64,000 nt of DNA. Source: Bifidobacterium avesanii (lineage in GTDB: Bacteria > Actinomycetota > Actinomycetes > Actinomycetales > Bifidobacteriaceae). The notes under the pieces are model-generated. The model had not been told where the DNA came from. It did not search any database and worked only from the letters and a program-made list of their open reading frames with translations. Made by a program: the position numbers and the translations under genes. Where the stretch lies: NCBI RefSeq assembly GCF_009299475.1, contig NZ_WBSN01000013.1, forward strand, positions 1 through 64,000. The letters are read 5' to 3'. Positions 1-64,000 of the stretch are shown here, in pieces. Within the stretch, counting starts at the first letter, position 1. Each line of letters begins with the position of its first letter.

Positions 1-1
1 G

Positions 2-127
2 GGCTACGACGAGTTCCACGCGCGCCTGGCCGCCTACCTGTCCCATTACAATGGGACCCGTATCAAGAAGTCGCTGGGCTGGATGAGCCCGGTGCAATAC
101 CGCAGACACCTTGGGCTGGCGGTGTAG
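2..127 (+). CDS. IS3-family transposase, C-terminal end only
   Basis: The frame open from the window edge gives 41 residues ending in HLGLAV and a TAG stop. The segment YNGTRIKKSLGWMSPVQYR matches the conserved C-terminal end of IS3/IS150-type OrfB transposases (YN..R.....SP..YR), just after the DDE catalytic glutamate, which lies outside the window. The run just after the stop (about 128-155, gtccaagaaaaagtccgcac) has the look of an IS3 right inverted repeat, but the left end is not visible to confirm it. The rest of the element must lie to the left. Whether the full transposase is intact cannot be judged. Confidence 0.8.
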   Translation, partial: GYDEFHARLAAYLSHYNGTRIKKSLGWMSPVQYRRHLGLAV

Positions 128-910
128 TCGTCCAAGAAAAAGTCCGCACCCCCATTGGACGGCGCACGGCATTGGATCTGCTCAATTTGCGGATGGATGC
201 GCATGGATTGAGCGAATTCAGTGCGGCGCGAACTGATTGGGTCCTGCACGACATCGGATCCGCTCAATTTGCGAGGTTGGGTTGCTCGGATTGGGCTGAT
301 CGGTTCGGTATGGAACCGTTTGCCGGCATAGTGCCGGCATAGCGCGTCGGTTCCGGGCCGGCCGAGCGCGGCCATTGGGTTTGCCGTCGGCCGATCGTGG
401 TTTGCTGCCGGCCTGATGACAACGGAACGGCGACATTTCCATGGAGAAGGCCGGAATGCCGATGACGGCGATGAAAAATCCGTGCTTCCGTGGTCGGCCG
501 GTGATCCGCTGATCCGCATCCGTTTGCATCCGCGCCCATATGAGAGCCCATACGAGATGTGCGTTGCCGATATGTCCTGCGTATTGCCGATATGCGCCGT
601 CGAAGGCATGCCTGCGTCCGTTCCCGTACGCATACCTATTATTTTGCCCGGATGGCGGCGCTTGGCGTCAGTTTCCATATACGTATATATGAATCCGGAC
701 GCTTGGAGCGTGTCAGCGTCCCAATCCGTACGGGCCGATATTATTTCGCCCGCTTGGGTCGTCTCCGCGTCCGTTTTCGTACGGATGGATATTATTCCGG
801 CTGCGGCGAGCGGAATGTGCTTGATGCGATTGATGAGCTTGACGGATTGCCCGGATTCTGACCGGATCGGGCGACGGCGTCGGGCGGCCGGGACCAATCC
901 ACCCGGAAAT
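128..910. other. Gene-free region with degenerate palindrome repeats
   Basis: No frame here has a ribosome-binding site or family resemblance. Several long frames are open on both strands only because the sequence is internally repetitive with a period that is a multiple of three. The left part may include insertion-sequence end material; the right part carries the approximately 51-bp palindrome array annotated separately. Confidence 0.6.
536..800. repeat. Array of palindromes, ~51-bp period (array A)
   Basis: Short self-complementary cores occur at 625-630 (CGTACG), 677-688 (ATATACGTATAT), 727-732 (CGTACG) and 778-783 (CGTACG). Their centres average exactly 51 bp apart (55, 47, 51). Flanking words recur in register: TATTATT at 637, 739 and 790, and CCGG at 695 and 797. 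Earlier cores such as CATATG at 537-542 and CGATATG near 588 may be weaker units. The repeats make the frames on both strands look like 17-residue repeat proteins, but there is no start signal. Function unknown. Confidence 0.55.
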
Positions 911-946
911 GCAAAAGGCCGGAACCTTTGCGATTCCGGCCTTTCA
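911..946 (-). terminator. Intrinsic terminator downstream of tRNA-fMet
   Basis: AAAGGCCGGAA (914-924) pairs with TTCCGGCCTTT (934-944) around a 9-nt loop. Read on the minus strand, it lies directly 3' of the initiator tRNA and is followed by a short T-rich stretch, as expected of a Rho-independent terminator. Confidence 0.75.
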
Positions 947-948
947 AT

Positions 949-1025
949 TGGTAGCGGGGCATGGATTTGAACCATGGACCTCTGGGTTATGAGCCCAGCG
1001 AGCTACCGAGCTGCTCCACCCCGCG
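949..1025 (-). tRNA. Initiator tRNA-fMet (CAT)
   Basis: The reverse complement folds into a 77-nt tRNA starting CGCGGGG and ending CCCCGCT-ACCA, with CCA encoded. The anticodon arm CTGGGCTCATAACCCAG has anticodon CAT. The first acceptor pair is C1 opposite U72, which cannot pair, and the anticodon stem carries the GGG/CCC run; both are hallmarks of the bacterial initiator tRNA rather than elongator tRNA-Met. It is the only gene between the insertion-sequence end and metA. Confidence 0.95.
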
Positions 1026-1549
1026 TCGGCTTGTCTTGTTTCAGACAGCTCAACCTAAGATACGGGATGATTTGGGAAAGTCAAGCCGTCGGCGTGTATT
1101 CATCTGAGAGCGAACAATTACGGAAGGCGGGGACGAGAATGACATGAGCGGGCCGGACGGACGGAGGGCGTGAACGGAGGGTGCGGGCATCGGGCGTGAA
1201 TGGAAGGCGGGCGAGCAGCCAGGCGGGCGAGCAAGCCAGGCGGGTCACGGCGGGCAAGGGCGGGGACGGAGCCCCAAAGCTCCCGCCATCACGCGGCTCG
1301 AACGGTGACGCGAAAATCCATCCATGTGTAACGCACGCGTCCGTCCGCCCGCGCACACGCCACCATGCCGCAAACGTTCCAACCTGCGTTTTCGGGGCGT
1401 CAGGTTGGAACGAATGACGGATTGACGGATTGACGGACGTCGGATGGGCAGCCCCGGAGCTCCCGCTATCACGCGGCCCGATGATCGGCCATAAGCGCTT
1501 TCGATGGCCAACCGTCGCCTCCCGGGTGTCGCCCGGCCGCGCGTGTTGT
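1026..1549. other. Gene-free region upstream of metA
   Basis: No convincing gene. Contents: a short tandem repeat of the type AGGCGGGCGAGCAGCC around 1205-1250; a direct repeat (consensus AGCCCCRRAGCTCCCGC) at about 1268-1300 and 1448-1480, roughly 180 bp apart; and one copy of the 40-nt TCGTTCCAA hairpin family at 1374-1413. A partial palindrome AAGCGCTTTC lies near 1495. Confidence 0.5.
1374..1413. repeat. 40-nt hairpin, TCGTTCCAA family (copy 1)
   Basis: ACGTTCCAACCTG at the left pairs with CAGGTTGGAACGA at the right, giving a 40-nt hairpin. The same 40-nt unit, with conserved arms and a variable loop, occurs six more times in the window (10368, 10451, 34755, 34816, 39855, 39938), always in gene-free DNA. 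Confidence 0.75.
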
Positions 1550-1555
1550 CATAAT
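1550..1555 (+). promoter_or_regulatory. -10 box of metA, suggesting a leaderless mRNA
   Basis: CATAAT ends 7 nt before the ATG at 1563, so transcription would begin at or next to the start codon. This fits the lack of a usable Shine-Dalgarno site for that ATG (GGGGAG is only one base away). The -35 region is poor. Inference from position only. Confidence 0.5.
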
Positions 1556-1562
1556 GGGGAGT

Positions 1563-2603
1563 ATGCCTATCAAGATCCCCAGCGGCCTGCCGGCCAGAGA
1601 CATCCTCGACTCGGAGCGCATCTTCGCGCTTGAGAAGCCCGAGGCGGAGCGTCAGCGCGTCCGCCCGCTCAAACTGGTGATCCTGAACCTCATGCCCAAG
1701 AAGATCGAGACGGAGACGCAGCTGCTGCGCCTCATCTCCAAGTCGCCGCTGCAGGTGGAGATCGACTTCATGAAGACCTCCACGCACGAGGCCACGCATG
1801 TGAGCGCCGACCATCTGGTGAAGTTCTACGAGAATCTGGATGCGTTCCGCGACAACTACTACGACGGCTTCGTGGTGACCGGCGCGCCGGTGGAGCACAT
1901 GCCGTTCGAGGAGGTGGACTACTGGGACGAGTTCAAGCGGATCCTCGACTGGGCGTCCACGCACGTGTTCTCCACCATCTACCTGTGCTGGGGCGCCATG
2001 GGCGCGCTGTACTACCGCTACGGCGTGCATAAGCGCGACCTGCCCGAGAAGATCTTCGGCGTGTTCCCGCAGTACCTGCAGGACGAGTACTGCTTCCTGA
2101 CCAACGGCTTCGACGAGATCGCCCTCCAGCCCCACTCGCGCCTCGCCGGCGTGGACGAGGACGACGTGCGCGCCAACCCGGACCTCCAGATCCTCACGTG
2201 GGGGCCGCAGTCCGGCCCCGGCCTCATCGCCACGCGCGACTTCTCCGAGGTGTTCGCGCTGGGCCACTGGGAGTACGGCAAGTACACGCTCGCGGAGGAG
2301 TACGAGCGCGACATGAAGAAGGGCATGACCAACGTGCCCTTCCCGAAGAACTACTTCCCGCACGACGATCCCTCGCTGGAGCCCCTGTTCGCGTGGCGCG
2401 CGCACGCCAACCTGCTGTGGCGCAACTGGCTCAACTGGGTCTACCAGACCACGCCGTACGACCTGACCGAGGTGCCGCGCCTGCGCGCCGAGAAGAGGCT
2501 CGGGACCGATCGCTCGATCCGCCACGAGCCCGGCGGCCCGCGCTCCGACGACTACCGCCCGCTGCTCACCGACGGCTACGGGCTCGTCCCGCACGGGGCC
2601 TGA
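1563..2603 (+). CDS. metA: Homoserine O-acyltransferase (predicted acetyltransferase)
   Basis: MetA-family enzyme that acylates the gamma-hydroxyl of homoserine, the first committed step of methionine synthesis. The protein is 346 residues and starts MPIKIPSGLPA, colinear with the family start; an ATG at 1554 would add three residues. The catalytic cysteine is Cys142 (YLCWG) and the His/Glu pair of GHWEYG is His235/Glu237, the same numbering as E. coli MetA. Residue 111 is Glu (GAPVEH). In this family Glu111 has been tied to acetyl-CoA use and Gly111 to succinyl-CoA, so O-acetylhomoserine is the predicted product despite the usual succinyl name. It stands alone with a probable leaderless promoter. 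Homoserine comes from hom at 24.1 kb. Confidence 0.93.
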   Translation: MPIKIPSGLPARDILDSERIFALEKPEAERQRVRPLKLVILNLMPKKIETETQLLRLISKSPLQVEIDFMKTSTHEATHVSADHLVKFYENLDAFRDNYYDGFVVTGAPVEHMPFEEVDYWDEFKRILDWASTHVFSTIYLCWGAMGALYYRYGVHKRDLPEKIFGVFPQYLQDEYCFLTNGFDEIALQPHSRLAGVDEDDVRANPDLQILTWGPQSGPGLIATRDFSEVFALGHWEYGKYTLAEEYERDMKKGMTNVPFPKNYFPHDDPSLEPLFAWRAHANLLWRNWLNWVYQTTPYDLTEVPRLRAEKRLGTDRSIRHEPGGPRSDDYRPLLTDGYGLVPHGA

Positions 2604-2950
2604 CGGGTACGGCCCAGGGCGGCGCAACCCGCGCAGCCGTCCCCGCAACCCCACCCGCGAACGCACGAGGAGGTGTGACCTGCATCCCGACATCGCACAG
2701 CGGAAATGTTTGATTAGCTGTGTGTGTCCGCATTGTGGACGCATGATGGACCGAAATCGGCGCGTTCACATGACCCGGTCCGAATGCGGGCGTAAACCAT
2801 ACCGAAGGCTTGAGAAGCCGGCACTGTGAGCGTTCACGAAATGTGGCGCGCCGACGGAGCCCAGCACGGGCAACGCGTGGCGGGTCAAAGTAACGATTCC
2901 GTCACACACACCGGGCCGGCTGGGGCTATATTGAGTGATGTTTGAGTTAG
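2604..2950. other. Intergenic region, probable atp operon promoter region
   Basis: No gene. It must hold the promoter of the ATP synthase operon, since no atpI-like gene precedes atpB. TATATT at 2927-2932 is a possible -10 box but has no good -35. The feature that stands out is the LacI-type palindrome at 2822-2838. Confidence 0.45.
2822..2838. promoter_or_regulatory. LacI-type operator candidate upstream of atpB
   Basis: CACTGTGAGCGTTCACG contains the near-perfect palindrome GTGAGCGTTCAC, the form of LacI-family operators with a central CG. A 17-bp site identical except for one base lies at 21037-21053 in front of another gene, which supports recognition by the same regulator. Its position, about 125 bp before atpB, would link ATP synthase expression to carbohydrate control. 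The regulator is not identified. Confidence 0.5.
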
Positions 2951-2963
2951 AAGGAGGTACGAG

Positions 2964-3773
2964 ATGACAGGTGCGCTGAGTCTCGCGACCGCTGCGAGCA
3001 CGCTGGCGGACTTTGAAGTTCCATCGATTGACGACTTCCTGCCTGACGCGTTCGTCTTCCAGGGCACCCCGTTCGCCATCAACCGCATCGTCATGGTGCG
3101 TCTGATCGCCACCGTGGTCCTGCTGCTCGTCTTCGGCATCACCGCCAAGCGTGCCAAGCTCATCCCGGGCCGCTGGCAGGGCGCCGTGGAGTGGCTGCTG
3201 GAATTCGTGCGCAACAACATCGTCTACGAGGTCATGGGCTCGGAACGCGGCCGCCGCTACGTGCCGATGATCACCACGATCTTCATGACGATCCTCGTGT
3301 TCAACATCTGCGGCATCATCCCCGGCATGAACATCGCGGCCACCGCCACGATCATGATGCCGGTGTTCTTCGCGCTGTGGACGTTCGTGCAGTACTGGAT
3401 CGCCGCATGCAAGGGCAAGGGCCTCGGCAAGTTCCTCAAGGACGAGCTGCTACCCGCCGGCGTGCCGATCCCGGTCTACGTGATCCTCGCCCCGATGCAG
3501 CTCATCGACATCGTGCTCATCCGCCCGGCGTCCCTGGCCATCCGACTCTTCGCGAACATGATGGCCGGCCACCTGATCGTGGCGCTGTGCTTCTCCGCCA
3601 CGCAGTTCTTCCTCATCGAGGCGCACAACGCCCTCGCGGCGTTCGGCGTGGTCACCTTCGCGTTCGGCTTCGTGATGACCCTGTTCGAGGCGTTCGTCGC
3701 CGCCCTGCAGGCGTTCATCTTCGCCACGCTGAGCTGCGTGTACATCAACCTGAGCTACCCCGAGGAAGACTAA
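2964..3773 (+). CDS. atpB: ATP synthase Fo subunit a
   Basis: Integral membrane subunit a, which forms the proton half-channels beside the c ring. It is 269 residues with about five to six hydrophobic helices. The essential arginine lies in SLAIRLFANMMAGH (Arg194), facing the c-ring carboxylate. A strong site AGAAGGAGG (about 2951-2959) precedes the ATG. It is the first gene of the eight-gene operon atpBEFHAGDC. No atpI is seen upstream. Confidence 0.97.
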   Translation: MTGALSLATAASTLADFEVPSIDDFLPDAFVFQGTPFAINRIVMVRLIATVVLLLVFGITAKRAKLIPGRWQGAVEWLLEFVRNNIVYEVMGSERGRRYVPMITTIFMTILVFNICGIIPGMNIAATATIMMPVFFALWTFVQYWIAACKGKGLGKFLKDELLPAGVPIPVYVILAPMQLIDIVLIRPASLAIRLFANMMAGHLIVALCFSATQFFLIEAHNALAAFGVVTFAFGFVMTLFEAFVAALQAFIFATLSCVYINLSYPEED

Positions 3774-3784
3774 TCCCCGGGTAG

Positions 3785-4078
<294 letters not shown>

Positions 4079-4141
4079 TCCGTCCGGCGTAACGGCATAA
4101 CAACCCCAAGCCCAAGACGAATCACCTGAAAGGAGGCGGAT

Positions 4142-4672
4142 ATGGAGACATTGGCAGAAACCCAGGGCATTGACCTGTTCCTCCCGAAGACCTTCGACAT
4201 CTTCTGGAGCGCGGTCATCCTCGTGATCGTCGCCATTTTCTTCTACAAGTTCTTCCTGCCCAAGTTCCAGAGCATCTTCGACGAGCGCGCGGCCAAGATC
4301 GAAGGCGGCATCGCCAAGGCCGAGCAGGCCCAGAAGGAAGCCGACGCGGCCAAGGAGAAGTACGAGTCCCAGCTGAGCAACGCCCGCGTCGAGGCGGCCA
4401 AGATCCGCGACGACGCCCGTGCCGAGGCCTCGCACATCATCGCCGACGCCCGTTCCCGCGCCGAGTCCGAAGCGGCTCAGGTCACCGCGAACGCCCAGCG
4501 TTCCATCGCGTCCCAGCAGCAGCAGGCCCTGGTCAGCCTCAAGGGCGAAGTCGGCGTCATCGCCACCGCCTTGGCCGGCAAGATCCTCGGCGCCAAGCTG
4601 CAGGACGCCGATGTGCAGTCGTCCATGATCGATTCGCTCATCGACGACATCGACAAGGACCAGGCCGCGTGA
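4142..4672 (+). CDS. atpF: ATP synthase Fo subunit b
   Basis: Peripheral-stalk subunit of 176 residues: one N-terminal membrane helix (about residues 15-38) followed by a long charged Ala/Lys/Glu-rich coiled coil that dimerises and binds delta. The ribosome-binding site AAAGGAGGCG is close to ideal. Length is normal. It is not fused to the delta subunit, unlike the mycobacterial b-delta fusion. Confidence 0.96.
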   Translation: METLAETQGIDLFLPKTFDIFWSAVILVIVAIFFYKFFLPKFQSIFDERAAKIEGGIAKAEQAQKEADAAKEKYESQLSNARVEAAKIRDDARAEASHIIADARSRAESEAAQVTANAQRSIASQQQQALVSLKGEVGVIATALAGKILGAKLQDADVQSSMIDSLIDDIDKDQAA

Positions 4673-4712
4673 CCGGCCCAATCACAGCACGAATCCAAGT
4701 CAAGGAGGTGAC

Positions 4713-5531
4713 ATGCAAGGAGAGGCTTCACTGATCGCGGACCGCGAGTCCCGCGACAGTTTTGCGCCCAAGCTCCGGGCCGCCGGTCTGGAGAACGAGC
4801 GCATTTACCAGGAGCTGTTCAGCTTCACCGGGCTGCTTGACCAGAACAAGCGTCTGCAGCGCGCGCTGAGCGATCCTTCACGTCCCGTCGAGGACAAGGC
4901 CAAGCTGGTGGACGACCTGCTTCAGGGCAAGGCGCACCCGCTGACCGTCGATATCCTGCATGATGTGGTGGGCCGCCGCTGGAGCCGCATGAGCCATCTG
5001 GGCAACGCGGTGGAGGATTTCGGCGTGGACTCCGTGATGTACCTCGCGGACGCCCGCGGCGTGACCCTGCGCGTCTCGATCGAGCTCGCGCAGCTGCACT
5101 CCGCGTTCCTCGCGCTGCCGCAGGTGCGTTCCAAGCTCTCGGATCCCTACACCCCCGAAGCCGACCGCGTGGCCTTCCTCAAGGCCGTGCTCGCCGGGCA
5201 GAAGCTTGATCCGGTCACCGAGATCCTGGCCATCCACGCGACGCGCGCCCTGCGCAATCGCCGCTACCTGACCATCATCCAGTGGCTCATCAACAAGCTG
5301 TCGAGGCACATGGGCGAGACGATGGTCACCGTGACGACGGCCGTGCCGCTGGCCGGCGAGCAGATCAAGCGTCTGACCGCTACCTACACGGCGAAGCTGG
5401 GACGCCCGGTGCACATCAACTCCGTGGTGGATCCGGCGGTCATGGGCGGCATGCGCGTCCAGTACGGCTCGGAAGTCACCGACCACACAGTGGTCGCTCA
5501 GCTGCAGCGCCTCAAGCGCACGGTCGGCTGA
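4713..5531 (+). CDS. atpH: ATP synthase F1 subunit delta, extended form
   Basis: OSCP/delta subunit that ties the peripheral stalk to the top of F1. At 272 residues it is about 90 longer than the E. coli protein. The C-terminal OSCP signature is clear (VVDPAVMGGMRVQYGSEV, about residues 233-250). The extra length lies in the N-terminal and middle parts, as in other actinobacterial delta proteins. AAGGAGGTGAC precedes the ATG. It lies between b and alpha as usual. Confidence 0.94.
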   Translation: MQGEASLIADRESRDSFAPKLRAAGLENERIYQELFSFTGLLDQNKRLQRALSDPSRPVEDKAKLVDDLLQGKAHPLTVDILHDVVGRRWSRMSHLGNAVEDFGVDSVMYLADARGVTLRVSIELAQLHSAFLALPQVRSKLSDPYTPEADRVAFLKAVLAGQKLDPVTEILAIHATRALRNRRYLTIIQWLINKLSRHMGETMVTVTTAVPLAGEQIKRLTATYTAKLGRPVHINSVVDPAVMGGMRVQYGSEVTDHTVVAQLQRLKRTVG

Positions 5532-5570
5532 CGCGACGAGAAGGATTTTTATCAACAATAAGGAGTGATC

Positions 5571-7214
5571 ATGGCAGAATTAACCATTGATCCCGCCACG
5601 ATACGCAAGGCGCTCGACGATTTCGTCGATTCGTACAAGCCGTCGGGCACTCCCACTCAGGAAGTGGGCTATGTGGCCACGGCCGGCGACGGCATTGCGC
5701 ACGTGACGGGACTGCCTGGTTGCATGGCCAACGAGCTGCTCACCTTCGAGGACGGCACGCTTGGCCTGGCGTTCAACCTTGACGCCCGCGAGATCGGCGT
5801 GGTTATCCTCGGCGACTTCGCTGGCATCGAGGAGGGCCAGGAAGTGCGTCGTACCGGCGAGGTGCTGTCCGTGCCCGTCGGCGATGGATACCTCGGGCGT
5901 ACCGTGAACCCGCTGGGCGAGCCCATCGATGGCCTCGGCGAGATCAAGACGGAAGGCCGCCGCATCCTGGAGGCTCAGGCCCCCGACGTGATGCACCGCC
6001 ATCCGGTCGATGAGCCGCTGTCCACCGGCCTCAAGGCCATCGACGCCATGACGCCGATCGGCCGCGGCCAGCGCCAGCTCATCATCGGCGACCGCCAGAC
6101 CGGCAAGACCGCCATCGCGATCGATACGATCATCAACCAGAAGGCGAACTGGGAGTCCGGCGACCCGAAGAAGCAGGTGCGTTGCATCTACGTGGCGATC
6201 GGCCAGAAGGGTTCGACCATCGCCTCGGTGCGCCAGAGCCTCGAGGACGCGGGCGCCATGGAGTACACCACCATCGTGGCCTCCCCGGCCTCCGACTCCG
6301 CCGGCTTCAAGTACATCGCCCCGTACACCGGCTCGGCCATCGGCCAGCACTGGATGTACCACGGCAAGCACGTGCTCATCGTCTTCGACGATCTGTCGAA
6401 GCAGGCCGAAGCCTACCGTTCGATCTCGCTGCTGCTGCGTCGTCCGCCAGGGCGCGAGGCGTACCCGGGCGACGTCTTCTACCTGCATTCGCGTCTGCTG
6501 GAACGCTGCGCGAAGGTGTCCGACGATCTGGGCGGCGGTTCCATGACCGGCCTGCCGATCATCGAGACCAAGGCGAACGACGTCTCCGCGTACATTCCGA
6601 CCAACGTGATCTCCATCACCGACGGCCAGATCTTCCTGCAGTCCGATCTGTTCAACGCCAACCAGCGCCCGGCCGTGGACGTGGGCATCTCCGTGTCCCG
6701 AGTCGGCGGCGCGGCGCAGACCAAGGCGCTCAAGAAGGTCTCCGGCACGCTGAAGATCTCGCTGGCGCAGTACCGCTCGCTGGAGTCCTTCGCGATGTTC
6801 GCGTCCGATCTGGACGCGGCCTCCAAGGCCCAGCTGGCCCGTGGCGCGCGTCTGACCGAGCTGCTCAAGCAGCCGCAGTTCTCCCCGTACTCGATGGAGC
6901 AGGAGGTGGCCTCCGTGTGGGCCGGCACCCACGGCAAGCTCGACGACCTCGAGATCGCCGACGTGCTCCCGTTCGAGCACGGCATGCTGGACTACCTGGA
7001 GCACAACACCGACATCCTCAAGACGATCCGCGAGACCGGCGACTTCACGGCCGACACCGAGAAGGCGCTGGACAAGGCGATCGAGGAGTACCGCACCACG
7101 TACGTGTCCGTCTCCGGCAAGCCGCTGGTCGACAAGAAGCCCGCGGTGGACCCGCGCGCCGAGGTCGAGCAGGAGAAGCTCGTCGCCGACAAGAAGTCCA
7201 AGGGAGCTCAGTAA
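5571..7214 (+). CDS. atpA: ATP synthase F1 subunit alpha
   Basis: Non-catalytic nucleotide-binding subunit of the alpha3beta3 hexamer, 547 residues. The P-loop GDRQTGKT is at residues 173-180. [20 protein letters not shown] and [10 protein letters not shown] match the alpha C-terminal region. The ATG at 5571 was chosen because AAGGAG (5560-5565) lies at good spacing; an upstream in-frame GTG at 5565 overlaps that site. The C-terminal tail after about residue 510 is Lys/Glu-rich and longer than in E. coli. Confidence 0.97.
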
Positions 7215-7217
7215 GCC

Positions 7218-9621
<2,404 letters not shown>

Positions 9622-9622
<1 letters not shown>

Positions 9623-9915
9623 TGGCCGCCGAGAAAACCACGATGCAGGTGACGATCGTCGCCTCCGACCGTCCGGTGTGGTCGGGGCTGGCGGCGAGCG
9701 TGACCGTGCCCGCCTCCGAAGGCGGCATGGGCATTCTGCCGAATCATGAGCCCGTGCTCGTCGTCGTCAACTCCGGCCAAGTGGTCGTGACGGACGCCGA
9801 GGGCGCCCGCCACGGCTTCAACGTGGAGGACGGCTTCGTGGCCTTCGACTCGAATAAGCTCACCGTGGCGGTGGAGCACTGCTCCGACGAGGTGAGCGCC
9901 GAACAGGCCGCGTGA
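9622..9915 (+). CDS. atpC: ATP synthase F1 subunit epsilon, short form
   Basis: The 97-residue protein covers only the N-terminal beta-sandwich that binds gamma and the c ring (ASVTVPASEGGMGILPNHEPVLV). The C-terminal two-helix hairpin that inhibits ATP hydrolysis in E. coli (about 139 residues there) is missing. Other actinobacterial epsilon subunits are also short, so this is probably normal here. It implies that inhibition of reverse ATPase activity does not use the extended epsilon. TGA of atpD and ATG of atpC overlap (TGATG). Confidence 0.94.
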
Positions 9916-9957
9916 TCTTGTGATCGCGTGATCTTGTGATCGCTTGATCGCGGGATC
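9914..9957. repeat. 8-bp tandem repeat with GATC every 8 bp
   Basis: GATC occurs at 9914, 9922, 9930, 9938, 9946 and 9954, exactly every 8 bp, within units of the type GTGATCNN. The array starts inside the stop codon of atpC and ends before the operon terminator. Confidence 0.85.
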
Positions 9958-9980
9958 CGGCCCAACGGCAATCCGCTTGC

Positions 9981-10028
9981 AGGGCGGGTGCGGAACTTTC
10001 CGTTTTCGTGAAGTTCCGCACCCGCCCT
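9981..10028 (+). terminator. Strong intrinsic terminator of the atp operon
   Basis: AGGGCGGGTGCGGAACTT (9981-9998) pairs perfectly with AAGTTCCGCACCCGCCCT (10011-10028) around a 12-nt loop, followed by TTTCGC. It is the first strong hairpin after atpC and probably ends the operon transcript. Confidence 0.85.
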
Positions 10029-10111
10029 TTCGCATATTTGCGTGCCATGTCTTCCGCTCGCCCGTCTGTCCGTGCGTCTGTCCGTGTGCCGTCTCCGCGC
10101 CGGTTCTCCTC

Positions 10112-10344
10112 CGTATACGCGTATACGTTCCGGACGCCGTGGATGCGGTTTCGGCGTCATTTGCGTATACGCGTATACGCGGAGTGCGTGCACAGACCGC
10201 TTCCGGCGTCGTGGGCGTATACGCGTATACGCTGCCTGCGCTGTGCGGGGTGTTCCGACGTCTCCGCCGTATACGCGTATACGGAAGGTTGTTGGATCAC
10301 AAGTTCGCCTACGTGGTCGTGCTGCTGCCGTATGCGCGCATACG
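10112..10344. repeat. Five 16-bp perfect palindromes, 52-bp period (array B)
   Basis: CGTATACGCGTATACG occurs at 10112-10127, 10164-10179, 10216-10231 and 10268-10283, exactly 52 bp apart. A fifth unit, CGTATGCGCGCATACG, lies at 10329-10344 (61 bp on). The fifth differs by symmetrical changes that keep it perfectly palindromic. The 36-bp spacers share only a loose TTCCGGCGTC-like segment. No frame here looks coding. It fills most of the gap between the atp terminator and nucS. Confidence 0.9.
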
Positions 10345-10367
10345 GAAGGTTGGCGTTTTTCGGTCGA

Positions 10368-10490
10368 TCGTTCCAATCTGTGCCCCGAAATTCGCAGGTT
10401 GGAACGATCAACGGCAAAATTGCTTCCAAATGGCCGTGTTTTCCCGTCATTCGTTCCAACCTATGTTTTTGCGGGCACAGGTTGGAACGA
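10368..10490. repeat. Pair of 40-nt TCGTTCCAA hairpins, 83 bp apart
   Basis: Two 40-nt hairpins, 10368-10407 and 10451-10490, each start with TCGTTCCAA and end with TTGGAACGA. Their starts are 83 bp apart, the same as the pair at 39855/39938. Arms are conserved among all seven copies in the window, while loops vary. Confidence 0.85.
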
Positions 10491-10632
10491 ATGTCGGATG
10501 TGGTGGCGGGTGATGACGTGTGGCGGCATCGGTGACGGGTGCAGCAACGGGTGTGGTGACAGGTGATGACGTGCAGTGGCGTCGGTGGCGGATGTGCGGC
10601 GGCGGGCGTCGGCGGCTTGCGAACGGCGCAGA
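10491..10632. other. Gene-free stretch before nucS
   Basis: Degenerate GGTGATGACGTG-type short repeats (about 10510-10590) and otherwise nothing recognisable. With the arrays before it, this completes the 755-bp gap between atpC and nucS. Confidence 0.4.
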
Positions 10633-10662
10633 TTGGCGTTTGACGGACGCGTACGCTAGGGT
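10633..10662 (+). promoter_or_regulatory. Probable nucS promoter
   Basis: TTGGCG (10633-10638), an 18-bp spacer and TAGGGT (10657-10662) lie just before the GTG at 10671, so the mRNA leader would be nearly absent. No Shine-Dalgarno site is needed or clearly present. Confidence 0.45.
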
Positions 10663-10670
10663 GAGGGCTC

Positions 10671-11399
10671 GTGCGAATCATAGTTGCCGACTGCTCGGCC
10701 GAATATTCCGGCCGCCTGACCGCCTCCCTGCCGCCCGCAAAGCGCGTGCTGCTCATCAAGGCCGACTCCAGCCTGCTCATCTTCTCCGAGCTCGGATCGT
10801 ACAAGCCGCTCAACTGGATGGCCGCGCCCTGTACGCTCAAGGAGATCGAGCCGGAGCCCGCCGCCGAGCCCGCCGAGGCCGCTGGGGCCGGGGAAACAGC
10901 CGAGCCCGCGCCCGTGAAGGTGCTGCGCGTGGCCGCCGACAAGTCCAGCGACATCCTCGACGTGAAGCTCTACCACGTCTACTCCGACGCGCAGTACGAC
11001 CTCGGCGAGGACCCGGGGCTCATCAAGGAGGGCGTCGAGGACCACCTGCAGCGTTACCTCGCCGAACAGATCGAGCGCATCGGCGAAGGCGCCAAGCTCG
11101 TGCGGCGCGAATACCCGACCGCCATCGGCCCGGTGGACATCATGGCCACGGACGCGAACGGCGAGCACGTGGCCATCGAAATCAAGCGGCACGGCGGCAT
11201 CGACGGCGTGGAGCAGCTGACCCGCTACTGCGAGCTGCTCAACCGCGACCCGCTGCTCGCCCCGGTGCACGGCATCTTCGCCGCGCAGACCATCACCCCG
11301 CAGGCGCGCGTGCTCGCGGAGGACCGGGGCTTCACCTGCCTCATCCTCGACTACGACGAGATGCGCGGCGCCGAATCCGACGAACTGCGCCTGTTCTGA
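10671..11399 (+). CDS. nucS: Endonuclease NucS/EndoMS (mismatch repair)
   Basis: NucS/EndoMS cuts both strands at mismatches and provides non-canonical mismatch repair in Actinobacteria that lack MutS/MutL. The 242-residue protein has the N-terminal dimer/DNA-binding domain (MRIIVADCSAEYSGRL) and a C-terminal RecB-like nuclease domain with GPVDIMATD and VAIEIKR, which carry the D-ExK catalytic residues. The C-terminus DELRLF resembles a sliding-clamp binding peptide. The start is GTG, colinear with the family. It is a single gene followed by a terminator. Confidence 0.93.
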   Translation: MRIIVADCSAEYSGRLTASLPPAKRVLLIKADSSLLIFSELGSYKPLNWMAAPCTLKEIEPEPAAEPAEAAGAGETAEPAPVKVLRVAADKSSDILDVKLYHVYSDAQYDLGEDPGLIKEGVEDHLQRYLAEQIERIGEGAKLVRREYPTAIGPVDIMATDANGEHVAIEIKRHGGIDGVEQLTRYCELLNRDPLLAPVHGIFAAQTITPQARVLAEDRGFTCLILDYDEMRGAESDELRLF

Positions 11400-11440
11400 G
11401 CTTGCAGGAGTCTCGGGAGCCTCAAGAGCTCCCATTATGC

Positions 11441-11485
11441 AAAGCGCCCGCCGCGGAATGGTCCCACGGCGGGCGCTTTATTACG
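11441..11485 (+). terminator. Intrinsic terminator of nucS
   Basis: AAAGCGCCCGCCG (11441-11453) pairs with CGGCGGGCGCTTT (11467-11479), followed by ATTACGTTT. Confidence 0.8.
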
Positions 11486-11490
11486 TTTCC

Positions 11491-11606
11491 GCCCAATCCG
11501 CTACCGGATTTTGCGATATTGGGCAGAAACATGACGTGAGCGGCTTCTCGGAGCCTCTCAGCTCATGAATCTGCCCAATATCGCAATTTGCGCACGCAGA
11601 TTAGGC
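11491..11606. repeat. GCCCAAT double-hairpin element (copy 1)
   Basis: GCCCAAT at 11491 pairs with ATTGGGC at 11518, and the same arrangement recurs 82 bp on (GCCCAAT at 11573, ATTAGGC at 11600). The inner arms TGCGATATTGGGCAGAAACATGA and TCATGAATCTGCCCAATATCGCA (about 11512-11534 and 11563-11584) also pair with each other. A second copy with the same 82-bp repeat lies at 43508-43623. It sits between convergent genes (nucS and the FKBP gene). Confidence 0.8.
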
Positions 11607-11662
11607 AGAAACGGCGGGAACAGGGAGGAAACGGCGGGAACAGCGGAACGTCCCGCGTTCGA

Positions 11663-12637
11663 TCAGTACGCGGCGAGGATGTCCACCACGAACACGAGCG
11701 TGGAGTTCGCCGGGATGGAGCCGGAGGCGGTGCTGCCGTAGCCCTTGTCCGGCGGGACGATCACGAGCACCTGCGAGCCGACGGTCTGGCCCGCGAGGCC
11801 CTCCTTCCAGCCGGTCACCACCTGGCTGAGCGAGAACTCCGCCGCCGAGCCGCGGTCCCACGAGGAGTCGAACTGCGTGCCGTCGGTGAGCCAGCCGGTG
11901 TAGTTCACCTTGACGGTGTTGGTCTCCGCCACGGTCGCGCCCTTGCCCTTGATGAGCGGCTGGGCCACGAGCTGGCCGTCGCCCTGATAGCCGTTCATGT
12001 CGATCGACGGCTTGCCGGAATCGTCCAGCGTGACCTTCGGCAGGTTCGACGGCACGTCGGTGACCACGTCGCCCTCGGCGCGCGTGTAGTCCTTGGACGC
12101 GGAGACGATCGTGGTGGCCATGATGTAGGACTTCTGCGCGTCGTCGGTGGCGGTGGTGTCGTTGACGCCCAGTGCGATGAGCGCGCCGACCTTCTGCTGC
12201 TTCAGCACGTCGTACAGGCCGTTCCTGAGCGAGGAGGATTCCAGCGTGACCGAGCAGTCGGGCGCGGCGTCCCAGCTGGAGTAGATCTCCGCGCCGGTCT
12301 TCGCGCTCACGGCCACGCTCTGCATGCACATGCGTGTGCCGTCCTCGAGCGCGGCGCCGTTGCCCTGCTGCAGGATCTGGTAGCCGCCGTCCGGCACGTT
12401 GTACGGCACGGTCGGCAGGGCGATGGCGGGCTTCTGGCCGACCTCGTTGGACGCGGTGATGCCGGTCATCTCCGTCAGGGCGCCCACGCCGGAGGACGAG
12501 GAGGATCCGGAGGAGGACGGGGACGCGGTGTTCGTGCCCTGCGCGCTTCCGCAGCCGGCGAGGGCGATCATCATGGCGGCGCCGCAGCACGCGGCCACGC
12601 CCTTCATTAAGGAACGCTTGGTAAAGTCGTGAATCAT
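11663..12637 (-). CDS. FKBP-type peptidyl-prolyl isomerase lipoprotein
   Basis: Predicted surface lipoprotein of 324 residues. The N-terminus MIHDFTKRSLMKGV, a hydrophobic stretch and the lipobox LAGC (Cys about residue 31) form a type II signal peptide, followed by a Ser/Thr-rich linker. The C-terminal 95 residues are a complete FKBP domain (VKVNYTGWLTDGTQFDSSWDRG; GWKEGLAGQTVGSQ; PPDKGYGS; LVFVVDIL). The middle is not recognisable but may be a second degenerate FKBP-like domain. Role: folding of exported proteins outside the membrane. The start at 12637 has AAGG at short spacing; a start at 12607 would shorten the n-region and is less likely. Divergent from the gene at 12726. Confidence 0.88.
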   Translation of the reverse strand: MIHDFTKRSLMKGVAACCGAAMMIALAGCGSAQGTNTASPSSSGSSSSSGVGALTEMTGITASNEVGQKPAIALPTVPYNVPDGGYQILQQGNGAALEDGTRMCMQSVAVSAKTGAEIYSSWDAAPDCSVTLESSSLRNGLYDVLKQQKVGALIALGVNDTTATDDAQKSYIMATTIVSASKDYTRAEGDVVTDVPSNLPKVTLDDSGKPSIDMNGYQGDGQLVAQPLIKGKGATVAETNTVKVNYTGWLTDGTQFDSSWDRGSAAEFSLSQVVTGWKEGLAGQTVGSQVLVIVPPDKGYGSTASGSIPANSTLVFVVDILAAY

Positions 12638-12725
12638 ACGCCTTAGCGTAGCGGCACTTGCTGATTTTGCCCGAGGCGGGGCGAACTGGGCGTAAAAGTG
12701 AAGGGATTGTAGAATGGTCGGTGTT

Positions 12726-13985
12726 ATGACAGATAAGGAACGCAAGAACCCGCGTCGCGCCACCATCATGCGCGGCGTCGTCACGCCTATCTTCGGCCTG
12801 CTGGCCGTCACGTTCATCGCGCTCGGTTTGCTCAACGCGACCGAGTGGAAGCCTAACGCGCAGGTGGAGGCCACCGCCGTAAGCGACACACGCTACACGG
12901 TCACCGATCCGGGCCTGCTCTCCCTCGTCGACGACGACGTCACCGTCGACGTCTCCTCCTCCGCGAGCACCAAGCTGTGCGTCGTCTCCGGACTCTCGCG
13001 CGACATCGCCGGATGGATCGCCGGGCACGACTACACGCGCCTGACCGGACTGAGCTCATGGTCGTCCATCTCCACGGCCGCCGCCAAGGCGACCGGCAGC
13101 GTGCAGTCGCAGGACGGCGACGTGACCCTCGAACAGTCGGACATGTGGGCCGCCGTGACCTGCGGCACCGGTTCCGTGAGCGTCAAGCGCACCGCGGACG
13201 ACAACGCCCTGCCGCTGCTCATCGACACCAACGCCGACGCCGCCGCGGACAACAACGACTCCGCCAAGCTCACCGTCACCATGCACTGGACCCGCTCCAC
13301 GCTGCCCGACTACGCGACCCCGCTGTACTTCATCGGCGGCATGTGCGCGCTCGCCGCCGTGCTGTCCGCCTCGCTGTTCGCCATGCACCCCTCCAAGCGC
13401 CGCAAGAAGGGCGCCGACGTGGAGACCCCCGCGGCCCGCGTCAGGGAGGAGATCGAGATCACCATCCCGCATCTGGTGTTCGGCGCGGTCGGATCGTTCT
13501 TCGGCGCGATCGCCTCGATGCTGCACCTCGGCGGGGCCAAGCGCCACCGCCGCCACGCCCGCCGCGCGGCCGGGACCACGCCGCAGCCGGAGGACACGCG
13601 TCTGGATAACGCGACCGGCGTGGCCGCTACGACCGGTGTGGGCGGCGTGGCCTCGTCCGTGGCGCCCGGGCCGGTCGTGGTCGATGTGGGCGCGAGGAAT
13701 CTGGTGGCCGAGCAGGCCGCGCAGGCGTCTGAACAGGCGACCGATCAGACGGCCGAGCCCGAGCGGACCGAGGAGGCTTCGGCCGCGGAGACAACCGTCG
13801 AGGAGCCGGATGCCGCCGGGCGGACGGCGGAGAAGCGCGAATCCGCCGACGAGGAGGCCACCACCGTGATCACCCCCGAGGACTTCGCCGCGTACTTCGC
13901 CCGCGTGGCCGCCGAGGAGGCCGCCTCCAAGTCCGGTGCCGACGACGCCGGCGACGATCATGCCAACGACGAAGGAAAGGAGTGA
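12726..13985 (+). CDS. Bitopic membrane protein of unknown function
   Basis: 419 residues. A membrane helix lies near the N-terminus (VVTPIFGLLAVTFIALGLL, about 19-37) and a second near residues 198-218 (YFIGGMCALAAVLSASLFAM), so residues 38-195 face outside. The cytoplasmic part is basic, then acidic and Ala/Glu-rich, with low complexity. TAGAAT (12710-12715) is a good -10 box ten bases before the ATG, so the leader would be very short. Four bases separate it from the next gene, a lipoprotein, which suggests a two-gene envelope operon. I do not recognise the family. Confidence 0.75.
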   Translation: MTDKERKNPRRATIMRGVVTPIFGLLAVTFIALGLLNATEWKPNAQVEATAVSDTRYTVTDPGLLSLVDDDVTVDVSSSASTKLCVVSGLSRDIAGWIAGHDYTRLTGLSSWSSISTAAAKATGSVQSQDGDVTLEQSDMWAAVTCGTGSVSVKRTADDNALPLLIDTNADAAADNNDSAKLTVTMHWTRSTLPDYATPLYFIGGMCALAAVLSASLFAMHPSKRRKKGADVETPAARVREEIEITIPHLVFGAVGSFFGAIASMLHLGGAKRHRRHARRAAGTTPQPEDTRLDNATGVAATTGVGGVASSVAPGPVVVDVGARNLVAEQAAQASEQATDQTAEPERTEEASAAETTVEEPDAAGRTAEKRESADEEATTVITPEDFAAYFARVAAEEAASKSGADDAGDDHANDEGKE

Positions 13986-13989
13986 CGCC

Positions 13990-15015
13990 ATGAGCATCAA
14001 CCGCAACAGCACCCGCAATTTCGCCGTCCGCGCGCTCGCCGCGCTCGCCGCCATCGCCGCGCTGGGCGGCATGGCCGGCTGCGACGGTCCCGTGCCCAAG
14101 ATGGCCGCCTCCGCCACGTCCACTGCGAAGACGCCCGACCTCAACGTCGATCAGGAGGCCAAGATCCGCGCCGACATCCTCGACGCGCTCAAGCAGGCCG
14201 ACGATGCCAAGGACCCGTCCAAGCTCGCCGAGGTCGTCGAAGGCCCGGCGCTCGCCGTGCGCACCAGCCAGCTCACCACCGCTCAGGCCACCGGCTCGAT
14301 CACCAAGTACGCGACCATCCCGTCCGACATCGAGCAGACCGTCATCCCCACCGACACCGGCTGGCCGCGGTCCGTCTTCACCATCACCACCACCACCGAG
14401 GACCGCCAGACGCAGCGCCTGCTCGTCATGAACCAGTCCTCCGCGCACCAGAACTACAAGCTCTGGGGCGTCGTCCGGCTCCTCGCCGGCGCGCAGCTGC
14501 CCAAGTTCGCCGTCCCCAAGATCGGCGCCTCCATGGGCCACGCCGACGACGAAGGCCTCGTAGCCACGCCCGCCGACGCCGTCGCCCACTACGCCGACGT
14601 GCTCGCCAACGGCACGAACAGCCAGTACGCCTCCGAGTTCGCCGACGACGACTTCCGCTCCACCATCGCCACCACCACGGCCACCGTCCAGCAGGGCATG
14701 GAGGCCAACCGCGGCACCCAGACCCAGACCTTCTCCGCCGAGCCCGACGCCATCTCCATCATGCGCTCCAGCGACGGCGGCGATCTCGTCGTCGCACAGA
14801 TCAACTCCGAATGGACCCGCCAGGCCGGCGAGGGCCGCGAATCCCTCCCTGCCTCCGCCGACGAAACCGCCCTCTTCGGCGGCGCCACCGCCACCAGCAC
14901 GCTCAAGGTCACCTATGTGAACGTCGTCGCCCTCTACGTGCCGCAGGCGTCCTCCGGCGCGAAGATCCAGGCGGTGGGGGCTGAGCGGCAGCCCGTCAAG
15001 GTCGAAGCTCTGTAA
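13990..15015 (+). CDS. Putative lipoprotein of unknown function
   Basis: 341 residues with a typical lipoprotein signal: basic n-region (NRNSTRNFAVR), Ala-rich hydrophobic core and lipobox GMAGC. The mature part has no motif I recognise. AAAGGAG (13976-13982) overlaps the end of the upstream gene and the gap is four bases, so both are probably translated together. The pairing with an extracellular-domain membrane protein suggests that the two products act together at the cell surface; this is inference. Confidence 0.75.
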   Translation: MSINRNSTRNFAVRALAALAAIAALGGMAGCDGPVPKMAASATSTAKTPDLNVDQEAKIRADILDALKQADDAKDPSKLAEVVEGPALAVRTSQLTTAQATGSITKYATIPSDIEQTVIPTDTGWPRSVFTITTTTEDRQTQRLLVMNQSSAHQNYKLWGVVRLLAGAQLPKFAVPKIGASMGHADDEGLVATPADAVAHYADVLANGTNSQYASEFADDDFRSTIATTTATVQQGMEANRGTQTQTFSAEPDAISIMRSSDGGDLVVAQINSEWTRQAGEGRESLPASADETALFGGATATSTLKVTYVNVVALYVPQASSGAKIQAVGAERQPVKVEAL

Positions 15016-15340
15016 ACCGAGCAACGGAGCGTATGCCGCCTTTCCTCAGGCTCGACGTGCCTTAGCACGCCTTCCCTCGGTGCGCCTTGAAGTCGCACGC
15101 GCCGCGCGAATTTCACCGTGTCCGGTGGACGCGATTTGGATGCGTTTGCCTTCCTTCGGACGACGGCCTCCGCGCGCGTTGCTCGGTTTACTGCGCGCGA
15201 ATAGGGTAACGGTGTGCCTCGAAGTTGCATGAGTCGCGTGATCCACCATGTCCGGTGACACGGCTGGCTGCGCGGGTCGTTTGATGTTTGATGCGCCGGT
15301 CGTCCGATGGCTCGTGAACGTCGCCGGTGCCCGTTGGAGG
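15016..15340. other. Gene-free region downstream of the lipoprotein gene
   Basis: No gene is supported. The stretch contains two related segments: GCCTTCCCTCGGTGCGCCTTGAAGTCGC-like sequence near 15068 and a GTGTGCCTCGAAGTTGCATGAGTCGCG-like sequence near 15210. Both are followed by a TGTCCGGTGGAC/TGTCCGGTGACA word (about 15118 and 15248), suggesting an old duplication with a ~130-bp offset. Confidence 0.35.
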
Positions 15341-15346
15341 CGCAAA

Positions 15347-15575
15347 TCATATCGGACCGATATGAAAACGTACGCATGTACGGCGCAGGTGTTCCGAAAA
15401 ATATCGGTGTGATACGGGAACGTGCATCGGGCGTCCGCAGATGGCGCAAATCATATCCCGGTGATACGAAACCGTACGCGTATACCGTGCGGATGAACGG
15501 AATCATATCGTCCTGATATGAAACCGTACGGCTGAAGACGATGCATGGCGCAAATCGTATCGGACCGATGCAAAA
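15347..15575. repeat. Five hyphenated palindromes, exact 52-bp period (array C)
   Basis: Units resemble TCATATCGGACCGATATGA (15347-15365). Anchored on ATATC, they lie at 15349, 15401, 15453, 15505 and (as GTATC) 15557: four successive steps of exactly 52 bp. A second shared block, AAAACCGTACGCG, follows each palindrome in most units. Unit arms differ but stay largely complementary. The period equals that of array B at 10112, although the motif is unrelated. Confidence 0.9.
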
Positions 15576-15671
15576 CCGTACGCGTGCGCCGTGCGGCTGC
15601 ATGAAATCACGCCCGTTTGTCCTCTCCAATGCAGCGGACGCATGCGAACGGCACATCCTCAGGAAGTCATG

Positions 15672-15797
15672 TCGATTTCTGACCTAACGCATGTTGAAGA
15701 AACGGGTTTTTGAAGGGGCGAGCCTACGGAATTCCGCCATTTTGGCGAGGCGTGCAACCCGTCTTTGCGGCGGCGTGAGGTCAGAAATCGCGTGGCT
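15672..15797. repeat. Long inverted repeat (~125 bp)
   Basis: CGATTTCTGACCT (left) and AGGTCAGAAATCG (right) are exact complements, and an inner pair AAACGGGTT/AACCCGTCTTT adds to the stem. The right arm ends just before the probable -10 box TACAAT (15811-15816) of the next gene. No coding potential. Confidence 0.75.
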
Positions 15798-15810
15798 GGC
15801 CCGGCGTTAC

Positions 15811-15816
15811 TACAAT
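15811..15816 (+). promoter_or_regulatory. Probable -10 box of the thioredoxin/TPR gene
   Basis: TACAAT is close to the consensus and would give a leader of about 50 nt before the ATG at 15875. The matching -35 area overlaps the right arm of the long inverted repeat, so that arm could affect initiation. Confidence 0.4.
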
Positions 15817-15874
15817 GGCATGCGGATAACGCATTTTGCATCATGCAAGGGGCACGCAAGGAAGGTGTGTGGAT

Positions 15875-16837
15875 ATGGCCGAGCCGTTCAAGCCGGGAGT
15901 TTCGTTGGCGGGCGCCGTCGATCTGGAGGCGCTCAAGCATCAGGTGAAGTCGGAGCCGGGACAGGCGGGCGGCGCGCCCGCGGCCGGCGGCTACGTGATC
16001 GACACCACCGAGGCGTCGTTCCAGTCGATGGTCGCTACGTCGGCCACGTTCCCGATCCTGCTCATGCTGTGGGTCCCCACCGACGACCGCCTGTTCGCCA
16101 TGGCCCGCACGCTCGGCGACGCGGTGAACAAGCTCAACGGCCAGATCCAGCTGTCCCGCATCGACATCTCCGCCGCACCCTCCATCGCGCAGGCGCTGCG
16201 TGTGCAGGGCGCCCCGGCGCTGTTCGCGCTCATCAACGGCCGACCGATGCCGATCATGCAGGGCCTGCCCGGCGACGAGGAGCTGCAGCAGATCACCGAC
16301 ACGCTCATTCCGCAGATCATCCAGATGGCCCAGCAGTCCGGCGTCACCGGCACCGCGCCGCGTCAGGACGGCCCCTCCGGCTCCGATGACGGGAATGCGG
16401 CCGGCGCGCAGCAGGCTGAGCAGATTCCGCCGGAGCACCAGCAGGCCCGTTCCCTCGCCGCGCAGGGCGACTACGCCGGCGCCGCGGCCGCCTACGCGCA
16501 GGTGCTCGAATCCGATCCGAACGACAAGCTCGCCGCGCGCGAACGCGCCAAGGCGCTGCTGCTCGCCCGCTCCGGCTCCGCGAACGTGCGCGAGGTGCGC
16601 GCCGCCGCCGCGGACCGTCCCGACGACGTGGAGGCGCAGCTCGCCGTGGCGGACATCGACATGATCGGCGGGCAGATCGAGGACGCCTTCGACCGTCTGC
16701 TCGACTACCTCGCCGCGGGGCACAAGGCCGATCTCGAGCCGGTGCGCCAGCGTCTGCTCGAATACTTCGCCATCCCCGAGCCGACCGACGAGCGCCTCAA
16801 GCGCGCCCGCCGCCGCCTCGCCACGCTCATGTACTGA
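15875..16837 (+). CDS. Thioredoxin-fold/TPR co-chaperone-like protein
   Basis: 320 residues. Residues about 45-150 form a thioredoxin-like domain (PILLMLWVPTDDRLF; LSRIDISAAPSIAQALRVQGAPALFALINGRP), but the CxxC active site is replaced (WVPTDD), so no redox activity is expected. The remainder is TPR-like (QARSLAAQGDYAGAAAAYAQV). This matches the YbbN/CnoX family of thioredoxin-TPR proteins, which bind chaperones and substrates. GGAAGG at 15860-15865 supports the ATG chosen. Encoded alone, convergent with the CYTH gene. Confidence 0.85.
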   Translation: MAEPFKPGVSLAGAVDLEALKHQVKSEPGQAGGAPAAGGYVIDTTEASFQSMVATSATFPILLMLWVPTDDRLFAMARTLGDAVNKLNGQIQLSRIDISAAPSIAQALRVQGAPALFALINGRPMPIMQGLPGDEELQQITDTLIPQIIQMAQQSGVTGTAPRQDGPSGSDDGNAAGAQQAEQIPPEHQQARSLAAQGDYAGAAAAYAQVLESDPNDKLAARERAKALLLARSGSANVREVRAAAADRPDDVEAQLAVADIDMIGGQIEDAFDRLLDYLAAGHKADLEPVRQRLLEYFAIPEPTDERLKRARRRLATLMY

Positions 16838-16857
16838 GCGCGCCGACGGGCGGACGC

Positions 16858-17478
16858 CTACTCCTCCCGCCGGTTCTTGCCGAAGAACGTGAGCAGGCGC
16901 GGACCCTGCTCGGCGAGCTCGCGCTCGTAGTCGCCGGCCCAGTCGGCGTACGGGCGCGCGGCCAAGCCGTCGTTGGAGAAGCGAGGATCGTCGGTGATCT
17001 CGCTCACGCAGAACCGCGGGATGATGAGGTTCGTCACCGGACCGCTGCGCTCCGCCTCGGCCACCACGAGCGGGGCGTTGCGCCCGCCGAACACGTCGAT
17101 GTTCCAGCCGTCCTCGCCGATCCACGCCGCGTACCGGTTCTTCACAATCGGCGCGCCGCCGCGCATGACAAGCTCGGCCGCGATCGCCGCGTCGATGTCC
17201 CGCTCTGCCTCGTAGCGCGTGCCGCCCACCGACGGCCCCTTGACGGTGACGGTCGCACGCGTGAACGCGTCGCGGTGGCGTTTGAGGATTTCGATCGGAT
17301 CCGCGTCAGGCGTCATCGCCTCGCGCACCTGATTGGTCCGCAGCCGCACGCGCAGCGCGTAGTTGTCGGCGTGCACGTAATAGCTCTGCACGATGAGCGT
17401 CGGCGCGTCGCCGTCGTCCAGCTCGGCGGGCATCTCGCGGCAGAAGAACCGGCGTTCGTATTCGAAATCGTCTTGCAT
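16858..17478 (-). CDS. CYTH-domain protein
   Basis: 206 residues starting MQDDFEYERRFF, where EYER is the N-terminal ExExR/K signature of the CYTH/triphosphate tunnel metalloenzyme superfamily. Further charged strands follow as expected (YALRVRLR; TVTVKGP; YEAERDID; VVAEAER). These proteins bind triphosphates with divalent metal inside a beta-barrel; members include tripolyphosphatases, thiamine triphosphatases and class IV adenylate cyclases. The substrate cannot be told from sequence. Tail-to-tail with the thioredoxin/TPR gene. Confidence 0.85.
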   Translation of the reverse strand: MQDDFEYERRFFCREMPAELDDGDAPTLIVQSYYVHADNYALRVRLRTNQVREAMTPDADPIEILKRHRDAFTRATVTVKGPSVGGTRYEAERDIDAAIAAELVMRGGAPIVKNRYAAWIGEDGWNIDVFGGRNAPLVVAEAERSGPVTNLIIPRFCVSEITDDPRFSNDGLAARPYADWAGDYERELAEQGPRLLTFFGKNRREE

Positions 17479-17564
17479 GGCACCATTCTAGGGGCGTGTC
17501 GCGGACGAGGGCGGGCCGCTTTGCCGGTGATTCGCGCCGGTCCGTCGTGTTTTGGCCGTTCGGC

Positions 17565-17593
17565 TTGCCGCCGGGGGCCGCGTGCCGTAGTAT
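17565..17593 (+). promoter_or_regulatory. Promoter of tRNA-Arg
   Basis: TTGCCG (17565-17570), a 17-bp spacer and TAGTAT (17588-17593) lie about 33 bp before the tRNA, typical of a stable-RNA promoter. Confidence 0.55.
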
Positions 17594-17626
17594 GGAGAAG
17601 TTGCGCTTGGGCAAGGCCCGCGCACC

Positions 17627-17699
17627 GGGTTCGTAGCTCAGTGGATAGAGCGTCTGTCTCCGGAACAGAAGGTCGAGGGTTCGAACCCCTTCGAGCCCA
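17627..17699 (+). tRNA. tRNA-Arg (CCG)
   Basis: A cloverleaf with acceptor stem GGGTTCG/CGAGCCC, D-arm TAGCTCAGTGGATAGAGC, anticodon stem-loop TCTGTCTCCGGAACAGA (anticodon CCG, reading CGG) and T-arm GAGGGTTCGAACCCCTT. CCA is not encoded. Confidence 0.95.
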
Positions 17700-17706
17700 C
17701 AGGAAT

Positions 17707-17747
17707 AGCGGAATTCCAATGGTTTAAGGCCTTGAGATTCCGCTTTT
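17707..17747 (+). terminator. Terminator of tRNA-Arg
   Basis: AGCGGAAT (17707-17714) pairs with ATTCCGCT (17737-17744), followed by TTTGCG. Confidence 0.65.
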
Positions 17748-17879
17748 GCGTATGTGCGTCCGTCCGGCAGGCGGGCGGTGCGGGGATGCGGCCGTCGGCG
17801 GGCGGCTAGAGTGGGCGGTGTCGACGGCGCGGTGCCGTCCGATCGATACGAATCAACGCAAATCGAAGCGAGGTAGACG

Positions 17880-18269
17880 ATGAGCGAGAAGATGGAAGAA
17901 GTGGCGACGTCCCAGGCTCCGGCGGCGCTGGGCGCGTACAGCCAGGCGGTCAAGGCCAACGGCTTCGTGTTCGTCTCCGGCCAGCTGGGCATCGACCCGG
18001 CCAGCGGCGAACTGGCGGGCGCGACCGCCGGCGAGCAGGCCGCTCAGGCCCTGAAGAACATCAAGTGCATCCTCGACGCGGCCGGCACCGGCATCGAGCA
18101 CGTGGTGCGCGCGACGATCTACCTCAAGAACGTGGAGGACTTCAAGGAGGTCGACGCCGTGTACGCCGACGTGTTCATCGGCTCCGTGAAGCCCGCGCGC
18201 GTGGCGTTCGGCAACAACATGATCCCCAAGGGCGCGCTGGTCGAGATCGACGCCATCGCCGCGCTGTGA
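17880..18269 (+). CDS. ridA: RidA-family enamine/imine deaminase
   Basis: RidA/YjgF proteins hydrolyse reactive enamine/imine intermediates (for example 2-aminoacrylate from PLP enzymes), protecting enzymes from inactivation. The protein has the usual length (129 residues) and motifs: GAYSQAVKANGFVFVSGQLG, KNIKCILDAAG, the arginine in KPARVAFG (needed for imine binding in RidA) and the C-terminal LVEIDAIA. It is a single gene with its own terminator. Confidence 0.93.
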   Translation: MSEKMEEVATSQAPAALGAYSQAVKANGFVFVSGQLGIDPASGELAGATAGEQAAQALKNIKCILDAAGTGIEHVVRATIYLKNVEDFKEVDAVYADVFIGSVKPARVAFGNNMIPKGALVEIDAIAAL

Positions 18270-18275
18270 GGCTGG

Positions 18276-18316
18276 GCGGGCGGCCGTTGCGCGAGCGTGC
18301 GGCCGCCCGCTTTGTG
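18276..18316 (+). terminator. Terminator of ridA
   Basis: GCGGGCGGCC (18276-18285) pairs with GGCCGCCCGC (18301-18310), followed by TTTGTGT. Confidence 0.8.
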
Positions 18317-18364
18317 TCTCCTGATGAACTCGAGCGCGGTACTGCGGGAACCGCGGATGCTCCA

Positions 18365-18600
18365 TGTCTCCGCGTCCCGCGGTTCCGTCTCCGCATCCCG
18401 TGAATCTGTCTTCGCAGCCCCGTGAATCCGCCTCCGTGGCGCTATCTTCGCGGCGCTGTTTCCGCGATGCCGTCTCCGTGAAGGTGTCTCGTGATGTTGT
18501 CTCCCCGGTAATATCTCCCGGTGACGTCTTGCACGACACTGTCTTGCGCGACACTGTCCTGCGTGGCGCTGCCTTGCGCGGCGGTGTCTTGTGCCTCCCC
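18365..18600. repeat. Degenerate ~15-bp tandem repeats
   Basis: Units of the type GTCTTGCGCGACACT run in tandem, clearest at about 18524-18590 (four consecutive 15-bp units), becoming more diverged towards 18365 as GTCTCCGCG-type units of 14-21 bp. Because 15 is a multiple of three, an open frame with repeated residues is produced, but it has no start signal. Directly precedes array D. Confidence 0.65.
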
Positions 18601-18647
18601 GATCCGCGCGATGTCCGTGGCCCGATCGCGCTCCGCCCCGCCGCCAC

Positions 18648-18823
18648 TTTTGTAAAACAATTACAACAACGACGTTGTAAACGCCGCCAAACCGTCGATT
18701 TTGTAACGGTTTTACAAAACAGACGCCGAAACTGCCCGTACGGCGTCTCCTCTGTAAAACCGTTACAAAAGAGACGCCGGAGGACCCTTCAAACCGCACT
18801 TTTTGTAAAACCGTTACAGGAAT
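18648..18823. repeat. Four operator-like palindromes, 51-bp period (array D)
   Basis: TGTAA-N5-TTACA-type palindromes, such as TTTTGTAACGGTTTTACAAA, have their GTAA at 18652, 18703, 18754 and 18805: exactly 51 bp apart. An extra half-related palindrome, AACGACGTT, lies between the first two. The units are AT-rich islands in GC-rich DNA, immediately upstream of the argS promoter region. The shape is that of TetR-type operator sites. Confidence 0.85.
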
Positions 18824-18978
18824 GTGCGCCGAGGGCCGCGGCTCATGACGCCAAACCTGCCAAGCCGGCGCGATCCCCGTATGCGCGTATTCGGAAATGA
18901 TTCCAAGCCGCGCCGGTCCCGTCGAGCGTCGTCCGCCCCTGTCAGATGTTCTGTCGGACGCCCTGTCAGACGCGACGG

Positions 18979-18984
18979 TATCCT
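18979..18984 (+). promoter_or_regulatory. -10 box of argS, probably leaderless
   Basis: TATCCT ends seven bases before the ATG at 18992. No Shine-Dalgarno site is at a usable distance, so a leaderless or near-leaderless mRNA is likely. Confidence 0.45.
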
Positions 18985-18991
18985 TGGAAGA

Positions 18992-20818
18992 ATGAGTCCT
19001 GAAGCTTTAAGTGAACTGATTTCCAAGATCGCGCACGAGCTCGTCGCCGCCGGCAAGGCCGGGCAGCTCACCGACGATCTCATCCCGCCCGTCGAGAAGC
19101 TGGTCGTCATGCGGCCCAAGGATCGCGCGCACGGCGACTGGGCGTCCAACATCGCCATGCAGCTGGCCAAGAAGGCCGGCATGAAGCCGCGCGACCTGGC
19201 CGAACCGTTCGCCGCCGCGCTCGCCGAAGACCTGGGCATCAAGTCCGTGGAGGTCGCCGGCCCCGGCTTCATCAACATCACGCTCGACTCCGCGTCCGCC
19301 GCGGCGATCGTGGACGCCGTGCTCGAGGCCGGCCCGTCGTTCGGCCGCAACGCGCATCTGGGCGGCCAGACCCTGAACCTCGAGTTCGTCTCCGCCAACC
19401 CCACCGGCCCGATCCACATCGGCGGCACCCGATGGGCCGCCGTGGGCGACTCCATGGCCCGCGTGCTCGAGGCCAACGGTGCCAAGGTGGTGCGCGAGTA
19501 CTACTTCAACGACCACGGCGAGCAGATCAACCGCTTCGCCAAGTCCCTCGTGGCCGCGTGGGCCCGCGACAATAATCTGGGGGACAGGGGATACCAGACC
19601 GAGACGCCGTTCGACGGCTACAAGGGCGCGTACATCGACGAGATCGCCCGCCGCGTCGAGGATGAGGCGAAGGCCGACGGCGTGGACCTCACGGCCCTGC
19701 AGCACGAGGACCAGGGTCTCAACGCGGACGGCGAGCCGGTGGGCGAGTCCGATTCCGCGCTGCGCGAGGAGTTCCGCAAGCGCGCCGTGCCGATGATGTT
19801 CACCGAGATCCAGAAGTCCATGAAGGACTTCAAGGTGAACTTCGACGTGTGGTTCCACGAGAACAGCCTCTACAAGGACGGCGAGGTGGACCGCGCGATC
19901 GCCGAGCTGCGCGAGCGTGGCGACATCTACGAGAAGGACGGCGCCACCTGGTTCGAGTCCACCAAGCACGGCGACGACAAGGATCGCGTGATCATCAAGT
20001 CCAACGGCGAGTTCGCCTACTTCGCCGCGGACATCGCCTACTACTGGAACAAGCGCCACCGCGCGCAGGATCCGGCCGACGTGGCGATCTACATGCTCGG
20101 CGCCGACCACCACGGCTACATCGGCCGCATGATGGCCATGTGCGCGGCGTTCGGCGACAAGCCGGGCGAGAACATGGTGATCCTCATCGGCCAGCTCGTC
20201 AACGTGCTCAAGGACGGCAAGGCCGTGCGCATGTCGAAGCGCGCCGGCAACGTGGTCACCATCGACGACCTCACCGAGGCCGTGGGCGTGGACGCCGCGC
20301 GCTACTCGCTGGCCCGCTCCGACTACAATTCGCCGCTCGACATCGACCTCAACCTGCTCGCCAGCCACACCAACGACAATCCGGTGTACTACGTGCAGTA
20401 CGCGCACGCCCGCTCCTGCAACGTGGACCGCAATGCCGCCGAGGCCGGCATCGACGCCGCGAAGGCCGACCTGTCCCTGCTGGACACCGCGGTGGACGGC
20501 GAGGTGCTGGCCGCGCTCGCCCAGTGGCCCGCGACCGTGGCCCAGGCCGGCGATCTGCGCGCGCCGCACCGCGTGGCCCGCTATCTGGAGGATCTGGCCG
20601 CCGCATACCACAAGTGGTACAACGTGGAGCGCGTGGTGCCCATGGAGCTCACCGAGCCGGAGTCCCGCCAGTCCGAGGCCGACCGCGAGGCGCTGGAGAT
20701 CGCCAAGAACCCGTCGCCGGAGCGCGCCGCCGCCCGCCTCAAGCTCAATGACGCCGTGCGCACGGTGATCGCCGCCGGTCTCGACCTGCTGGGGGTGTCC
20801 GCGCCCGAGCGCATGTGA
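18992..20818 (+). CDS. argS: Arginyl-tRNA synthetase
   Basis: Class I aminoacyl-tRNA synthetase that charges tRNA-Arg, 608 residues. The N-terminal Add-1 domain (about 1-110) is followed by the Rossmann catalytic fold with the HIGH-type motif as HIGG (His142; NPTGPIHIGGTRW) and the KMSKS-type loop as RMSKRAGN (about 413-420). The C-terminal DALR anticodon-binding domain ends in GVSAPERM. All key regions are present. It stands before the lysA-hom-thrB block; its promoter region lies next to palindrome array D. Confidence 0.97.
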   Translation: MSPEALSELISKIAHELVAAGKAGQLTDDLIPPVEKLVVMRPKDRAHGDWASNIAMQLAKKAGMKPRDLAEPFAAALAEDLGIKSVEVAGPGFINITLDSASAAAIVDAVLEAGPSFGRNAHLGGQTLNLEFVSANPTGPIHIGGTRWAAVGDSMARVLEANGAKVVREYYFNDHGEQINRFAKSLVAAWARDNNLGDRGYQTETPFDGYKGAYIDEIARRVEDEAKADGVDLTALQHEDQGLNADGEPVGESDSALREEFRKRAVPMMFTEIQKSMKDFKVNFDVWFHENSLYKDGEVDRAIAELRERGDIYEKDGATWFESTKHGDDKDRVIIKSNGEFAYFAADIAYYWNKRHRAQDPADVAIYMLGADHHGYIGRMMAMCAAFGDKPGENMVILIGQLVNVLKDGKAVRMSKRAGNVVTIDDLTEAVGVDAARYSLARSDYNSPLDIDLNLLASHTNDNPVYYVQYAHARSCNVDRNAAEAGIDAAKADLSLLDTAVDGEVLAALAQWPATVAQAGDLRAPHRVARYLEDLAAAYHKWYNVERVVPMELTEPESRQSEADREALEIAKNPSPERAAARLKLNDAVRTVIAAGLDLLGVSAPERM

Positions 20819-20881
20819 TGCGTGCGTTGCGCATGTCTGCGTCGCGCGTGATGCGCGCGGCGTTCATGCGTGGCGTTAGGG

Positions 20882-20923
20882 GGTATGAAACCTGAGCCCG
20901 TGCGGCTCAGGTTGCGCTATACC
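20882..20923 (+). ncRNA. Hairpin downstream of argS (structured RNA or attenuator candidate)
   Basis: AACCTGAGCC (20889-20898) pairs with GGCTCAGGTT (20904-20913), and outer GGTAT/ATACC (20882/20919) extends the stem. No U-tract follows directly; a stronger terminator lies 33 bp further. The two hairpins could be the end of the argS transcript or a small independent RNA. I cannot choose. Confidence 0.4.
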
Positions 20924-20955
20924 AGACATTTCCGATAATCGTGGTAGCGAATACG

Positions 20956-21018
20956 AAGCCGTCATCCCGCCGATGGTTTCCCGCAGGGGAAAACGGCGGA
21001 ATGACGGCTTTTGTTGTT
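20956..21018 (+). terminator. Strong intrinsic terminator
   Basis: AAGCCGTCAT (20956-20965) and CCGCCG pair with CGGCGG (20994-20999) and ATGACGGCTT (21001-21010), followed by TTGTTGTTT. Probably ends argS transcription, or a small RNA starting after argS. Confidence 0.8.
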
Positions 21019-21036
21019 TGAATATGTGATGTTCGT

Positions 21037-21053
21037 CACTGTGAGCGCTCACG
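21037..21053. promoter_or_regulatory. LacI-type operator candidate
   Basis: CACTGTGAGCGCTCACG contains the perfect 12-bp palindrome GTGAGCGCTCAC and differs by one base from the site at 2822-2838 in front of the atp operon. It lies 24 bp from a second palindrome. Confidence 0.55.
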
Positions 21054-21060
21054 CGTGTCG

Positions 21061-21074
21061 TTGATACGTATCAA
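21061..21074. promoter_or_regulatory. Perfect 14-bp palindrome TTGATACGTATCAA
   Basis: Fully self-complementary, centre-CG palindrome in the likely promoter region of the small gene at 21195, 21 bp centre-to-centre (two helical turns) from the LacI-type site. TTGACG at 21079-21084 may be the -35 box it would control. Confidence 0.5.
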
Positions 21075-21165
21075 TCCTTTGACGTGCTTGTGTTCAGCAT
21101 GTGGGACGGCTATGGTCATAAGTGAACGGGGGCACACGGAGTCCTAAGGAAGAGACTTTGACGAC

Positions 21166-21187
21166 CCTCTCGCATTGAAGAGAGAGG
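21166..21187 (+). promoter_or_regulatory. Hairpin covering the ribosome-binding site
   Basis: CCTCTC (21166-21171) can pair with GAGAGG (21182-21187), the Shine-Dalgarno region of the gene starting at 21195. Folding would hide the site, suggesting control of translation. Six base pairs with a 10-nt loop is modest evidence. Confidence 0.4.
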
Positions 21188-21194
21188 TATGACC

Positions 21195-21362
21195 ATGTTG
21201 GATACGACTTGCCGGATCATCGGCTGCAATGAGCCGGCGGAATCACAGGGATTGTGCTCACAGCACTTTACGCGTGCGCTGATCTACGGACAGATCCGCG
21301 TGCCGGGTGAGGGAACGCGCCGCGCCGCCGCCCAGCCCCAGCCCGCGCCCGTGAGGGAGTAG
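21195..21362 (+). CDS. Small CxxxxC...CxxH zinc-binding-type protein
   Basis: 55 residues: MLDTTCRIIGC followed by NEPAESQGLCSQHF. The pattern C-x4-C-x9-C-x2-H is the short treble-clef-like metal site seen in many small actinobacterial and phage proteins, often beside HNH nucleases or as DNA/RNA-binding modules. The rest is basic, then Ala/Pro/Gln-rich. The ATG at 21195 was preferred because AGAGAGG ends seven bases before it; an ATG at 21189 is too close. The upstream region is unusually elaborate for so small a gene: two palindromes and a hairpin over the binding site. Function not known. Confidence 0.6.
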   Translation: MLDTTCRIIGCNEPAESQGLCSQHFTRALIYGQIRVPGEGTRRAAAQPQPAPVRE

Positions 21363-21972
21363 ACTCCGGCGGTCGCTCGCGGAGGGTCGTGGGCGTGTGC
21401 CCGTGGCTTGGTTCGTGGGCGGGCGGAAAGCAATCGGCTCGCGGCTCGCGGATATGCCGGGAGCATGCGGGAAAAGAACGTGCGTTGGAGTCGGCCGCGT
21501 GACGCGCGTCGGCCCGGCTGACTGCAGGGTGACGCATGATGCGGTGCGTCTTCGGAAAGCCGCGGATGCAGAAGTCTGCGTGCTCGGTGCGGCAGGCGCA
21601 TGAGGGGATGTTGCGCCGCTTGTTGGGGAAGGATGCGGCGAACGAGCGGCTGCGAACGCCGTGGGCGTGGCTCTTCGCGAAAATGAGAGCAGTCTGTTTT
21701 GCAAGCTCGCCCGGGACGGGTAGGGGCGGAACGCCATATACGGAATGTGTGGATGCCGTGCATGCGGGGCTTGCCGCGACAAAAACGTGGCCCGCGACTG
21801 TTCGATGGCGTGGCGGACGCCGCGCGTATGGGACTTGCGACAACCTGACCGTACGGGGGAACGTGGAGCTCGCATGGGCGCCGCGCGTATGGGGCTTCGC
21901 GTGGATGAAAACCTCACAAACTACGTGTTGCAAGGGCGTTTTGCACGGGCTGACGGGCAGTCGCGAGTGGCA
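21363..21972. other. Gene-free region with degenerate repeats
   Basis: I find no supported gene in this stretch, though frames are open on both strands. A repeat of the type GCCGCGCGTATGGGRCTTGCG occurs at about 21755, 21819 and 21880 (64 and 61 bp apart), close to the 62-bp period of other arrays in the window but more decayed. Confidence 0.4.
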
Positions 21973-22086
21973 TTTCCGATTTGTGCGGTTGATTTTGGGG
22001 ATTTGCCGGATAGCCGTATTGGAATTTCGCCGGAATGACGTCATGGCTACTTGGCGAGATGCGAAAAACCACTACACAAATCGAAA
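21973..22086. repeat. ~115-bp inverted element, TTTCCGATTTGTG family (copy 1)
   Basis: The ends TTTCCGATTTGTGCGGTTG and its near-complement (ending CACAAATCGAAA) form terminal inverted repeats of about 20 bp. The core shares TTTCGCCGGAAT and a CCGGATAGCC segment with two other copies (29201-29317 and 32478-32594, in various orientations). No coding capacity. Gene-free DNA upstream of lysA. Confidence 0.75.
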
Positions 22087-22116
22087 GTACGCGCTACGTA
22101 GCCGGTCCTTGAAGAG

Positions 22117-22132
22117 CTGAAAGCGCTTTCAG
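22117..22132. promoter_or_regulatory. 16-bp perfect palindrome, cre/LacI-like
   Basis: CTGAAAGCGCTTTCAG is fully self-complementary. Its core TGAAAGCGCTTTCA fits the cre-type consensus TGNAANCGNTNNCA bound by LacI/CcpA-family regulators. It lies about 200 bp before lysA, where a sugar-responsive site would be unexpected, and directly beside repeat copy 1. Confidence 0.55.
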
Positions 22133-22318
22133 GGGGCGATTGAGGTGAATTGAGGTGATTGTGAAGTGATCGGGGCGATGGGCGATGCGGCGCGGAAGGG
22201 CTGCGTGCCCGCAAGCGCGCGTTCCCGCAATGAGGGACGCCGGCGCCCGCGAAGCCCATGGTCGCGTAGGCTGGGATGCAGTCTGCATTTTGCCAGTGAT
22301 TTTGCCCGCACAACCGTC
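22133..22318. other. Leader/promoter region of lysA
   Basis: Short direct repeats GATTGAGGTGAATTGAGGTGA (22138-22158) and several GGCGATG words; no gene. TAGGCT near 22266 is a possible -10 box. Confidence 0.35.
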
Positions 22319-22329
22319 AGGAGCCCCGC

Positions 22330-23973
22330 ATGAACGAACAGCGTAATGAGCAGCGCAACGAACAGGACCGGAGCGGCGTCCCAGGCCGCCGCCCCAGCGA
22401 GATTTGGCCCGAGGCCACGGCGTTCGACGCCGCCGGGGCGCTGACGTTCCACGGGAGCACGGCCGAAGGCCTGCTCGACGAGTTCGGCTCGCCGCTCTAC
22501 CTCATCGACGTGGATGAGGTCTCCGCCCGCGCCCGCCGCTTCGTGCGCGCCGCCGCGGACGCGTTCAGCAACTCCACCACGCACGTGAGCTTCGCCGGCA
22601 AGGCGTTCCTGTCCAAGGAGGTCGTGCGCCTCGTCACCGCGGCCGGCATGTATGTGGACACCTGCACCATGGGCGAGATGCGCATCGCGCTCGCCGCCGG
22701 CGCGCCGGGCCGCCGTCTGGTGCTGCACGGCAACAACAAGTCCGACGAGGAGATCGCGCTCGCCATCGAGCAGGGCTTCGCCAAGATCGTGGTGGACGAG
22801 CCGGGCGAGCCCGCGCGCATCGCCGCCATCGCGCGCCGGCTGGACAAGCGCGCCCGCGTGATGCTACGCGTCACCTCCGGCATCCACGCCGGCGGGCACG
22901 AGTACATCTCCACCGCGCACGAGGACCAGAAGTTCGGCGTGCCGCTGCTGCCCGCGGGCGCCGACGCGGACGCGCTCAAGGTGCTCGACGACCTCGCCGC
23001 CGTGACCCCCGCCGGTTCGAACGCGCGCATGGCCGAAGCCGGCGAATCCGCCGAAGCCGCGGAAGCCGCGGAAGCCGCCGGCCACGCCGCCCCGCACCGG
23101 CGCACCCTGCGCTACGACGTGCGCTACCCCTACGACCTGAGCCACGAGGAGGTGAGCCCCGCCGACCGCGCCCTCGCCGCCGCCATGAGCCTCGTGGCCG
23201 ACGGCCCGGCGCTTGCCGTGCTCAAGGACATCGCCGCGCTGGGCGAGGATCTGGAACTCGTGGGCATCCACTCGCACATCGGGTCGAACATCCACGACGC
23301 CGACGCGTTCATCCAGGCCGCCAAGCGCATGATGCTCCTGCGCAAGACCTTCTACGCCACCGACGCGATCACCCTGCCCGAGGTGGATCTGGGCGGCGGC
23401 TACTCCGTGGCCTACACCGACGGCGAGGACTCCATGGACGTCGAGCGCGAGCTCGGGCGCCTCGCCGAGGCGGTGCATCACGTCAACCGCGCGCTCGGCA
23501 TGCCGGAGCCCGCCGTCAGCTTCGAGCCCGGCCGCTGGATCGTGGCCCCCGCCGGCGTGACCCTGTACCGCGTGGGCGTGGTCAAGCCCGTGCATCTGTC
23601 CGACGGCACCACGCGCACCTACGTCTCCGTGGACGGCGGCATGTCCGACAACATCCGCCCGGCCCTGTACGGCGCCGCCTACACGGCCCTGCTCGCCAAC
23701 CGAGCGGGGTCGGCGGAGACGACGCTGTGCCGCGTGGTGGGCATGCACTGCGAGTCCGGCGACATCGTGGTGCACGACGTGCAGCTGCCGGCCGACATCC
23801 GCCGCGGCGACGTGCTCGCCGTGCCGGTCACGGGTGCGTACGGACGCACGATGGCCAGCAACTACAATCAGGCGCTCATCCCGGCCGTCGTCGCGGTGGG
23901 CGAGGCGGGCGCGCACGTGATGATCCGCCGCCAGACGATCGACGACCTGCTCGCCCTCGACGTGAGCGAGTGA
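22330..23973 (+). CDS. lysA: Diaminopimelate decarboxylase
   Basis: PLP enzyme that converts meso-diaminopimelate to lysine, last step of lysine synthesis. 547 residues, long for the family (about 420-450). The PLP lysine is in SFAGKAFLSKE (Lys about 90); the glycine loop HSHIGSN, the YSVAYTDGED region, SFEPGRW and GMHCESGD (active-site Cys at the dimer interface) are all present. Extra length comes from an N-terminal extension and an Ala/Glu-rich insert (about residues 230-260) between the PLP-barrel strands. AGGAG precedes the ATG. First gene of lysA-hom-thrB. Confidence 0.95.
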   Translation: MNEQRNEQRNEQDRSGVPGRRPSEIWPEATAFDAAGALTFHGSTAEGLLDEFGSPLYLIDVDEVSARARRFVRAAADAFSNSTTHVSFAGKAFLSKEVVRLVTAAGMYVDTCTMGEMRIALAAGAPGRRLVLHGNNKSDEEIALAIEQGFAKIVVDEPGEPARIAAIARRLDKRARVMLRVTSGIHAGGHEYISTAHEDQKFGVPLLPAGADADALKVLDDLAAVTPAGSNARMAEAGESAEAAEAAEAAGHAAPHRRTLRYDVRYPYDLSHEEVSPADRALAAAMSLVADGPALAVLKDIAALGEDLELVGIHSHIGSNIHDADAFIQAAKRMMLLRKTFYATDAITLPEVDLGGGYSVAYTDGEDSMDVERELGRLAEAVHHVNRALGMPEPAVSFEPGRWIVAPAGVTLYRVGVVKPVHLSDGTTRTYVSVDGGMSDNIRPALYGAAYTALLANRAGSAETTLCRVVGMHCESGDIVVHDVQLPADIRRGDVLAVPVTGAYGRTMASNYNQALIPAVVAVGEAGAHVMIRRQTIDDLLALDVSE

Positions 23974-24040
23974 GCGCGGGCGACTGAGCGCGGGCGACTG
24001 AGCACGGGCGACTGAGCACGGGCGACTGAGCACGGGCGGA
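23971..24040. repeat. 14-bp tandem repeat, five copies
   Basis: TGAGCGCGGGCGAC and TGAGCACGGGCGAC run five times in succession between lysA and hom. The first unit contains the lysA stop codon, and every unit begins with TGA. Confidence 0.9.
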
Positions 24041-24129
24041 CGCGGATCGGCAAAGGCCCCGCGTCCGCGCGAGTCCGTAGGATGAAAGGCGGAACACCGT
24101 CTTTCCAATCGCTTTCCTGAGGAGGAACC

Positions 24130-25440
24130 GTGGCCGAGAACACCACCCCGATCCGCGTTGCACTGTTGGGAGCCGGCACGGTCGGCTCCGCCACCGCCCG
24201 CCTGCTGGTCGAGCAGAAGGAGGAGCTCGGCAAGCGCATCGGCCGCCCGATCGAATTGGTGGGCGTGGCCTGCCTCGACCCGGACGAGGTCAACTACCCG
24301 TGGATCGACAAGTCCCTCCTCACCACGGACACCGCCGGCCTGTGCACCAGGGCGGACATCGTCATCGAGCTCATCGGCGGCACCACCGTGGCCCGCACCT
24401 TCGTGCTCAAGGCCATCGAGTCCGGCGCGTCCGTCGTCACCGCCAACAAGGCCCTGCTCGCCAAGTACGGCCCGGAGATCTATCAGGCCGCGGCGGACAA
24501 GGGCGTGGACATCTACTTCGAGGCGGCCGTGGGCGGCGCGATCCCGTTCCTGCGCCCGCTGCGCGAGTCCCTCGTGGGCGACAAGGTGACGAGCATGCTC
24601 GGCATCGTCAACGGCACCACCAACTACATCCTCGACGAGATGACCACCAAGGGCCTCCAGTTCGATGACGTGCTCAGGGACGCGCAGGCCAAGGGCTACG
24701 CCGAGGCCGACCCGACCGGCGACATCGAGGGCTACGACGCGGCGAACAAGGCCGCGATCATGGCCACGCTCGGCTTCCACACCAACGTCACCATCGACGA
24801 CGTGAGCGTCGAGGGCATCACCAAGATCACCGCCGACGACATCGCCGCGGCCGCCGCCGAGCACAAGGTCATCAAGCTGCTCGCCGTGGTGGAGCGCTCC
24901 GAGGCCGGCGTCTCCGCGCGCGTCTACCCGGCCCTGCTGCCGGACACCCACCCGCTGGCCAGCGTGCACGGCAGCTTCAACGCCGTGTTCGTCAAGGCCG
25001 AGGCGGCCGACGACCTCATGTTCTACGGCCGCGGCGCCGGCGGCGACCCGACCGCGTCCGCCGTGGTGGGCGACGTGGTCACCGAGGCCCGCCACATCGC
25101 CGCCGGCTGCACCGGCCCGGAGATCCCGCTGTACAACAACCTGCCGTTCGCCCCGGCCGACGCCTCCCGTGCCGCGTTCGCCGTGCGCTTCCTCATCCAT
25201 GACAAGCCGGGCGTGCTGGCCGCCATCGCCGCCGAGTTCGCGAAGAACGGCGTGTCGATCAACGGCGTCAACCAGGACCTGAAGCCCACGGCCGTGGACC
25301 CGGGCTACGACGGCGAGATCCAGCAGCTGCGCATCGTGACGCACCCGACCGACGAGGTGACCCTGCGCAACACGGTCAAGGCCGTGCAGCAGCTCGACTT
25401 CGTGACCGGCGAGCCGTCCATCCTGCGCGTGCTCGACTGA
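24130..25440 (+). CDS. hom: Homoserine dehydrogenase
   Basis: NAD(P)-dependent reduction of aspartate semialdehyde to homoserine, the branch point to Met and Thr. 436 residues. The dinucleotide site is LGAGTVGSATARLL (about 11-24); the catalytic segment GIVNGTTNYILDEM and the Asp/Lys pair in AEADPTGDIEGYDAANKAAI are intact. The last 80 residues (FLIHDKPGVLAAIAAEFAKNG) form an ACT domain, the usual site of threonine feedback. The start is GTG with GAGGAGGAAC at good spacing. Feeds metA (1.6 kb) and thrB (next gene). Confidence 0.96.
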   Translation: MAENTTPIRVALLGAGTVGSATARLLVEQKEELGKRIGRPIELVGVACLDPDEVNYPWIDKSLLTTDTAGLCTRADIVIELIGGTTVARTFVLKAIESGASVVTANKALLAKYGPEIYQAAADKGVDIYFEAAVGGAIPFLRPLRESLVGDKVTSMLGIVNGTTNYILDEMTTKGLQFDDVLRDAQAKGYAEADPTGDIEGYDAANKAAIMATLGFHTNVTIDDVSVEGITKITADDIAAAAAEHKVIKLLAVVERSEAGVSARVYPALLPDTHPLASVHGSFNAVFVKAEAADDLMFYGRGAGGDPTASAVVGDVVTEARHIAAGCTGPEIPLYNNLPFAPADASRAAFAVRFLIHDKPGVLAAIAAEFAKNGVSINGVNQDLKPTAVDPGYDGEIQQLRIVTHPTDEVTLRNTVKAVQQLDFVTGEPSILRVLD

Positions 25441-25514
25441 GCCGCCCGGCTGAGACGTTCGACCGAAATGCTCGACTAAAATGCCCGACTGAAATCCGGC
25501 AAGAGGAGACCGCC

Positions 25515-26513
25515 ATGCTGCCCGAAATCCATTCCGTGAAGGTCCGCGTGCCCGCCACCAGCGCCAACCTCGGCTCCGGCTTCGACACCGTGGGCCTCGC
25601 GCTCGACTACTTCGACGAGATCGAGTTCACCACGAACGCGAACCCGGAGGACAAAAGCGCGCACATCGAGATCCACGGCGAGGGCGAGGACACCCTGCCC
25701 CGCGACGAGACGCATCTGGTGGTCTCCACGTTCCGCAAGGCGTGCGACACGTTCGGCCTCGACAAGTTCGGCTTCACCATGGTGGCGCACAACCGCATCC
25801 CGCAGGCGCGCGGCATGGGCTCGAGCGCCGAGGCGATCGTGGCCGGCATCGCGGCGGCGGCCGGGTTCGCGCACCGCGGCAACCTCAACCGCGCGGCCAT
25901 CTTCGATCTCGCGGCGCACATCGAGGGCCATCCGGACAACGTGGCGCCGGCCGTGTACGGCGGCCTCACCGTCTCCTACGACTTCGAGACCTCCGAGGGC
26001 GTCGGCTCCGTGGCCATCGCGGGCGGCGAGCCCCTGCGCTCCGGCTTCCACGCGGTGAACTACCCCGTGGACCCGGCCATCAACGCGTTCGTGTTCGTGC
26101 CCGACTACGAGCTGTCCACCGAGAAGGCGCGCGAGGCGCTGCCCGCCAAGGTGGCGCACGCGGACGCCGTGTACAACGTCTCGCGCGTGGGGCTCATGCC
26201 CGCGGCCATGAACCCCGCCTCGATCGGCGACGAGGACGCGGCCAACGCGCTGCTGTTCGCCGCCACGCAGGACCGCCTGCACCAGCCGTACCGCGCGCCC
26301 CTCATGCCGCCGTCCACCGCGCTCATCGCCAAGCTGCGCCGCGCCGGATTCGCGGCCGCGGTCTCCGGCGCCGGCCCGTGCGTGCTCGTGCTGCACCACG
26401 GCGACGCGGTGGAGGAGATCGGGCGGCTCACGGCCGACGAGCTCAACTCGGGCCACTGGCGCATGCTGCACCTGCCGATCAACGCCACCGGCGTCGAGAT
26501 CGAGCGCGCGTAG
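25515..26513 (+). CDS. thrB: Homoserine kinase
   Basis: GHMP-family kinase that phosphorylates homoserine for threonine synthesis, 332 residues. The signature is PQARGMGSSAEAIVAGIAAA (about 95-114); motif 1 VRVPATSANLGSGFDTVG and C-terminal motif AAVSGAGPCVLVL complete the set. AGAGGAG precedes the ATG. Located 74 bp after hom; thrC is not in this window. Confidence 0.96.
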   Translation: MLPEIHSVKVRVPATSANLGSGFDTVGLALDYFDEIEFTTNANPEDKSAHIEIHGEGEDTLPRDETHLVVSTFRKACDTFGLDKFGFTMVAHNRIPQARGMGSSAEAIVAGIAAAAGFAHRGNLNRAAIFDLAAHIEGHPDNVAPAVYGGLTVSYDFETSEGVGSVAIAGGEPLRSGFHAVNYPVDPAINAFVFVPDYELSTEKAREALPAKVAHADAVYNVSRVGLMPAAMNPASIGDEDAANALLFAATQDRLHQPYRAPLMPPSTALIAKLRRAGFAAAVSGAGPCVLVLHHGDAVEEIGRLTADELNSGHWRMLHLPINATGVEIERA

Positions 26514-26656
26514 GGCGTCTGGACGGCACCGGCCACGGGACGCCGGCCGCGGCGGTTAAAACGTTCAACGCGCCGAACGGGAAAAGTGCCCGCCGACCGC
26601 GCCCAAGTGCGATAAAGTGCAGATAGGAACTCACGTACGAGGAAGTTGGTGTAGCT

Positions 26657-28027
26657 ATGTCTGTTCCGCTGATTCTTGCGTCCAAGTCGCGTCCCCGCAG
26701 GGACGTGCTGTACAACGCCGGCATCTGCGCGACCATCCGCGTCTCCCATGTCGACGAACCCGCCGTGGTGCTGCACGAGGCCACGCGGCTCGGCATGACC
26801 GTGGACGAGCTGCCGGTGCAAAGCCAGGTGTTCATCCTCGCGCAGGCCAAGGCGCAGGCCGTGTACGACACCTACCGCGAGGTGCGCGAAACCGCGGCCG
26901 CCGCGACCGGCGAGCTGCACGTGTGCCGCCCGCTTCAGGAGGGCTTCGACGTGATCGCCGCGCGCGAACCCATCTCGCAGGCCATCGAGCGCCACGGGGG
27001 CATGACCGCCGCCGGGCGCGGGCCGCTGATCGTGGGCTGCGACTCCATGTTCTGCATCGGCAACAACGCCTACGGCAAGCCGCACGACGCCGAGCACGCG
27101 CGCGAACGCCTGCGTATGATGCGCGGCAAGACCGGCACCCTGTGGACCGGCCACTGCGTGATCGACGCCGCCACCGGCAGGACCGTGCGCGCGGTGAGCC
27201 ACGCCGAGGTGCGCTTCTGCGAGTACACCGACGAGGAGATCGAACGCTACATCGCCACCGGCGAGCCGCTCGAGGTGGCCGGCTCGTTCACGCTCGAGGG
27301 CTTCGGCGGCTCGTTCATCGAGTCGATCCAGGGCGACCCGTCCGGCATCATCGGGCTCAGCCTGCCCACGCTGCGCCGGCTCATCGGCGACCTCGGCTAC
27401 AGCGTGACCGACCTGTGGAACCTCAACCGCAACGAGCAGCTCGGCATCAACCCGGACAACCCCAAGGCCCCGCGCGACAACGTGCACCAGCCTGGCGACG
27501 GCTGGATCGACTGCGCGTGCGGCAAGAAGCACTGGGGCGTCAACGGCGCCTCCGGCGTGCTGCTGGCCAGGCGCGACGCCGCGACCGGCGAGGTGACGCA
27601 CGTGCTGCTGCAGCACCGCGCCGCGTGGAGCGCCGAGGGCGGCACGTGGGGCGCGCCCGGCGGCGCCACGGCGGACGGCGAGAGCCCGCTCGAGGGCGCG
27701 CTGCGCGAAAGCTACGAGGAGGCCAACATCCGCCCGGAGGACATCGACGTGGTCGGCTCCTATCGCGAGGACCACGGACCGTGGGGCTACACCACCGTGT
27801 TCGCGTTCGAGAAGCCGGGCCACGAGGTGCGCCCGCGCGCGAACGACGACGAGAGCACCGAAGTCAAGTGGGTGCCGCTCGGGGAGGTCGGCAACTACAC
27901 GCTCATCTCCGCCATGCAGCGCGACTGGCCGCAGTTCGTGGACCGCATCAAGTCGATCTCCGCCGCCATGGCCGAGCGCGACCGCGCCGCGGCTGACGCG
28001 GCGGGCAACGCGGCGGATGAAGGCTGA
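26657..28027 (+). CDS. Maf nucleotide pyrophosphatase fused to Nudix hydrolase
   Basis: 456 residues in two domains. Residues about 1-265 are Maf (ILASKSRPRRDVL; IVGCDSMF; GYGKPHDAEHARERL region; FTLEGFGGSFIESIQGDPSGIIGLSL), a house-cleaning NTP pyrophosphatase acting on non-canonical or modified nucleotides. Residues about 300-435 are Nudix, with box GATADGESPLEGALRESYEE; the usual Gly near the end of the box is Asn (EEANI). A Cys/His pair (DCACGKKH) precedes the Nudix part. The fusion puts two nucleotide-sanitising activities on one chain. Overlaps the LacI gene by 11 bases. Confidence 0.9.
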   Translation: MSVPLILASKSRPRRDVLYNAGICATIRVSHVDEPAVVLHEATRLGMTVDELPVQSQVFILAQAKAQAVYDTYREVRETAAAATGELHVCRPLQEGFDVIAAREPISQAIERHGGMTAAGRGPLIVGCDSMFCIGNNAYGKPHDAEHARERLRMMRGKTGTLWTGHCVIDAATGRTVRAVSHAEVRFCEYTDEEIERYIATGEPLEVAGSFTLEGFGGSFIESIQGDPSGIIGLSLPTLRRLIGDLGYSVTDLWNLNRNEQLGINPDNPKAPRDNVHQPGDGWIDCACGKKHWGVNGASGVLLARRDAATGEVTHVLLQHRAAWSAEGGTWGAPGGATADGESPLEGALRESYEEANIRPEDIDVVGSYREDHGPWGYTTVFAFEKPGHEVRPRANDDESTEVKWVPLGEVGNYTLISAMQRDWPQFVDRIKSISAAMAERDRAAADAAGNAADEG

Positions 28028-29159
28028 CGCCGGCTCCCGCGCCGGACGGTCCGGGCGCGGAACCGGCCGCGTGACCCTGCGCGAGGTGGCCGCCCGCGCC
28101 GGCGTGTCGATCGGCACGGTGTCGAACTACCTGAGCGGCCGCGCGCGCCTGTCCGGCGAAACGGCCGCGCGCGTGAAGGCCGCCGTGGACGAGCTCGGTT
28201 ACGTGGCCAACGCGGCGGCTCGCACGCTCAAGACCGGGCGCACCATGACGCTCACGCTCGCCGTCGTGAGCCTCAACCAGCCGTACTTCGCCGAGCTCGC
28301 CGAGCAGGTCATCGCCGCGGCGGACGAGCGCGGGTACGGCGTGATCGTGCAGTCGCTGGGCGCGAGCCGCGCGCGCGTGGAGAAATGCGTGGACGCGGCG
28401 CGGCGCGGCGTGACCGACGGGCTGATCGTCAGCCCCACGCTCATGGGGGAGCGGGACGCCCGGCTGTTCGAGGGGACCTACCCGCTGGTGGTGCTCGGCA
28501 CGCAGCCGTTCGAGGCGCCCGCGCCGAACATCACCGTGGACAACGTGAAGGCCGCGTACGACGCCACCGCGCACCTCATCCGCGCCGGGCGCACGCGCAT
28601 CGCGCTGGTGGGCGGCGAATTCGGACCGCTGCGCAACTCGCGCAGCTGCCGCGCGGAGGGCTATCGCGCCGCGCTCAATGACGCCGGTCTGCCGTTCGAC
28701 CCGCGTCTCGTGCACGGCATCTACGACTGGAACAGCATGGAGGGCGCGCGTGCCGTGGACGTGCTCATGGAGTACGCGCCGAACTTCGACGCCGTGCTCG
28801 CCTGCGACGACCTGCTCGCGTTGGGCGTGATGCGCCGGCTCATGGACCGCGGCCTGCGCATCCCCGACGACGTGCGCGTGGTCGGCATGGACGACATCGG
28901 GCAGAGCCGCTACTCGGTGCCCACGCTGACCTCGGTCGATCTGGGACGCCAGAACGTGGCCGTGGAGGCGGTGGATTCGCTCATCGCGCAGGCCGCGGCC
29001 GGACGCCGTGCCGCGCCGGAACTCAGGTACGTGGCGCACCGCCTGATATGCCGCGACTCCTCGCCGGCCGCGCTGGGTGTTCCGGGTGCTTTGGGCTCGC
29101 CGGCCGCTCCGGGAGAGGATGCCGGCGAGGACACCGCCGGGCGCGATTTCAAGGCGTAA
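28017..29159 (+). CDS. LacI-family transcriptional regulator
   Basis: 380 residues. The N-terminal helix-turn-helix is VTLREVAARAGVSIGTVSNYLSGR (about 18-41), followed by the hinge helix and a periplasmic-binding-like sugar sensor (TLALAVVSLNQPYFAELAEQ; DGLIVSPT; ACDDLLALGVMRRL; VGMDDIGQS). The first 15 residues and the C-terminal Ala/Gly tail are extra. The ATG lies inside the end of the Maf-Nudix gene. It is followed by nahK and galT in the same direction after a 264-bp gap, so control of amino-sugar/galactose use is the likely role; the effector is unknown. Confidence 0.9.
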   Translation: MKADAGSRAGRSGRGTGRVTLREVAARAGVSIGTVSNYLSGRARLSGETAARVKAAVDELGYVANAAARTLKTGRTMTLTLAVVSLNQPYFAELAEQVIAAADERGYGVIVQSLGASRARVEKCVDAARRGVTDGLIVSPTLMGERDARLFEGTYPLVVLGTQPFEAPAPNITVDNVKAAYDATAHLIRAGRTRIALVGGEFGPLRNSRSCRAEGYRAALNDAGLPFDPRLVHGIYDWNSMEGARAVDVLMEYAPNFDAVLACDDLLALGVMRRLMDRGLRIPDDVRVVGMDDIGQSRYSVPTLTSVDLGRQNVAVEAVDSLIAQAAAGRRAAPELRYVAHRLICRDSSPAALGVPGALGSPAAPGEDAGEDTAGRDFKA

Positions 29160-29189
29160 TCGGCGCCCGATCGCGGCGAATGCGCCAAA

Positions 29190-32398
<3,209 letters not shown>

Positions 32399-32465
32399 CC
32401 ACCATTTCGCGGGAAGCTGTGGGAAACCGCGGGAAATTGCGGGGAACTGTGAAAGGCTGCGAGGG

Positions 32466-32648
32466 GCTACATCCGTATTTCCGATTTGTGTGGTTGATTT
32501 TCCGCCCGAGCCCGAGTAGCCTTCGCGCCATTTCGCCGAAGTTCCAATGCCGATACCCGGCGTCTTCCCCAAAAACCACCACACAAATCGGAAATGCAAT
32601 AAGCGGGCTGGTTCGGAGCCGTATAGGCTGATGCAAAACAACGTAGTC
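32466..32648. repeat. ~180-bp element with inner 117-bp inverted repeat (copy 3)
   Basis: The 117-bp unit runs from TTTCCGATTTGTGTGG (32478) to CCACACAAATCGGAAA (32594), same length as copy 2, with the core in the opposite orientation (ATTTCGCCGAA). The outer flanks CTACATCC and GATGCAAAACAACGTAGT match copy 2 in the same orientation. Located between galT and the DUF2264 gene. Confidence 0.8.
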
Positions 32649-32690
32649 GCGCCCACGGCGACACACCCCAGTGATCAATAATGATCGAAT

Positions 32691-32720
32691 TTGATTAAAA
32701 CACATAAAACATGCTATGCT
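32691..32720 (+). promoter_or_regulatory. Promoter of the DUF2264 gene
   Basis: TTGATT (32691-32696), an 18-bp spacer and TATGCT (32715-32720) within an AT-rich island (GTGATCAATAATGATCGAA just upstream is partly palindromic, a possible operator). Confidence 0.55.
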
Positions 32721-32770
32721 GTCGGCAATGCCGCAACGGATGCGGCGCGCGACGAGACAGCGAGGTACCC

Positions 32771-34681
32771 ATGGCCATCCAACCGTTCAACGCCCAGCTC
32801 AGGACCAACCGACTCAAAACCAAGGCCGAATGCGAGCAGGCGCTCGTCGACATGCTCGAGCCGGCCATGGAGCTCATGCTCAAGGGCGGTCGCTACGGCC
32901 GCTTCCGCATGTCCGACTCCGGCGCGGTCTACTCGCAGGACCGCACGTCCATCGAGGGCTTCTGCCGCCTGCTGTGGGGCCTCGGCCCGCTGTTCAGCAA
33001 GGCCAACCGCCGCAACATCAACCGCTTCGGCCACTGGTGGCAGTTCACCACCGAATCGATCATCCGCGGCACCACGCCCGGCGACCCCGACTACTGGGAC
33101 AGCCCGCTGCTCGACTACGACCAGCTCTTCGTGGAGATGGGCGCGCTCACCGCGTTTCTCTACGAAACCGAGGAGGACTTCTGGGACCAGCTCGAGAAGG
33201 AGCAGCAGGAGAACATCCTCGACTGGTTCGAGGAAGTGAACCACCATGTGGTGCCCACCTGCAACTGGCTGCTGTTCCAGGCCATGGTGAACACTTGGCT
33301 CGCCTCGCACGGGCGTCCCGAAGCGCAGCGGCACGTGGACGAGTGCTTCGCCGTCACCAACTCGCACTATCTGGGCCACGGCTGGTCGTATGACGGCTTC
33401 GAGGACCACATCGACAACTACATCCCCTTCGCCTACCAGTTCTTCACGCTCGTGCTCGTCGGCCTCACGCGCGGCGACGACCCGCAGAGCCGCCTGCTGC
33501 GGGAGCGCGCCACGCCGTTCGTGGAAAGCTACGCCAACTGGTTCGCCGCCGATGGCGCCTGCCTGCCGTACGGCCGCAGCCTCGACTACCGCTTCGCGCA
33601 GGCCGCGTTCTGGGGCGCCGCCGCGTTCGCCGGTGTGGAGATGCCCGAAGGCTGGACGCTCGGCGACGTGAAGCGCCTGCTCATGTCCAACCTGCGCTGG
33701 TGGTTCCAACAGAACATGTTCCAGTCGGACGGCCTGATCCCGATCGGCTACGCATACCCGAACATGAACATGGCCGAGGGTTACAACGGCCCGGCCTCCG
33801 CCTACTGGGCGCTGAAGACCTTCGTGTTCCTGTGCCTGCCGGACGACGACCCGTTCTGGTCCGTGCGCGAGGCCGGGGAGTTCAAGTTCGAGCCGGTCAA
33901 GGTGCAGCCCGAGCCGCACATGATCGTGGAGCACTCCAGGACCGGGCGGGAGGTGCGTGCCTACGTGGCCGGCCAGCACAACTGGCAGCACGCGCACGGC
34001 GAGGCCAAGTACGAGAAGTTCGTCTACTCGTCCACCTTCGCGTTCTCCGTGCCCAAGGGCGGCGTGACCCTCGCGCAGGGCGCGTACGATTCCGCGCTCG
34101 CCGTCGCCGAGGGCGAGTACTTCTGGCGCACCATGTTCACCGACGAGAGGGAATGGGCGCTGCACGACGACTACGTCTACACGCTGTGGGAGCCGTGGGG
34201 CGACGTGAGCGTCCAAAACTTCGTGGTGCCGTTCATGCCGTGGCATGCGCGCGTGCATGTGATCGACACGGCCCGCACGCTGCATTTGGCGGAGGGCTCC
34301 TTCGCGCTGCCGGATTACGGCGAGACGGTCGAGGCGGCGGGCGTCGGCGGGGACTCCGCGCCGAAGAGCCTGTTCTATCGCACCGCCGAGGGGCTGACCG
34401 GCCTCGTGGCGTCCGAGGGCTTCGGCGTGGAGCTCTCCACGCCCGAGCCGAACACCAACCTGCAGTTCCCCAAGACCCGCATCCCGCAGCAGACGCGCGT
34501 GGTCGAACCCGGCAGGTACGTGTTCGTCTCGCTCTACCTGGGCGACCGCGAGCTCGAAAGCCTGGACGAGTCCGGGCGCGTGCTGGTGCCCGCCGTGTCG
34601 CTCGACGGCAACGTCCTGACCGTCCGCTCCGCGAACGGCGTCCCCGCCCGCACGGTCGCGTTCGAGGAGTTCCGCGCGTAG
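32771..34681 (+). CDS. DUF2264 protein, putative alpha/alpha-toroid glycosidase
   Basis: 636 residues, no signal peptide, so cytoplasmic. The whole protein fits the DUF2264 family (RLLWGLGPLFS; SRDYRFAQAAFWGA-like SLDYRFAQAAFWGAAA; the PNMNMAEGYNGPASAYW segment), with an N-terminal helical toroid and a C-terminal beta domain from about residue 400. As far as I recall, DUF2264 proteins are placed in GH154, where beta-glucuronidase activity was shown for a Bacteroides member. That would fit removal of uronate caps from plant gum or arabinogalactan side chains, but catalytic residues cannot be assigned here. GCGAGGTACCC precedes the ATG. Confidence 0.8.
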   Translation: MAIQPFNAQLRTNRLKTKAECEQALVDMLEPAMELMLKGGRYGRFRMSDSGAVYSQDRTSIEGFCRLLWGLGPLFSKANRRNINRFGHWWQFTTESIIRGTTPGDPDYWDSPLLDYDQLFVEMGALTAFLYETEEDFWDQLEKEQQENILDWFEEVNHHVVPTCNWLLFQAMVNTWLASHGRPEAQRHVDECFAVTNSHYLGHGWSYDGFEDHIDNYIPFAYQFFTLVLVGLTRGDDPQSRLLRERATPFVESYANWFAADGACLPYGRSLDYRFAQAAFWGAAAFAGVEMPEGWTLGDVKRLLMSNLRWWFQQNMFQSDGLIPIGYAYPNMNMAEGYNGPASAYWALKTFVFLCLPDDDPFWSVREAGEFKFEPVKVQPEPHMIVEHSRTGREVRAYVAGQHNWQHAHGEAKYEKFVYSSTFAFSVPKGGVTLAQGAYDSALAVAEGEYFWRTMFTDEREWALHDDYVYTLWEPWGDVSVQNFVVPFMPWHARVHVIDTARTLHLAEGSFALPDYGETVEAAGVGGDSAPKSLFYRTAEGLTGLVASEGFGVELSTPEPNTNLQFPKTRIPQQTRVVEPGRYVFVSLYLGDRELESLDESGRVLVPAVSLDGNVLTVRSANGVPARTVAFEEFRA

Positions 34682-34754
34682 GTAGTTCCGTTCGCGGGCT
34701 CGGGCTTGCGGGCTCGCCGCTTGTCGCTTGCCGCCGAACCGGCAAATCGGGCGA

Positions 34755-34855
34755 TCGTTCCAATCCGCGGCCTCTTCGGCGCAGGCTGGAACGATCGCCT
34801 TGTTTTTGCCGTCATTCGTCCCAAGCTGCGTTTTCTGGGGCGCGGGTTGGAACGA
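34755..34855. repeat. Pair of 40-nt TCGTTCCAA hairpins, 61 bp apart
   Basis: Copies at 34755-34794 and 34816-34855. The second has an extended stem: TTTTGCCGTCATTCG on the left pairs with CGAATGACGGCAAAA on the right (to about 34867). Downstream of the DUF2264 gene. Confidence 0.85.
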
Positions 34856-34910
34856 ATGACGGCAAAACGGGGTGGCCTCAAACACGCGGGCATCCGGACA
34901 CGCGCCCACG

Positions 34911-35062
34911 TGTGTGTCTCAGATCGCATCCAATTCCGAAATTGGCGGTGATCCAGGACGTATTGGCCCGTCGCCGTGTCGCAATCCGCATCCGACTCCT
35001 AAGAAGGATGCGGATCAGGACACATATGACGGTGGGATTGTCTCAAACCGCATCCGCAGCCG
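34911..35062. repeat. GTGTCTC...GCATCC repeats, 62-bp period (array E)
   Basis: Three units with the consensus GTGTCTCAGATCGCATCC; the CATCC ends fall at 34931, 34993 and 35055, exactly 62 bp apart. Inverted partners (GGATGCGGAT.AGGACAC) lie between them, so each unit is hyphenated-palindromic. The same family, with the same period, is found at 40036 and 53629. Confidence 0.85.
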
Positions 35063-35152
35063 GTGAATGGGTCGGCGGAACGGTCGAGGGGGAGTTGTCC
35101 GTCTCGACCGCCCACCCCGCCGGAGGACCGGAGGCTTGGAAGTCTGGAAGTG

Positions 35153-37318
35153 CTACCCCAGCGGCACGGGATCGCTGGCGAAGCGGTCGCCGGCGGCGTT
35201 GCCGGCCTCGATGAGGATGGACAGGCCGGGGGCATCGTCCACGCGGTAGCTGTGCAGGCCGTTGACCTGCGCGTCGGGGATACGGTCGAGATCGCGGCGC
35301 ATCCCGTTGGGGCCGAGCAGCACCACCGTGTATCGGTCGGCGTCCGGGCGGGCGCGGAACCGGACGGAGAACGCGATCTGCCCGGGGAACGTGGCACGGT
35401 CCACCTCGTACACGTTGAGGCCGCCGATGTGGCGGTCCGCCTCCGCCGTGGCGTCGAAGCGATGCCGGACGGTGATGCGCGCGGCGGGGGAGGGATGGTC
35501 CTCCCGCCATGCGGTGATCTCGTAGTCCACGCGCTCCGGCCAATCGGGGGACGGGCGGTCGTAGTACCACGGGTTGAGCGTTACGGTCTCCAGCGCGACG
35601 GGCGCCGCAGTGGCGGGAGCCGCGGCGGCGGGATTCAGCGCGGTGGTCCCCGCTGTGGCGGATCCCGGTGCAGCGGAACCGGGCGCATCGAAATCCGATA
35701 CGGCGGAACTTGGTGCCGTGGAGCCGGATGCCGTGGAGCCGGATGCCGTGGAGCCGGATGCCGTGGAGCCGGATGCCGTGGAGCCGGATGCCGTGGAGCC
35801 GGATGCCGTGGAGTCGAAAACGGAAGAACCGGATGCCATGGAACCGGATGCGGCGGCCCCCGGCAGTTCCCGTCTCGTCACCGTGTAGTGTCTCGCCACC
35901 GTGTAGTACTCGGCGTCCGGCGAGGCCTTCCATCGCAGTTTGACCGCCTGCGCGCCCGGCGCATCCTCGATCTGCGCGGTGAGTCCGCTTACGCCGGCCG
36001 GCCCCAGCACCTCCTTCCCCGCCGCCGAACCCGGAGCCTCGTCCCCGCCGCCGAACCCGGAGTCCGGGAACGCGCGCAGGAATTCGTCCGCCACGAACCG
36101 CGCGCTTTTGGCCGCGCCGAGCAGATTGAGATGCACATTGTCGTCCACGCCGTCCGGGTAGTTCGCATACTGTCCGGCGTCGAGCTTCATGTGCAGCGCG
36201 TGCGAGCGCAGCGGGCCGAGACGGCGTTCCAGTTCCAGTCCGTAGGCGCCCAGATCGGCCACAGGCACGTCATGGTCACGGGCGTACGCCAGCATCGCGT
36301 CCCGGTAGTCGGCGAACCGGTGCATGAGCGTGTCGTCCGCCGCAAAGTCGCAGGTGCAACTGGGCGTCACCAGCATGGGCGTCACCCCGCGGTCCCGCGC
36401 GGACGTGACGTACCGGTCGAGGAACGCCGCATATGTGGGCGGGTCGGCGTAGCGCATGGGCCTGAGCCGCGTGGCGTCGTTGGGGCCCATCTGGAGGAGC
36501 AGCCAGTCGCCGGGGCGCACGTCGCGCAGCACCTCGTTGAGCCGGCCCTCGCCGATGTACGATCGCGCGGAGCGGGCGCCCAACGCGCGGTTGTGGATCT
36601 CCAGCGTGCCGTTGGCGCTGCGCATCACGCGGGATTGTTCGGCCGAGCCGCCGCGGTCCCGTTCGATCACCGCGACGCCACCGGGGAACAGCGTGCGGAA
36701 CAGCTGCTCGCCCCAGCCGGACTGCGGGCGCTCGTTGTCGAAGTAGGTCTGGCAGATCGAATCGGCGATCACGAAGATCCGGCGTTCCGGGGCGGGCTCG
36801 GACTCCTCCGGTGCGGTTTCCTCGACCGTGATGCGGTGCACGAGCAGCGTGTGGAGTTCCGGATGCGCGGTCGGCTCCGAGGCCGGCGTGAAGGTGAGCT
36901 CCATGAGCCGCTTGCTCAAGATGGCCGTGAACGAGACGGTGGTCCGCGCGCCGGCGGGGACGTCGAAGGCGTCGTAGTGGGCGAGCTCGTTGACCACGGG
37001 ACGCAGACGCAGGTCCGTCGGCTCCGGGTTGGCGACGTCCAGCGTGACCCGGTAGTTGCGCGACGGCATCGGCGCGACGAGGGTGGTGCCGGAGTAGTAC
37101 GTGAACGTGCCGACGCTGGCCGGGTCGCCGTCCATGGGCGCTCTGTCCTCGCGCAGCGCCGAGAACGTGAACGCGACGGGCCCGTGGGCGAAGTCGGCGG
37201 GCCCGATCGGTTCGTCGTGCGCGACGCGGCCCCGGTAAACGCCGTCGACCCATCCCTCGGCCGGTTCGGCGTAGCTGCGATTGATGATGCGGCCTTCGGA
37301 TGCGTCTTCGTGTTCCAT
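35153..37318 (-). CDS. SGNH-fold esterase, CE12-like, with repeat linker
   Basis: 721 residues without signal peptide. Residues about 1-170 form a beta-rich domain. Residues about 180-415 are an SGNH hydrolase: block I FVIADSICQ (Ser187), block II GGSAEQS, block III MGPND (Asn280) and block V DDNVH (Asp393, His396). This layout resembles rhamnogalacturonan acetylesterases (CE12), so deacetylation of an imported oligosaccharide is likely. A linker of (TASGS)n repeats (about 500-535) leads to a C-terminal fibronectin-III-like region. GGAGGGGGG precedes the ATG. Encoded opposite to the DUF2264 gene, in the same direction as the binding protein upstream. Confidence 0.82.
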   Translation of the reverse strand: MEHEDASEGRIINRSYAEPAEGWVDGVYRGRVAHDEPIGPADFAHGPVAFTFSALREDRAPMDGDPASVGTFTYYSGTTLVAPMPSRNYRVTLDVANPEPTDLRLRPVVNELAHYDAFDVPAGARTTVSFTAILSKRLMELTFTPASEPTAHPELHTLLVHRITVEETAPEESEPAPERRIFVIADSICQTYFDNERPQSGWGEQLFRTLFPGGVAVIERDRGGSAEQSRVMRSANGTLEIHNRALGARSARSYIGEGRLNEVLRDVRPGDWLLLQMGPNDATRLRPMRYADPPTYAAFLDRYVTSARDRGVTPMLVTPSCTCDFAADDTLMHRFADYRDAMLAYARDHDVPVADLGAYGLELERRLGPLRSHALHMKLDAGQYANYPDGVDDNVHLNLLGAAKSARFVADEFLRAFPDSGFGGGDEAPGSAAGKEVLGPAGVSGLTAQIEDAPGAQAVKLRWKASPDAEYYTVARHYTVTRRELPGAAASGSMASGSSVFDSTASGSTASGSTASGSTASGSTASGSTASGSTAPSSAVSDFDAPGSAAPGSATAGTTALNPAAAAPATAAPVALETVTLNPWYYDRPSPDWPERVDYEITAWREDHPSPAARITVRHRFDATAEADRHIGGLNVYEVDRATFPGQIAFSVRFRARPDADRYTVVLLGPNGMRRDLDRIPDAQVNGLHSYRVDDAPGLSILIEAGNAAGDRFASDPVPLG
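35714..35818 (-). repeat. 15-bp tandem repeat inside the SGNH gene
   Basis: GCCGTGGAGCCGGAT is repeated perfectly six times, plus a seventh variant, encoding TASGS pentapeptides in the linker of the esterase. Copy number is likely to vary between strains by slippage without breaking the frame. Confidence 0.9.
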
Positions 37319-37444
37319 GGCCGTTCCCCCCTCCGTGCATGGCAAGCGGCGGACCACCGGCTGCCGGCATCCGCCGCTTGCGATCATATATGTTCACCTA
37401 TGGTATGGCCGCGAAACCGGTGCGGCCGCGCGTCAACCGTTGAC

Positions 37445-38764
37445 TCAGCTGGCCGACGCGATCTCGTTGTTGATGGTGGTGATGAGCTCGTTGGCCGCCT
37501 CGGTGGGCGTGGCCTTGCCGAACGCGACGTTCTGCATGGCGCGGGCGATCTCCTTCTCGGCGCTGCTGGCGCCGTTCGGCACGGTTTCGGTGGCCGGTCC
37601 GGAGGCGGCGATCAGCTTGTCGGTGAATTCGAGGCCCTCCTTGGTGCCGCCGGTCGCGCTGGCCGTCAGCGAGGCTCGAATCGCGTTGTTGGCCGGGTCT
37701 CCGCGCTCGTTGCCGAGGATCTTGCCGGCGTCCTCGTCGTTGACCAGGAAGTCGACGAGCATGGCCGCCTCGGCCGGATGCTCGGTCTTGGCGGAGATGG
37801 CCCAGCTCAGGGACGACCACGTGGACTCCCACTTGACGCTCTGGTCGTCGGAGGGGATCTGCACGATGCTGATGTTCTCGGTGCCGGCGGCCGCCTGATA
37901 GACGGTCAGCTGGTTCGAGGCGACCACGGCCATGGCCTGCTTGCCGGTGGCGAAGGCGGACTGCTCCATCGTGGCGTTGGCGTTCTCCACCCACGCGTCC
38001 GTGCTGCCGGACACGCCCTCGTCGGCCCAGCGCTTGGCGAGGTTGAGGAAGTCGCCCAGCGTCTCGGCGCTCACGGCCACCTTGCCGTCCTTGAAGAACT
38101 CCTCGCCGTGCTGGCGGGCCCACAGCTCGCAGGTGAGCAGGTACGGCGGGGCGTAGGCGCCCACGACCTCGCCGCCGGACTTCTGCGTGACCTGCTTGGC
38201 CACGTTCTCGAAGTCGCTCCACGACCATGTGTCGGTGTCCGGCAGCTTGACGCCGTACTTGTCGAGGATGTCGTTGTTGACGACTACGCCGTGGCCCGCG
38301 ATCGAGATCGGCGCCGAATACTGCTTGCCGTTGACCTGACCGGCCTGACGCACCGACTCGTTCATCGTGCTCAGGTCGAGGTATTCGCCCAGGACACCCA
38401 TGTCGTACAGCGAGCCCTGCGAGGCGTAGGAGGCGATGTAGAAGTCGGACATCTGGATCACGTCGGCCACCTCGCCGCCCGCCGCGGACGTGGCGAGCTT
38501 GTCCCAATAGCCGTTCCAGTCGGAGTACTCGGTCTCCACGGTGATGTTCGGGTGCTTCTGCTCGAACAGCTCCACCGCCTGCTCGGTGAGCTTGACGCGC
38601 TTGTCGCCGCCCCACCAGTTGAGGCGCAGCGTCACGTTGCCCTCCGAGGGCTTGACCTCCGCCGTGCCGCCGCCGCTGCCGCCCGTGCCGCCGCATCCGG
38701 CGAGGGCCATCGTCATTGCCGCGATCGCGGCGGGGATCACCCGCCGCCAAGTGTTGCCTGTCAT
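37445..38764 (-). CDS. ABC sugar-binding lipoprotein (paralogue 1)
   Basis: 439-residue family 1 extracellular solute-binding protein. The signal peptide ends in the lipobox LAGC, followed by a Gly/Ser linker. The mature part has the typical VTLRLNWWGGD start, EYSDWNGYWDKLAT and VVVNNDILDKYG. It captures an oligosaccharide for an ABC importer. No permease or ATPase gene is near, so it must use transport proteins encoded elsewhere. Strongly similar along its length to the binding protein at 40409-41731. Divergent from an AraC gene at 38925 that probably controls it. AAGGAG lies six bases before the ATG. Confidence 0.93.
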   Translation of the reverse strand: MTGNTWRRVIPAAIAAMTMALAGCGGTGGSGGGTAEVKPSEGNVTLRLNWWGGDKRVKLTEQAVELFEQKHPNITVETEYSDWNGYWDKLATSAAGGEVADVIQMSDFYIASYASQGSLYDMGVLGEYLDLSTMNESVRQAGQVNGKQYSAPISIAGHGVVVNNDILDKYGVKLPDTDTWSWSDFENVAKQVTQKSGGEVVGAYAPPYLLTCELWARQHGEEFFKDGKVAVSAETLGDFLNLAKRWADEGVSGSTDAWVENANATMEQSAFATGKQAMAVVASNQLTVYQAAAGTENISIVQIPSDDQSVKWESTWSSLSWAISAKTEHPAEAAMLVDFLVNDEDAGKILGNERGDPANNAIRASLTASATGGTKEGLEFTDKLIAASGPATETVPNGASSAEKEIARAMQNVAFGKATPTEAANELITTINNEIASAS

Positions 38765-38924
38765 CTTCGTCTCCTTCGACCGTTCGGTGACCGTTGCGAC
38801 CATCACGGCCATGTGATGGTCATGCTCCCATTGTGATCGCGTTTCGTGCGCGGGATACGGTGTTTCGGGCATGCGGATTGACTTCGGACTAGCGTTTCTT
38901 GCAATCGTGTGGTTGGCTGGCCGT

Positions 38925-39854
38925 ATGAACGCCGAAGTTCCGCATGGCACGCATGCCGTGCAGGGCCCACAGACTGCGCATGGCCCGCAAATACCCGTGG
39001 CCCCGCGGGCGGAGATCAACAACGACATGTCCAACGACCGTTTCGACATGTTCCATGTGTCCGACCCGGTCGACCCGGACATGACCACGTTCCACTACCG
39101 CGACGGGTACGAGGTGCACTGCACGCTCGAGGGCGGCGGGTTGTTCTTCCTCGACGGGCGCGAGTACGTGAGCGCGCCGGGCACCGTCATTCTGGTGCAC
39201 TACGGGCATCTGTGCCGCATCATCCGGCAGGTCTCGCCGGTCTTCGAGCGCATGTACTTCTACGTGTCGCCCCGGCTGCTGCGGGAGGCGTCCACGCCGC
39301 GCAGCGATCTTGAGGTCTGCTTCCGGGACGCGGGCAGCCCGGTCACGCGCGTGGTGGGCATGGACTTGGATGCGCTGCGCGTCCACGCCCGGCTGCTGGA
39401 TGAGGCCCGGCGCGAGGCCGACGCCGGTGCGTTCGGCGGGGACATCCTGCTCGAACACCGCTTTCTGGACCTCATGGTGGACGTCAACCGGGTGACGCGC
39501 TGCTCGGGCAATGTGCTGCTGCAGGCGCGCGGCGAGCTGTCCCCGCTGGTCGACGGTGTGACGCGGTACATCAACGGGCATCTGACCGACGACCTGACGC
39601 TCGACGCGCTCGCCGACCGGTTCTTCACCGACAAATTCCACCTCTCGCGCGCGTTCAAGCGAGAGGTGGGCATCACCGTGCACGACTTCATCGTCAAGAA
39701 GCGTCTGTGGATGGCCAAGCGTCTGCTGCTGCGCGGCGCGAACGCTCAGACGGCGTGCGTGCAAAGCGGCTTTAGGACGTACACGCACTTCCTGCGCAGC
39801 TTCAAGAATGCCTACGGCATGACCCCGCGCGAATTCGTGGCCCGTTCGACGTGA
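38925..39854 (+). CDS. AraC-family regulator (sugar-sensing type)
   Basis: 309 residues from the chosen ATG. Residues about 30-120 are an AraC-type cupin sensor (YEVHCTLEGGGLFFLDGREY; GTVILVHYGHLCRI), and the last 100 hold the double helix-turn-helix (LTLDALADRFFTDKFHLSRAFKREVG; QTACVQSGFRTYTHFLRSFK; MTPREF). The true start is uncertain: 38871 would add a hydrophobic stretch unlike the family, and 39028 is also possible; none has a good binding site. Divergent orientation to the binding-protein gene implies local control of it. Confidence 0.87.
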   Translation: MNAEVPHGTHAVQGPQTAHGPQIPVAPRAEINNDMSNDRFDMFHVSDPVDPDMTTFHYRDGYEVHCTLEGGGLFFLDGREYVSAPGTVILVHYGHLCRIIRQVSPVFERMYFYVSPRLLREASTPRSDLEVCFRDAGSPVTRVVGMDLDALRVHARLLDEARREADAGAFGGDILLEHRFLDLMVDVNRVTRCSGNVLLQARGELSPLVDGVTRYINGHLTDDLTLDALADRFFTDKFHLSRAFKREVGITVHDFIVKKRLWMAKRLLLRGANAQTACVQSGFRTYTHFLRSFKNAYGMTPREFVARST

Positions 39855-39977
39855 TCGTTCCAATCTGTGGCCTCTTCGGCGCAGATTGGAACGATCGCCC
39901 TGTTTTTGCCGTCTTCGGGGGCCGGTTTTGCCGTCATTCGTTCCAAGCTGCGTTTTCCGGGGCGCAGGTTGGAACGA
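39855..39977. repeat. Pair of 40-nt TCGTTCCAA hairpins, 83 bp apart
   Basis: Copies at 39855-39894 and 39938-39977, starts 83 bp apart as in the pair at 10368/10451. The first begins two bases after the AraC stop codon. Between them a 22-bp segment around GCCGGTTTTGCCGTC explains the difference from the 61-bp pair at 34755. Confidence 0.85.
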
Positions 39978-40030
39978 ACGACGACAAAACGGGGCGGCCT
40001 CGGACACGTAGGCATTCGGCCACGCGCCCG

Positions 40031-40271
40031 CGTGTGTGTCGCAATCCGCGTCCAATTCCGAAATTGGTGGCAATTGGAGACGCATTGGCCGGTCGCCGTG
40101 TCCTGATTCGCATCCGGTTCCGGAAATGGATGCAGGTCGAGACGCATCGGCGCCACGTCGTGTCCCGGATCGCCGCCGTTCTCGCAATTGGATGCAGGTC
40201 GAGACACAAAAAGCCTCCTGTGGCTTGCTTCGCATCCATCGCGAACAATGGGTGCGATTCAAGACATAGGA
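40031..40271. repeat. GTGTC...GCATCC repeats, ~62-bp period (array F)
   Basis: Four units; segment ends corresponding to GCATCC fall at 40053, 40115, 40177 and 40237 (steps 62, 62, 60). Inverted partners such as GGATGCAGGTCGAGACGC lie between. Same family as arrays E and G, again preceded by TCGTTCCAA hairpins as at 34755. Confidence 0.85.
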
Positions 40272-40408
40272 GGCGTGGCTGGCAGGGACGGGCGGGACCC
40301 CGGTTGACGTGCAATCGTGCAGTCACGCGGACATGGGGAAGGTGAACGTCCGCGAGAATGCGCGCCAATCGGGGCGCATCGGGCCCGCGATCAGTTCCTA
40401 ACCAACGA
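40272..40408. other. Gap between array F and the second binding-protein gene
   Basis: No gene. ATGCGCC and GGGGCGCATCGGG near 40358-40388 form a possible small hairpin downstream of the minus-strand gene ending at 40409. Confidence 0.35.
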
Positions 40409-41731
40409 TCAGGCGGCGTCGATGCTGGCCTGCAGTTCGGCGATCATCTCCTTGGCGGCCTGAGCGGCGGTCTTGTCGCCGAACGCCACGTTCTGCTCGT
40501 AGCGCTTGATCACGTTCATCACGTCGGAGCCGCCGTTGGGCGTGATCTCCGGGGCGTCACCGAGCTTGTCCTCGATCACGTCCTGGAACTCGAGGGCCTT
40601 CTGATCGGTGCCCGTGGTGGACTTGGCCAGCGCCGCGCGGATCTTGTTGTTGCCCGGGATGCCGCGCTCGGTGCCGAGGATCTTGCCGGCCTCCTCGTCG
40701 TTGATGAGGTAGTCGATGAGCATGGCCGCCTCGGCCGGGTGCTCGGACTTCGCGGAGATGGACCAGTACTGGCTGGGCTTGAGGTACGCGGACTTCTTCG
40801 ACTGGTCGGACGAGGGGATGGGCACGAGGCTCATGTTGTCCGTGCCGGCGGACTTGGCGTTCGAGGTGATCATGGCCGCCTGTGCGAAGACCATGGCCTG
40901 CTTGCCCTGCGCGAAGTCGCTCTGGTCCTGCGTGCCGGCCATCTGCTCGGCCCAGCGGTCGGACGAACCCGCGATGGGGGAGGAGCCGTGCGTCCAGTCG
41001 TACGACATCTGGAGGAATTCCGCCAGCGTGCCTTCGGAGATGGAGACCTTGCCGTCCTTGAACAGGCTCTCGCCGTGCTGGCGCGCCCACTGGGTCAGTC
41101 CCGTGCTGTCGATCATGGTGCCGATGCCCGTGGCCTCGCCGCCGCTCTTCTGGACGATCTGCTCGCCTACCTTGACCAGGTCGTCCCACGTCCACTTCGA
41201 GGTGTCCGGCAGGGTGACGCCGTACTTGTCGAGTACGTCGTTGTTGACGATGATCGCGTAGGCCGCGGAGGAGATCGGGGCGGCGTACTGCGTGCCCTGA
41301 TATTCGCCGGTGCCCTTGAGCGAGGCGTCCATCTGGTTCAGATCAAGGTAGTTCGAGACCTTCGACAGGTCGTACAGTGAGCCCTGCGAGGCGTAGGACG
41401 CGAGGTACATCTCGTCCATCTGCAGCACGTCCGGGACCTCGCCGCCCGCGTTCTGCGTGGCGAGCTTGTCCCAGTAGCCGGTCCAGTCGGAGTACTCCAC
41501 GTTCACGGTGATGTTGGGGTGCTTGGCGTGGAACGCGTCGATGGCCTGCTGGGTGAGCTTGAGGCGCGCGTCGGAGCCCCACCAGCTGATGGTCAGGGTC
41601 ACCGGTTCGTCCGAGGCCTTGGCCTCGCCGTTCGAGGCATTGTTGCCCGAGCCGCCGCAGCCGGCCAGGGCCATCGCCATCGCGCACGCGGTCGCCGTGC
41701 CGCCGATCAGCCTGTTTCCGAGAGACTTCAT
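40409..41731 (-). CDS. ABC sugar-binding lipoprotein (paralogue 2)
   Basis: 440 residues; signal peptide MKSLGNRLIGGTATACAMAM with lipobox LAGC. The mature part starts VTLTISWWGSD and follows paralogue 1 closely (VEYSDWTGYWDKLAT; IIVNNDVLDKYG; WARQHGESLFKDGKV; AEAAMLIDYLINDEEAGKIL). The sugar-contact parts (for example the segment after SAAYA versus IAGHG) differ, so the ligands probably differ. No permease genes are adjacent. A GTG at 41740 with AAAGGAAC is an alternative start, three residues longer. A 24-bp palindrome lies about 100 bp upstream. Confidence 0.93.
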   Translation of the reverse strand: MKSLGNRLIGGTATACAMAMALAGCGGSGNNASNGEAKASDEPVTLTISWWGSDARLKLTQQAIDAFHAKHPNITVNVEYSDWTGYWDKLATQNAGGEVPDVLQMDEMYLASYASQGSLYDLSKVSNYLDLNQMDASLKGTGEYQGTQYAAPISSAAYAIIVNNDVLDKYGVTLPDTSKWTWDDLVKVGEQIVQKSGGEATGIGTMIDSTGLTQWARQHGESLFKDGKVSISEGTLAEFLQMSYDWTHGSSPIAGSSDRWAEQMAGTQDQSDFAQGKQAMVFAQAAMITSNAKSAGTDNMSLVPIPSSDQSKKSAYLKPSQYWSISAKSEHPAEAAMLIDYLINDEEAGKILGTERGIPGNNKIRAALAKSTTGTDQKALEFQDVIEDKLGDAPEITPNGGSDVMNVIKRYEQNVAFGDKTAAQAAKEMIAELQASIDAA

Positions 41732-41834
41732 CGTCCTCACTGTTCCTTTCCTTGACGGTGCCCCGCCGGTTCCGCCGCGTCGCCGAAGCCGCTGTGCGAT
41801 GGGCGCCGTGCGTTGGTTGGAATTGCCGTGGGGC

Positions 41835-41858
41835 CATTCCCTCGCCGTAGAGGGAATG
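41835..41858. promoter_or_regulatory. Hyphenated palindrome upstream of binding protein 2
   Basis: CATTCCCTC and GAGGGAATG are perfect 9-bp complements around GCCGTA. Placed about 105 bp before the binding-protein start, it is a good candidate operator, for example for the AraC regulator at 42.5-43.4 kb or another regulator. Confidence 0.5.
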
Positions 41859-41966
41859 TGTGGTTATGGCACTACAGTACGACCGGAATGCCGCCGTGGC
41901 GTGGTAAATGTTGCGCTCCCGTATGTGAAAATTGCTCGGTGCGGCCTCTTCGCGCATGGGATAAGG

Positions 41967-41993
41967 AACGCCCCGGGCGTGCGCTCCGGGGCG
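41967..41993 (-). terminator. Terminator of the small membrane-protein gene
   Basis: CGCCCCGG and CCGGGGCG form a GC-rich stem read on the minus strand, followed by TTCCTT. It lies 20 bp after the stop codon of the gene at 42013-42189. Confidence 0.6.
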
Positions 41994-42012
41994 CGAAGCA
42001 TGCCGGACCGGG

Positions 42013-42189
42013 TTAATCCCGCGTGCCGTTGCTCCAGTCGCTCACCGCCGCGTAGACGAGGACCGCCACATAGGTGATCCATGCCAGCGTCGGTGAGATC
42101 TGGCCCGCCAGCGCGACGGACGACGCCGAGGCGATGATCGGGAACATGGCGGTTTTGCCATGGCGGGGCATGTTGGTCTTCGAACTCAT
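42013..42189 (-). CDS. Small membrane protein of unknown function
   Basis: 58 residues: a basic N-terminus (MSSKTNMPRHGKTAM), two hydrophobic segments (FPIIASASSVALAG and LAWITYVAVLVYAAV) and SDWSNGTRD at the end. AAGGAGG seven bases before the ATG is a near-perfect binding site, and a terminator follows, so it is probably a real, well-translated gene. Not assigned to a family. It could be a small component of a membrane complex or a stress peptide; nothing in the sequence decides. Confidence 0.65.
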   Translation of the reverse strand: MSSKTNMPRHGKTAMFPIIASASSVALAGQISPTLAWITYVAVLVYAAVSDWSNGTRD

Positions 42190-42448
42190 GAGTGAGTCCT
42201 CCTTAATCAGTGGGTTTGCGGATAACGGCTTTCGCCGTGGTTCCGAACCGGTTCCATGCGGTTCGGAATTGATACCTATGATATCGAAAAAGATATCTAA
42301 TAGTACGGTGTGTCGGAGGAACAAAATCGAGGATCGTGCCATAATGGAGGCGGTGGAAGGCGGTTCCATCCGCAAGGCCCGTTAATGGTGCGCAACATGG
42401 ACTTTGGCTAAGCGGCGTCGACCACTGGGGTGTCAGTGCCCCGTTTGC
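42190..42448. other. Promoter region of the small membrane protein
   Basis: No gene. GATATCGAAAAAGATATC (about 42281-42298) is a hyphenated palindrome in an AT-rich island and may be the operator/promoter of the minus-strand gene at 42189. Confidence 0.4.
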
Positions 42449-42455
42449 AGACGTT

Positions 42456-42483
42456 GAGGCCGGTGCCGCGAGGCGCCGGCCTC
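42456..42483 (-). terminator. Hairpin downstream of the AraC gene
   Basis: GAGGCCGG (42456-42463) pairs with CCGGCCTC (42476-42483). It lies 37 bp after the stop codon of the minus-strand AraC gene; U-tract is poor on that strand. Confidence 0.5.
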
Positions 42484-42520
42484 TTCGCGTATGCGCGTGC
42501 CGGAAAGCCTCGGCCGCCGC

Positions 42521-43378
42521 CTACCGCCCCGCGTTCTGCCGCCGGAATTCGATGGGGGAGACGCCGTTCCTGCGCTTGAACGCCGCGCAAAAGGCGCTGG
42601 CGTCGGTGAAGCCGCATTCCTCGCACAGGCGCTTCAGGGGCGCGTCGGAATTGGCGAGCATGTACTTCGCGGCGTGCATGCGTGCGTCCACGATGTACGC
42701 GTGCGGGGTGTATCCGGTCTCCTTCCTGAAGACGCGGATGAAGTGGTATTCGCTCATGAACGCCCGCGCGGCCAGCTCGTCGATGGGCAGCGGGTCGGCG
42801 AGGTGGCTGGCGATGTAGGCGAGCACGTCCTCGATGGCGTGCGGCTGGCGCTGCGAGGACGGGCCGCCATCGGACGCCGCCACGGCGAATTCGGTGAGCA
42901 CGTCCGTGATGAACTTGGCCATGCGCGGTTCGCTGATGCGCTGCGCGGCGTGGAAGACGTCGAAGATGCCGGTCAGGCGCGTGATGGCGTAGCTCGGGTC
43001 CTTGAGCGAGAACACGTTGCCCAGGCGGTCGGTGATGAGTTCGAAGTACGCCCGCGCGGTCGGGCCGTCGAAGTGCAGCCACAGCACCTCGCTCGCCTCG
43101 GTGGCGGCGTACGAATGCCGCCGGTAGCAGTCGAGCAGCACGAAGTCGCCCTTGCCGGCGTGCTGGGTGCCGCGGTCCGTGGCGACGTCGAACCCGCCGC
43201 TGCGGATAGCCATCACGAGGAAGCTGTCGAACGAGCTGCGCTCCTGCCGGTAGCCCGCCTCGTAGCGGAAGAATCCCGCGCGCAGCGGGTACAGGAACGT
43301 GCGCAGCGCCGTTTTGCTCGGCGTGTAGATGTAGAAGTCCGATCCCTCGTTGGCGATTCCGTGCTCCGCTGGCTTCAT
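42521..43378 (-). CDS. AraC-family regulator
   Basis: 285 residues. The N-terminal cupin sensor (TFLYPLRAGFFRYEAGYRQERSSF region; GGFDVATDRG; DFVLLDCYRRHSY) and the C-terminal double helix-turn-helix (LPIDELAARAFMSEYHFIRVF; PLKRLCEECGFTDASAFCAAFK; GVSPIEF) are complete. AAGGATC precedes the ATG at good spacing. Divergent from the GH2-DUF5107-GH35-yesL series starting at 43882, and so its likely regulator. Confidence 0.9.
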   Translation of the reverse strand: MKPAEHGIANEGSDFYIYTPSKTALRTFLYPLRAGFFRYEAGYRQERSSFDSFLVMAIRSGGFDVATDRGTQHAGKGDFVLLDCYRRHSYAATEASEVLWLHFDGPTARAYFELITDRLGNVFSLKDPSYAITRLTGIFDVFHAAQRISEPRMAKFITDVLTEFAVAASDGGPSSQRQPHAIEDVLAYIASHLADPLPIDELAARAFMSEYHFIRVFRKETGYTPHAYIVDARMHAAKYMLANSDAPLKRLCEECGFTDASAFCAAFKRRNGVSPIEFRRQNAGR

Positions 43379-43507
43379 GTGCGATCCTTGAATGCGATGC
43401 TGATGGTAATGGCAATAATGCCACATGCCGCGCGGTTGGCCCATCGGAGTGTCAATCGTTTGCTGTCTGTCCCGTCCGCCCATTCGCCGGTCCGCCGTGC
43501 CGTTCCT

Positions 43508-43623
43508 GCCCAATCTGAACGTACGGATTGCCATATTGGGCAGAAGCTGCTGATAAGAGTGGCAATGGGTGCTCTCAGATCATGTTTTTGCCCAATCACG
43601 CAATATGGCGGCGCAGATTGGGC
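43508..43623. repeat. GCCCAAT double-hairpin element (copy 2)
   Basis: GCCCAAT at 43508 and ATTGGGC at 43535 recur at 43590 and 43617, an 82-bp offset identical to copy 1 at 11491. The element lies in the 503-bp divergent region between the AraC gene and the GH2 gene; apart from it, I see no gene there. Confidence 0.8.
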
Positions 43624-43881
43624 AGCTTCATGATGTGACGGCGGAGAACGGTTGCGGAAACGGCAATTTTTTCGTATGACAGTGCAATTTTCGCGGGTTG
43701 CGGACCATCGGCCGCGCGGCGGCGGTGCGTACAGTGGAAGACGTGGCGGCGGGCGGACTCCGCATGGCCGGGCGGGATGCGCCGGGCTCGCAGGAGGCGC
43801 CGAATCGCATGATGTGATGGACGACGGCGTTCGCGCAGGCGGCAAAAGCGCCGCCGCGGACGGAACCAAGGAGGGTTTGCG

Positions 43882-46761
43882 ATGCTCATCGACCTGCAGG
43901 GCCAGTGGGAGGCGGCGATCGACGACGGCGTGCCGCGTCCGTTCGCGGTGCCGGGGACGCTGGACGAATCCGGCATCGGATACCCGGACGTGGTGCGTGA
44001 GGCGAAGGTGAAGACCGCGGACGACGACGGCAGCGCGCTCGTGCAGGGAGCCGGCGGCACGGACACCGACGGCAATGCCGCAGCCGCATGGGCCACGCGC
44101 TTCACCCGCAGGTTCACCTACGAAGGTCCGGCCGTGTTCTCCCGATCGGTGGATGCGGACGGCCGCATCGAGCCCGGCGATCGCGTCTTCCTTGAGATCG
44201 AGCGCGCCCGGTGCCTGAGCCTGCGGGTCAACGGCGAGGCGGTCGCGCACACCGCCGTCGGAGGCCGGGACCCCGGGGCCGGCGGCACGCTGAGCACGCC
44301 GCACGTCTTCGAGGTGACCGGGCTGCTGGGACGGACCCCGGGCCGCGCCGACCGCATCGAACTCATCGGCGACAACTCGTACCCCGGTCTGCCGTACGCG
44401 GGAATCATCCGCTCCTCGGCGGCCACCGACGAAACGCAGACCAACTGGAACGGTCTGCTCGGCTACGTGCGGCTGCGCACCGAGCCCGCCGCGTTCGTCG
44501 CCGCGGTCCGCGCATATCCAAAGGGCGACCGGCTGCGCGTGGAGGTCGACGTGGACGCCGCCGAGGCCTGCGCCGCCGCGCGCATCCGCCTTACGTCCCC
44601 GGCGTTGAAGCGACAGGCGGAACGCGAGGTGGAGCTGGAGGAGGGCAGGCGCACGGTGGTCTTCGACCGGCTGCCGCTGCGCGACGACGCGGCGCGGTGG
44701 GACGAGGGCGAAGGCAACCTCCACGAGCTCACCGTGACGCTGGAGACGGCCGTGCGAAAGACGACGACGCCCAACACGGCCGCGCCGGAACCGCAGTCCA
44801 CGCCGGAACCACAATCCCCGCCGCGACCGCAGTCCTCGAAGACCATCCGCTTCGGCATCCGCGACTTCGGCGCCGACGCGCACGGCCGGCTCGCGATCAA
44901 CGGCCGGGCGTTCCTGCTGCGCGGCGAGGCGAACTGCGCGGTCTTCCCCGAAACCGGCCATGCGCCCATGGACGTGCCCTCATGGCGGCGCATTCTGGAA
45001 ACGTACCGGTCGTACGGCGTCAACGTGATGCGCTTCCACTCATGGTGTCCGCCCGACGCCGCGTTCGAGGCGGCCGACGGGATGGGCATGATGATGCAGC
45101 CCGAGCTGTCGCATTGGGACTACAAGGAGGCCTTCGAAGGCGCCGAATCATACGCCTACTACGCCGCCGAACTGGAGGCCGTGATCCTCGCGCTCGCCAA
45201 CCACCCCTCGTTCGTCATGCTCACGCTCGGCAACGAGCTGGCCTGCAACGAAACCGGCCACGCCCGCATGGACGCGCTGCTCGCCCGCGCCAGGGCGCTC
45301 GACACTACCCGCCTGTACGCCAACGGCTCGAACGTGCACTACGGCCACATCGGCTGCGATGCGGCGAGCGACTTCTACACGGCGGCCAAATACCATGACG
45401 GCTGGCTGCGCGCCACGGGCTCGCCGATGGCCGGCCCGCTCAACGGGCGCTACGCCAACGCCGCCAACGACTATGCCGGCACGATGGCGGTCCTGCGCGC
45501 GTCCAGCGTCCAGCCGGTGTTCGGCTTCGAGGTGGGCCAGTACGAGGTGCTGCCCGACTTCGGCGAGATAGACGCGTTCCACGGCGTGACCGACCCGGCG
45601 AACTACCGGATCATCCGCGACCGGGTGCGGGCCGCGGGGCTCGACGGCGAGCGGTGGCGCCGGCGCGTGGAGGCCACCGGCGAGCTGGCGCTGCTGTGCT
45701 ACCGCGAGGAGGTGGAGGCGGTGATGCGCACGCCGTCCATGAGTGGGCTGTCGCTGCTGGGATTGCAGGACTTCCCCGGCCAGGGCACCGCGCTGGTGGG
45801 CATGCTCAACGCGCACTTGGAACCGAAGCCGTACGACTTCGCGCGGCCCGAGCGGTTCCGTGCGTTCTTCCGCGACAGGCTCCCGCTCGCGCTGCTGCCG
45901 CGCTACACGTACGAGTCGGGCGACGTGCTCGCGGCAACCGTCAAAGTGGCCAACTACGGCAGGACGCCGGTCGGCGGGCCGGTTCGCATCGAGCTTCGGG
46001 GCGGCGGCGTGCGGATCGCCGACGCGTTGCCGCCGGTGCATTGTCCCGCCGGCGCGCTCACGGACGTGGGGGAGCTGCGCCTGCCGCTCGCCGGCGTGGC
46101 TGCGGACATGCCCCTGCGGCTCGACCTGACGGTGAGCGTGGGGGATGCGGCCAACACGTACCCGATCTGGGTGTATCCGCGCGAAACGGCCGATGCCGGA
46201 ACGGGAGCCGCCGGCGCCGGATCGCCGTACGTCCACGAAACCCGCCGCTTCGACGCCGAGGCCCGCGCGGTGCTGGCCGCCGGAGGCACGGTGTACCTGT
46301 CGCCACCGTCCACCGCCGAGGCGCTGCCGCATTCCATCCAGTGCCAGTTCTCCACGGATTTCTGGTCCGTGGGCACGTTCCCCGCGCAGTCCGGCGCGAT
46401 GGGCCAGCTCATCGACGCCGCGCACCCGCTGTTCCGCCGCTTCCCCACCGAAACGCACACGAACTGGCAGTGGTGGCCGATGGCCCGCCGCCGCGCGGTC
46501 GTGCTGCCCGGCGACCCGGAGGCGTTCGGCTCGATCGTCACCGAGCTGGACAGCTACGCGTTCCTCAGGCCCATGACCCAGCTCATGGAGTGCCGCTGCG
46601 GCGGCGGGCGCCTGCTGTTCTCCGCGTTCGGCCTGCAGGACCTCGCGGAGTACCCGGAGGCACGCGCGCTGCAGGCGGCCATCCGCGCGCACCTCGCGGA
46701 CCGGTCGTTCGCGCCGCGCGCCGAGGTCTCCCCGGACGCGGTCGCCGCGCTCGTCGCCTGA
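43882..46761 (+). CDS. GH2-family beta-glycosidase
   Basis: 959 residues, no signal peptide. N-terminal jelly-roll and immunoglobulin-like domains (about 1-330) lead to a TIM barrel: the start FLLRGEANCAVFPETGH, RFHSWCPPDAAFEAADGMGM, acid/base Glu452 (TLGNEL) and probable nucleophile Glu550 (FGFEVGQ). GH2 covers beta-galactosidases, beta-glucuronidases, beta-mannosidases and others. The non-canonical surroundings of the active site do not match LacZ, so specificity is open. A PEPQS-rich linker is at about 302-320. GGAGGG precedes the ATG. First gene of a likely operon under the divergent AraC regulator. Confidence 0.85.
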   Translation: MLIDLQGQWEAAIDDGVPRPFAVPGTLDESGIGYPDVVREAKVKTADDDGSALVQGAGGTDTDGNAAAAWATRFTRRFTYEGPAVFSRSVDADGRIEPGDRVFLEIERARCLSLRVNGEAVAHTAVGGRDPGAGGTLSTPHVFEVTGLLGRTPGRADRIELIGDNSYPGLPYAGIIRSSAATDETQTNWNGLLGYVRLRTEPAAFVAAVRAYPKGDRLRVEVDVDAAEACAAARIRLTSPALKRQAEREVELEEGRRTVVFDRLPLRDDAARWDEGEGNLHELTVTLETAVRKTTTPNTAAPEPQSTPEPQSPPRPQSSKTIRFGIRDFGADAHGRLAINGRAFLLRGEANCAVFPETGHAPMDVPSWRRILETYRSYGVNVMRFHSWCPPDAAFEAADGMGMMMQPELSHWDYKEAFEGAESYAYYAAELEAVILALANHPSFVMLTLGNELACNETGHARMDALLARARALDTTRLYANGSNVHYGHIGCDAASDFYTAAKYHDGWLRATGSPMAGPLNGRYANAANDYAGTMAVLRASSVQPVFGFEVGQYEVLPDFGEIDAFHGVTDPANYRIIRDRVRAAGLDGERWRRRVEATGELALLCYREEVEAVMRTPSMSGLSLLGLQDFPGQGTALVGMLNAHLEPKPYDFARPERFRAFFRDRLPLALLPRYTYESGDVLAATVKVANYGRTPVGGPVRIELRGGGVRIADALPPVHCPAGALTDVGELRLPLAGVAADMPLRLDLTVSVGDAANTYPIWVYPRETADAGTGAAGAGSPYVHETRRFDAEARAVLAAGGTVYLSPPSTAEALPHSIQCQFSTDFWSVGTFPAQSGAMGQLIDAAHPLFRRFPTETHTNWQWWPMARRRAVVLPGDPEAFGSIVTELDSYAFLRPMTQLMECRCGGGRLLFSAFGLQDLAEYPEARALQAAIRAHLADRSFAPRAEVSPDAVAALVA

Positions 46762-46895
46762 CGGCGGTGCCGGTCGGTGACATCGACCGCAATTTTTCAC
46801 CATCGATGAGCAAAAGAACCGCAGTCTCCGCTTGATTGCGACGGTAGCCTGAAGTCAATCGGCGAATACAGCACGTTCCAATGAAGGAGCAGACC

Positions 46896-49800
46896 ATGGG
46901 CGGCGTCACCATCACGGACACCACGATCACCATCCCCACCTACGAGATCGGCGCGGCGGACAAAAACCCCGAGTTCATCGAAAAGCGCGTGTACCAGGGC
47001 AGCTCCGGCCGCGTCTACCCGTACCCGGTGGTCGAAACGATCGGCGACGAGAAGCGCGACAAGGCGTATCGGGCCGTGATCCTCGAGAACGACTACCTCG
47101 AGGTGACCGTGCTGCCCGAGCTCGGCGGCCGCATCCAGTACGCGAGGGACAAGACCAACGGCTACGACTTCGTGTACCGCAACGACGTGATCAAGCCGGC
47201 GCTCGTGGGGCTCACCGGCCCGTGGATCTCCGGCGGCATCGAGTTCAACTGGCCGCAGCACCACCGTCCGACCACCTATCTGCCGGTCGACTACCGAATC
47301 GAGGATCTGCCCGACGGCGGCAAGGCGGTGCAGTGCCACGACACCGACCAGATGTACGGCACGCAGGCGGTCACCACGATCGCCCTGCACCCCGGCAAGG
47401 CGGTCATCGAGATCTCCGCGCAGCTGTACAACGGCACCGCGCTGCCGCAGACCTTCCTGTGGTGGGCCAACCCGGCCGTCCCGGTCAACGAGCACACCAA
47501 AACCGTCATGCCGCCGGACGTGACGGCCGTCATGGACCACGGCAAGCGCGACGTCTCCCGCTACCCGATCGCCACCGGCACCTACTACAAGCACGACTAC
47601 TCCGAGGGCGTGGACATCGGCCGCTACAAGAACGTGCCGGTACCGACCAGCTACATGGCCGCGCACTCCGAATACGACTTCGTTGGCGGCTACGACTTCG
47701 GTGTGGGCGCGGGCATCCTGCACGTGGCCGACCACCACGTCAGCCCCGGCAAGAAGCAGTGGACGTGGGGCAACGGCGACTTCGGCCGCGCGTGGGACCG
47801 CAACCTCACCGACGCCAACGGCCCGTACGTGGAGCTCATGACCGGCGTGTTCACCGACAACCAGCCCGACTTCACGTGGCTCAAGCCGTACGAGGGCAAG
47901 ACCTTCACGCAGTACTTCATGCCGTACAAGGGCGTGGGGCTCGTCAAGAACGCCACCGTGGACGCGGCCGTGAATCTGGAGATCGGCCCCGAGGACACGT
48001 TCGGAGCGGCCGGAGAGACCGAGGGCGTCGAGGCGCAGGGGCTCAAGGCCGGGCAAGGCCGCGTGACCGCGTACGCCACGGGCGTGTTCGAGGGCGCCCG
48101 CGTGACCGTGGCCAACCGCGCGACCGGCGAGACGCTGTACTCCCACACCGGCGTGATCGGCCCGAACGACGTCGTCCGCGCCGAATTCGAGACCGGGGGC
48201 GCGCCGGCCACCGACATCACCGTCACCGTGGCCGACGAGGACGGCAGGGTGCTCGTCGAGTACACGCCGAAGCCGCGGAGGATCGAGAAGCTGCCGGAGC
48301 CGGCCAAGGCCGCCGACGAGCCCGAGCGAATCGCCACCAACGAGGAGCTGCTGCTCGCCGGCCTGCACCTCGAGCAGTACCGCCACGCCACCTACATGCC
48401 GGACCCGTACTACCTCGAGGGCCTCAAGCGCGACCCGGGCGACGCGCGCATCAACAACGCGTACGGCAGGCTGCTCCTGCGCCGCGGCGACTTCACGGGC
48501 GCCGAGCGGTACTTCCGCGCGGCCATCAGGCGCCTGACCAAGCACAACACCCAGCCGTACGACTCCGAGCCACACTACAACCTCGGTCTGGCGCTGCTCT
48601 ACCAGGGCGGACGGGACGGCGAGGCCTTCGACGCCTTCTTCAAGGCCACGTGGGACGACGCCCAGAAGGAGCGCGCGTTCTTCGCCATGGCCGCCGTCGC
48701 CGCCCGCCGCGGCGACTATGCCGACGCCCTCGAATACGCGGACGCCTCCCTGACCCGCAACACCATGAACGTCAAGGCCCGCGCGCTGAGGGCGTACCTG
48801 CTGCGCAAGCTGGGACGTGCGCGGGACGCCGCCGCGGCGATCGAGGAGAACCTGAAAATCGACGCGTTCGACTTCGTGTCCGGCAACGAGCGCGTGATCG
48901 CCGGCGCCGACCCGGCCGAACTTGAGGGGCTCATGCGCGGATTCCACGAGAACTACCTCATGGCCGCGCGCGACTACGCTTTGTTCGGCGCCTACGGGGA
49001 GGCGCTGGCGCTGCTCGCCAAGGCCGACCAAACCAAGCCGATGGTCCGGTACTACGAAGGCCATTACCTTGCCCAACTCGGCCGCGACGCCGAGGCCCGG
49101 GCCGCCTTCGAGGCCGCCGAGGCCGCGCCCTCCGACTACTGCTTCCCGAACAAGCTCGAGGACATCGCCCCTCTGGAACGCGCCATCGCGACCGTGAACG
49201 GCCCGAAGGCCGCGTACTACCTCGGCTGCCTGTACTACGACAAGACGCTTGCCGACCGCGCAATCGCCCTGTGGGAGCGGTCGCGCGACCTCGACCCGTC
49301 CTTCCCGACCGTGCATCGCAACCTCGCGCTCGCCTACTACAACAAGCGCGGCGACGCCGAGCGTGCCCAAGCCGAGATCGAGGAGGCGTACCGGCTCGAC
49401 GAGTCCGACGCCCGCGTGTTTCTGGAGCTCGACCAGCTGCACCGCAGGATCGGCTGGACCTACGCCCGCCGCCTCGCCGAGTTCGAGCGGCACCTCGACG
49501 TGGTGTCCGCGCGCGACGACCTGTTCATCGAGTACCTCACCGTGCTCAACCAGACCGGCAACCACGCGCGCGCCTACGAGCTCATGCGTCGCCGCCGCTT
49601 CCACCCGTGGGAGGGCGGCGAGGGCAAGGTCACCGGCCAGTACCGCATCGCGCTGACCCTGCTCGCCAAGGACGCCATGGCCGCCGGCGAATGGGAGCAT
49701 GCCCGCGACCTGCTCACCCGCGCGCTCGCGTACCCGCACAACCTCGGCGAGGGCAAGCTCGAGGGCCAAAAGGACAACGACCTGCACTACTGGCTCGGCG

Positions 49801-50249
49801 TGGTCGCCCGCCATCTGGGCGACGGGAAGGCCGCCGAGGCCGAGTTACGCCGGGCCACGATCGGCCCCGACGAGGTGAAGGGCGCGATGTACTACAACGA
49901 CCAGCCCGCCGAGATGATCCTCTTCCAGGGGCTCGCGCACGCGGCGCTGGGGGAGCGGGGAGCGGCCAACGCCCGCTTCTACCGCCTGCTGGACTACGGC
50001 GAGCAGCACCTCGACGACCGGGTGAGGATCGACTACTTCGCCGTCTCGCTGCCCGACTTCCTCATCTTCGACAACGACTACACGAAGATGAACCGCGTCC
50101 ACTGCCTGTACCTCATGGGGCTCGCCAACATCGGCACCGGCGACCGCGCGGCGGCCTCGCGTCTCCTCGCCGAGGCGCTTGCGCTCGACCCGAGCCACAT
50201 TCAGGCGAACCTCTTCGCCGACGAGCTCGCCCATCGTCATGTACTGTGA
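46896..50249 (+). CDS. DUF5107 plus TPR protein, 1117 residues
   Basis: The N-terminal 330 residues are DUF5107 ([47 protein letters not shown]-like PGKKQWTWGNGDFG), a fold related to the galactose-mutarotase beta-sandwich. After a beta linker, residues about 480-1100 are TPR-type helical repeats (AYGRLLLRRGDFTGAERYFRAAI and others). No signal peptide. The conserved His/Trp/Glu-rich N-terminal domain suggests sugar binding or catalysis. The place between GH2 and GH35 genes suggests action on the same oligosaccharides. AAGGAG five bases before the ATG supports the start at 46896. Confidence 0.85.
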   Translation: MGGVTITDTTITIPTYEIGAADKNPEFIEKRVYQGSSGRVYPYPVVETIGDEKRDKAYRAVILENDYLEVTVLPELGGRIQYARDKTNGYDFVYRNDVIKPALVGLTGPWISGGIEFNWPQHHRPTTYLPVDYRIEDLPDGGKAVQCHDTDQMYGTQAVTTIALHPGKAVIEISAQLYNGTALPQTFLWWANPAVPVNEHTKTVMPPDVTAVMDHGKRDVSRYPIATGTYYKHDYSEGVDIGRYKNVPVPTSYMAAHSEYDFVGGYDFGVGAGILHVADHHVSPGKKQWTWGNGDFGRAWDRNLTDANGPYVELMTGVFTDNQPDFTWLKPYEGKTFTQYFMPYKGVGLVKNATVDAAVNLEIGPEDTFGAAGETEGVEAQGLKAGQGRVTAYATGVFEGARVTVANRATGETLYSHTGVIGPNDVVRAEFETGGAPATDITVTVADEDGRVLVEYTPKPRRIEKLPEPAKAADEPERIATNEELLLAGLHLEQYRHATYMPDPYYLEGLKRDPGDARINNAYGRLLLRRGDFTGAERYFRAAIRRLTKHNTQPYDSEPHYNLGLALLYQGGRDGEAFDAFFKATWDDAQKERAFFAMAAVAARRGDYADALEYADASLTRNTMNVKARALRAYLLRKLGRARDAAAAIEENLKIDAFDFVSGNERVIAGADPAELEGLMRGFHENYLMAARDYALFGAYGEALALLAKADQTKPMVRYYEGHYLAQLGRDAEARAAFEAAEAAPSDYCFPNKLEDIAPLERAIATVNGPKAAYYLGCLYYDKTLADRAIALWERSRDLDPSFPTVHRNLALAYYNKRGDAERAQAEIEEAYRLDESDARVFLELDQLHRRIGWTYARRLAEFERHLDVVSARDDLFIEYLTVLNQTGNHARAYELMRRRRFHPWEGGEGKVTGQYRIALTLLAKDAMAAGEWEHARDLLTRALAYPHNLGEGKLEGQKDNDLHYWLGVVARHLGDGKAAEAELRRATIGPDEVKGAMYYNDQPAEMILFQGLAHAALGERGAANARFYRLLDYGEQHLDDRVRIDYFAVSLPDFLIFDNDYTKMNRVHCLYLMGLANIGTGDRAAASRLLAEALALDPSHIQANLFADELAHRHVL

Positions 50250-50337
50250 CGGTCGACGACCGTAACGGCCGGCGGACGGCTACCGTGACGAACGGCGCCC
50301 ATCACCCAGCAACGGAGCAATCACATACGGAGCAATC

Positions 50338-52809
50338 ATGGAACACATCGTTGACCTGCGCGGCTTCGCCCGTCGCCCGATCCACCCCTTCGACGTCGTC
50401 GATCGGACCTGCAACACGAATCCGGACGGCGAGGCGATCGACTTCACCAACGCGTACATGACCATCGGCGGCAGGCCGTTCCTCGGCGTGAGCGGCGAAT
50501 TCCATTTCTCGCGCATGGACGCCTCGCGCTGGGACGACGAGCTGGCCCAGTGCGAGGCCGGCGGCGTGACCGTTATCTCCACGTACGTGTTCTGGAACCA
50601 CCACGAGGAGGTCGAGGGCGAATGGGACTTCACCGGCTCGCGCGACCTGAAGCGGTTCGTGGAGCTGTGCGCGCGGCACGGTTTGTACGTGATCCTGCGC
50701 CTCGGGCCGTTCGACCACGGTGAGGTGCGCAACGGCGGGCTGCCCGACTGGGTGTACGGCAAGGACTACGAGGTCCGTTCGCTCGACCCGGGCTGGCTCG
50801 CCGAGACGCGCGAGCTGTACGGGCGCGTCGCCGAACAGGTGGACGGGCTGTTCTACGCGCAGGGCGGGCCGATCATCGCCGCCCAGCTCGACAACGAGTA
50901 CATGCATTCGTGCGCCCCGTGGGAGATGACCACCGGCATCTCCGACGAGTGGGTGAGCAGCGGCTCGGACGGCGTGGCCTACATGGAGGCGATTCGGGAC
51001 ATCGCGCGCGAGGCCGGCATCCGCGTGCCGTTCTTCACCGCCACCGCGTGGGGCGGGGCCGCCGTGCCGGACGACGTGCTGCCGCTGTGGGGCGGGTACG
51101 CGTACCGGCCGTGGCTGTTCTACGCGCACGGCGGCGAGCATCCCAAGACCGACGAATACCTCTACCGCGACTTCCGCTCCGACGACTGCCCGCGCAACGC
51201 CGAGTTCGACCCCGCCTACCCGCCGTCCGCCAAGCCCTACGCATGCTGCGAGATGGGCGGCGGCATGATGAACTCGTACAACTACCGGTTCATCCTGCCC
51301 ACGAAGTCCGTGGACGCCATGGCCAACGTCAAGCTCGGCTCCGGATGCAACTTCCTCGGCTACTACATGTATCACGGCGGCACCAACCCCACCGGCCGCG
51401 GCGTCTACCTCAACGAGGGGCAGGTGCCCAAGAAGTCGTACGACTACCAGTGCGGGCTCGGCGAGTTCGGACAGGTGCGCGAGTCCTACGGGCGGCTCGG
51501 CGTGCTGCACGAGTTCGTCGCCGCGTTCGGGGACCGGCTCGCGCCCATGGACGTGGCGCTGCCCGCGGATCAGGCCGCGATCACGCCGGAGAACCGCGAC
51601 GCCCTGCGCTACTCGGTGCGCACCGACGGGCGGTCGGGCTTCATGTTCCTCACCAATTTCCAGGACCACGACGAATCGGACGCCAAACACGGCGAATCCA
51701 TCCGCATCGAGCTGCCGGGCTCTGCGGGTGGTGCTGGTTCCGCGGGCGGTGCTGGTTCCGCGGGCGGGACGGCCGACGTGCGCTTCGACGGCATCGGACT
51801 CGCGCCGGGGGAGAACTGCGTGCTGCCGTTCAACATGGACTTGGACGGCGTGACGCTTGAGGCCGCGACCGTGCAACCGGTCACCGTGATCCGGCCGCGG
51901 GGCGGCTCCGGTGCCGCGGGCGCTTCGGATACCGCCGGCGCCGCGGGGCGCCGCACGTTCGTGTTCATGCGCCCCGACGGCATGGACCGCGCGTGGATGC
52001 GGTTCGCGGGCGGCGGCTCCGGACGGGCCCGCGAGATCGCGATCGACGGCGAGGCGGACTTCCAGCGGTTTGAGGTCGGTTTCGGCGCCGACGGCCCAAT
52101 CGGTCCGGAGATCGTGGTCGTCAGCCGCGCCCTGGCGAACCGCATGACGGTGCTCGACGGCGAGGCGCTGGCCTTCGCGCCCGAGCCGGGCATGGACGAC
52201 CCCGCCGCGCTGGGCGAGATGAACGCCCTGTACCGTCGCGGCGACGAGGTCGTGGTCCGCTCCTTCGACGGACGGGCCGCCGCCGCGCCGAGCACGTACC
52301 CGGCCGGATACCTTGTATCGGTGGACGGCCGCGCATCCGATGCGCCGGACGATGCCCGCGACGCCACGTGCGGCGGCGCTTCCCGCGTGCTTGCCGCGTC
52401 GTTCTTCCCCGCCCCGACCGTCACGCGCATCCGCGGCAACCGCTTCGCCATCGACCTGCCGGACGGGCTGCCGGACGCCATCGCGTCGCGGGCCGGCGGC
52501 CTCGCGGACGTGCTGCTGCGCGTGCGCTACGTGGGCGACATCGGCTGGCTCTTCGCCGGCGGCCGGCTGCTCTCCGACAACTTCTGCAACGGCGACGTGT
52601 GGGAGATCGGGCTAAGGGACTCCGCGGACGCCATCCGCGCGGCCGGCGGCCGGCTCGTGCTCGTCATCACGCCCCTGAAGAAGGGCGTCAACGTGAACGT
52701 CGACTCGCCCATGGCCGCGCGTCTGGAAACCGCCGACGAATTCATCACCGGGCTCGACACCGTGACGCTCCAGCCGGTCCACGAAACCGTGCTTTGCAGG
52801 ATGGCGTGA
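50338..52809 (+). CDS. GH35-type beta-galactosidase
   Basis: 823 residues, intracellular. GH35 barrel: FLGVSGEFHFSRMDASRWDDEL, STYVFWNHHEEVEGEWDF, acid/base Glu187 in AAQLDNEYMH, probable nucleophile Glu305 in ACCEMGGGM, and YYMYHGGTNPTGRG. The family removes terminal beta-linked galactose (1,3/1,6/1,4). C-terminal beta domains are longer than usual and interrupted by a GSAGGA-repeat linker (about 461-476). Preceded by ACGGAGCAATC; 88 bp after the DUF5107 gene. With GH2 and DUF2264 it would strip side chains of galactose-rich glycans. Confidence 0.88.
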   Translation: MEHIVDLRGFARRPIHPFDVVDRTCNTNPDGEAIDFTNAYMTIGGRPFLGVSGEFHFSRMDASRWDDELAQCEAGGVTVISTYVFWNHHEEVEGEWDFTGSRDLKRFVELCARHGLYVILRLGPFDHGEVRNGGLPDWVYGKDYEVRSLDPGWLAETRELYGRVAEQVDGLFYAQGGPIIAAQLDNEYMHSCAPWEMTTGISDEWVSSGSDGVAYMEAIRDIAREAGIRVPFFTATAWGGAAVPDDVLPLWGGYAYRPWLFYAHGGEHPKTDEYLYRDFRSDDCPRNAEFDPAYPPSAKPYACCEMGGGMMNSYNYRFILPTKSVDAMANVKLGSGCNFLGYYMYHGGTNPTGRGVYLNEGQVPKKSYDYQCGLGEFGQVRESYGRLGVLHEFVAAFGDRLAPMDVALPADQAAITPENRDALRYSVRTDGRSGFMFLTNFQDHDESDAKHGESIRIELPGSAGGAGSAGGAGSAGGTADVRFDGIGLAPGENCVLPFNMDLDGVTLEAATVQPVTVIRPRGGSGAAGASDTAGAAGRRTFVFMRPDGMDRAWMRFAGGGSGRAREIAIDGEADFQRFEVGFGADGPIGPEIVVVSRALANRMTVLDGEALAFAPEPGMDDPAALGEMNALYRRGDEVVVRSFDGRAAAAPSTYPAGYLVSVDGRASDAPDDARDATCGGASRVLAASFFPAPTVTRIRGNRFAIDLPDGLPDAIASRAGGLADVLLRVRYVGDIGWLFAGGRLLSDNFCNGDVWEIGLRDSADAIRAAGGRLVLVITPLKKGVNVNVDSPMAARLETADEFITGLDTVTLQPVHETVLCRMA

Positions 52810-52872
52810 GGAGGGTGTGATACGATTCGTGGGCGGCGCAGGGCCCATCATTCCACGTCAAAGGAGCACGGC

Positions 52873-53571
52873 ATGAAGTTCATCGACAACATCTACAACC
52901 CGCCGGAGCCCCGGAAGGACGGCCGCAGCGACGACGAGGGGCGCGACGCCAAGCACGGCAGCGCGGCGATCGTGTGGGACGTGGTCACCCACCACACGTG
53001 GGAGCTCATCAAGCTCAACGTGCTGGTGTTCGTCACCTGCCTGCCCATCGTCACCATCCCCATGGCCGCCGCCGCGGCGACCAGCCTGTTCCGCGACATG
53101 ATCGGCGGGCGCGTGGTCTTCGTGTGGCACGACTACTTCAAGGCGTGGGGCGCATACTGGAAGCGCGCCAGCGTGATCGGCCTGCCCATCCTCGCCGTCT
53201 CGCTGCTCGGCGCGTTCGGCGCGTGGTTCTACTCGTCGTCCACCGTGGTCCCCGGCCTCGGCGGCGTGGCGTTCGCCGGACTGTGCGGCGCTGCCGCCCT
53301 CGTGGCGCTCGCCATGATGATCTACCTGTTCCCCATGCTCGTCGTGACCGACCTGAGCCGTCAGGAGATCTGGCGCAACTCCCTGCTGCTCGTGCCGCTG
53401 CGCTTCCCGTCCACGCTGCTCACCTTCCTGTTCGACCTGCTCATCGTGGCCGTCGGCGTGCTGCTCCTGCCCTACTCGTTCTTCGTGCTGCCGCTGTTCG
53501 GCCTCTCGCTCATCGGCCTGGCCGGCACGCAAAGCGCCCTCAAGGGCATCGCCCAGTTCGTCACGCGCTAG
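52873..53571 (+). CDS. YesL/DUF624-family membrane protein
   Basis: 232 residues with about five membrane helices (LIKLNVLVFVTCLPIVTIPM; VIGLPILAVSLLGAF; AALVALAMMIYLFPML; LFDLLIVAVGVLLLPY; LPLFGLSLIGLAG). Matches the YesL family, small membrane proteins often encoded within oligosaccharide ABC-importer and rhamnogalacturonan-use loci; the molecular role is unknown. AAAGGAG precedes the ATG. It ends the GH2-DUF5107-GH35 series. Confidence 0.85.
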   Translation: MKFIDNIYNPPEPRKDGRSDDEGRDAKHGSAAIVWDVVTHHTWELIKLNVLVFVTCLPIVTIPMAAAAATSLFRDMIGGRVVFVWHDYFKAWGAYWKRASVIGLPILAVSLLGAFGAWFYSSSTVVPGLGGVAFAGLCGAAALVALAMMIYLFPMLVVTDLSRQEIWRNSLLLVPLRFPSTLLTFLFDLLIVAVGVLLLPYSFFVLPLFGLSLIGLAGTQSALKGIAQFVTR

Positions 53572-53628
53572 GTCGCGGCCCGCGCGCTGTGTGTGCTCTG
53601 CGGCTCTGTGCTCCGGCGTTTCGCGTCT

Positions 53629-53985
53629 GTGTCCCCATCCGCATCCATTTAGCAAACCGGATGCGATTTGAGACGCATCATGGCCCTATGCTGTCTTAAC
53701 CTGCAGCCGTCTCCGGTTTTGGCGGCGATCTGAGACGCGATGCCCCTGCCTATGCCCTGATCCGCATCCAGCAATCGGAATGGATGCGATTTGAGACGCA
53801 CAACAGCCATTCTGTGTCTCGAATCGCATCCGAATTCAGTTTTGGCGGCGACCGGAGACACAACGGCCGCTATTTGTGTCTCAGATCGCATCCGTTTCCG
53901 TTTTGGGTAGTGGATTGGGACGCAAAAGGCCCGAATCGCGTCTCAATCCGCATCCGTCGCGGCAACGGGCCTCCGGCCGCCTTCG
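53629..53985. repeat. GTGTCTC...GCATCC repeats, six units, 62-bp period (array G)
   Basis: The unit GTGTCTCGAATCGCATCC ends at 53646, 53708 (decayed), 53769, 53831, 53893 and 53955; steps are 62, 61, 62, 62, 62. Each unit faces an inverted partner (GGATGCGATTTGAGACGC). Largest of the three arrays of this family in the window. No gene. Confidence 0.9.
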
Positions 53986-53995
53986 GTGGTTGGGC

Positions 53996-54228
53996 TACCT
54001 GGCTTTCCGAGGGCAGATCAGGGTCTCTGTGACCATCCACTCCGCCTTCCGAGGGCACCCCATCTACCGCATCAGGCTTATCGCCGATCCGCGGCCGCTG
54101 GAATTCCGCGACTTTCCAAGGCCATAACCGGTATGCTCCCCAAGCGAAGTGCCCTCGGAAGGGCAAGTAGATGTCCGCGAACCCGCGAATCCGCCCTCGG
54201 AAGGGCAAGTAGCCGTTTTCCGAAGGCA
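53996..54228. repeat. Inverted pair of 42-bp repeats, TTCCGAGGGC family (array H)
   Basis: TTCCGAGGGC occurs at 54005 and 54047 (42 bp apart) on the plus strand; its complement GCCCTCGGAA recurs on the other side with CGGAA at 54156 and 54198 (again 42 bp apart). The outer segments GGCTACCTGGCTTTCCGAGG (from 53992) and CCTTCCGAGGGC's partner ending GTAGCC extend the symmetry. The whole is a ~220-bp inverted arrangement upstream of the ABC exporter operon. Confidence 0.8.
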
Positions 54229-54323
54229 CCTCATCCGCGGGGATGACGCCGTTCATCGCGGAGCGCGCAAATCATCCGTCCGCCCGATGGGCCGCCCGCC
54301 GGTCGCCGCGTACCGTCGAAGGC

Positions 54324-55136
54324 ATGAATACCACAGCCACACCATATCCCGCATCCGGCCCGATCCTCGAAGCCCGCGGCGTCGTCATGGACTACACGGC
54401 CGCGCTCCACTCCGCCGCAGCGCCTGCAGTCCCCGTCGCCGCCGGCACGGCCCCTCACGCCCTGGCCCTCGACCACGTCGACTTCGCCCTGCAGCCCGGC
54501 GAAACCGTGGCCGTCATGGGGCCCTCCGGCTCCGGCAAGTCCACGCTCCTGCACGCGCTCGCCGGCATCATCCGTCCCACCTCCGGCGCCGTGCGGTTCC
54601 GCGGCACGGACCTCACCTCCATGCCGGACGCCGACCGCACCAAGCTGCGTCGCACCGCCTTCGGCTTCGTCTTCCAATCCGGCCAGCTCCTGCCCGAACT
54701 GCCCGCCGTGGAGAACGTGGCGCTGCCGATGATGCTCGGCGGCATGGATTACCGCGCCGCCACCGACCAGGCCGTCCTGTGGCTGGAGCGGCTTGGCCTG
54801 CGCGCGCTGGCCTCCCATAGGCCGGGGGAGATGAGCGGCGGCCAGATGCAGCGCATAGCCATCGCCCGCGCCCTGTGCGTGCGTCCCGCGGTGGTGTTCG
54901 CCGACGAGCCGACCGGAGCGCTCGACCAGTCCACCGGCCGCGAGGTGATGGGCATCCTCATGGACGCCGCCCGCGCCAACGGCTCCGCGGTGGTCGTCGT
55001 CACGCATGATCCGTCCGTGGCGCGCTTCTGCGGACGCACGGTCCTGATGCGCGACGGGCGACTGAGCGCGGACGACGCCGCGGTTCCGGCGAGTGCGGCT
55101 CCGGCGAACGCGGCGTGGACGGGAGGCTCACGATGA
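54324..55136 (+). CDS. ABC exporter ATP-binding protein (MacB/LolD-like)
   Basis: 270 residues. Walker A GPSGSGKS (about 70-77), Q-loop FVFQSGQLLPEL, signature MSGGQMQRIAIARAL, Walker B VVFADEPTGALD and the H-loop VTHD are all present. This type powers FtsX-like permeases exporting antimicrobial peptides, lipids or lipoproteins. An insert at residues about 25-45 (Ala/Pro-rich) separates the first strands. The ATG has only GAAGG very close by. Overlaps the permease gene by four bases (ATGA). Confidence 0.93.
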   Translation: MNTTATPYPASGPILEARGVVMDYTAALHSAAAPAVPVAAGTAPHALALDHVDFALQPGETVAVMGPSGSGKSTLLHALAGIIRPTSGAVRFRGTDLTSMPDADRTKLRRTAFGFVFQSGQLLPELPAVENVALPMMLGGMDYRAATDQAVLWLERLGLRALASHRPGEMSGGQMQRIAIARALCVRPAVVFADEPTGALDQSTGREVMGILMDAARANGSAVVVVTHDPSVARFCGRTVLMRDGRLSADDAAVPASAAPANAAWTGGSR

Positions 55137-56632
55137 GCACCTTCGCCCTGTGGCGCCTGTTCCACCGCCCCGGCACACGCGGCCTGTCCGGCCACACCTC
55201 CCTGCTGGCGACCGTCGCATTCGCCGCCGCGACCGGCATCTTCCTCACCGTGCTCGGCGGCGTGCACGGGTTCGTCTGGCGCGCGTCCGCCGACCATACC
55301 GTCGCATGCTTCCTCGATGCCCGCCGATGCGCCCCGGGCGCGGACGCCGTCGCCTACTGGGCGCAGACATTCCCGGATGCGGCGCTCGCGGACGGCGGCA
55401 CGTCGCTCGCGGACAACATGGCGGGCATGGCCGGCGGCTATGTGTTCCTCGCCGCCGTGGCCTGCCTGCTGCTCGTGGTGCCGTTCGCCGCGCTCGCCGG
55501 TTCCGCGGCCCGTCTGGCAGCCTCCCGCCGCGACGCCCGATTGGCCGCGCTTCGGCTGGTGGGAGCCACCCGCGGTCAGGTGGTGCGGCTCACCGCCTTG
55601 GACGCCGCCGGTCAGGCCGTACTCGGCGCGCTCATCGGCGTTCTTCTGTACTTGGCGCTCATGCCGGCGATCATGCTCCTCAACTTCCAGAACCTGCATT
55701 TCACTTTCGAACAGCTCTGGGTGGGGCCGCTCGCGCTGGTCGCCACGGTGGCGGGCGTGGCCGCGCTCGCCCTGGCCTCCGCGCTGCTCACCCTGCGGCG
55801 CGTGTCGATCACCCCGCTCGGCGTGGCCGCCCGCGCATCCCAGCCCCTGCCCGCCGCGTGGCGCGTCGCGGCATTCGTCGGCGCGATGATTGCCGCGTTG
55901 GCCACGTTCAAGCTCCTGCCGCAGCTCGGTGCCAGCTTGGGCGAGGCGGCGATGATCGCCATCTCGCTGGGATTCATGCTTCTGCCGTTCCTGCTGATGA
56001 ACCTCGTGGGCTCGTGGGCGGTGGCCGCTCGCGCCCGGGCCCGCGCACGCCGACCGCGCACCGCCGCCGTGATGATCGGCATGCGCCGCATCCTCGACGA
56101 TCCGAAGCGCGCGTGGCGCAACGTGTCCGGCATCGCGCTCGCCATGTTCATCGCCGGGTTCACGTCGGTCGCCGGCTATGCGGGCACGGGCGGCGGAGCC
56201 CCCGCCGATGCCGCGGCGGCGACGGATCCGGCCGTGATCTTCGCGCGGGACATCGGTACGGGCGGGCTGCTCACGCTCGCGTTCGCCGCGGTGCTCGCGG
56301 CCGTCTCCTCCGGCGTGATGCAGGCCGGCTCCGTCTACGATCAGGCCGATGAATACCGCATGCTCGTCCTCGAGGGCACGGATGTCGCCACGCTGGCCCG
56401 TGCGCGGTTCGCGGAGGTGATGACCCCGCTCAACGTGGTGACGCTCCTCGCCGGCGGGTGCTCGATGCTGCTCATGCTGCCGCTGTTCGGGCAGGCTATG
56501 GGTGCCGCGTCCACGCTGCTGGGTTTCCTCGGCGGCGTCGGACTGTGCTATGCGCTGGTGGCGGTCGGCGCCTTCGCCGCGAACCGGGCCGCCGCCTCGC
56601 TCAGCCTCGTCGACCGGCGGACCGACGACTGA
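55133..56632 (+). CDS. FtsX-family ABC permease
   Basis: 499 residues, about eight to ten membrane segments in two halves. The first FtsX-type segment set (FLAAVACLLLVVPFAALAGS; RLAALRLVGATRGQVVRL) is typical of MacB/YvcS permeases; the second half (VLEGTDVATLARARF) is a degenerate repeat. There is no large extracellular domain. GGAGG seven bases before the ATG. Forms a transporter with the preceding ATPase. Unlike many such pairs, no two-component system is adjacent. Confidence 0.9.
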   Translation: MSTFALWRLFHRPGTRGLSGHTSLLATVAFAAATGIFLTVLGGVHGFVWRASADHTVACFLDARRCAPGADAVAYWAQTFPDAALADGGTSLADNMAGMAGGYVFLAAVACLLLVVPFAALAGSAARLAASRRDARLAALRLVGATRGQVVRLTALDAAGQAVLGALIGVLLYLALMPAIMLLNFQNLHFTFEQLWVGPLALVATVAGVAALALASALLTLRRVSITPLGVAARASQPLPAAWRVAAFVGAMIAALATFKLLPQLGASLGEAAMIAISLGFMLLPFLLMNLVGSWAVAARARARARRPRTAAVMIGMRRILDDPKRAWRNVSGIALAMFIAGFTSVAGYAGTGGGAPADAAAATDPAVIFARDIGTGGLLTLAFAAVLAAVSSGVMQAGSVYDQADEYRMLVLEGTDVATLARARFAEVMTPLNVVTLLAGGCSMLLMLPLFGQAMGAASTLLGFLGGVGLCYALVAVGAFAANRAAASLSLVDRRTDD

Positions 56633-56946
56633 CGGCCTCGGCCTGCCGCTTGTCCCTTTCCGCTATGGGCTGCGTGCAGTGGGGCCGTGTGTCGTGCGGC
56701 ATTGCCCCTGCATGGCCCTGACCGTCGCGTGACGTGACACTGGTCACCTCGTGACATTGGCGGTCGCGTGACATTGGCCGTGACGCCGACCGCCCTGTGG
56801 CGTCGACCGTGCTGTCGACCGTGACAAAGACCGTATGTCCGGCATGCCTGAATCAGGAAAACGGCTTGATTCCAAGGTTTTGCGCGGCCTGCGACAGAGC
56901 GCGTCCGGTCTTTGTCACGGGCGCGGTCACGCGGGTCACGCCTCCA
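56633..56946. repeat. GTGAC repeats and 105-bp inverted repeat
   Basis: GTGACATTGGC-type words repeat around 56720-56790. GTGACAAAGACCG (about 56819-56831) and CGGTCTTTGTCAC (about 56908-56920) are perfect complements enclosing ~75 bp that contains CTTGATTCCAAG. No coding potential is seen. Confidence 0.65.
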
Positions 56947-56980
56947 TCAACTCAACAGGAACGCAATGAGCGCGATGCCG
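56947..56980 (-). pseudogene. Relic of the 3' end of a second AEC transporter gene
   Basis: The 27 bases 56951-56977 match the last codons of the AEC transporter gene (57068-57094) with one mismatch. In the same frame they encode IALIAFLLS followed by TGA, as in the intact gene; the differences (GCG for GCA, AGT for AGC) are synonymous. This looks like the remaining tail of a tandem duplicate or the scar of a recombination 117 bp downstream of the present gene. Confidence 0.65.
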
Positions 56981-56991
56981 AGCCGTGAAGC

Positions 56992-57015
56992 GGGCAATCC
57001 AGTGGATTGCCCGTA
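56992..57015. terminator. Perfect hairpin, possible terminator
   Basis: CGGGCAATCC and GGATTGCCCG enclose AGT; located 50 bp after the minus-strand transporter gene, without a clear T-run. Confidence 0.45.
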
Positions 57016-57063
57016 GGTGAGGGGAGCCGCCGTTATGGGCGGCGACGGTTCATCGCGCGCCCC

Positions 57064-58008
57064 TCAGCTCAACAGGAATGCAATGAGCGCGATGAACACC
57101 GGACTGGTCATGGTGCTCATGAGGATGCCGTCGCGCGCGAACGTGAGGCCCACGTTGTAGCGCGCCGCGTAGTTGTACACGTTCTGCCCGGTCGGGAGGG
57201 CCGCCAGCACCACGCAGCCGTACAGTTCGGCGCCGCGGAAGCCCATGAGGAAGTAGGAGATGAGGAACGCGATGATCGGCATGACGATGTTCTTGAGCAC
57301 CGCCACGGTGAAGATGGCCGGCCGGTCGCCCTTCTCCTGCAGCGGCTTGGTGCCGCGCAGGGACATGCCGAACGCCATGAGGATCATGGGCACCGCGGAG
57401 TCGCCGATCATGTCGATCGGGTCGTAGAGGAAGTCCGGCACCACGAAGTAACCCACACGCGCGCTGATCGCGGAGATGGCGATGCCGCCCAGCGACCCGA
57501 TGAGCAGCGGCTGGTGCAGCGGCTGCTTGGCGATCTCCTTGACGGACACCTTGCCCTTGGTGGTCACGTCCAGCACCGTGAGCCCGATCGGCGTGAACAG
57601 CGCCTGCTGCATCACCAGAATCGGGGCCACGAGCGCCGGGTTGCCGAGGATGTACGTGGCCACGGGCAGACCGATGTTGTTCGAGTTGAGGTACAGCGAG
57701 TTGAGGGCGCCGATCGTCGCGTCCGGGGCCTTCATGTGGAAGAACACCGAATTGAGCAGCAGGAACACCACGCCCACGCCCGCGGCGGACAGGAACGCCA
57801 CCAGCAGGCTCGGGTGGAAGATGTCGCCCAGCGGCTGCTTGGACAGGATCGCGAACATGAGGCACGGGCTGGAGACGAAGAAGCTGAACCGGTTGAGCAC
57901 CATCTGCGCGCTGGGGCCGCCGATGCGCATGCGCGCGGCGACGTAGCCCGTGGCGATCACGATGCCGATGACGCAGAACCCCTCCATTGCACTGAGCAGA
58001 CCAGACAT
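57064..58008 (-). CDS. AEC-family (auxin efflux carrier-type) transporter
   Basis: 314 residues, about ten membrane helices in two five-helix halves (FCVIGIVIATGYVAAR; VAFLSAAGVGVVFLLLNSVFF; and GSLGGIAISAISARVG; VPMILMAFGMSLRG). The polar segments NRFSFFVSSPCLMF and LNSNNIGLPVATYIL are typical of the bacterial AEC family, many of which carry malate or other organic acids; the substrate here is unknown. GAGG lies before the ATG at 58008. Divergent from dapE across a region with an inverted repeat. Confidence 0.88.
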   Translation of the reverse strand: MSGLLSAMEGFCVIGIVIATGYVAARMRIGGPSAQMVLNRFSFFVSSPCLMFAILSKQPLGDIFHPSLLVAFLSAAGVGVVFLLLNSVFFHMKAPDATIGALNSLYLNSNNIGLPVATYILGNPALVAPILVMQQALFTPIGLTVLDVTTKGKVSVKEIAKQPLHQPLLIGSLGGIAISAISARVGYFVVPDFLYDPIDMIGDSAVPMILMAFGMSLRGTKPLQEKGDRPAIFTVAVLKNIVMPIIAFLISYFLMGFRGAELYGCVVLAALPTGQNVYNYAARYNVGLTFARDGILMSTMTSPVFIALIAFLLS

Positions 58009-58123
58009 GACGGCCGCCTCTTTCCCTCGTTCGATCGAATAAATCCCAAAAGCCATCCCAGTGTGCCACACTTCCGCGCCGGGCGGGCCATCGTCTCACG
58101 TTCATCCGTACTCGCCCGTGCAA

Positions 58124-58186
58124 AAGTTGCAGATCCGTGCGTATTGGACGCCCGATCGGCACTCCATGCGCGCGGATCTGCAACTT
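58124..58186. repeat. 63-bp inverted repeat between divergent genes
   Basis: AAGTTGCAGATCCG (58124-58137) and CGGATCTGCAACTT (58173-58186) are exact complements around 35 bp. Lies in the intergenic space between the AEC gene and dapE. Confidence 0.75.
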
Positions 58187-58260
58187 CTGCCGGCGTGACC
58201 GGCCTAACGGTTCGTCTCACAAGGTAAGCGGCCCGCGTTACATGCGAACCCGCGCGCGGT

Positions 58261-58266
58261 TACGAT
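58261..58266 (+). promoter_or_regulatory. -10 box of dapE, leaderless start
   Basis: TACGAT ends six bases before the ATG at 58273. No Shine-Dalgarno site is seen before either possible ATG (58273, 58276), consistent with a leaderless mRNA. Confidence 0.5.
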
Positions 58267-58272
58267 GGTCGC

Positions 58273-59439
58273 ATGATGAACGTTGAGCCGACCGCCCTGC
58301 TGGAGAAGATCATGGGCGTGTATTCCGTAAGCGACGACGAGACGCCGCTCGCCGACCTGATCGAATCCTTCCTTGAGGATCAGTGCCCGCACCTGACCGT
58401 CCGCCGCCACGGCGACACGCTGGTCGCCTCCACCGAGCTCGGCCGCGACCGCCGCGTGATCCTCGCCGGCCACATCGACACCGTGCCGGTCATTGACAAC
58501 TTCCCGCCGCGCTGGCTCGAGCCCGGCGACCCGCTGATCCGCCCCGAAATCGCGGAGGCCCACCCCGGCGAGCGCGTGATGTGGGGGCGCGGCGCCACGG
58601 ACATGAAGGCGTCCGACGCGGTCCTGCTGCACCTCGCCGCCACGCTCACCGAGCCGAAGGCCGACCTGACGTACGTGTTCTACGACCATGAGGAGGTGGC
58701 CGCGGAGAAGAACGGCCTGCGCAAGGTCGTCGAGGCGCACCCCGACTGGATCCAAGGCGACTTCGCGATCATCGGCGAGCCCACCAACTGCGGCATCGAG
58801 GGCGGCTGCAACGGCACGATCCGCTTCGACGTGGTCGCGCACGGCGTCGCCGCGCATTCGGCCCGCGCGTGGATGGGCGTCAACGCCATCCACAAGGCCG
58901 CCGAGATCCTCAACCGCCTCAACGCCTACGAGCCGGCCGACGTGCCCGTGGACGGGCTCACGTACCGCGAGGGCCTCAACGCCACGCTCATCTCCGGCGG
59001 CAAGGGCACCAACGTCATCCCCGACGAATGCCGCGTGCACGTGAACTACCGCTTCGCACCGGACAAGACGGTCGCCCAGGCCAAGGCGCTCATGATGGGC
59101 GCGGACGCCGGCGCCGAACTCGGCAACGGCGAGCGCGAGGCCACCGGCGGCGTGTTCGAGGGCTTCGGCATCGAGATGAAGGACGAGTCGCCGTCCGCCC
59201 GCCCCGGCATGGACGCGCCGTTCGCCGTCGAGCTCGCCCGGCTCGTCAGGGAGCGCACCGGCCGCGACCCGATGGCCAAGCTCGGCTGGACCGACGTGGC
59301 CCGCTTCTCCGCGCTCGGCATCCCGGCCGTGAACCTCGGCGCCGGCGACCCGCTGCTCGCGCACAAGCACGACGAGCAGGTGCCCGAGTCCGACCTCGCG
59401 CTGCTCGCGGGCATCCTCACCGACGCGCTGTCGGCCTGA
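58273..59439 (+). CDS. dapE: Succinyl-diaminopimelate desuccinylase
   Basis: M20-family zinc hydrolase producing LL-diaminopimelate for lysine and peptidoglycan. 388 residues. Metal and catalytic residues are in [23 protein letters not shown] (Glu pair), IGEPTN and the C-terminal AHKHDEQ (His). The dimerisation domain starts near [13 protein letters not shown]. Length and motifs are normal for the actinobacterial type. Functional partner of lysA at 22.3 kb. Confidence 0.94.
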
Positions 59440-59772
59440 CGTGCGCCGGGCCGACAGCGCGTCGGGCCCGCTCCGGCCGCGGATGGACGGCGGGTTACGG
59501 CAAGGTGTCGCGCCGTGGTCATGTCGCGGCCGAAAGTGTGTCATACTAAAAAGCGGCGGACCTGCATGCCGCCAATCCGCGAAGGCGTCGATCCCCTTGC
59601 GCACGGAGGCAGTTTCCATGACTGCATGCGCAAGCGCCGGTGTCCGCCCTCGTGCAAGCAAGCTTTTTGAGTGAATTCTCGATCGGCGCGCCAAGGTGCG
59701 CGGCCACGGTGAGAGCGTGGCGTGAGAGCCGGACGGGACCTGAACATAAGCGGCTCGATGCAGCGCGCCGCG
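59440..59772 (+). promoter_or_regulatory. Long structured leader of the RNase E/G gene
   Basis: No gene. CTTGCGC (about 59597) and GCGCAAG (about 59628) enclose an inner GGCAGT/ACTGCA pairing, a candidate hairpin. CATACT near 59542 is a possible -10 box, which would give a leader of about 230 nt. RNase E genes are autoregulated through structured leaders in other bacteria; that this happens here is inference. Confidence 0.4.
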
Positions 59773-59781
59773 AGGAGCATC

Positions 59782-62670
59782 GTGCCCACAGACAACCAGA
59801 ACGGTTTCGGCGCGCCCGAAACCGATGCAACCGCAACCAATAATTCGTCCTCCGCATCCCCGGCGTCCTCCGCGTCCGATTCGCCGGCCCCCCGCCGACG
59901 CCGCACGGGCCGTCGCGTGGTGCGCGCCGCCGGAGCCGCGGGCAGCGCCCTGCCCATGCACGTGCAGGAGCCGCAGTTCGAGGAGCCCGCCATTGAGGGC
60001 CGTTCCGCCCGCGCCCGCCGCCGCGCCGCCGCGCAGGATTCCCCGGACACCAACGCCGAGAACCGTCATGAGCGCGCGCTCGAGGCGGTCGGCGAGCTGT
60101 CCTTCATCCGCGGCGCCGCCGCTTCCGCGTCCGGTTCTTCCACTTCCGCCGGCGCTTCCGCGGCCGTGTCCGCCGGTCTCGCCGCGCTGGCCGGCAGCGC
60201 CCGCCGCTCGGGTCGCCCGATGACCTCCCTGCTCTTCCAGGAGCCGGTGCTGCCGACCCGTCATGCCGCCGCCTCCGCTTCCGTCTCCGCGGACGACGCG
60301 CGCGACGAGGACGACGACGAGTCCCGCGAAGCCGTCCGCCGTCCGCGCCGCCGCCGTCTGCCCGCCGCCGAGGATCTGGGCATCGAGCTGCCTGAGCCGC
60401 GCGATGTCCGCCGTTCCCGCGCCGCGCGCGATGACGGCGACGAGCGCGACGACGAGTCCCGTGATTCCCGTGATTCCCGTGATTCCCATGAGGAAGGCGC
60501 CACGCGCACCCGTCGCCGCACCCGTTCGCGTTCCGCCGTCCGCGATGAGTCCCGCGATGAGTCCCGCGACGAGGCCGCCGAGGAGCAGCCGCGCGTCCGC
60601 GAGCGCCGCGCCGCCCGCGACGAGGAGTACGATCCGGACAACGACACCCGCCGTTCGCGCCGCTCCCGCCGCCTGAACGCGCAGGAGCGCCGCGCCGCCG
60701 CCGAGGTGGAGCAGATCGAGCAGGACCTCGAATACGACGACATCACCTACGCGCCGATCGACGTGGACGAATCCGTCTCCGCCGAGGAATCCGGCGCGTC
60801 CTCCGAGGCCGCCGAGGACCGCAAGGCCGGCGAGGGATCGTCCGACGAGTCCGGCGAGACGACCACGCGCCGCCGTCGCCGTCGCCGCTCCGGCCACGAC
60901 GCGGACGCCGCCGATGCCGGCTCCGACCGCTCCGACCGCGATCGCGACCGTGCGTCCTCCGAGGACGACGAGGACGAGGACTCCGGCGTGACCCGTCGCC
61001 GTCGCCGTCGCCGCGGCTCCCGCGCCGCCGAGGACGAGGACGACGCCCCGCTCGTGCGCCGCTCCCGCAAGCAGCAGTACATCGACGAGATCACCGACAT
61101 CGAGGGCTCCACGCGCCTCGAGGCCAAGAAGCAGCGCCGCCGCGACAACCGCCGCGAGCGCTCCCGCCAGTCGCAGCTCATGGAGCAGGACTTCCTCGCC
61201 CGCCGCGAGCACGTGAACCGCCTCATGGTGGTGCGCGAGCGCGAGCACCACACGCAGATCTCCGTGATCGAGGACAACGTGCTGGTGGAGCACTACGTCT
61301 CCGACATCCAGGAGGTCGCCACCGTCGGCAACATCTACCTCGGCCGCGTGCAGAACGTGCTGCCCAGCATGGAGGCCGCGTTCGTGGACATCGGCCAGAC
61401 CCGCAACGGCGTGCTCTACGCCGGCGAGGTCAACTGGGACGCCGCCCGCCTCGACGGCCAGCCGCGCCGCATCGAGCTCGCGTTCAAGTCCGGCGACCCG
61501 GTGCTCGTGCAGGTCACCAAGGACCCGATCGGCCACAAGGGCGCGCGCCTGACCTCGCAGATCACGCTCGCCGGCCGCTTCCTGGTGCTCGTGCCGTCCG
61601 GCGGCATGACCGGCGTGTCCCGCAAGCTCTCCGAGCGCGAGCGCAGCCGCCTCAAGTCCATCGTCTCCAAGATCGCGCCGAAGGACATGGGCGTGATCAT
61701 CCGCACCGCCGCCGAGGGCGCCTCCGAGGAGGCCATCACCAAGGACCTCGAGAACCTCGTCAAGCAGTGGGAACGCATCAACGCCAAGCGCGAGGAGTTC
61801 TGGCACGGCAAGCGCCCGAAGCTGCTGCAGGGCGAGCCGGACGTGGCCATCCGCGTGGTGCGCGACATCTTCAACGACGACTTCAACAAGCTCATCGTGG
61901 AGGGCGACCACGTCTACGCGCGCATCGAGGAATACCTCGACACCATGGCCCCGGACCTTCGCGACAAGCTCGAGAAGTGGGACCCGGCCGAGCACGAGGG
62001 CAAGGACGTGTTCGACAAGTGGCAGATCGACGGCCAGCTCAGGAAGGGCATGGAGCGTCAGGTCTACCTGCCCTCCGGCGGCTCGCTGGTGATCGACCGC
62101 ACCGAGGCCATGACCACGATCGACGTGAACACCGGCCGCTTCATCGGCAAGGGCAAGTCGCTCGAGGAGACCGTGACCCGCTGCAACCTCGAGGCGAGCG
62201 AGGAGATCGCCCGCCAGCTGCGCCTGCGCGACATCGGCGGCATGGTCATGATCGACTACGTGGACATGGTCATGCCCGCGAACCGCGACCTGGTGCTGCG
62301 CCGTCTGGTGGAGTGCCTGGCGCGCGACCGCACCAAGCACCAGGTGGCCGAGGTCACCTCGCTCGGTCTGGTGCAGATGACCCGCAAGCGCGTGGGCCAG
62401 GGCCTCGTGGAAGCGTTCTCCGAGGAGTGCCCGACCTGCAAGGGACGCGGCTTCATCCTGCACGACGAGCCCACCGTGTCCGCCTCGTACGACGATCCGT
62501 ACGCCTTGAAGGGCGGCGATCCGTTCATCAAGACGAACAAGCACGGCCGCGGCACCACGGCCCCCAAGGAGCCCGCCGCCCCGCAGGGATCGTCCGCGGA
62601 CGTCAAGGCCAAGCTCGCCCAGATCGCAGCCGCCGCGGTGGCCGCGAACCGGGCCGAGGACGAGGAGTGA
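59782..62670 (+). CDS. rne: Ribonuclease E/G
   Basis: Endoribonuclease for mRNA decay and rRNA/tRNA processing, 962 residues from the chosen GTG. AGGAG lies four bases before it; GTG at 59722 and ATG at 59758 have no such site. Residues 1-490 are low-complexity Arg/Asp/Glu/Ser/Ala sequence including [13 protein letters not shown], as in actinobacterial RNase E. The S1 domain begins near 515 ([20 protein letters not shown]). Catalytic metal ligands are in TTIDVNTG (about 777-784) and MIDYVDM (about 821-827). Zinc-link CPTCKGRG is at about 880-887. The C-terminal tail is short. Confidence 0.92.
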
Positions 62671-62708
62671 CGCGGTTCCAGTCACTTTGACACGCCCGGG
62701 CGTCCGGT

Positions 62709-62737
62709 TTGACTTGACGCCCGGCGTGGTGTAAATT
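62709..62737 (+). promoter_or_regulatory. Promoter of rplU-rpmA
   Basis: TTGACT (62709-62714), a 17-bp spacer and TAAATT (62732-62737): the best match to the vegetative consensus in the window. It gives a leader of about 65 nt. Confidence 0.75.
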
Positions 62738-62808
62738 TTTGCGTCGGTGTCTAACCGCGGGCTCGGCGCGTTAGGCAAGAAGCTTTCCAAGTTAATAAAG
62801 GATTGGTT

Positions 62809-63117
62809 ATGTACGCGATTGTGAAGGCCGGTGGCCATCAGGAAAAGGTCGAGGTCGGCGACGTGATCTACGTCAACCGTCTCGAGGCGAAGAACGGCGA
62901 GACCGTGGAGTTCCCGGCCGCCCTCGTGGTCGACGGCGCCAAGGTCACCCTGGCCGCCGCTGATCTGGCCAAGATCTCCGTCAAGGGCGAAGTCGTCAAC
63001 GACGAAGCCAAGGGCCCGAAGATCAACATCCAGAAGTTCAAGAACAAGACCGGCGTTGCCCGTCGCAAGGGTCACCGTCAGAAGCTGACCGGCGTCAAGA
63101 TCACGGCTATCGCCTGA
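62809..63117 (+). CDS. rplU: 50S ribosomal protein L21
   Basis: 102 residues starting [19 protein letters not shown], with the C-terminal [23 protein letters not shown] basic region characteristic of L21, which binds 23S rRNA near L20. AAAGGA precedes the ATG at 62809. First gene of rplU-rpmA. Confidence 0.98.
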
Positions 63118-63157
63118 TTTTTCCGGCAGTCGGTTTAGGAATCGAAAGGAACCAGAC

Positions 63158-63409
63158 ATGGCACACAAGAAGGGCGCGTCCAGCTCTCGCAACGGTCGCG
63201 ATTCGAATCCCCAATACCTCGGCGTGAAGAAGTTCGGCGGCGAAGCCGTCGTGGCCGGCAACATCATCGTGCGTCAGCGTGGCACCAACTTCCACCCGGG
63301 CCACAACGTCGGCATGGGCAAGGATCACACCCTGTTCGCCCTGACCGACGGCGCCGTGAAGTTCGGCGTGCGCCGCGATCGCAAGGTCGTCGACGTCATC
63401 GCCGCCTGA
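63158..63409 (+). CDS. rpmA: 50S ribosomal protein L27
   Basis: 83 residues starting [20 protein letters not shown], whose N-terminus reaches the peptidyl-transferase centre. There is no cleavable N-terminal extension of the Firmicutes type, so no processing protease is needed. GAAAGGAACC precedes the ATG. In many bacteria obgE follows; here a terminator and repeats come next, so obgE is not co-transcribed within this window. Confidence 0.98.
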
Positions 63410-63434
63410 GCGCATCGAGCTGCATAGCTTTCCC

Positions 63435-63474
63435 AAAGGCCGCATTCCGCATTCGCGCGGGGTGCGGCCTTTTG
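63435..63474 (+). terminator. Terminator of rplU-rpmA
   Basis: AAAGGCCGCA (63435-63444) pairs with TGCGGCCTTT (63463-63472), followed by TGCG. Confidence 0.8.
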
Positions 63475-63896
63475 CGTATCCGGGGGCTGTCCGTCATCCC
63501 CCATATAGTCGCGCATTCCATGTGTCTGCTGTTCCATGTGTCTGCCGTTTCGCGCTCGTTTTTCTTCGCATGCCCGCTATGTCGGTGTCTGGCAGCCGCG
63601 TATTCGCCGTTCCGCGCGCCCGCATCTGTGCGCTCTGTACCTACCATCCCGGTTCCCCCGTCTTTTCGCATCCAGCATCCTCGGTATCCAGCACGCGATT
63701 TCCTCCATCTACCGGCATGTCGGTTTTCCGGTTCCCGCATTCCATGTGTCTGCCATTTCAGATGTCTGCCGTTCCGCGCGCCCGTCCTCCCGCATATCCG
63801 TTCCTTGCATGTCTGTATTGCGCCCCCTGCCTGCGTCGCGCCCCCTATCTGGCTCTTTCCCGCTTTGCGCTCTGCTGCACACCTCATCCTTCCAAC
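63475..63896. other. Gene-free region with decayed repeats
   Basis: Short repeated words GTTCCATGTGTCTGC (about 63517-63545) and CATTCCATGTGTCTGCC (about 63738) with CCGTTCCGCGCGCCCG (about 63617 and 63766, 149 bp apart) suggest an old duplication. Frames are open on both strands but none has a start signal or family resemblance. Confidence 0.4.
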
Positions 63897-64000
63897 TTGC
63901 GGGCTGAAAACGACGAAATCCGCTGTTCTAAGCGCCAAACCCCCGCTGTAGCGTCCGTTTGGCGCTTAGAATTCCAGATTTCATCGTTTTGAGCCCGCAA
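63897..64000. repeat. 104-bp long inverted repeat at the window edge
   Basis: TTGCGGGCT (63897-63905) pairs with AGCCCGCAA (63992-64000); inner arms AAAACGACGAAATC/GATTTCATCGTTTT and TTCTAAGCGCCAAAC/GTTTGGCGCTTAGAA extend the stem to about 40 bp with two small interruptions. Same architecture as the other long inverted repeats in this window. It may continue beyond the edge. Confidence 0.8.

What the first reader, a model, noticed from the sequence alone, without database searches (positions are those of the whole stretch)
536..54228. Intergenic motif arrays whose periods are whole numbers of DNA turns
Eight arrays built from different motifs share a small set of spacings: 42 bp (54005/54047 and 54156/54198), 51 bp (536-800; 18652-18805), 52 bp (10112-10268; 15349-15557), 62 bp (34931-35055; 40053-40177; 53646-53955) and 82-83 bp (hairpin pairs at 10368, 11491, 39855, 43508). 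These are close to 4, 5, 6 and 8 turns at 10.4 bp per turn. Unrelated sequences converging on helical phasing suggests that each array places palindromes on one face of the DNA, for example for cooperative binding by a protein family, looping or nucleoid organisation. Each array keeps its own sequence, unlike REP/BIME or CRISPR families. I know no described bifidobacterial element with these properties.
Basis: partly seen in the sequence, partly recalled or inferred. Interest (0 to 1): 0.88.

Follow-up and report, generated by a model that had tools for sequence, protein, structure and literature searches.

The report
Bifidobacterial palindrome arrays phased to DNA
Between many genes of gut bifidobacteria lie rows of palindromic sites set a whole number of DNA turns apart, which look like docking strips for unknown DNA-binding proteins that bind on one face of the double helix.

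Summary
The named arrays are present at 51, 52, 62 (arms every 31), 82-83 and 42 bp. In 80 other Bifidobacteriaceae loci, window excluded, spacings of repeats with an inverted copy nearby cluster near 42, 52, 62, 73, 83 and 105 bp; best period 10.42 bp, nR2 27.3, n=92. One spacing per motif family gives nR2 21.8 (67 families), or 15.2 without this genome (55 families). Coding repeats (1.2) and minisatellites (0.0) show nothing. Not all samples agree: 20 arbitrary stretches gave 3.3, genome G133 0.4.

Units are dyads with a fixed-length core; the arms show no covariation, favouring double-stranded protein sites over hairpins. Arrays are densest between convergent genes. This motif is in print as a cas-less 'Undetermined' CRISPR (PMC4521832). 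Best reading: one-face cooperative binding by unidentified proteins, perhaps architectural.

The parts
625..801 (+). Array of four units (CGTACG....GATATTATT) at 625, 676 (weak), 727, 778; period 51 bp; downstream of tRNA-Met (949-1025, - strand)
   Evidence: tRNA
10112..10344 (.). Array of five 16-bp palindromes CGTATACGCGTATACG; steps 52, 52, 52, 61; between an ATP-synthase-like ORF and a NucS-like ORF (both names recalled)
   Evidence: ORFs
10369..10489 (.). Two GTTCCAA dyads (F83): arms 24 bp apart, period 83
11489..11608 (.). Two TGCCCAAT dyads, same geometry as F83 (24 / 82); three of the four arms are weak matches
15346..15573 (+). Five ATCATATC..GATATGA dyads, period 52 x4
18648..18821 (.). 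Four TTTTGTAAAACCGTTACAAAA dyads, period 51 x3; one unit in the reverse orientation
34756..34854 (.). Two F83 dyads at 61 bp instead of 83, i.e. two whole turns fewer
34913..35055 (.). F62 arms (GGATGCGATTCGAGACACA), 31/62 bp
39856..39976 (.). Two F83 dyads, period 83
40035..40268 (.). Eight F62 arms in alternating orientation, every 31 bp (one step of 29)
43506..43625 (.). TGCCCAAT dyads (24 / 82), one arm not found
53628..53955 (.). F62 array, arms mostly every 31 bp
54000..54228 (.). CCCTCGGAAGGGC units: 54000/54042 and, inverted, 54151/54193; 42 bp

Best explanation
The arrays are strips of double-stranded binding sites for sequence-specific DNA-binding proteins not yet identified. Each unit is a dyad: either a compact 16-24 bp palindrome, or two 14-20 bp arms around a core whose length is fixed and whose sequence is largely free. 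The protein presumably binds each dyad as a dimer. Successive dyads are usually 4 to 8 whole turns apart (about 10.4 bp each), so bound dimers face the same side and can touch, polymerise or loop cooperatively. This genome carries about ten such motifs, each with its own preferred period, dispersed over intergenic regions. Arrays are densest between convergent genes and rarest in divergent regions, which suggests an architectural job (roadblock, insulator, supercoil or chromosome-folding site) rather than promoter control. SHOWN: anatomy, phasing, lack of arm covariation, location bias, dispersal, limited species range. INFERRED: that protein binds, that binding is cooperative, and the architectural role.
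For: Phasing: NucS loci without window n=92, nR2 27.3, best period 10.42; own-genome sample without window and CRISPR n=39, nR2 21.2. One per motif family: 67 families 21.8, 55 families 15.2 without this genome, 45 families 11.5 in the NucS loci alone; 200,000 draws of 67 random lags never exceeded 12.4. Short repeats with an inverted copy 55.2 (n=142), minisatellites 0.0 (n=63); coding 1.2 (n=148). Steps within one family change by whole turns: 52, 52, 72, 51, 62, 52 in L012 and 93, 51, 63, 52 in L034; 83 and 61, 52 and 61 in the window. Core length rigid: 31 bp in 30 of 31 F62 units, 24 in 14 of 14 F83, 35 in 10 of 10 (L015), 28 in 12 of 12 (L041), its sequence mostly free. Arms do not covary, G-U allowed: p=0.27 and 0.19 for the two strands. 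Whole-genome scans with free gaps: F62 26 of 26 own-genome places at one gap, F83 19 of 19 within 1 bp, TGTCCGATTC 43 of 43 at 51 bp in 11 of 112 genomes. Location: 0.485 per kb convergent, 0.277 codirectional, 0.130 divergent.
Against: No binding protein identified; few regulators lie beside arrays (HTH_3 in 3, AraC-type in 2 of 64 flanking proteins; no background set scanned). Phasing is not universal: G133 nR2 0.4 (n=23); 20 arbitrary stretches of the genus 3.3 (n=25) or 1.0 over the longer range (n=37). One own family at 70 bp is out of phase, as are other lags (for example 46-50, 57-60). Repeats without an inverted copy also show some phasing (7.7, n=128), as do long duplications (12.4, n=59). 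In some arrays (L041, L074) spacers resemble each other, so duplication took part. Spacers hold weakly conserved positions and are not wholly free. The controls outside the genus are too small.
Confidence: 0.72

Rival explanations
1. REP/BIME-like mobile palindromes: extragenic repeats spread by a transposase, the phasing being a by-product of mobilisation or of gyrase/IHF-type binding.
For: Palindromic, extragenic, dispersed, clade-limited, densest between convergent genes.
Against: No Y1 transposase (PF01797, the RAYT domain) found in the genome; one rve match with a stop inside and one partial ISL3 match at a contig end; other transposase families not tested. REP hairpins pair (recalled); here partner arms fit no better than unrelated arms. 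E. coli K-12 (250 kb) gave too few repeats to compare (n=3).
Confidence: 0.15
2. Operators of ordinary local transcription factors, several per promoter.
For: Compact palindromes have operator size; one F83 spacer in G000 (C1:167008) and three of four in G170 hold a TGTGAGCGCTCACA-like motif.
Against: Arrays are rarest in divergent regions (0.130 per kb against 0.485 convergent); neighbours are a mixed set with many metabolic and tRNA-synthetase-type genes and few regulators; one family recurs at many unrelated loci.
Confidence: 0.1
3. RNA hairpins (terminators or mRNA stabilisers) repeated in tandem.
For: Inverted repeats, often near gene ends.
Against: No covariation of arms with G-U allowed; the period fits B-DNA, which should not matter in RNA; only two tRNAs reach Rfam thresholds in the window.
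Confidence: 0.06
4. Neutral tandem duplications, or cas-less CRISPR arrays as published for some of them.
For: Regular spacing; PMC4521832 lists the TGTCCGATTC repeat of two species as 'Undetermined' without cas; L041 and L074 spacers resemble each other; long duplications are also somewhat phased.
Against: Minisatellites in the same set of regions show no phasing; one family forms short arrays at many loci with one period; step lengths change by whole turns. The CRISPR-like array of this genome looks different (L102).
Confidence: 0.05

Closest known systems
REP/BIME extragenic palindromes (E. coli, Pseudomonas; features recalled)
   Same: Dispersed extragenic palindromes, several families, away from divergent promoters
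   Different: Helical phasing, fixed-length dyads with independently varying arms, no Y1 transposase found in the genome
'Undetermined' cas-less CRISPR arrays of Bifidobacterium (PMC4521832)
   Same: TGTCCGATTCTCCAGAATCGGACA (B. dentium) and ATGTCCGATTCTGCAGAATCGGACA (B. ruminantium) are the motif found here at 51 bp; TTGTGTGAGGATTTGCTCGCACA (B. thermacidophilum porcinum) closely resembles the 72-74-bp motif of L074/L087
   Different: Not read as CRISPR here: short arrays at many loci, one period per family, dyads on whole helical turns
Phased operator pairs and iteron arrays (Lac/Gal/lambda repressor loops, plasmid iterons; recalled)
   Same: Sites on one helical face for cooperative binding
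   Different: Many dispersed arrays per family, several families per chromosome, not at promoters, no known protein
Chromosome-domain marks such as parS/ParB or matS/MatP (recalled)
   Same: Short palindromes; one family is concentrated near the origin in the genome sampled
   Different: Phased multi-site arrays; zoning seen for one family only

Membership tests
REP/BIME | Dispersed extragenic palindromes | tested here: met
REP/BIME | Preference for 3' ends of genes | tested here: met
   16 of 87 convergent, 43 of 389 codirectional, 11 of 178 divergent regions; codirectional median 114 bp after the upstream stop, 219 bp before the next start
REP/BIME | Foldable hairpin whose arms stay paired | tested here: not met
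   partner arms match no better than permuted arms (8 families with units, 2 to 31 units each)
REP/BIME | Associated Y1 (RAYT) transposase | tested here: not met
   0 matches in own genome; control rings in 5 of 14 genomes
CRISPR | cas genes with the array | not tested
   the paper classes arrays without cas genes as Undetermined and lists this repeat so
CRISPR | Repeats confined to one or a few loci, with unrelated spacers | tested here: not met
   one family at many loci in short arrays; spacers hold weakly conserved positions
Transcription-factor operator array | Palindromic dyads, helically phased | tested here: met
Transcription-factor operator array | Located at promoters | tested here: not met
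Transcription-factor operator array | Common regulon or adjacent regulator gene | tested here: inconclusive
   HTH_3 in 3 and AraC-type in 2 of 64 flanking proteins; no background scanned, only the 25 commonest of 118 families listed
Minisatellite / tandem duplication | Whole unit repeated, period free of helical constraint | tested here: not met
Protein-bound array | A protein that binds it | not testable with these tools
   no binding data available

The most novel reading that the evidence does not exclude
Bifidobacterial chromosomes are organised by a set of fast-evolving DNA-binding proteins, each with its own dyad family. They coat one face of the helix at gene ends and act as insulator- or centromere-like strips; motif and protein co-evolve so quickly that each clade has its own set. 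In one clade a family (TGTCCGATTC) is concentrated on the origin side of the chromosome, as a chromosome-domain mark would be.
Probability: 0.28. Interest if true: 0.92.

Novelty: new variant of a known kind. Interest (0 to 1): 0.78.

Why it matters
It is a statistically strong sign of helical phasing in chromosomal DNA of a major gut genus that lay unexplained, partly filed under CRISPR. It says what to look for (proteins that bind dyads cooperatively on one helical face) and offers ready baits. If the proteins prove architectural, bifidobacteria would have a many-specificity chromosome-organising system with fast co-evolution of protein and site. It also suggests re-examining cas-less 'CRISPRs' in this genus.

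Tried and rejected
Adjacent-regulator idea: Pfam on 64 of 65 listed flanking proteins of 36 array regions showed few regulators; no background was scanned. Transposase idea: PF01797 none, PF00665 one match with a stop inside, PF01610 one partial match at a contig end. RNA idea: Rfam scan of the window gave two tRNAs; covariation tests negative. Inverted-pair distances show no common phase, as expected if arm spacing is family-specific. Macrodomain idea: strong for one family in G086 (34 of 38 sites in three of 21 stretches), but this genome's own families look dispersed over both arms on a rough synteny map that anchored 13 contigs, so it is not claimed in general. G133 and G100 were sampled to extend it: G133 has no phasing (nR2 0.4, n=23), G100 6.0 (n=27), and neither gave a clearly zoned family. 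G086 itself gives 21.5 (n=29), mostly from one family.

Bias to note: 10 of the 20 own-genome stretches were chosen because one search had found F62 there, and the four for CGTATACG arrays; the one-per-family tests are the guard. still held a CRISPR-like array (L102); removes it. Families were clustered by single linkage, which may merge or split them. A 61-bp array in L179, suspected of being CRISPR, holds L038-type arms; dropping it leaves 65 families, nR2 20.3. Regions longer than 2500 bp (3000 in the own sample) or with N were skipped; low-complexity repeats and matches over 40-45 bp were dropped before the main counts. The location counts use phased lags without the inverted-copy filter. 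My first reading of the L012 steps was off by one in places; one search gives the right ones.

Papers: PMC4521832 abstract, table passages and section 7; PMC12306157, PMC2267715 and PMC2788695 passages only; all others search listings only. The gene names NucS, atp and dnaA are recalled from sequence; no call names them.
Full report
WHAT WAS CHECKED. The window is bases 1-64000 of contig 5 of an unnamed 2.68-Mb genome, Bifidobacterium-like: the nearest named locus for its NucS-like protein (name recalled) is B. vespertilionis, 89% identical. 34756/34817 is 61, two turns less than its 83-bp relatives, and 10268 to 10329 is 61, about one turn more than 52. Palindromes are strongly enriched over shuffles (30 against 4 at score 8 or more).

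IS THE PHASING REAL? The idea came from this window, so it was tested elsewhere. 80 loci of up to about 20 kb were fetched from Bifidobacteriaceae around the NucS-like gene, genes were called with a home-made caller, and lags between short direct repeats in intergenic DNA were listed (446 pairs in 280 kb including the window; 10 in one shuffle). Counting each region and lag once, window included, the best period is 10.44 bp with phase near zero, nR2 35.3, n=178. One lag per region keeps nR2 near 17 with a median best period of 10.44 (91 regions). Repeats in coding DNA show a 3-bp rhythm but none at 10.44 (nR2 1.2, n=148). Requiring an inverted copy in the same region, the 80 loci without the window give n=92, nR2 27.3, best period 10.42, with clusters near 42, 52, 62, 73, 83 and 105 bp; the own-genome sample without window and CRISPR gives n=39, nR2 21.2. 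One lag per motif family gives 21.8 (67 families), 15.2 without this genome (55 families) and 11.5 in the NucS loci alone (45 families); 200,000 draws of 67 random lags never exceeded 12.4. Over NucS loci, window and own sample, short repeats with an inverted copy score 55.2 (n=142), those without 7.7 (n=128), long duplications 12.4 (n=59; arrays with similar spacers may fall in this class) and minisatellites 0.0 (n=63).

RESULTS THAT DO NOT FIT. Twenty 20-kb stretches from the starts of contigs of other genomes of the genus gave only nR2 3.3 (n=25, lags 30-140; phase in the right direction) and 1.0 (n=37, lags 30-320); before the inverted-copy filter 2.7 (n=60) and 1.4 (n=84). G133, sampled at 21 places, has no phasing (0.4, n=23); G100 gives 6.0 (n=27). 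Controls outside the genus are too small to prove absence: other members of the phylum n=8 from two regions, nR2 0.9; E. coli n=3, nR2 0.4. One own family at 70 bp is out of phase, and 70 is a visible peak (8 counts) in the pooled histogram. So the trait is widespread in the genus but not universal.

ANATOMY. A unit is a dyad. In long units two conserved arms (up to about 1.8-1.9 bits per column) flank a core of fixed length: start to start 31 bp in 30 of 31 F62 units, 24 in 14 of 14 F83, 34 in 8 of 9 F82, 35 in 10 of 10 in L015, 28 in 12 of 12 in L041, 27 in 4 of 4 in L048, 26 (7) or 27 (2) in L012/L034. Core and outer spacers carry little information, though not none: in the TGTCCGATTC family the middle of the 27-bp spacer is about 75% AT, and F83 spacers carry short A- and T-rich tracts (40 of 43 and 16 of 19 sequences used). 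If units worked as hairpins, the two arms of a unit should match each other better than arms of other units; they do not (permutation p 0.19 to 1.0 per family; pooled p 0.27 and 0.19 with G-U allowed). The recognised form is therefore most likely double-stranded DNA. Whole-genome scans that let the gap vary by 24 to 30 bases show how rigid it is: F62 11 of 11 and 26 of 26 own-genome places; F83 16 of 19 at one length and 3 one base shorter; TGTCCGATTC(N4)GAATCGGACA 43 of 43 forward pairs at 51 bp in 11 of 112 genomes (a few of these pairs are near-copies). Of 22 own-genome places of CGTATACGCGTATACG (2 mismatches allowed), 20 lie in five arrays with 52-bp steps, one ending in a 61-bp step, and two are single. 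In L012 seven units step by 52, 52, 72, 51, 62 and 52 bp, i.e. 5, 5, 7, 5, 6 and 5 turns; in L034 five units step by 93, 51, 63 and 52.

FAMILIES AND LOCATION. F62 and F83 recur through the genome and in one other genome, G170, with the same gaps (7 of 8 places for F62, 3 of 4 for F83). Single matches in 10 further genomes for F83 and 4 for F62 mostly have other gaps, and reversed control patterns for F83 also match now and then, so those look like chance. An exact CGTATACG pair matched in 1 of 112 genomes, this one. Other species have their own families. F83 and the TGCCCAAT family share geometry (24 / 82-83) and the core CCAATCTGCG, as if one had diverged from the other. Phased regions are densest in convergent gaps (16 of 87; 0.485 per kb), then codirectional (43 of 389; 0.277) and divergent ones (11 of 178; 0.130); 14 further regions touch a locus end. 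Neighbouring genes are a mixed set; HTH_3 matches 3 and AraC-type domains 2 of 64 flanking proteins, without a background for comparison.

HOW IT MOST LIKELY WORKS. Shown: dyads of fixed geometry, whole-turn steps, no arm covariation, location bias, dispersed clade-limited families. Inferred: a dimeric protein binds each dyad; dimers on one face contact each other along the strip; the product is an architectural or roadblock complex. No binder is known. The Y1 transposase of REP systems was not found; of rve and ISL3 transposases one match each, broken or partial, was found.

WHAT IS IN PRINT. Searches for the phenomenon (20, 20, 3 and 1 papers listed of 134, 254, 3 and 1) showed no paper that, by title and abstract start, describes it. 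A search by motif letters (20 of 56 listed) led to PMC4521832, whose table lists TGTCCGATTCTCCAGAATCGGACA (B. dentium) and ATGTCCGATTCTGCAGAATCGGACA (B. ruminantium) as 'Undetermined' CRISPRs, the class the authors use for arrays without cas genes; TTGTGTGAGGATTTGCTCGCACA (B. thermacidophilum porcinum) resembles the L074/L087 motif. The library holds open-licence papers only.

A LEAD. G086 is a 2.636-Mb single contig whose first kilobase encodes DnaA-like peptide words. Of 38 TGTCCGATTC sites in 21 sampled stretches, 34 lie in those at 0, 100 and 230 kb; 16 of the other 18 stretches have none. All 14 exact pairs lie at 10.6-293 kb. In five further genomes with DnaA words at the contig start the 9 pairs lie within about 380 kb of it on one side or the other (G119 3, G099 2, G078 2, G065 1, G077 1); the other five of the 11 matching genomes are in pieces or were not checked. 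The families of the window's own genome look dispersed. Domain marking is therefore a lead, not a finding.

Noticed in passing
L172, L193, L194 (G086:C1:0-250 kb) against 18 other stretches of the same chromosome: The TGTCCGATTC array family is concentrated on the origin side of the chromosome (34 of 38 sites in three of 21 stretches).
   Followed up: partly
L102:12452 onward (G000 contig 15): A CRISPR-like array (GATCATCCCCGCCTACGCGGGGAACAC repeat, 61-bp period) that had to be excluded from the phasing counts.
   Followed up: partly
L116:8131-10117: Two different families (CGTATACG at 52 bp, TTTTGTAAATCCGTTACAAAA at 51 bp) follow each other in one intergenic region.
   Followed up: no
G170 matches; G000:C1:167008: F83 spacers that contain a TGTGAGCGCTCACA-like palindrome, resembling a LacI-type operator (recalled).
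   Followed up: no
L102, L092, L105, L108 (70-bp lags): GGACCGGGAGCGGGCACTCCCGGTCC family with a 70-bp period, the clearest out-of-phase family of this genome.
   Followed up: no
G133 stretches L229 (1.2 Mb) and L238 (2.65 Mb): Repeats with lags 38, 57 and 76 bp, multiples of 19, in a genome without helical phasing.
   Followed up: no
L009:9820-9950: CATCCTGAGCG/CGCTCAGGATG repeats occupy the gap upstream of the NucS-like gene in B. vespertilionis, where the window has the CGTATACG array.
   Followed up: no
G100 at 613, 619 and 1066 kb: A 63-bp family whose arms hold GTGTTTCACG / CGTGAAACAC, reminiscent of half a parS site (recalled).
   Followed up: no
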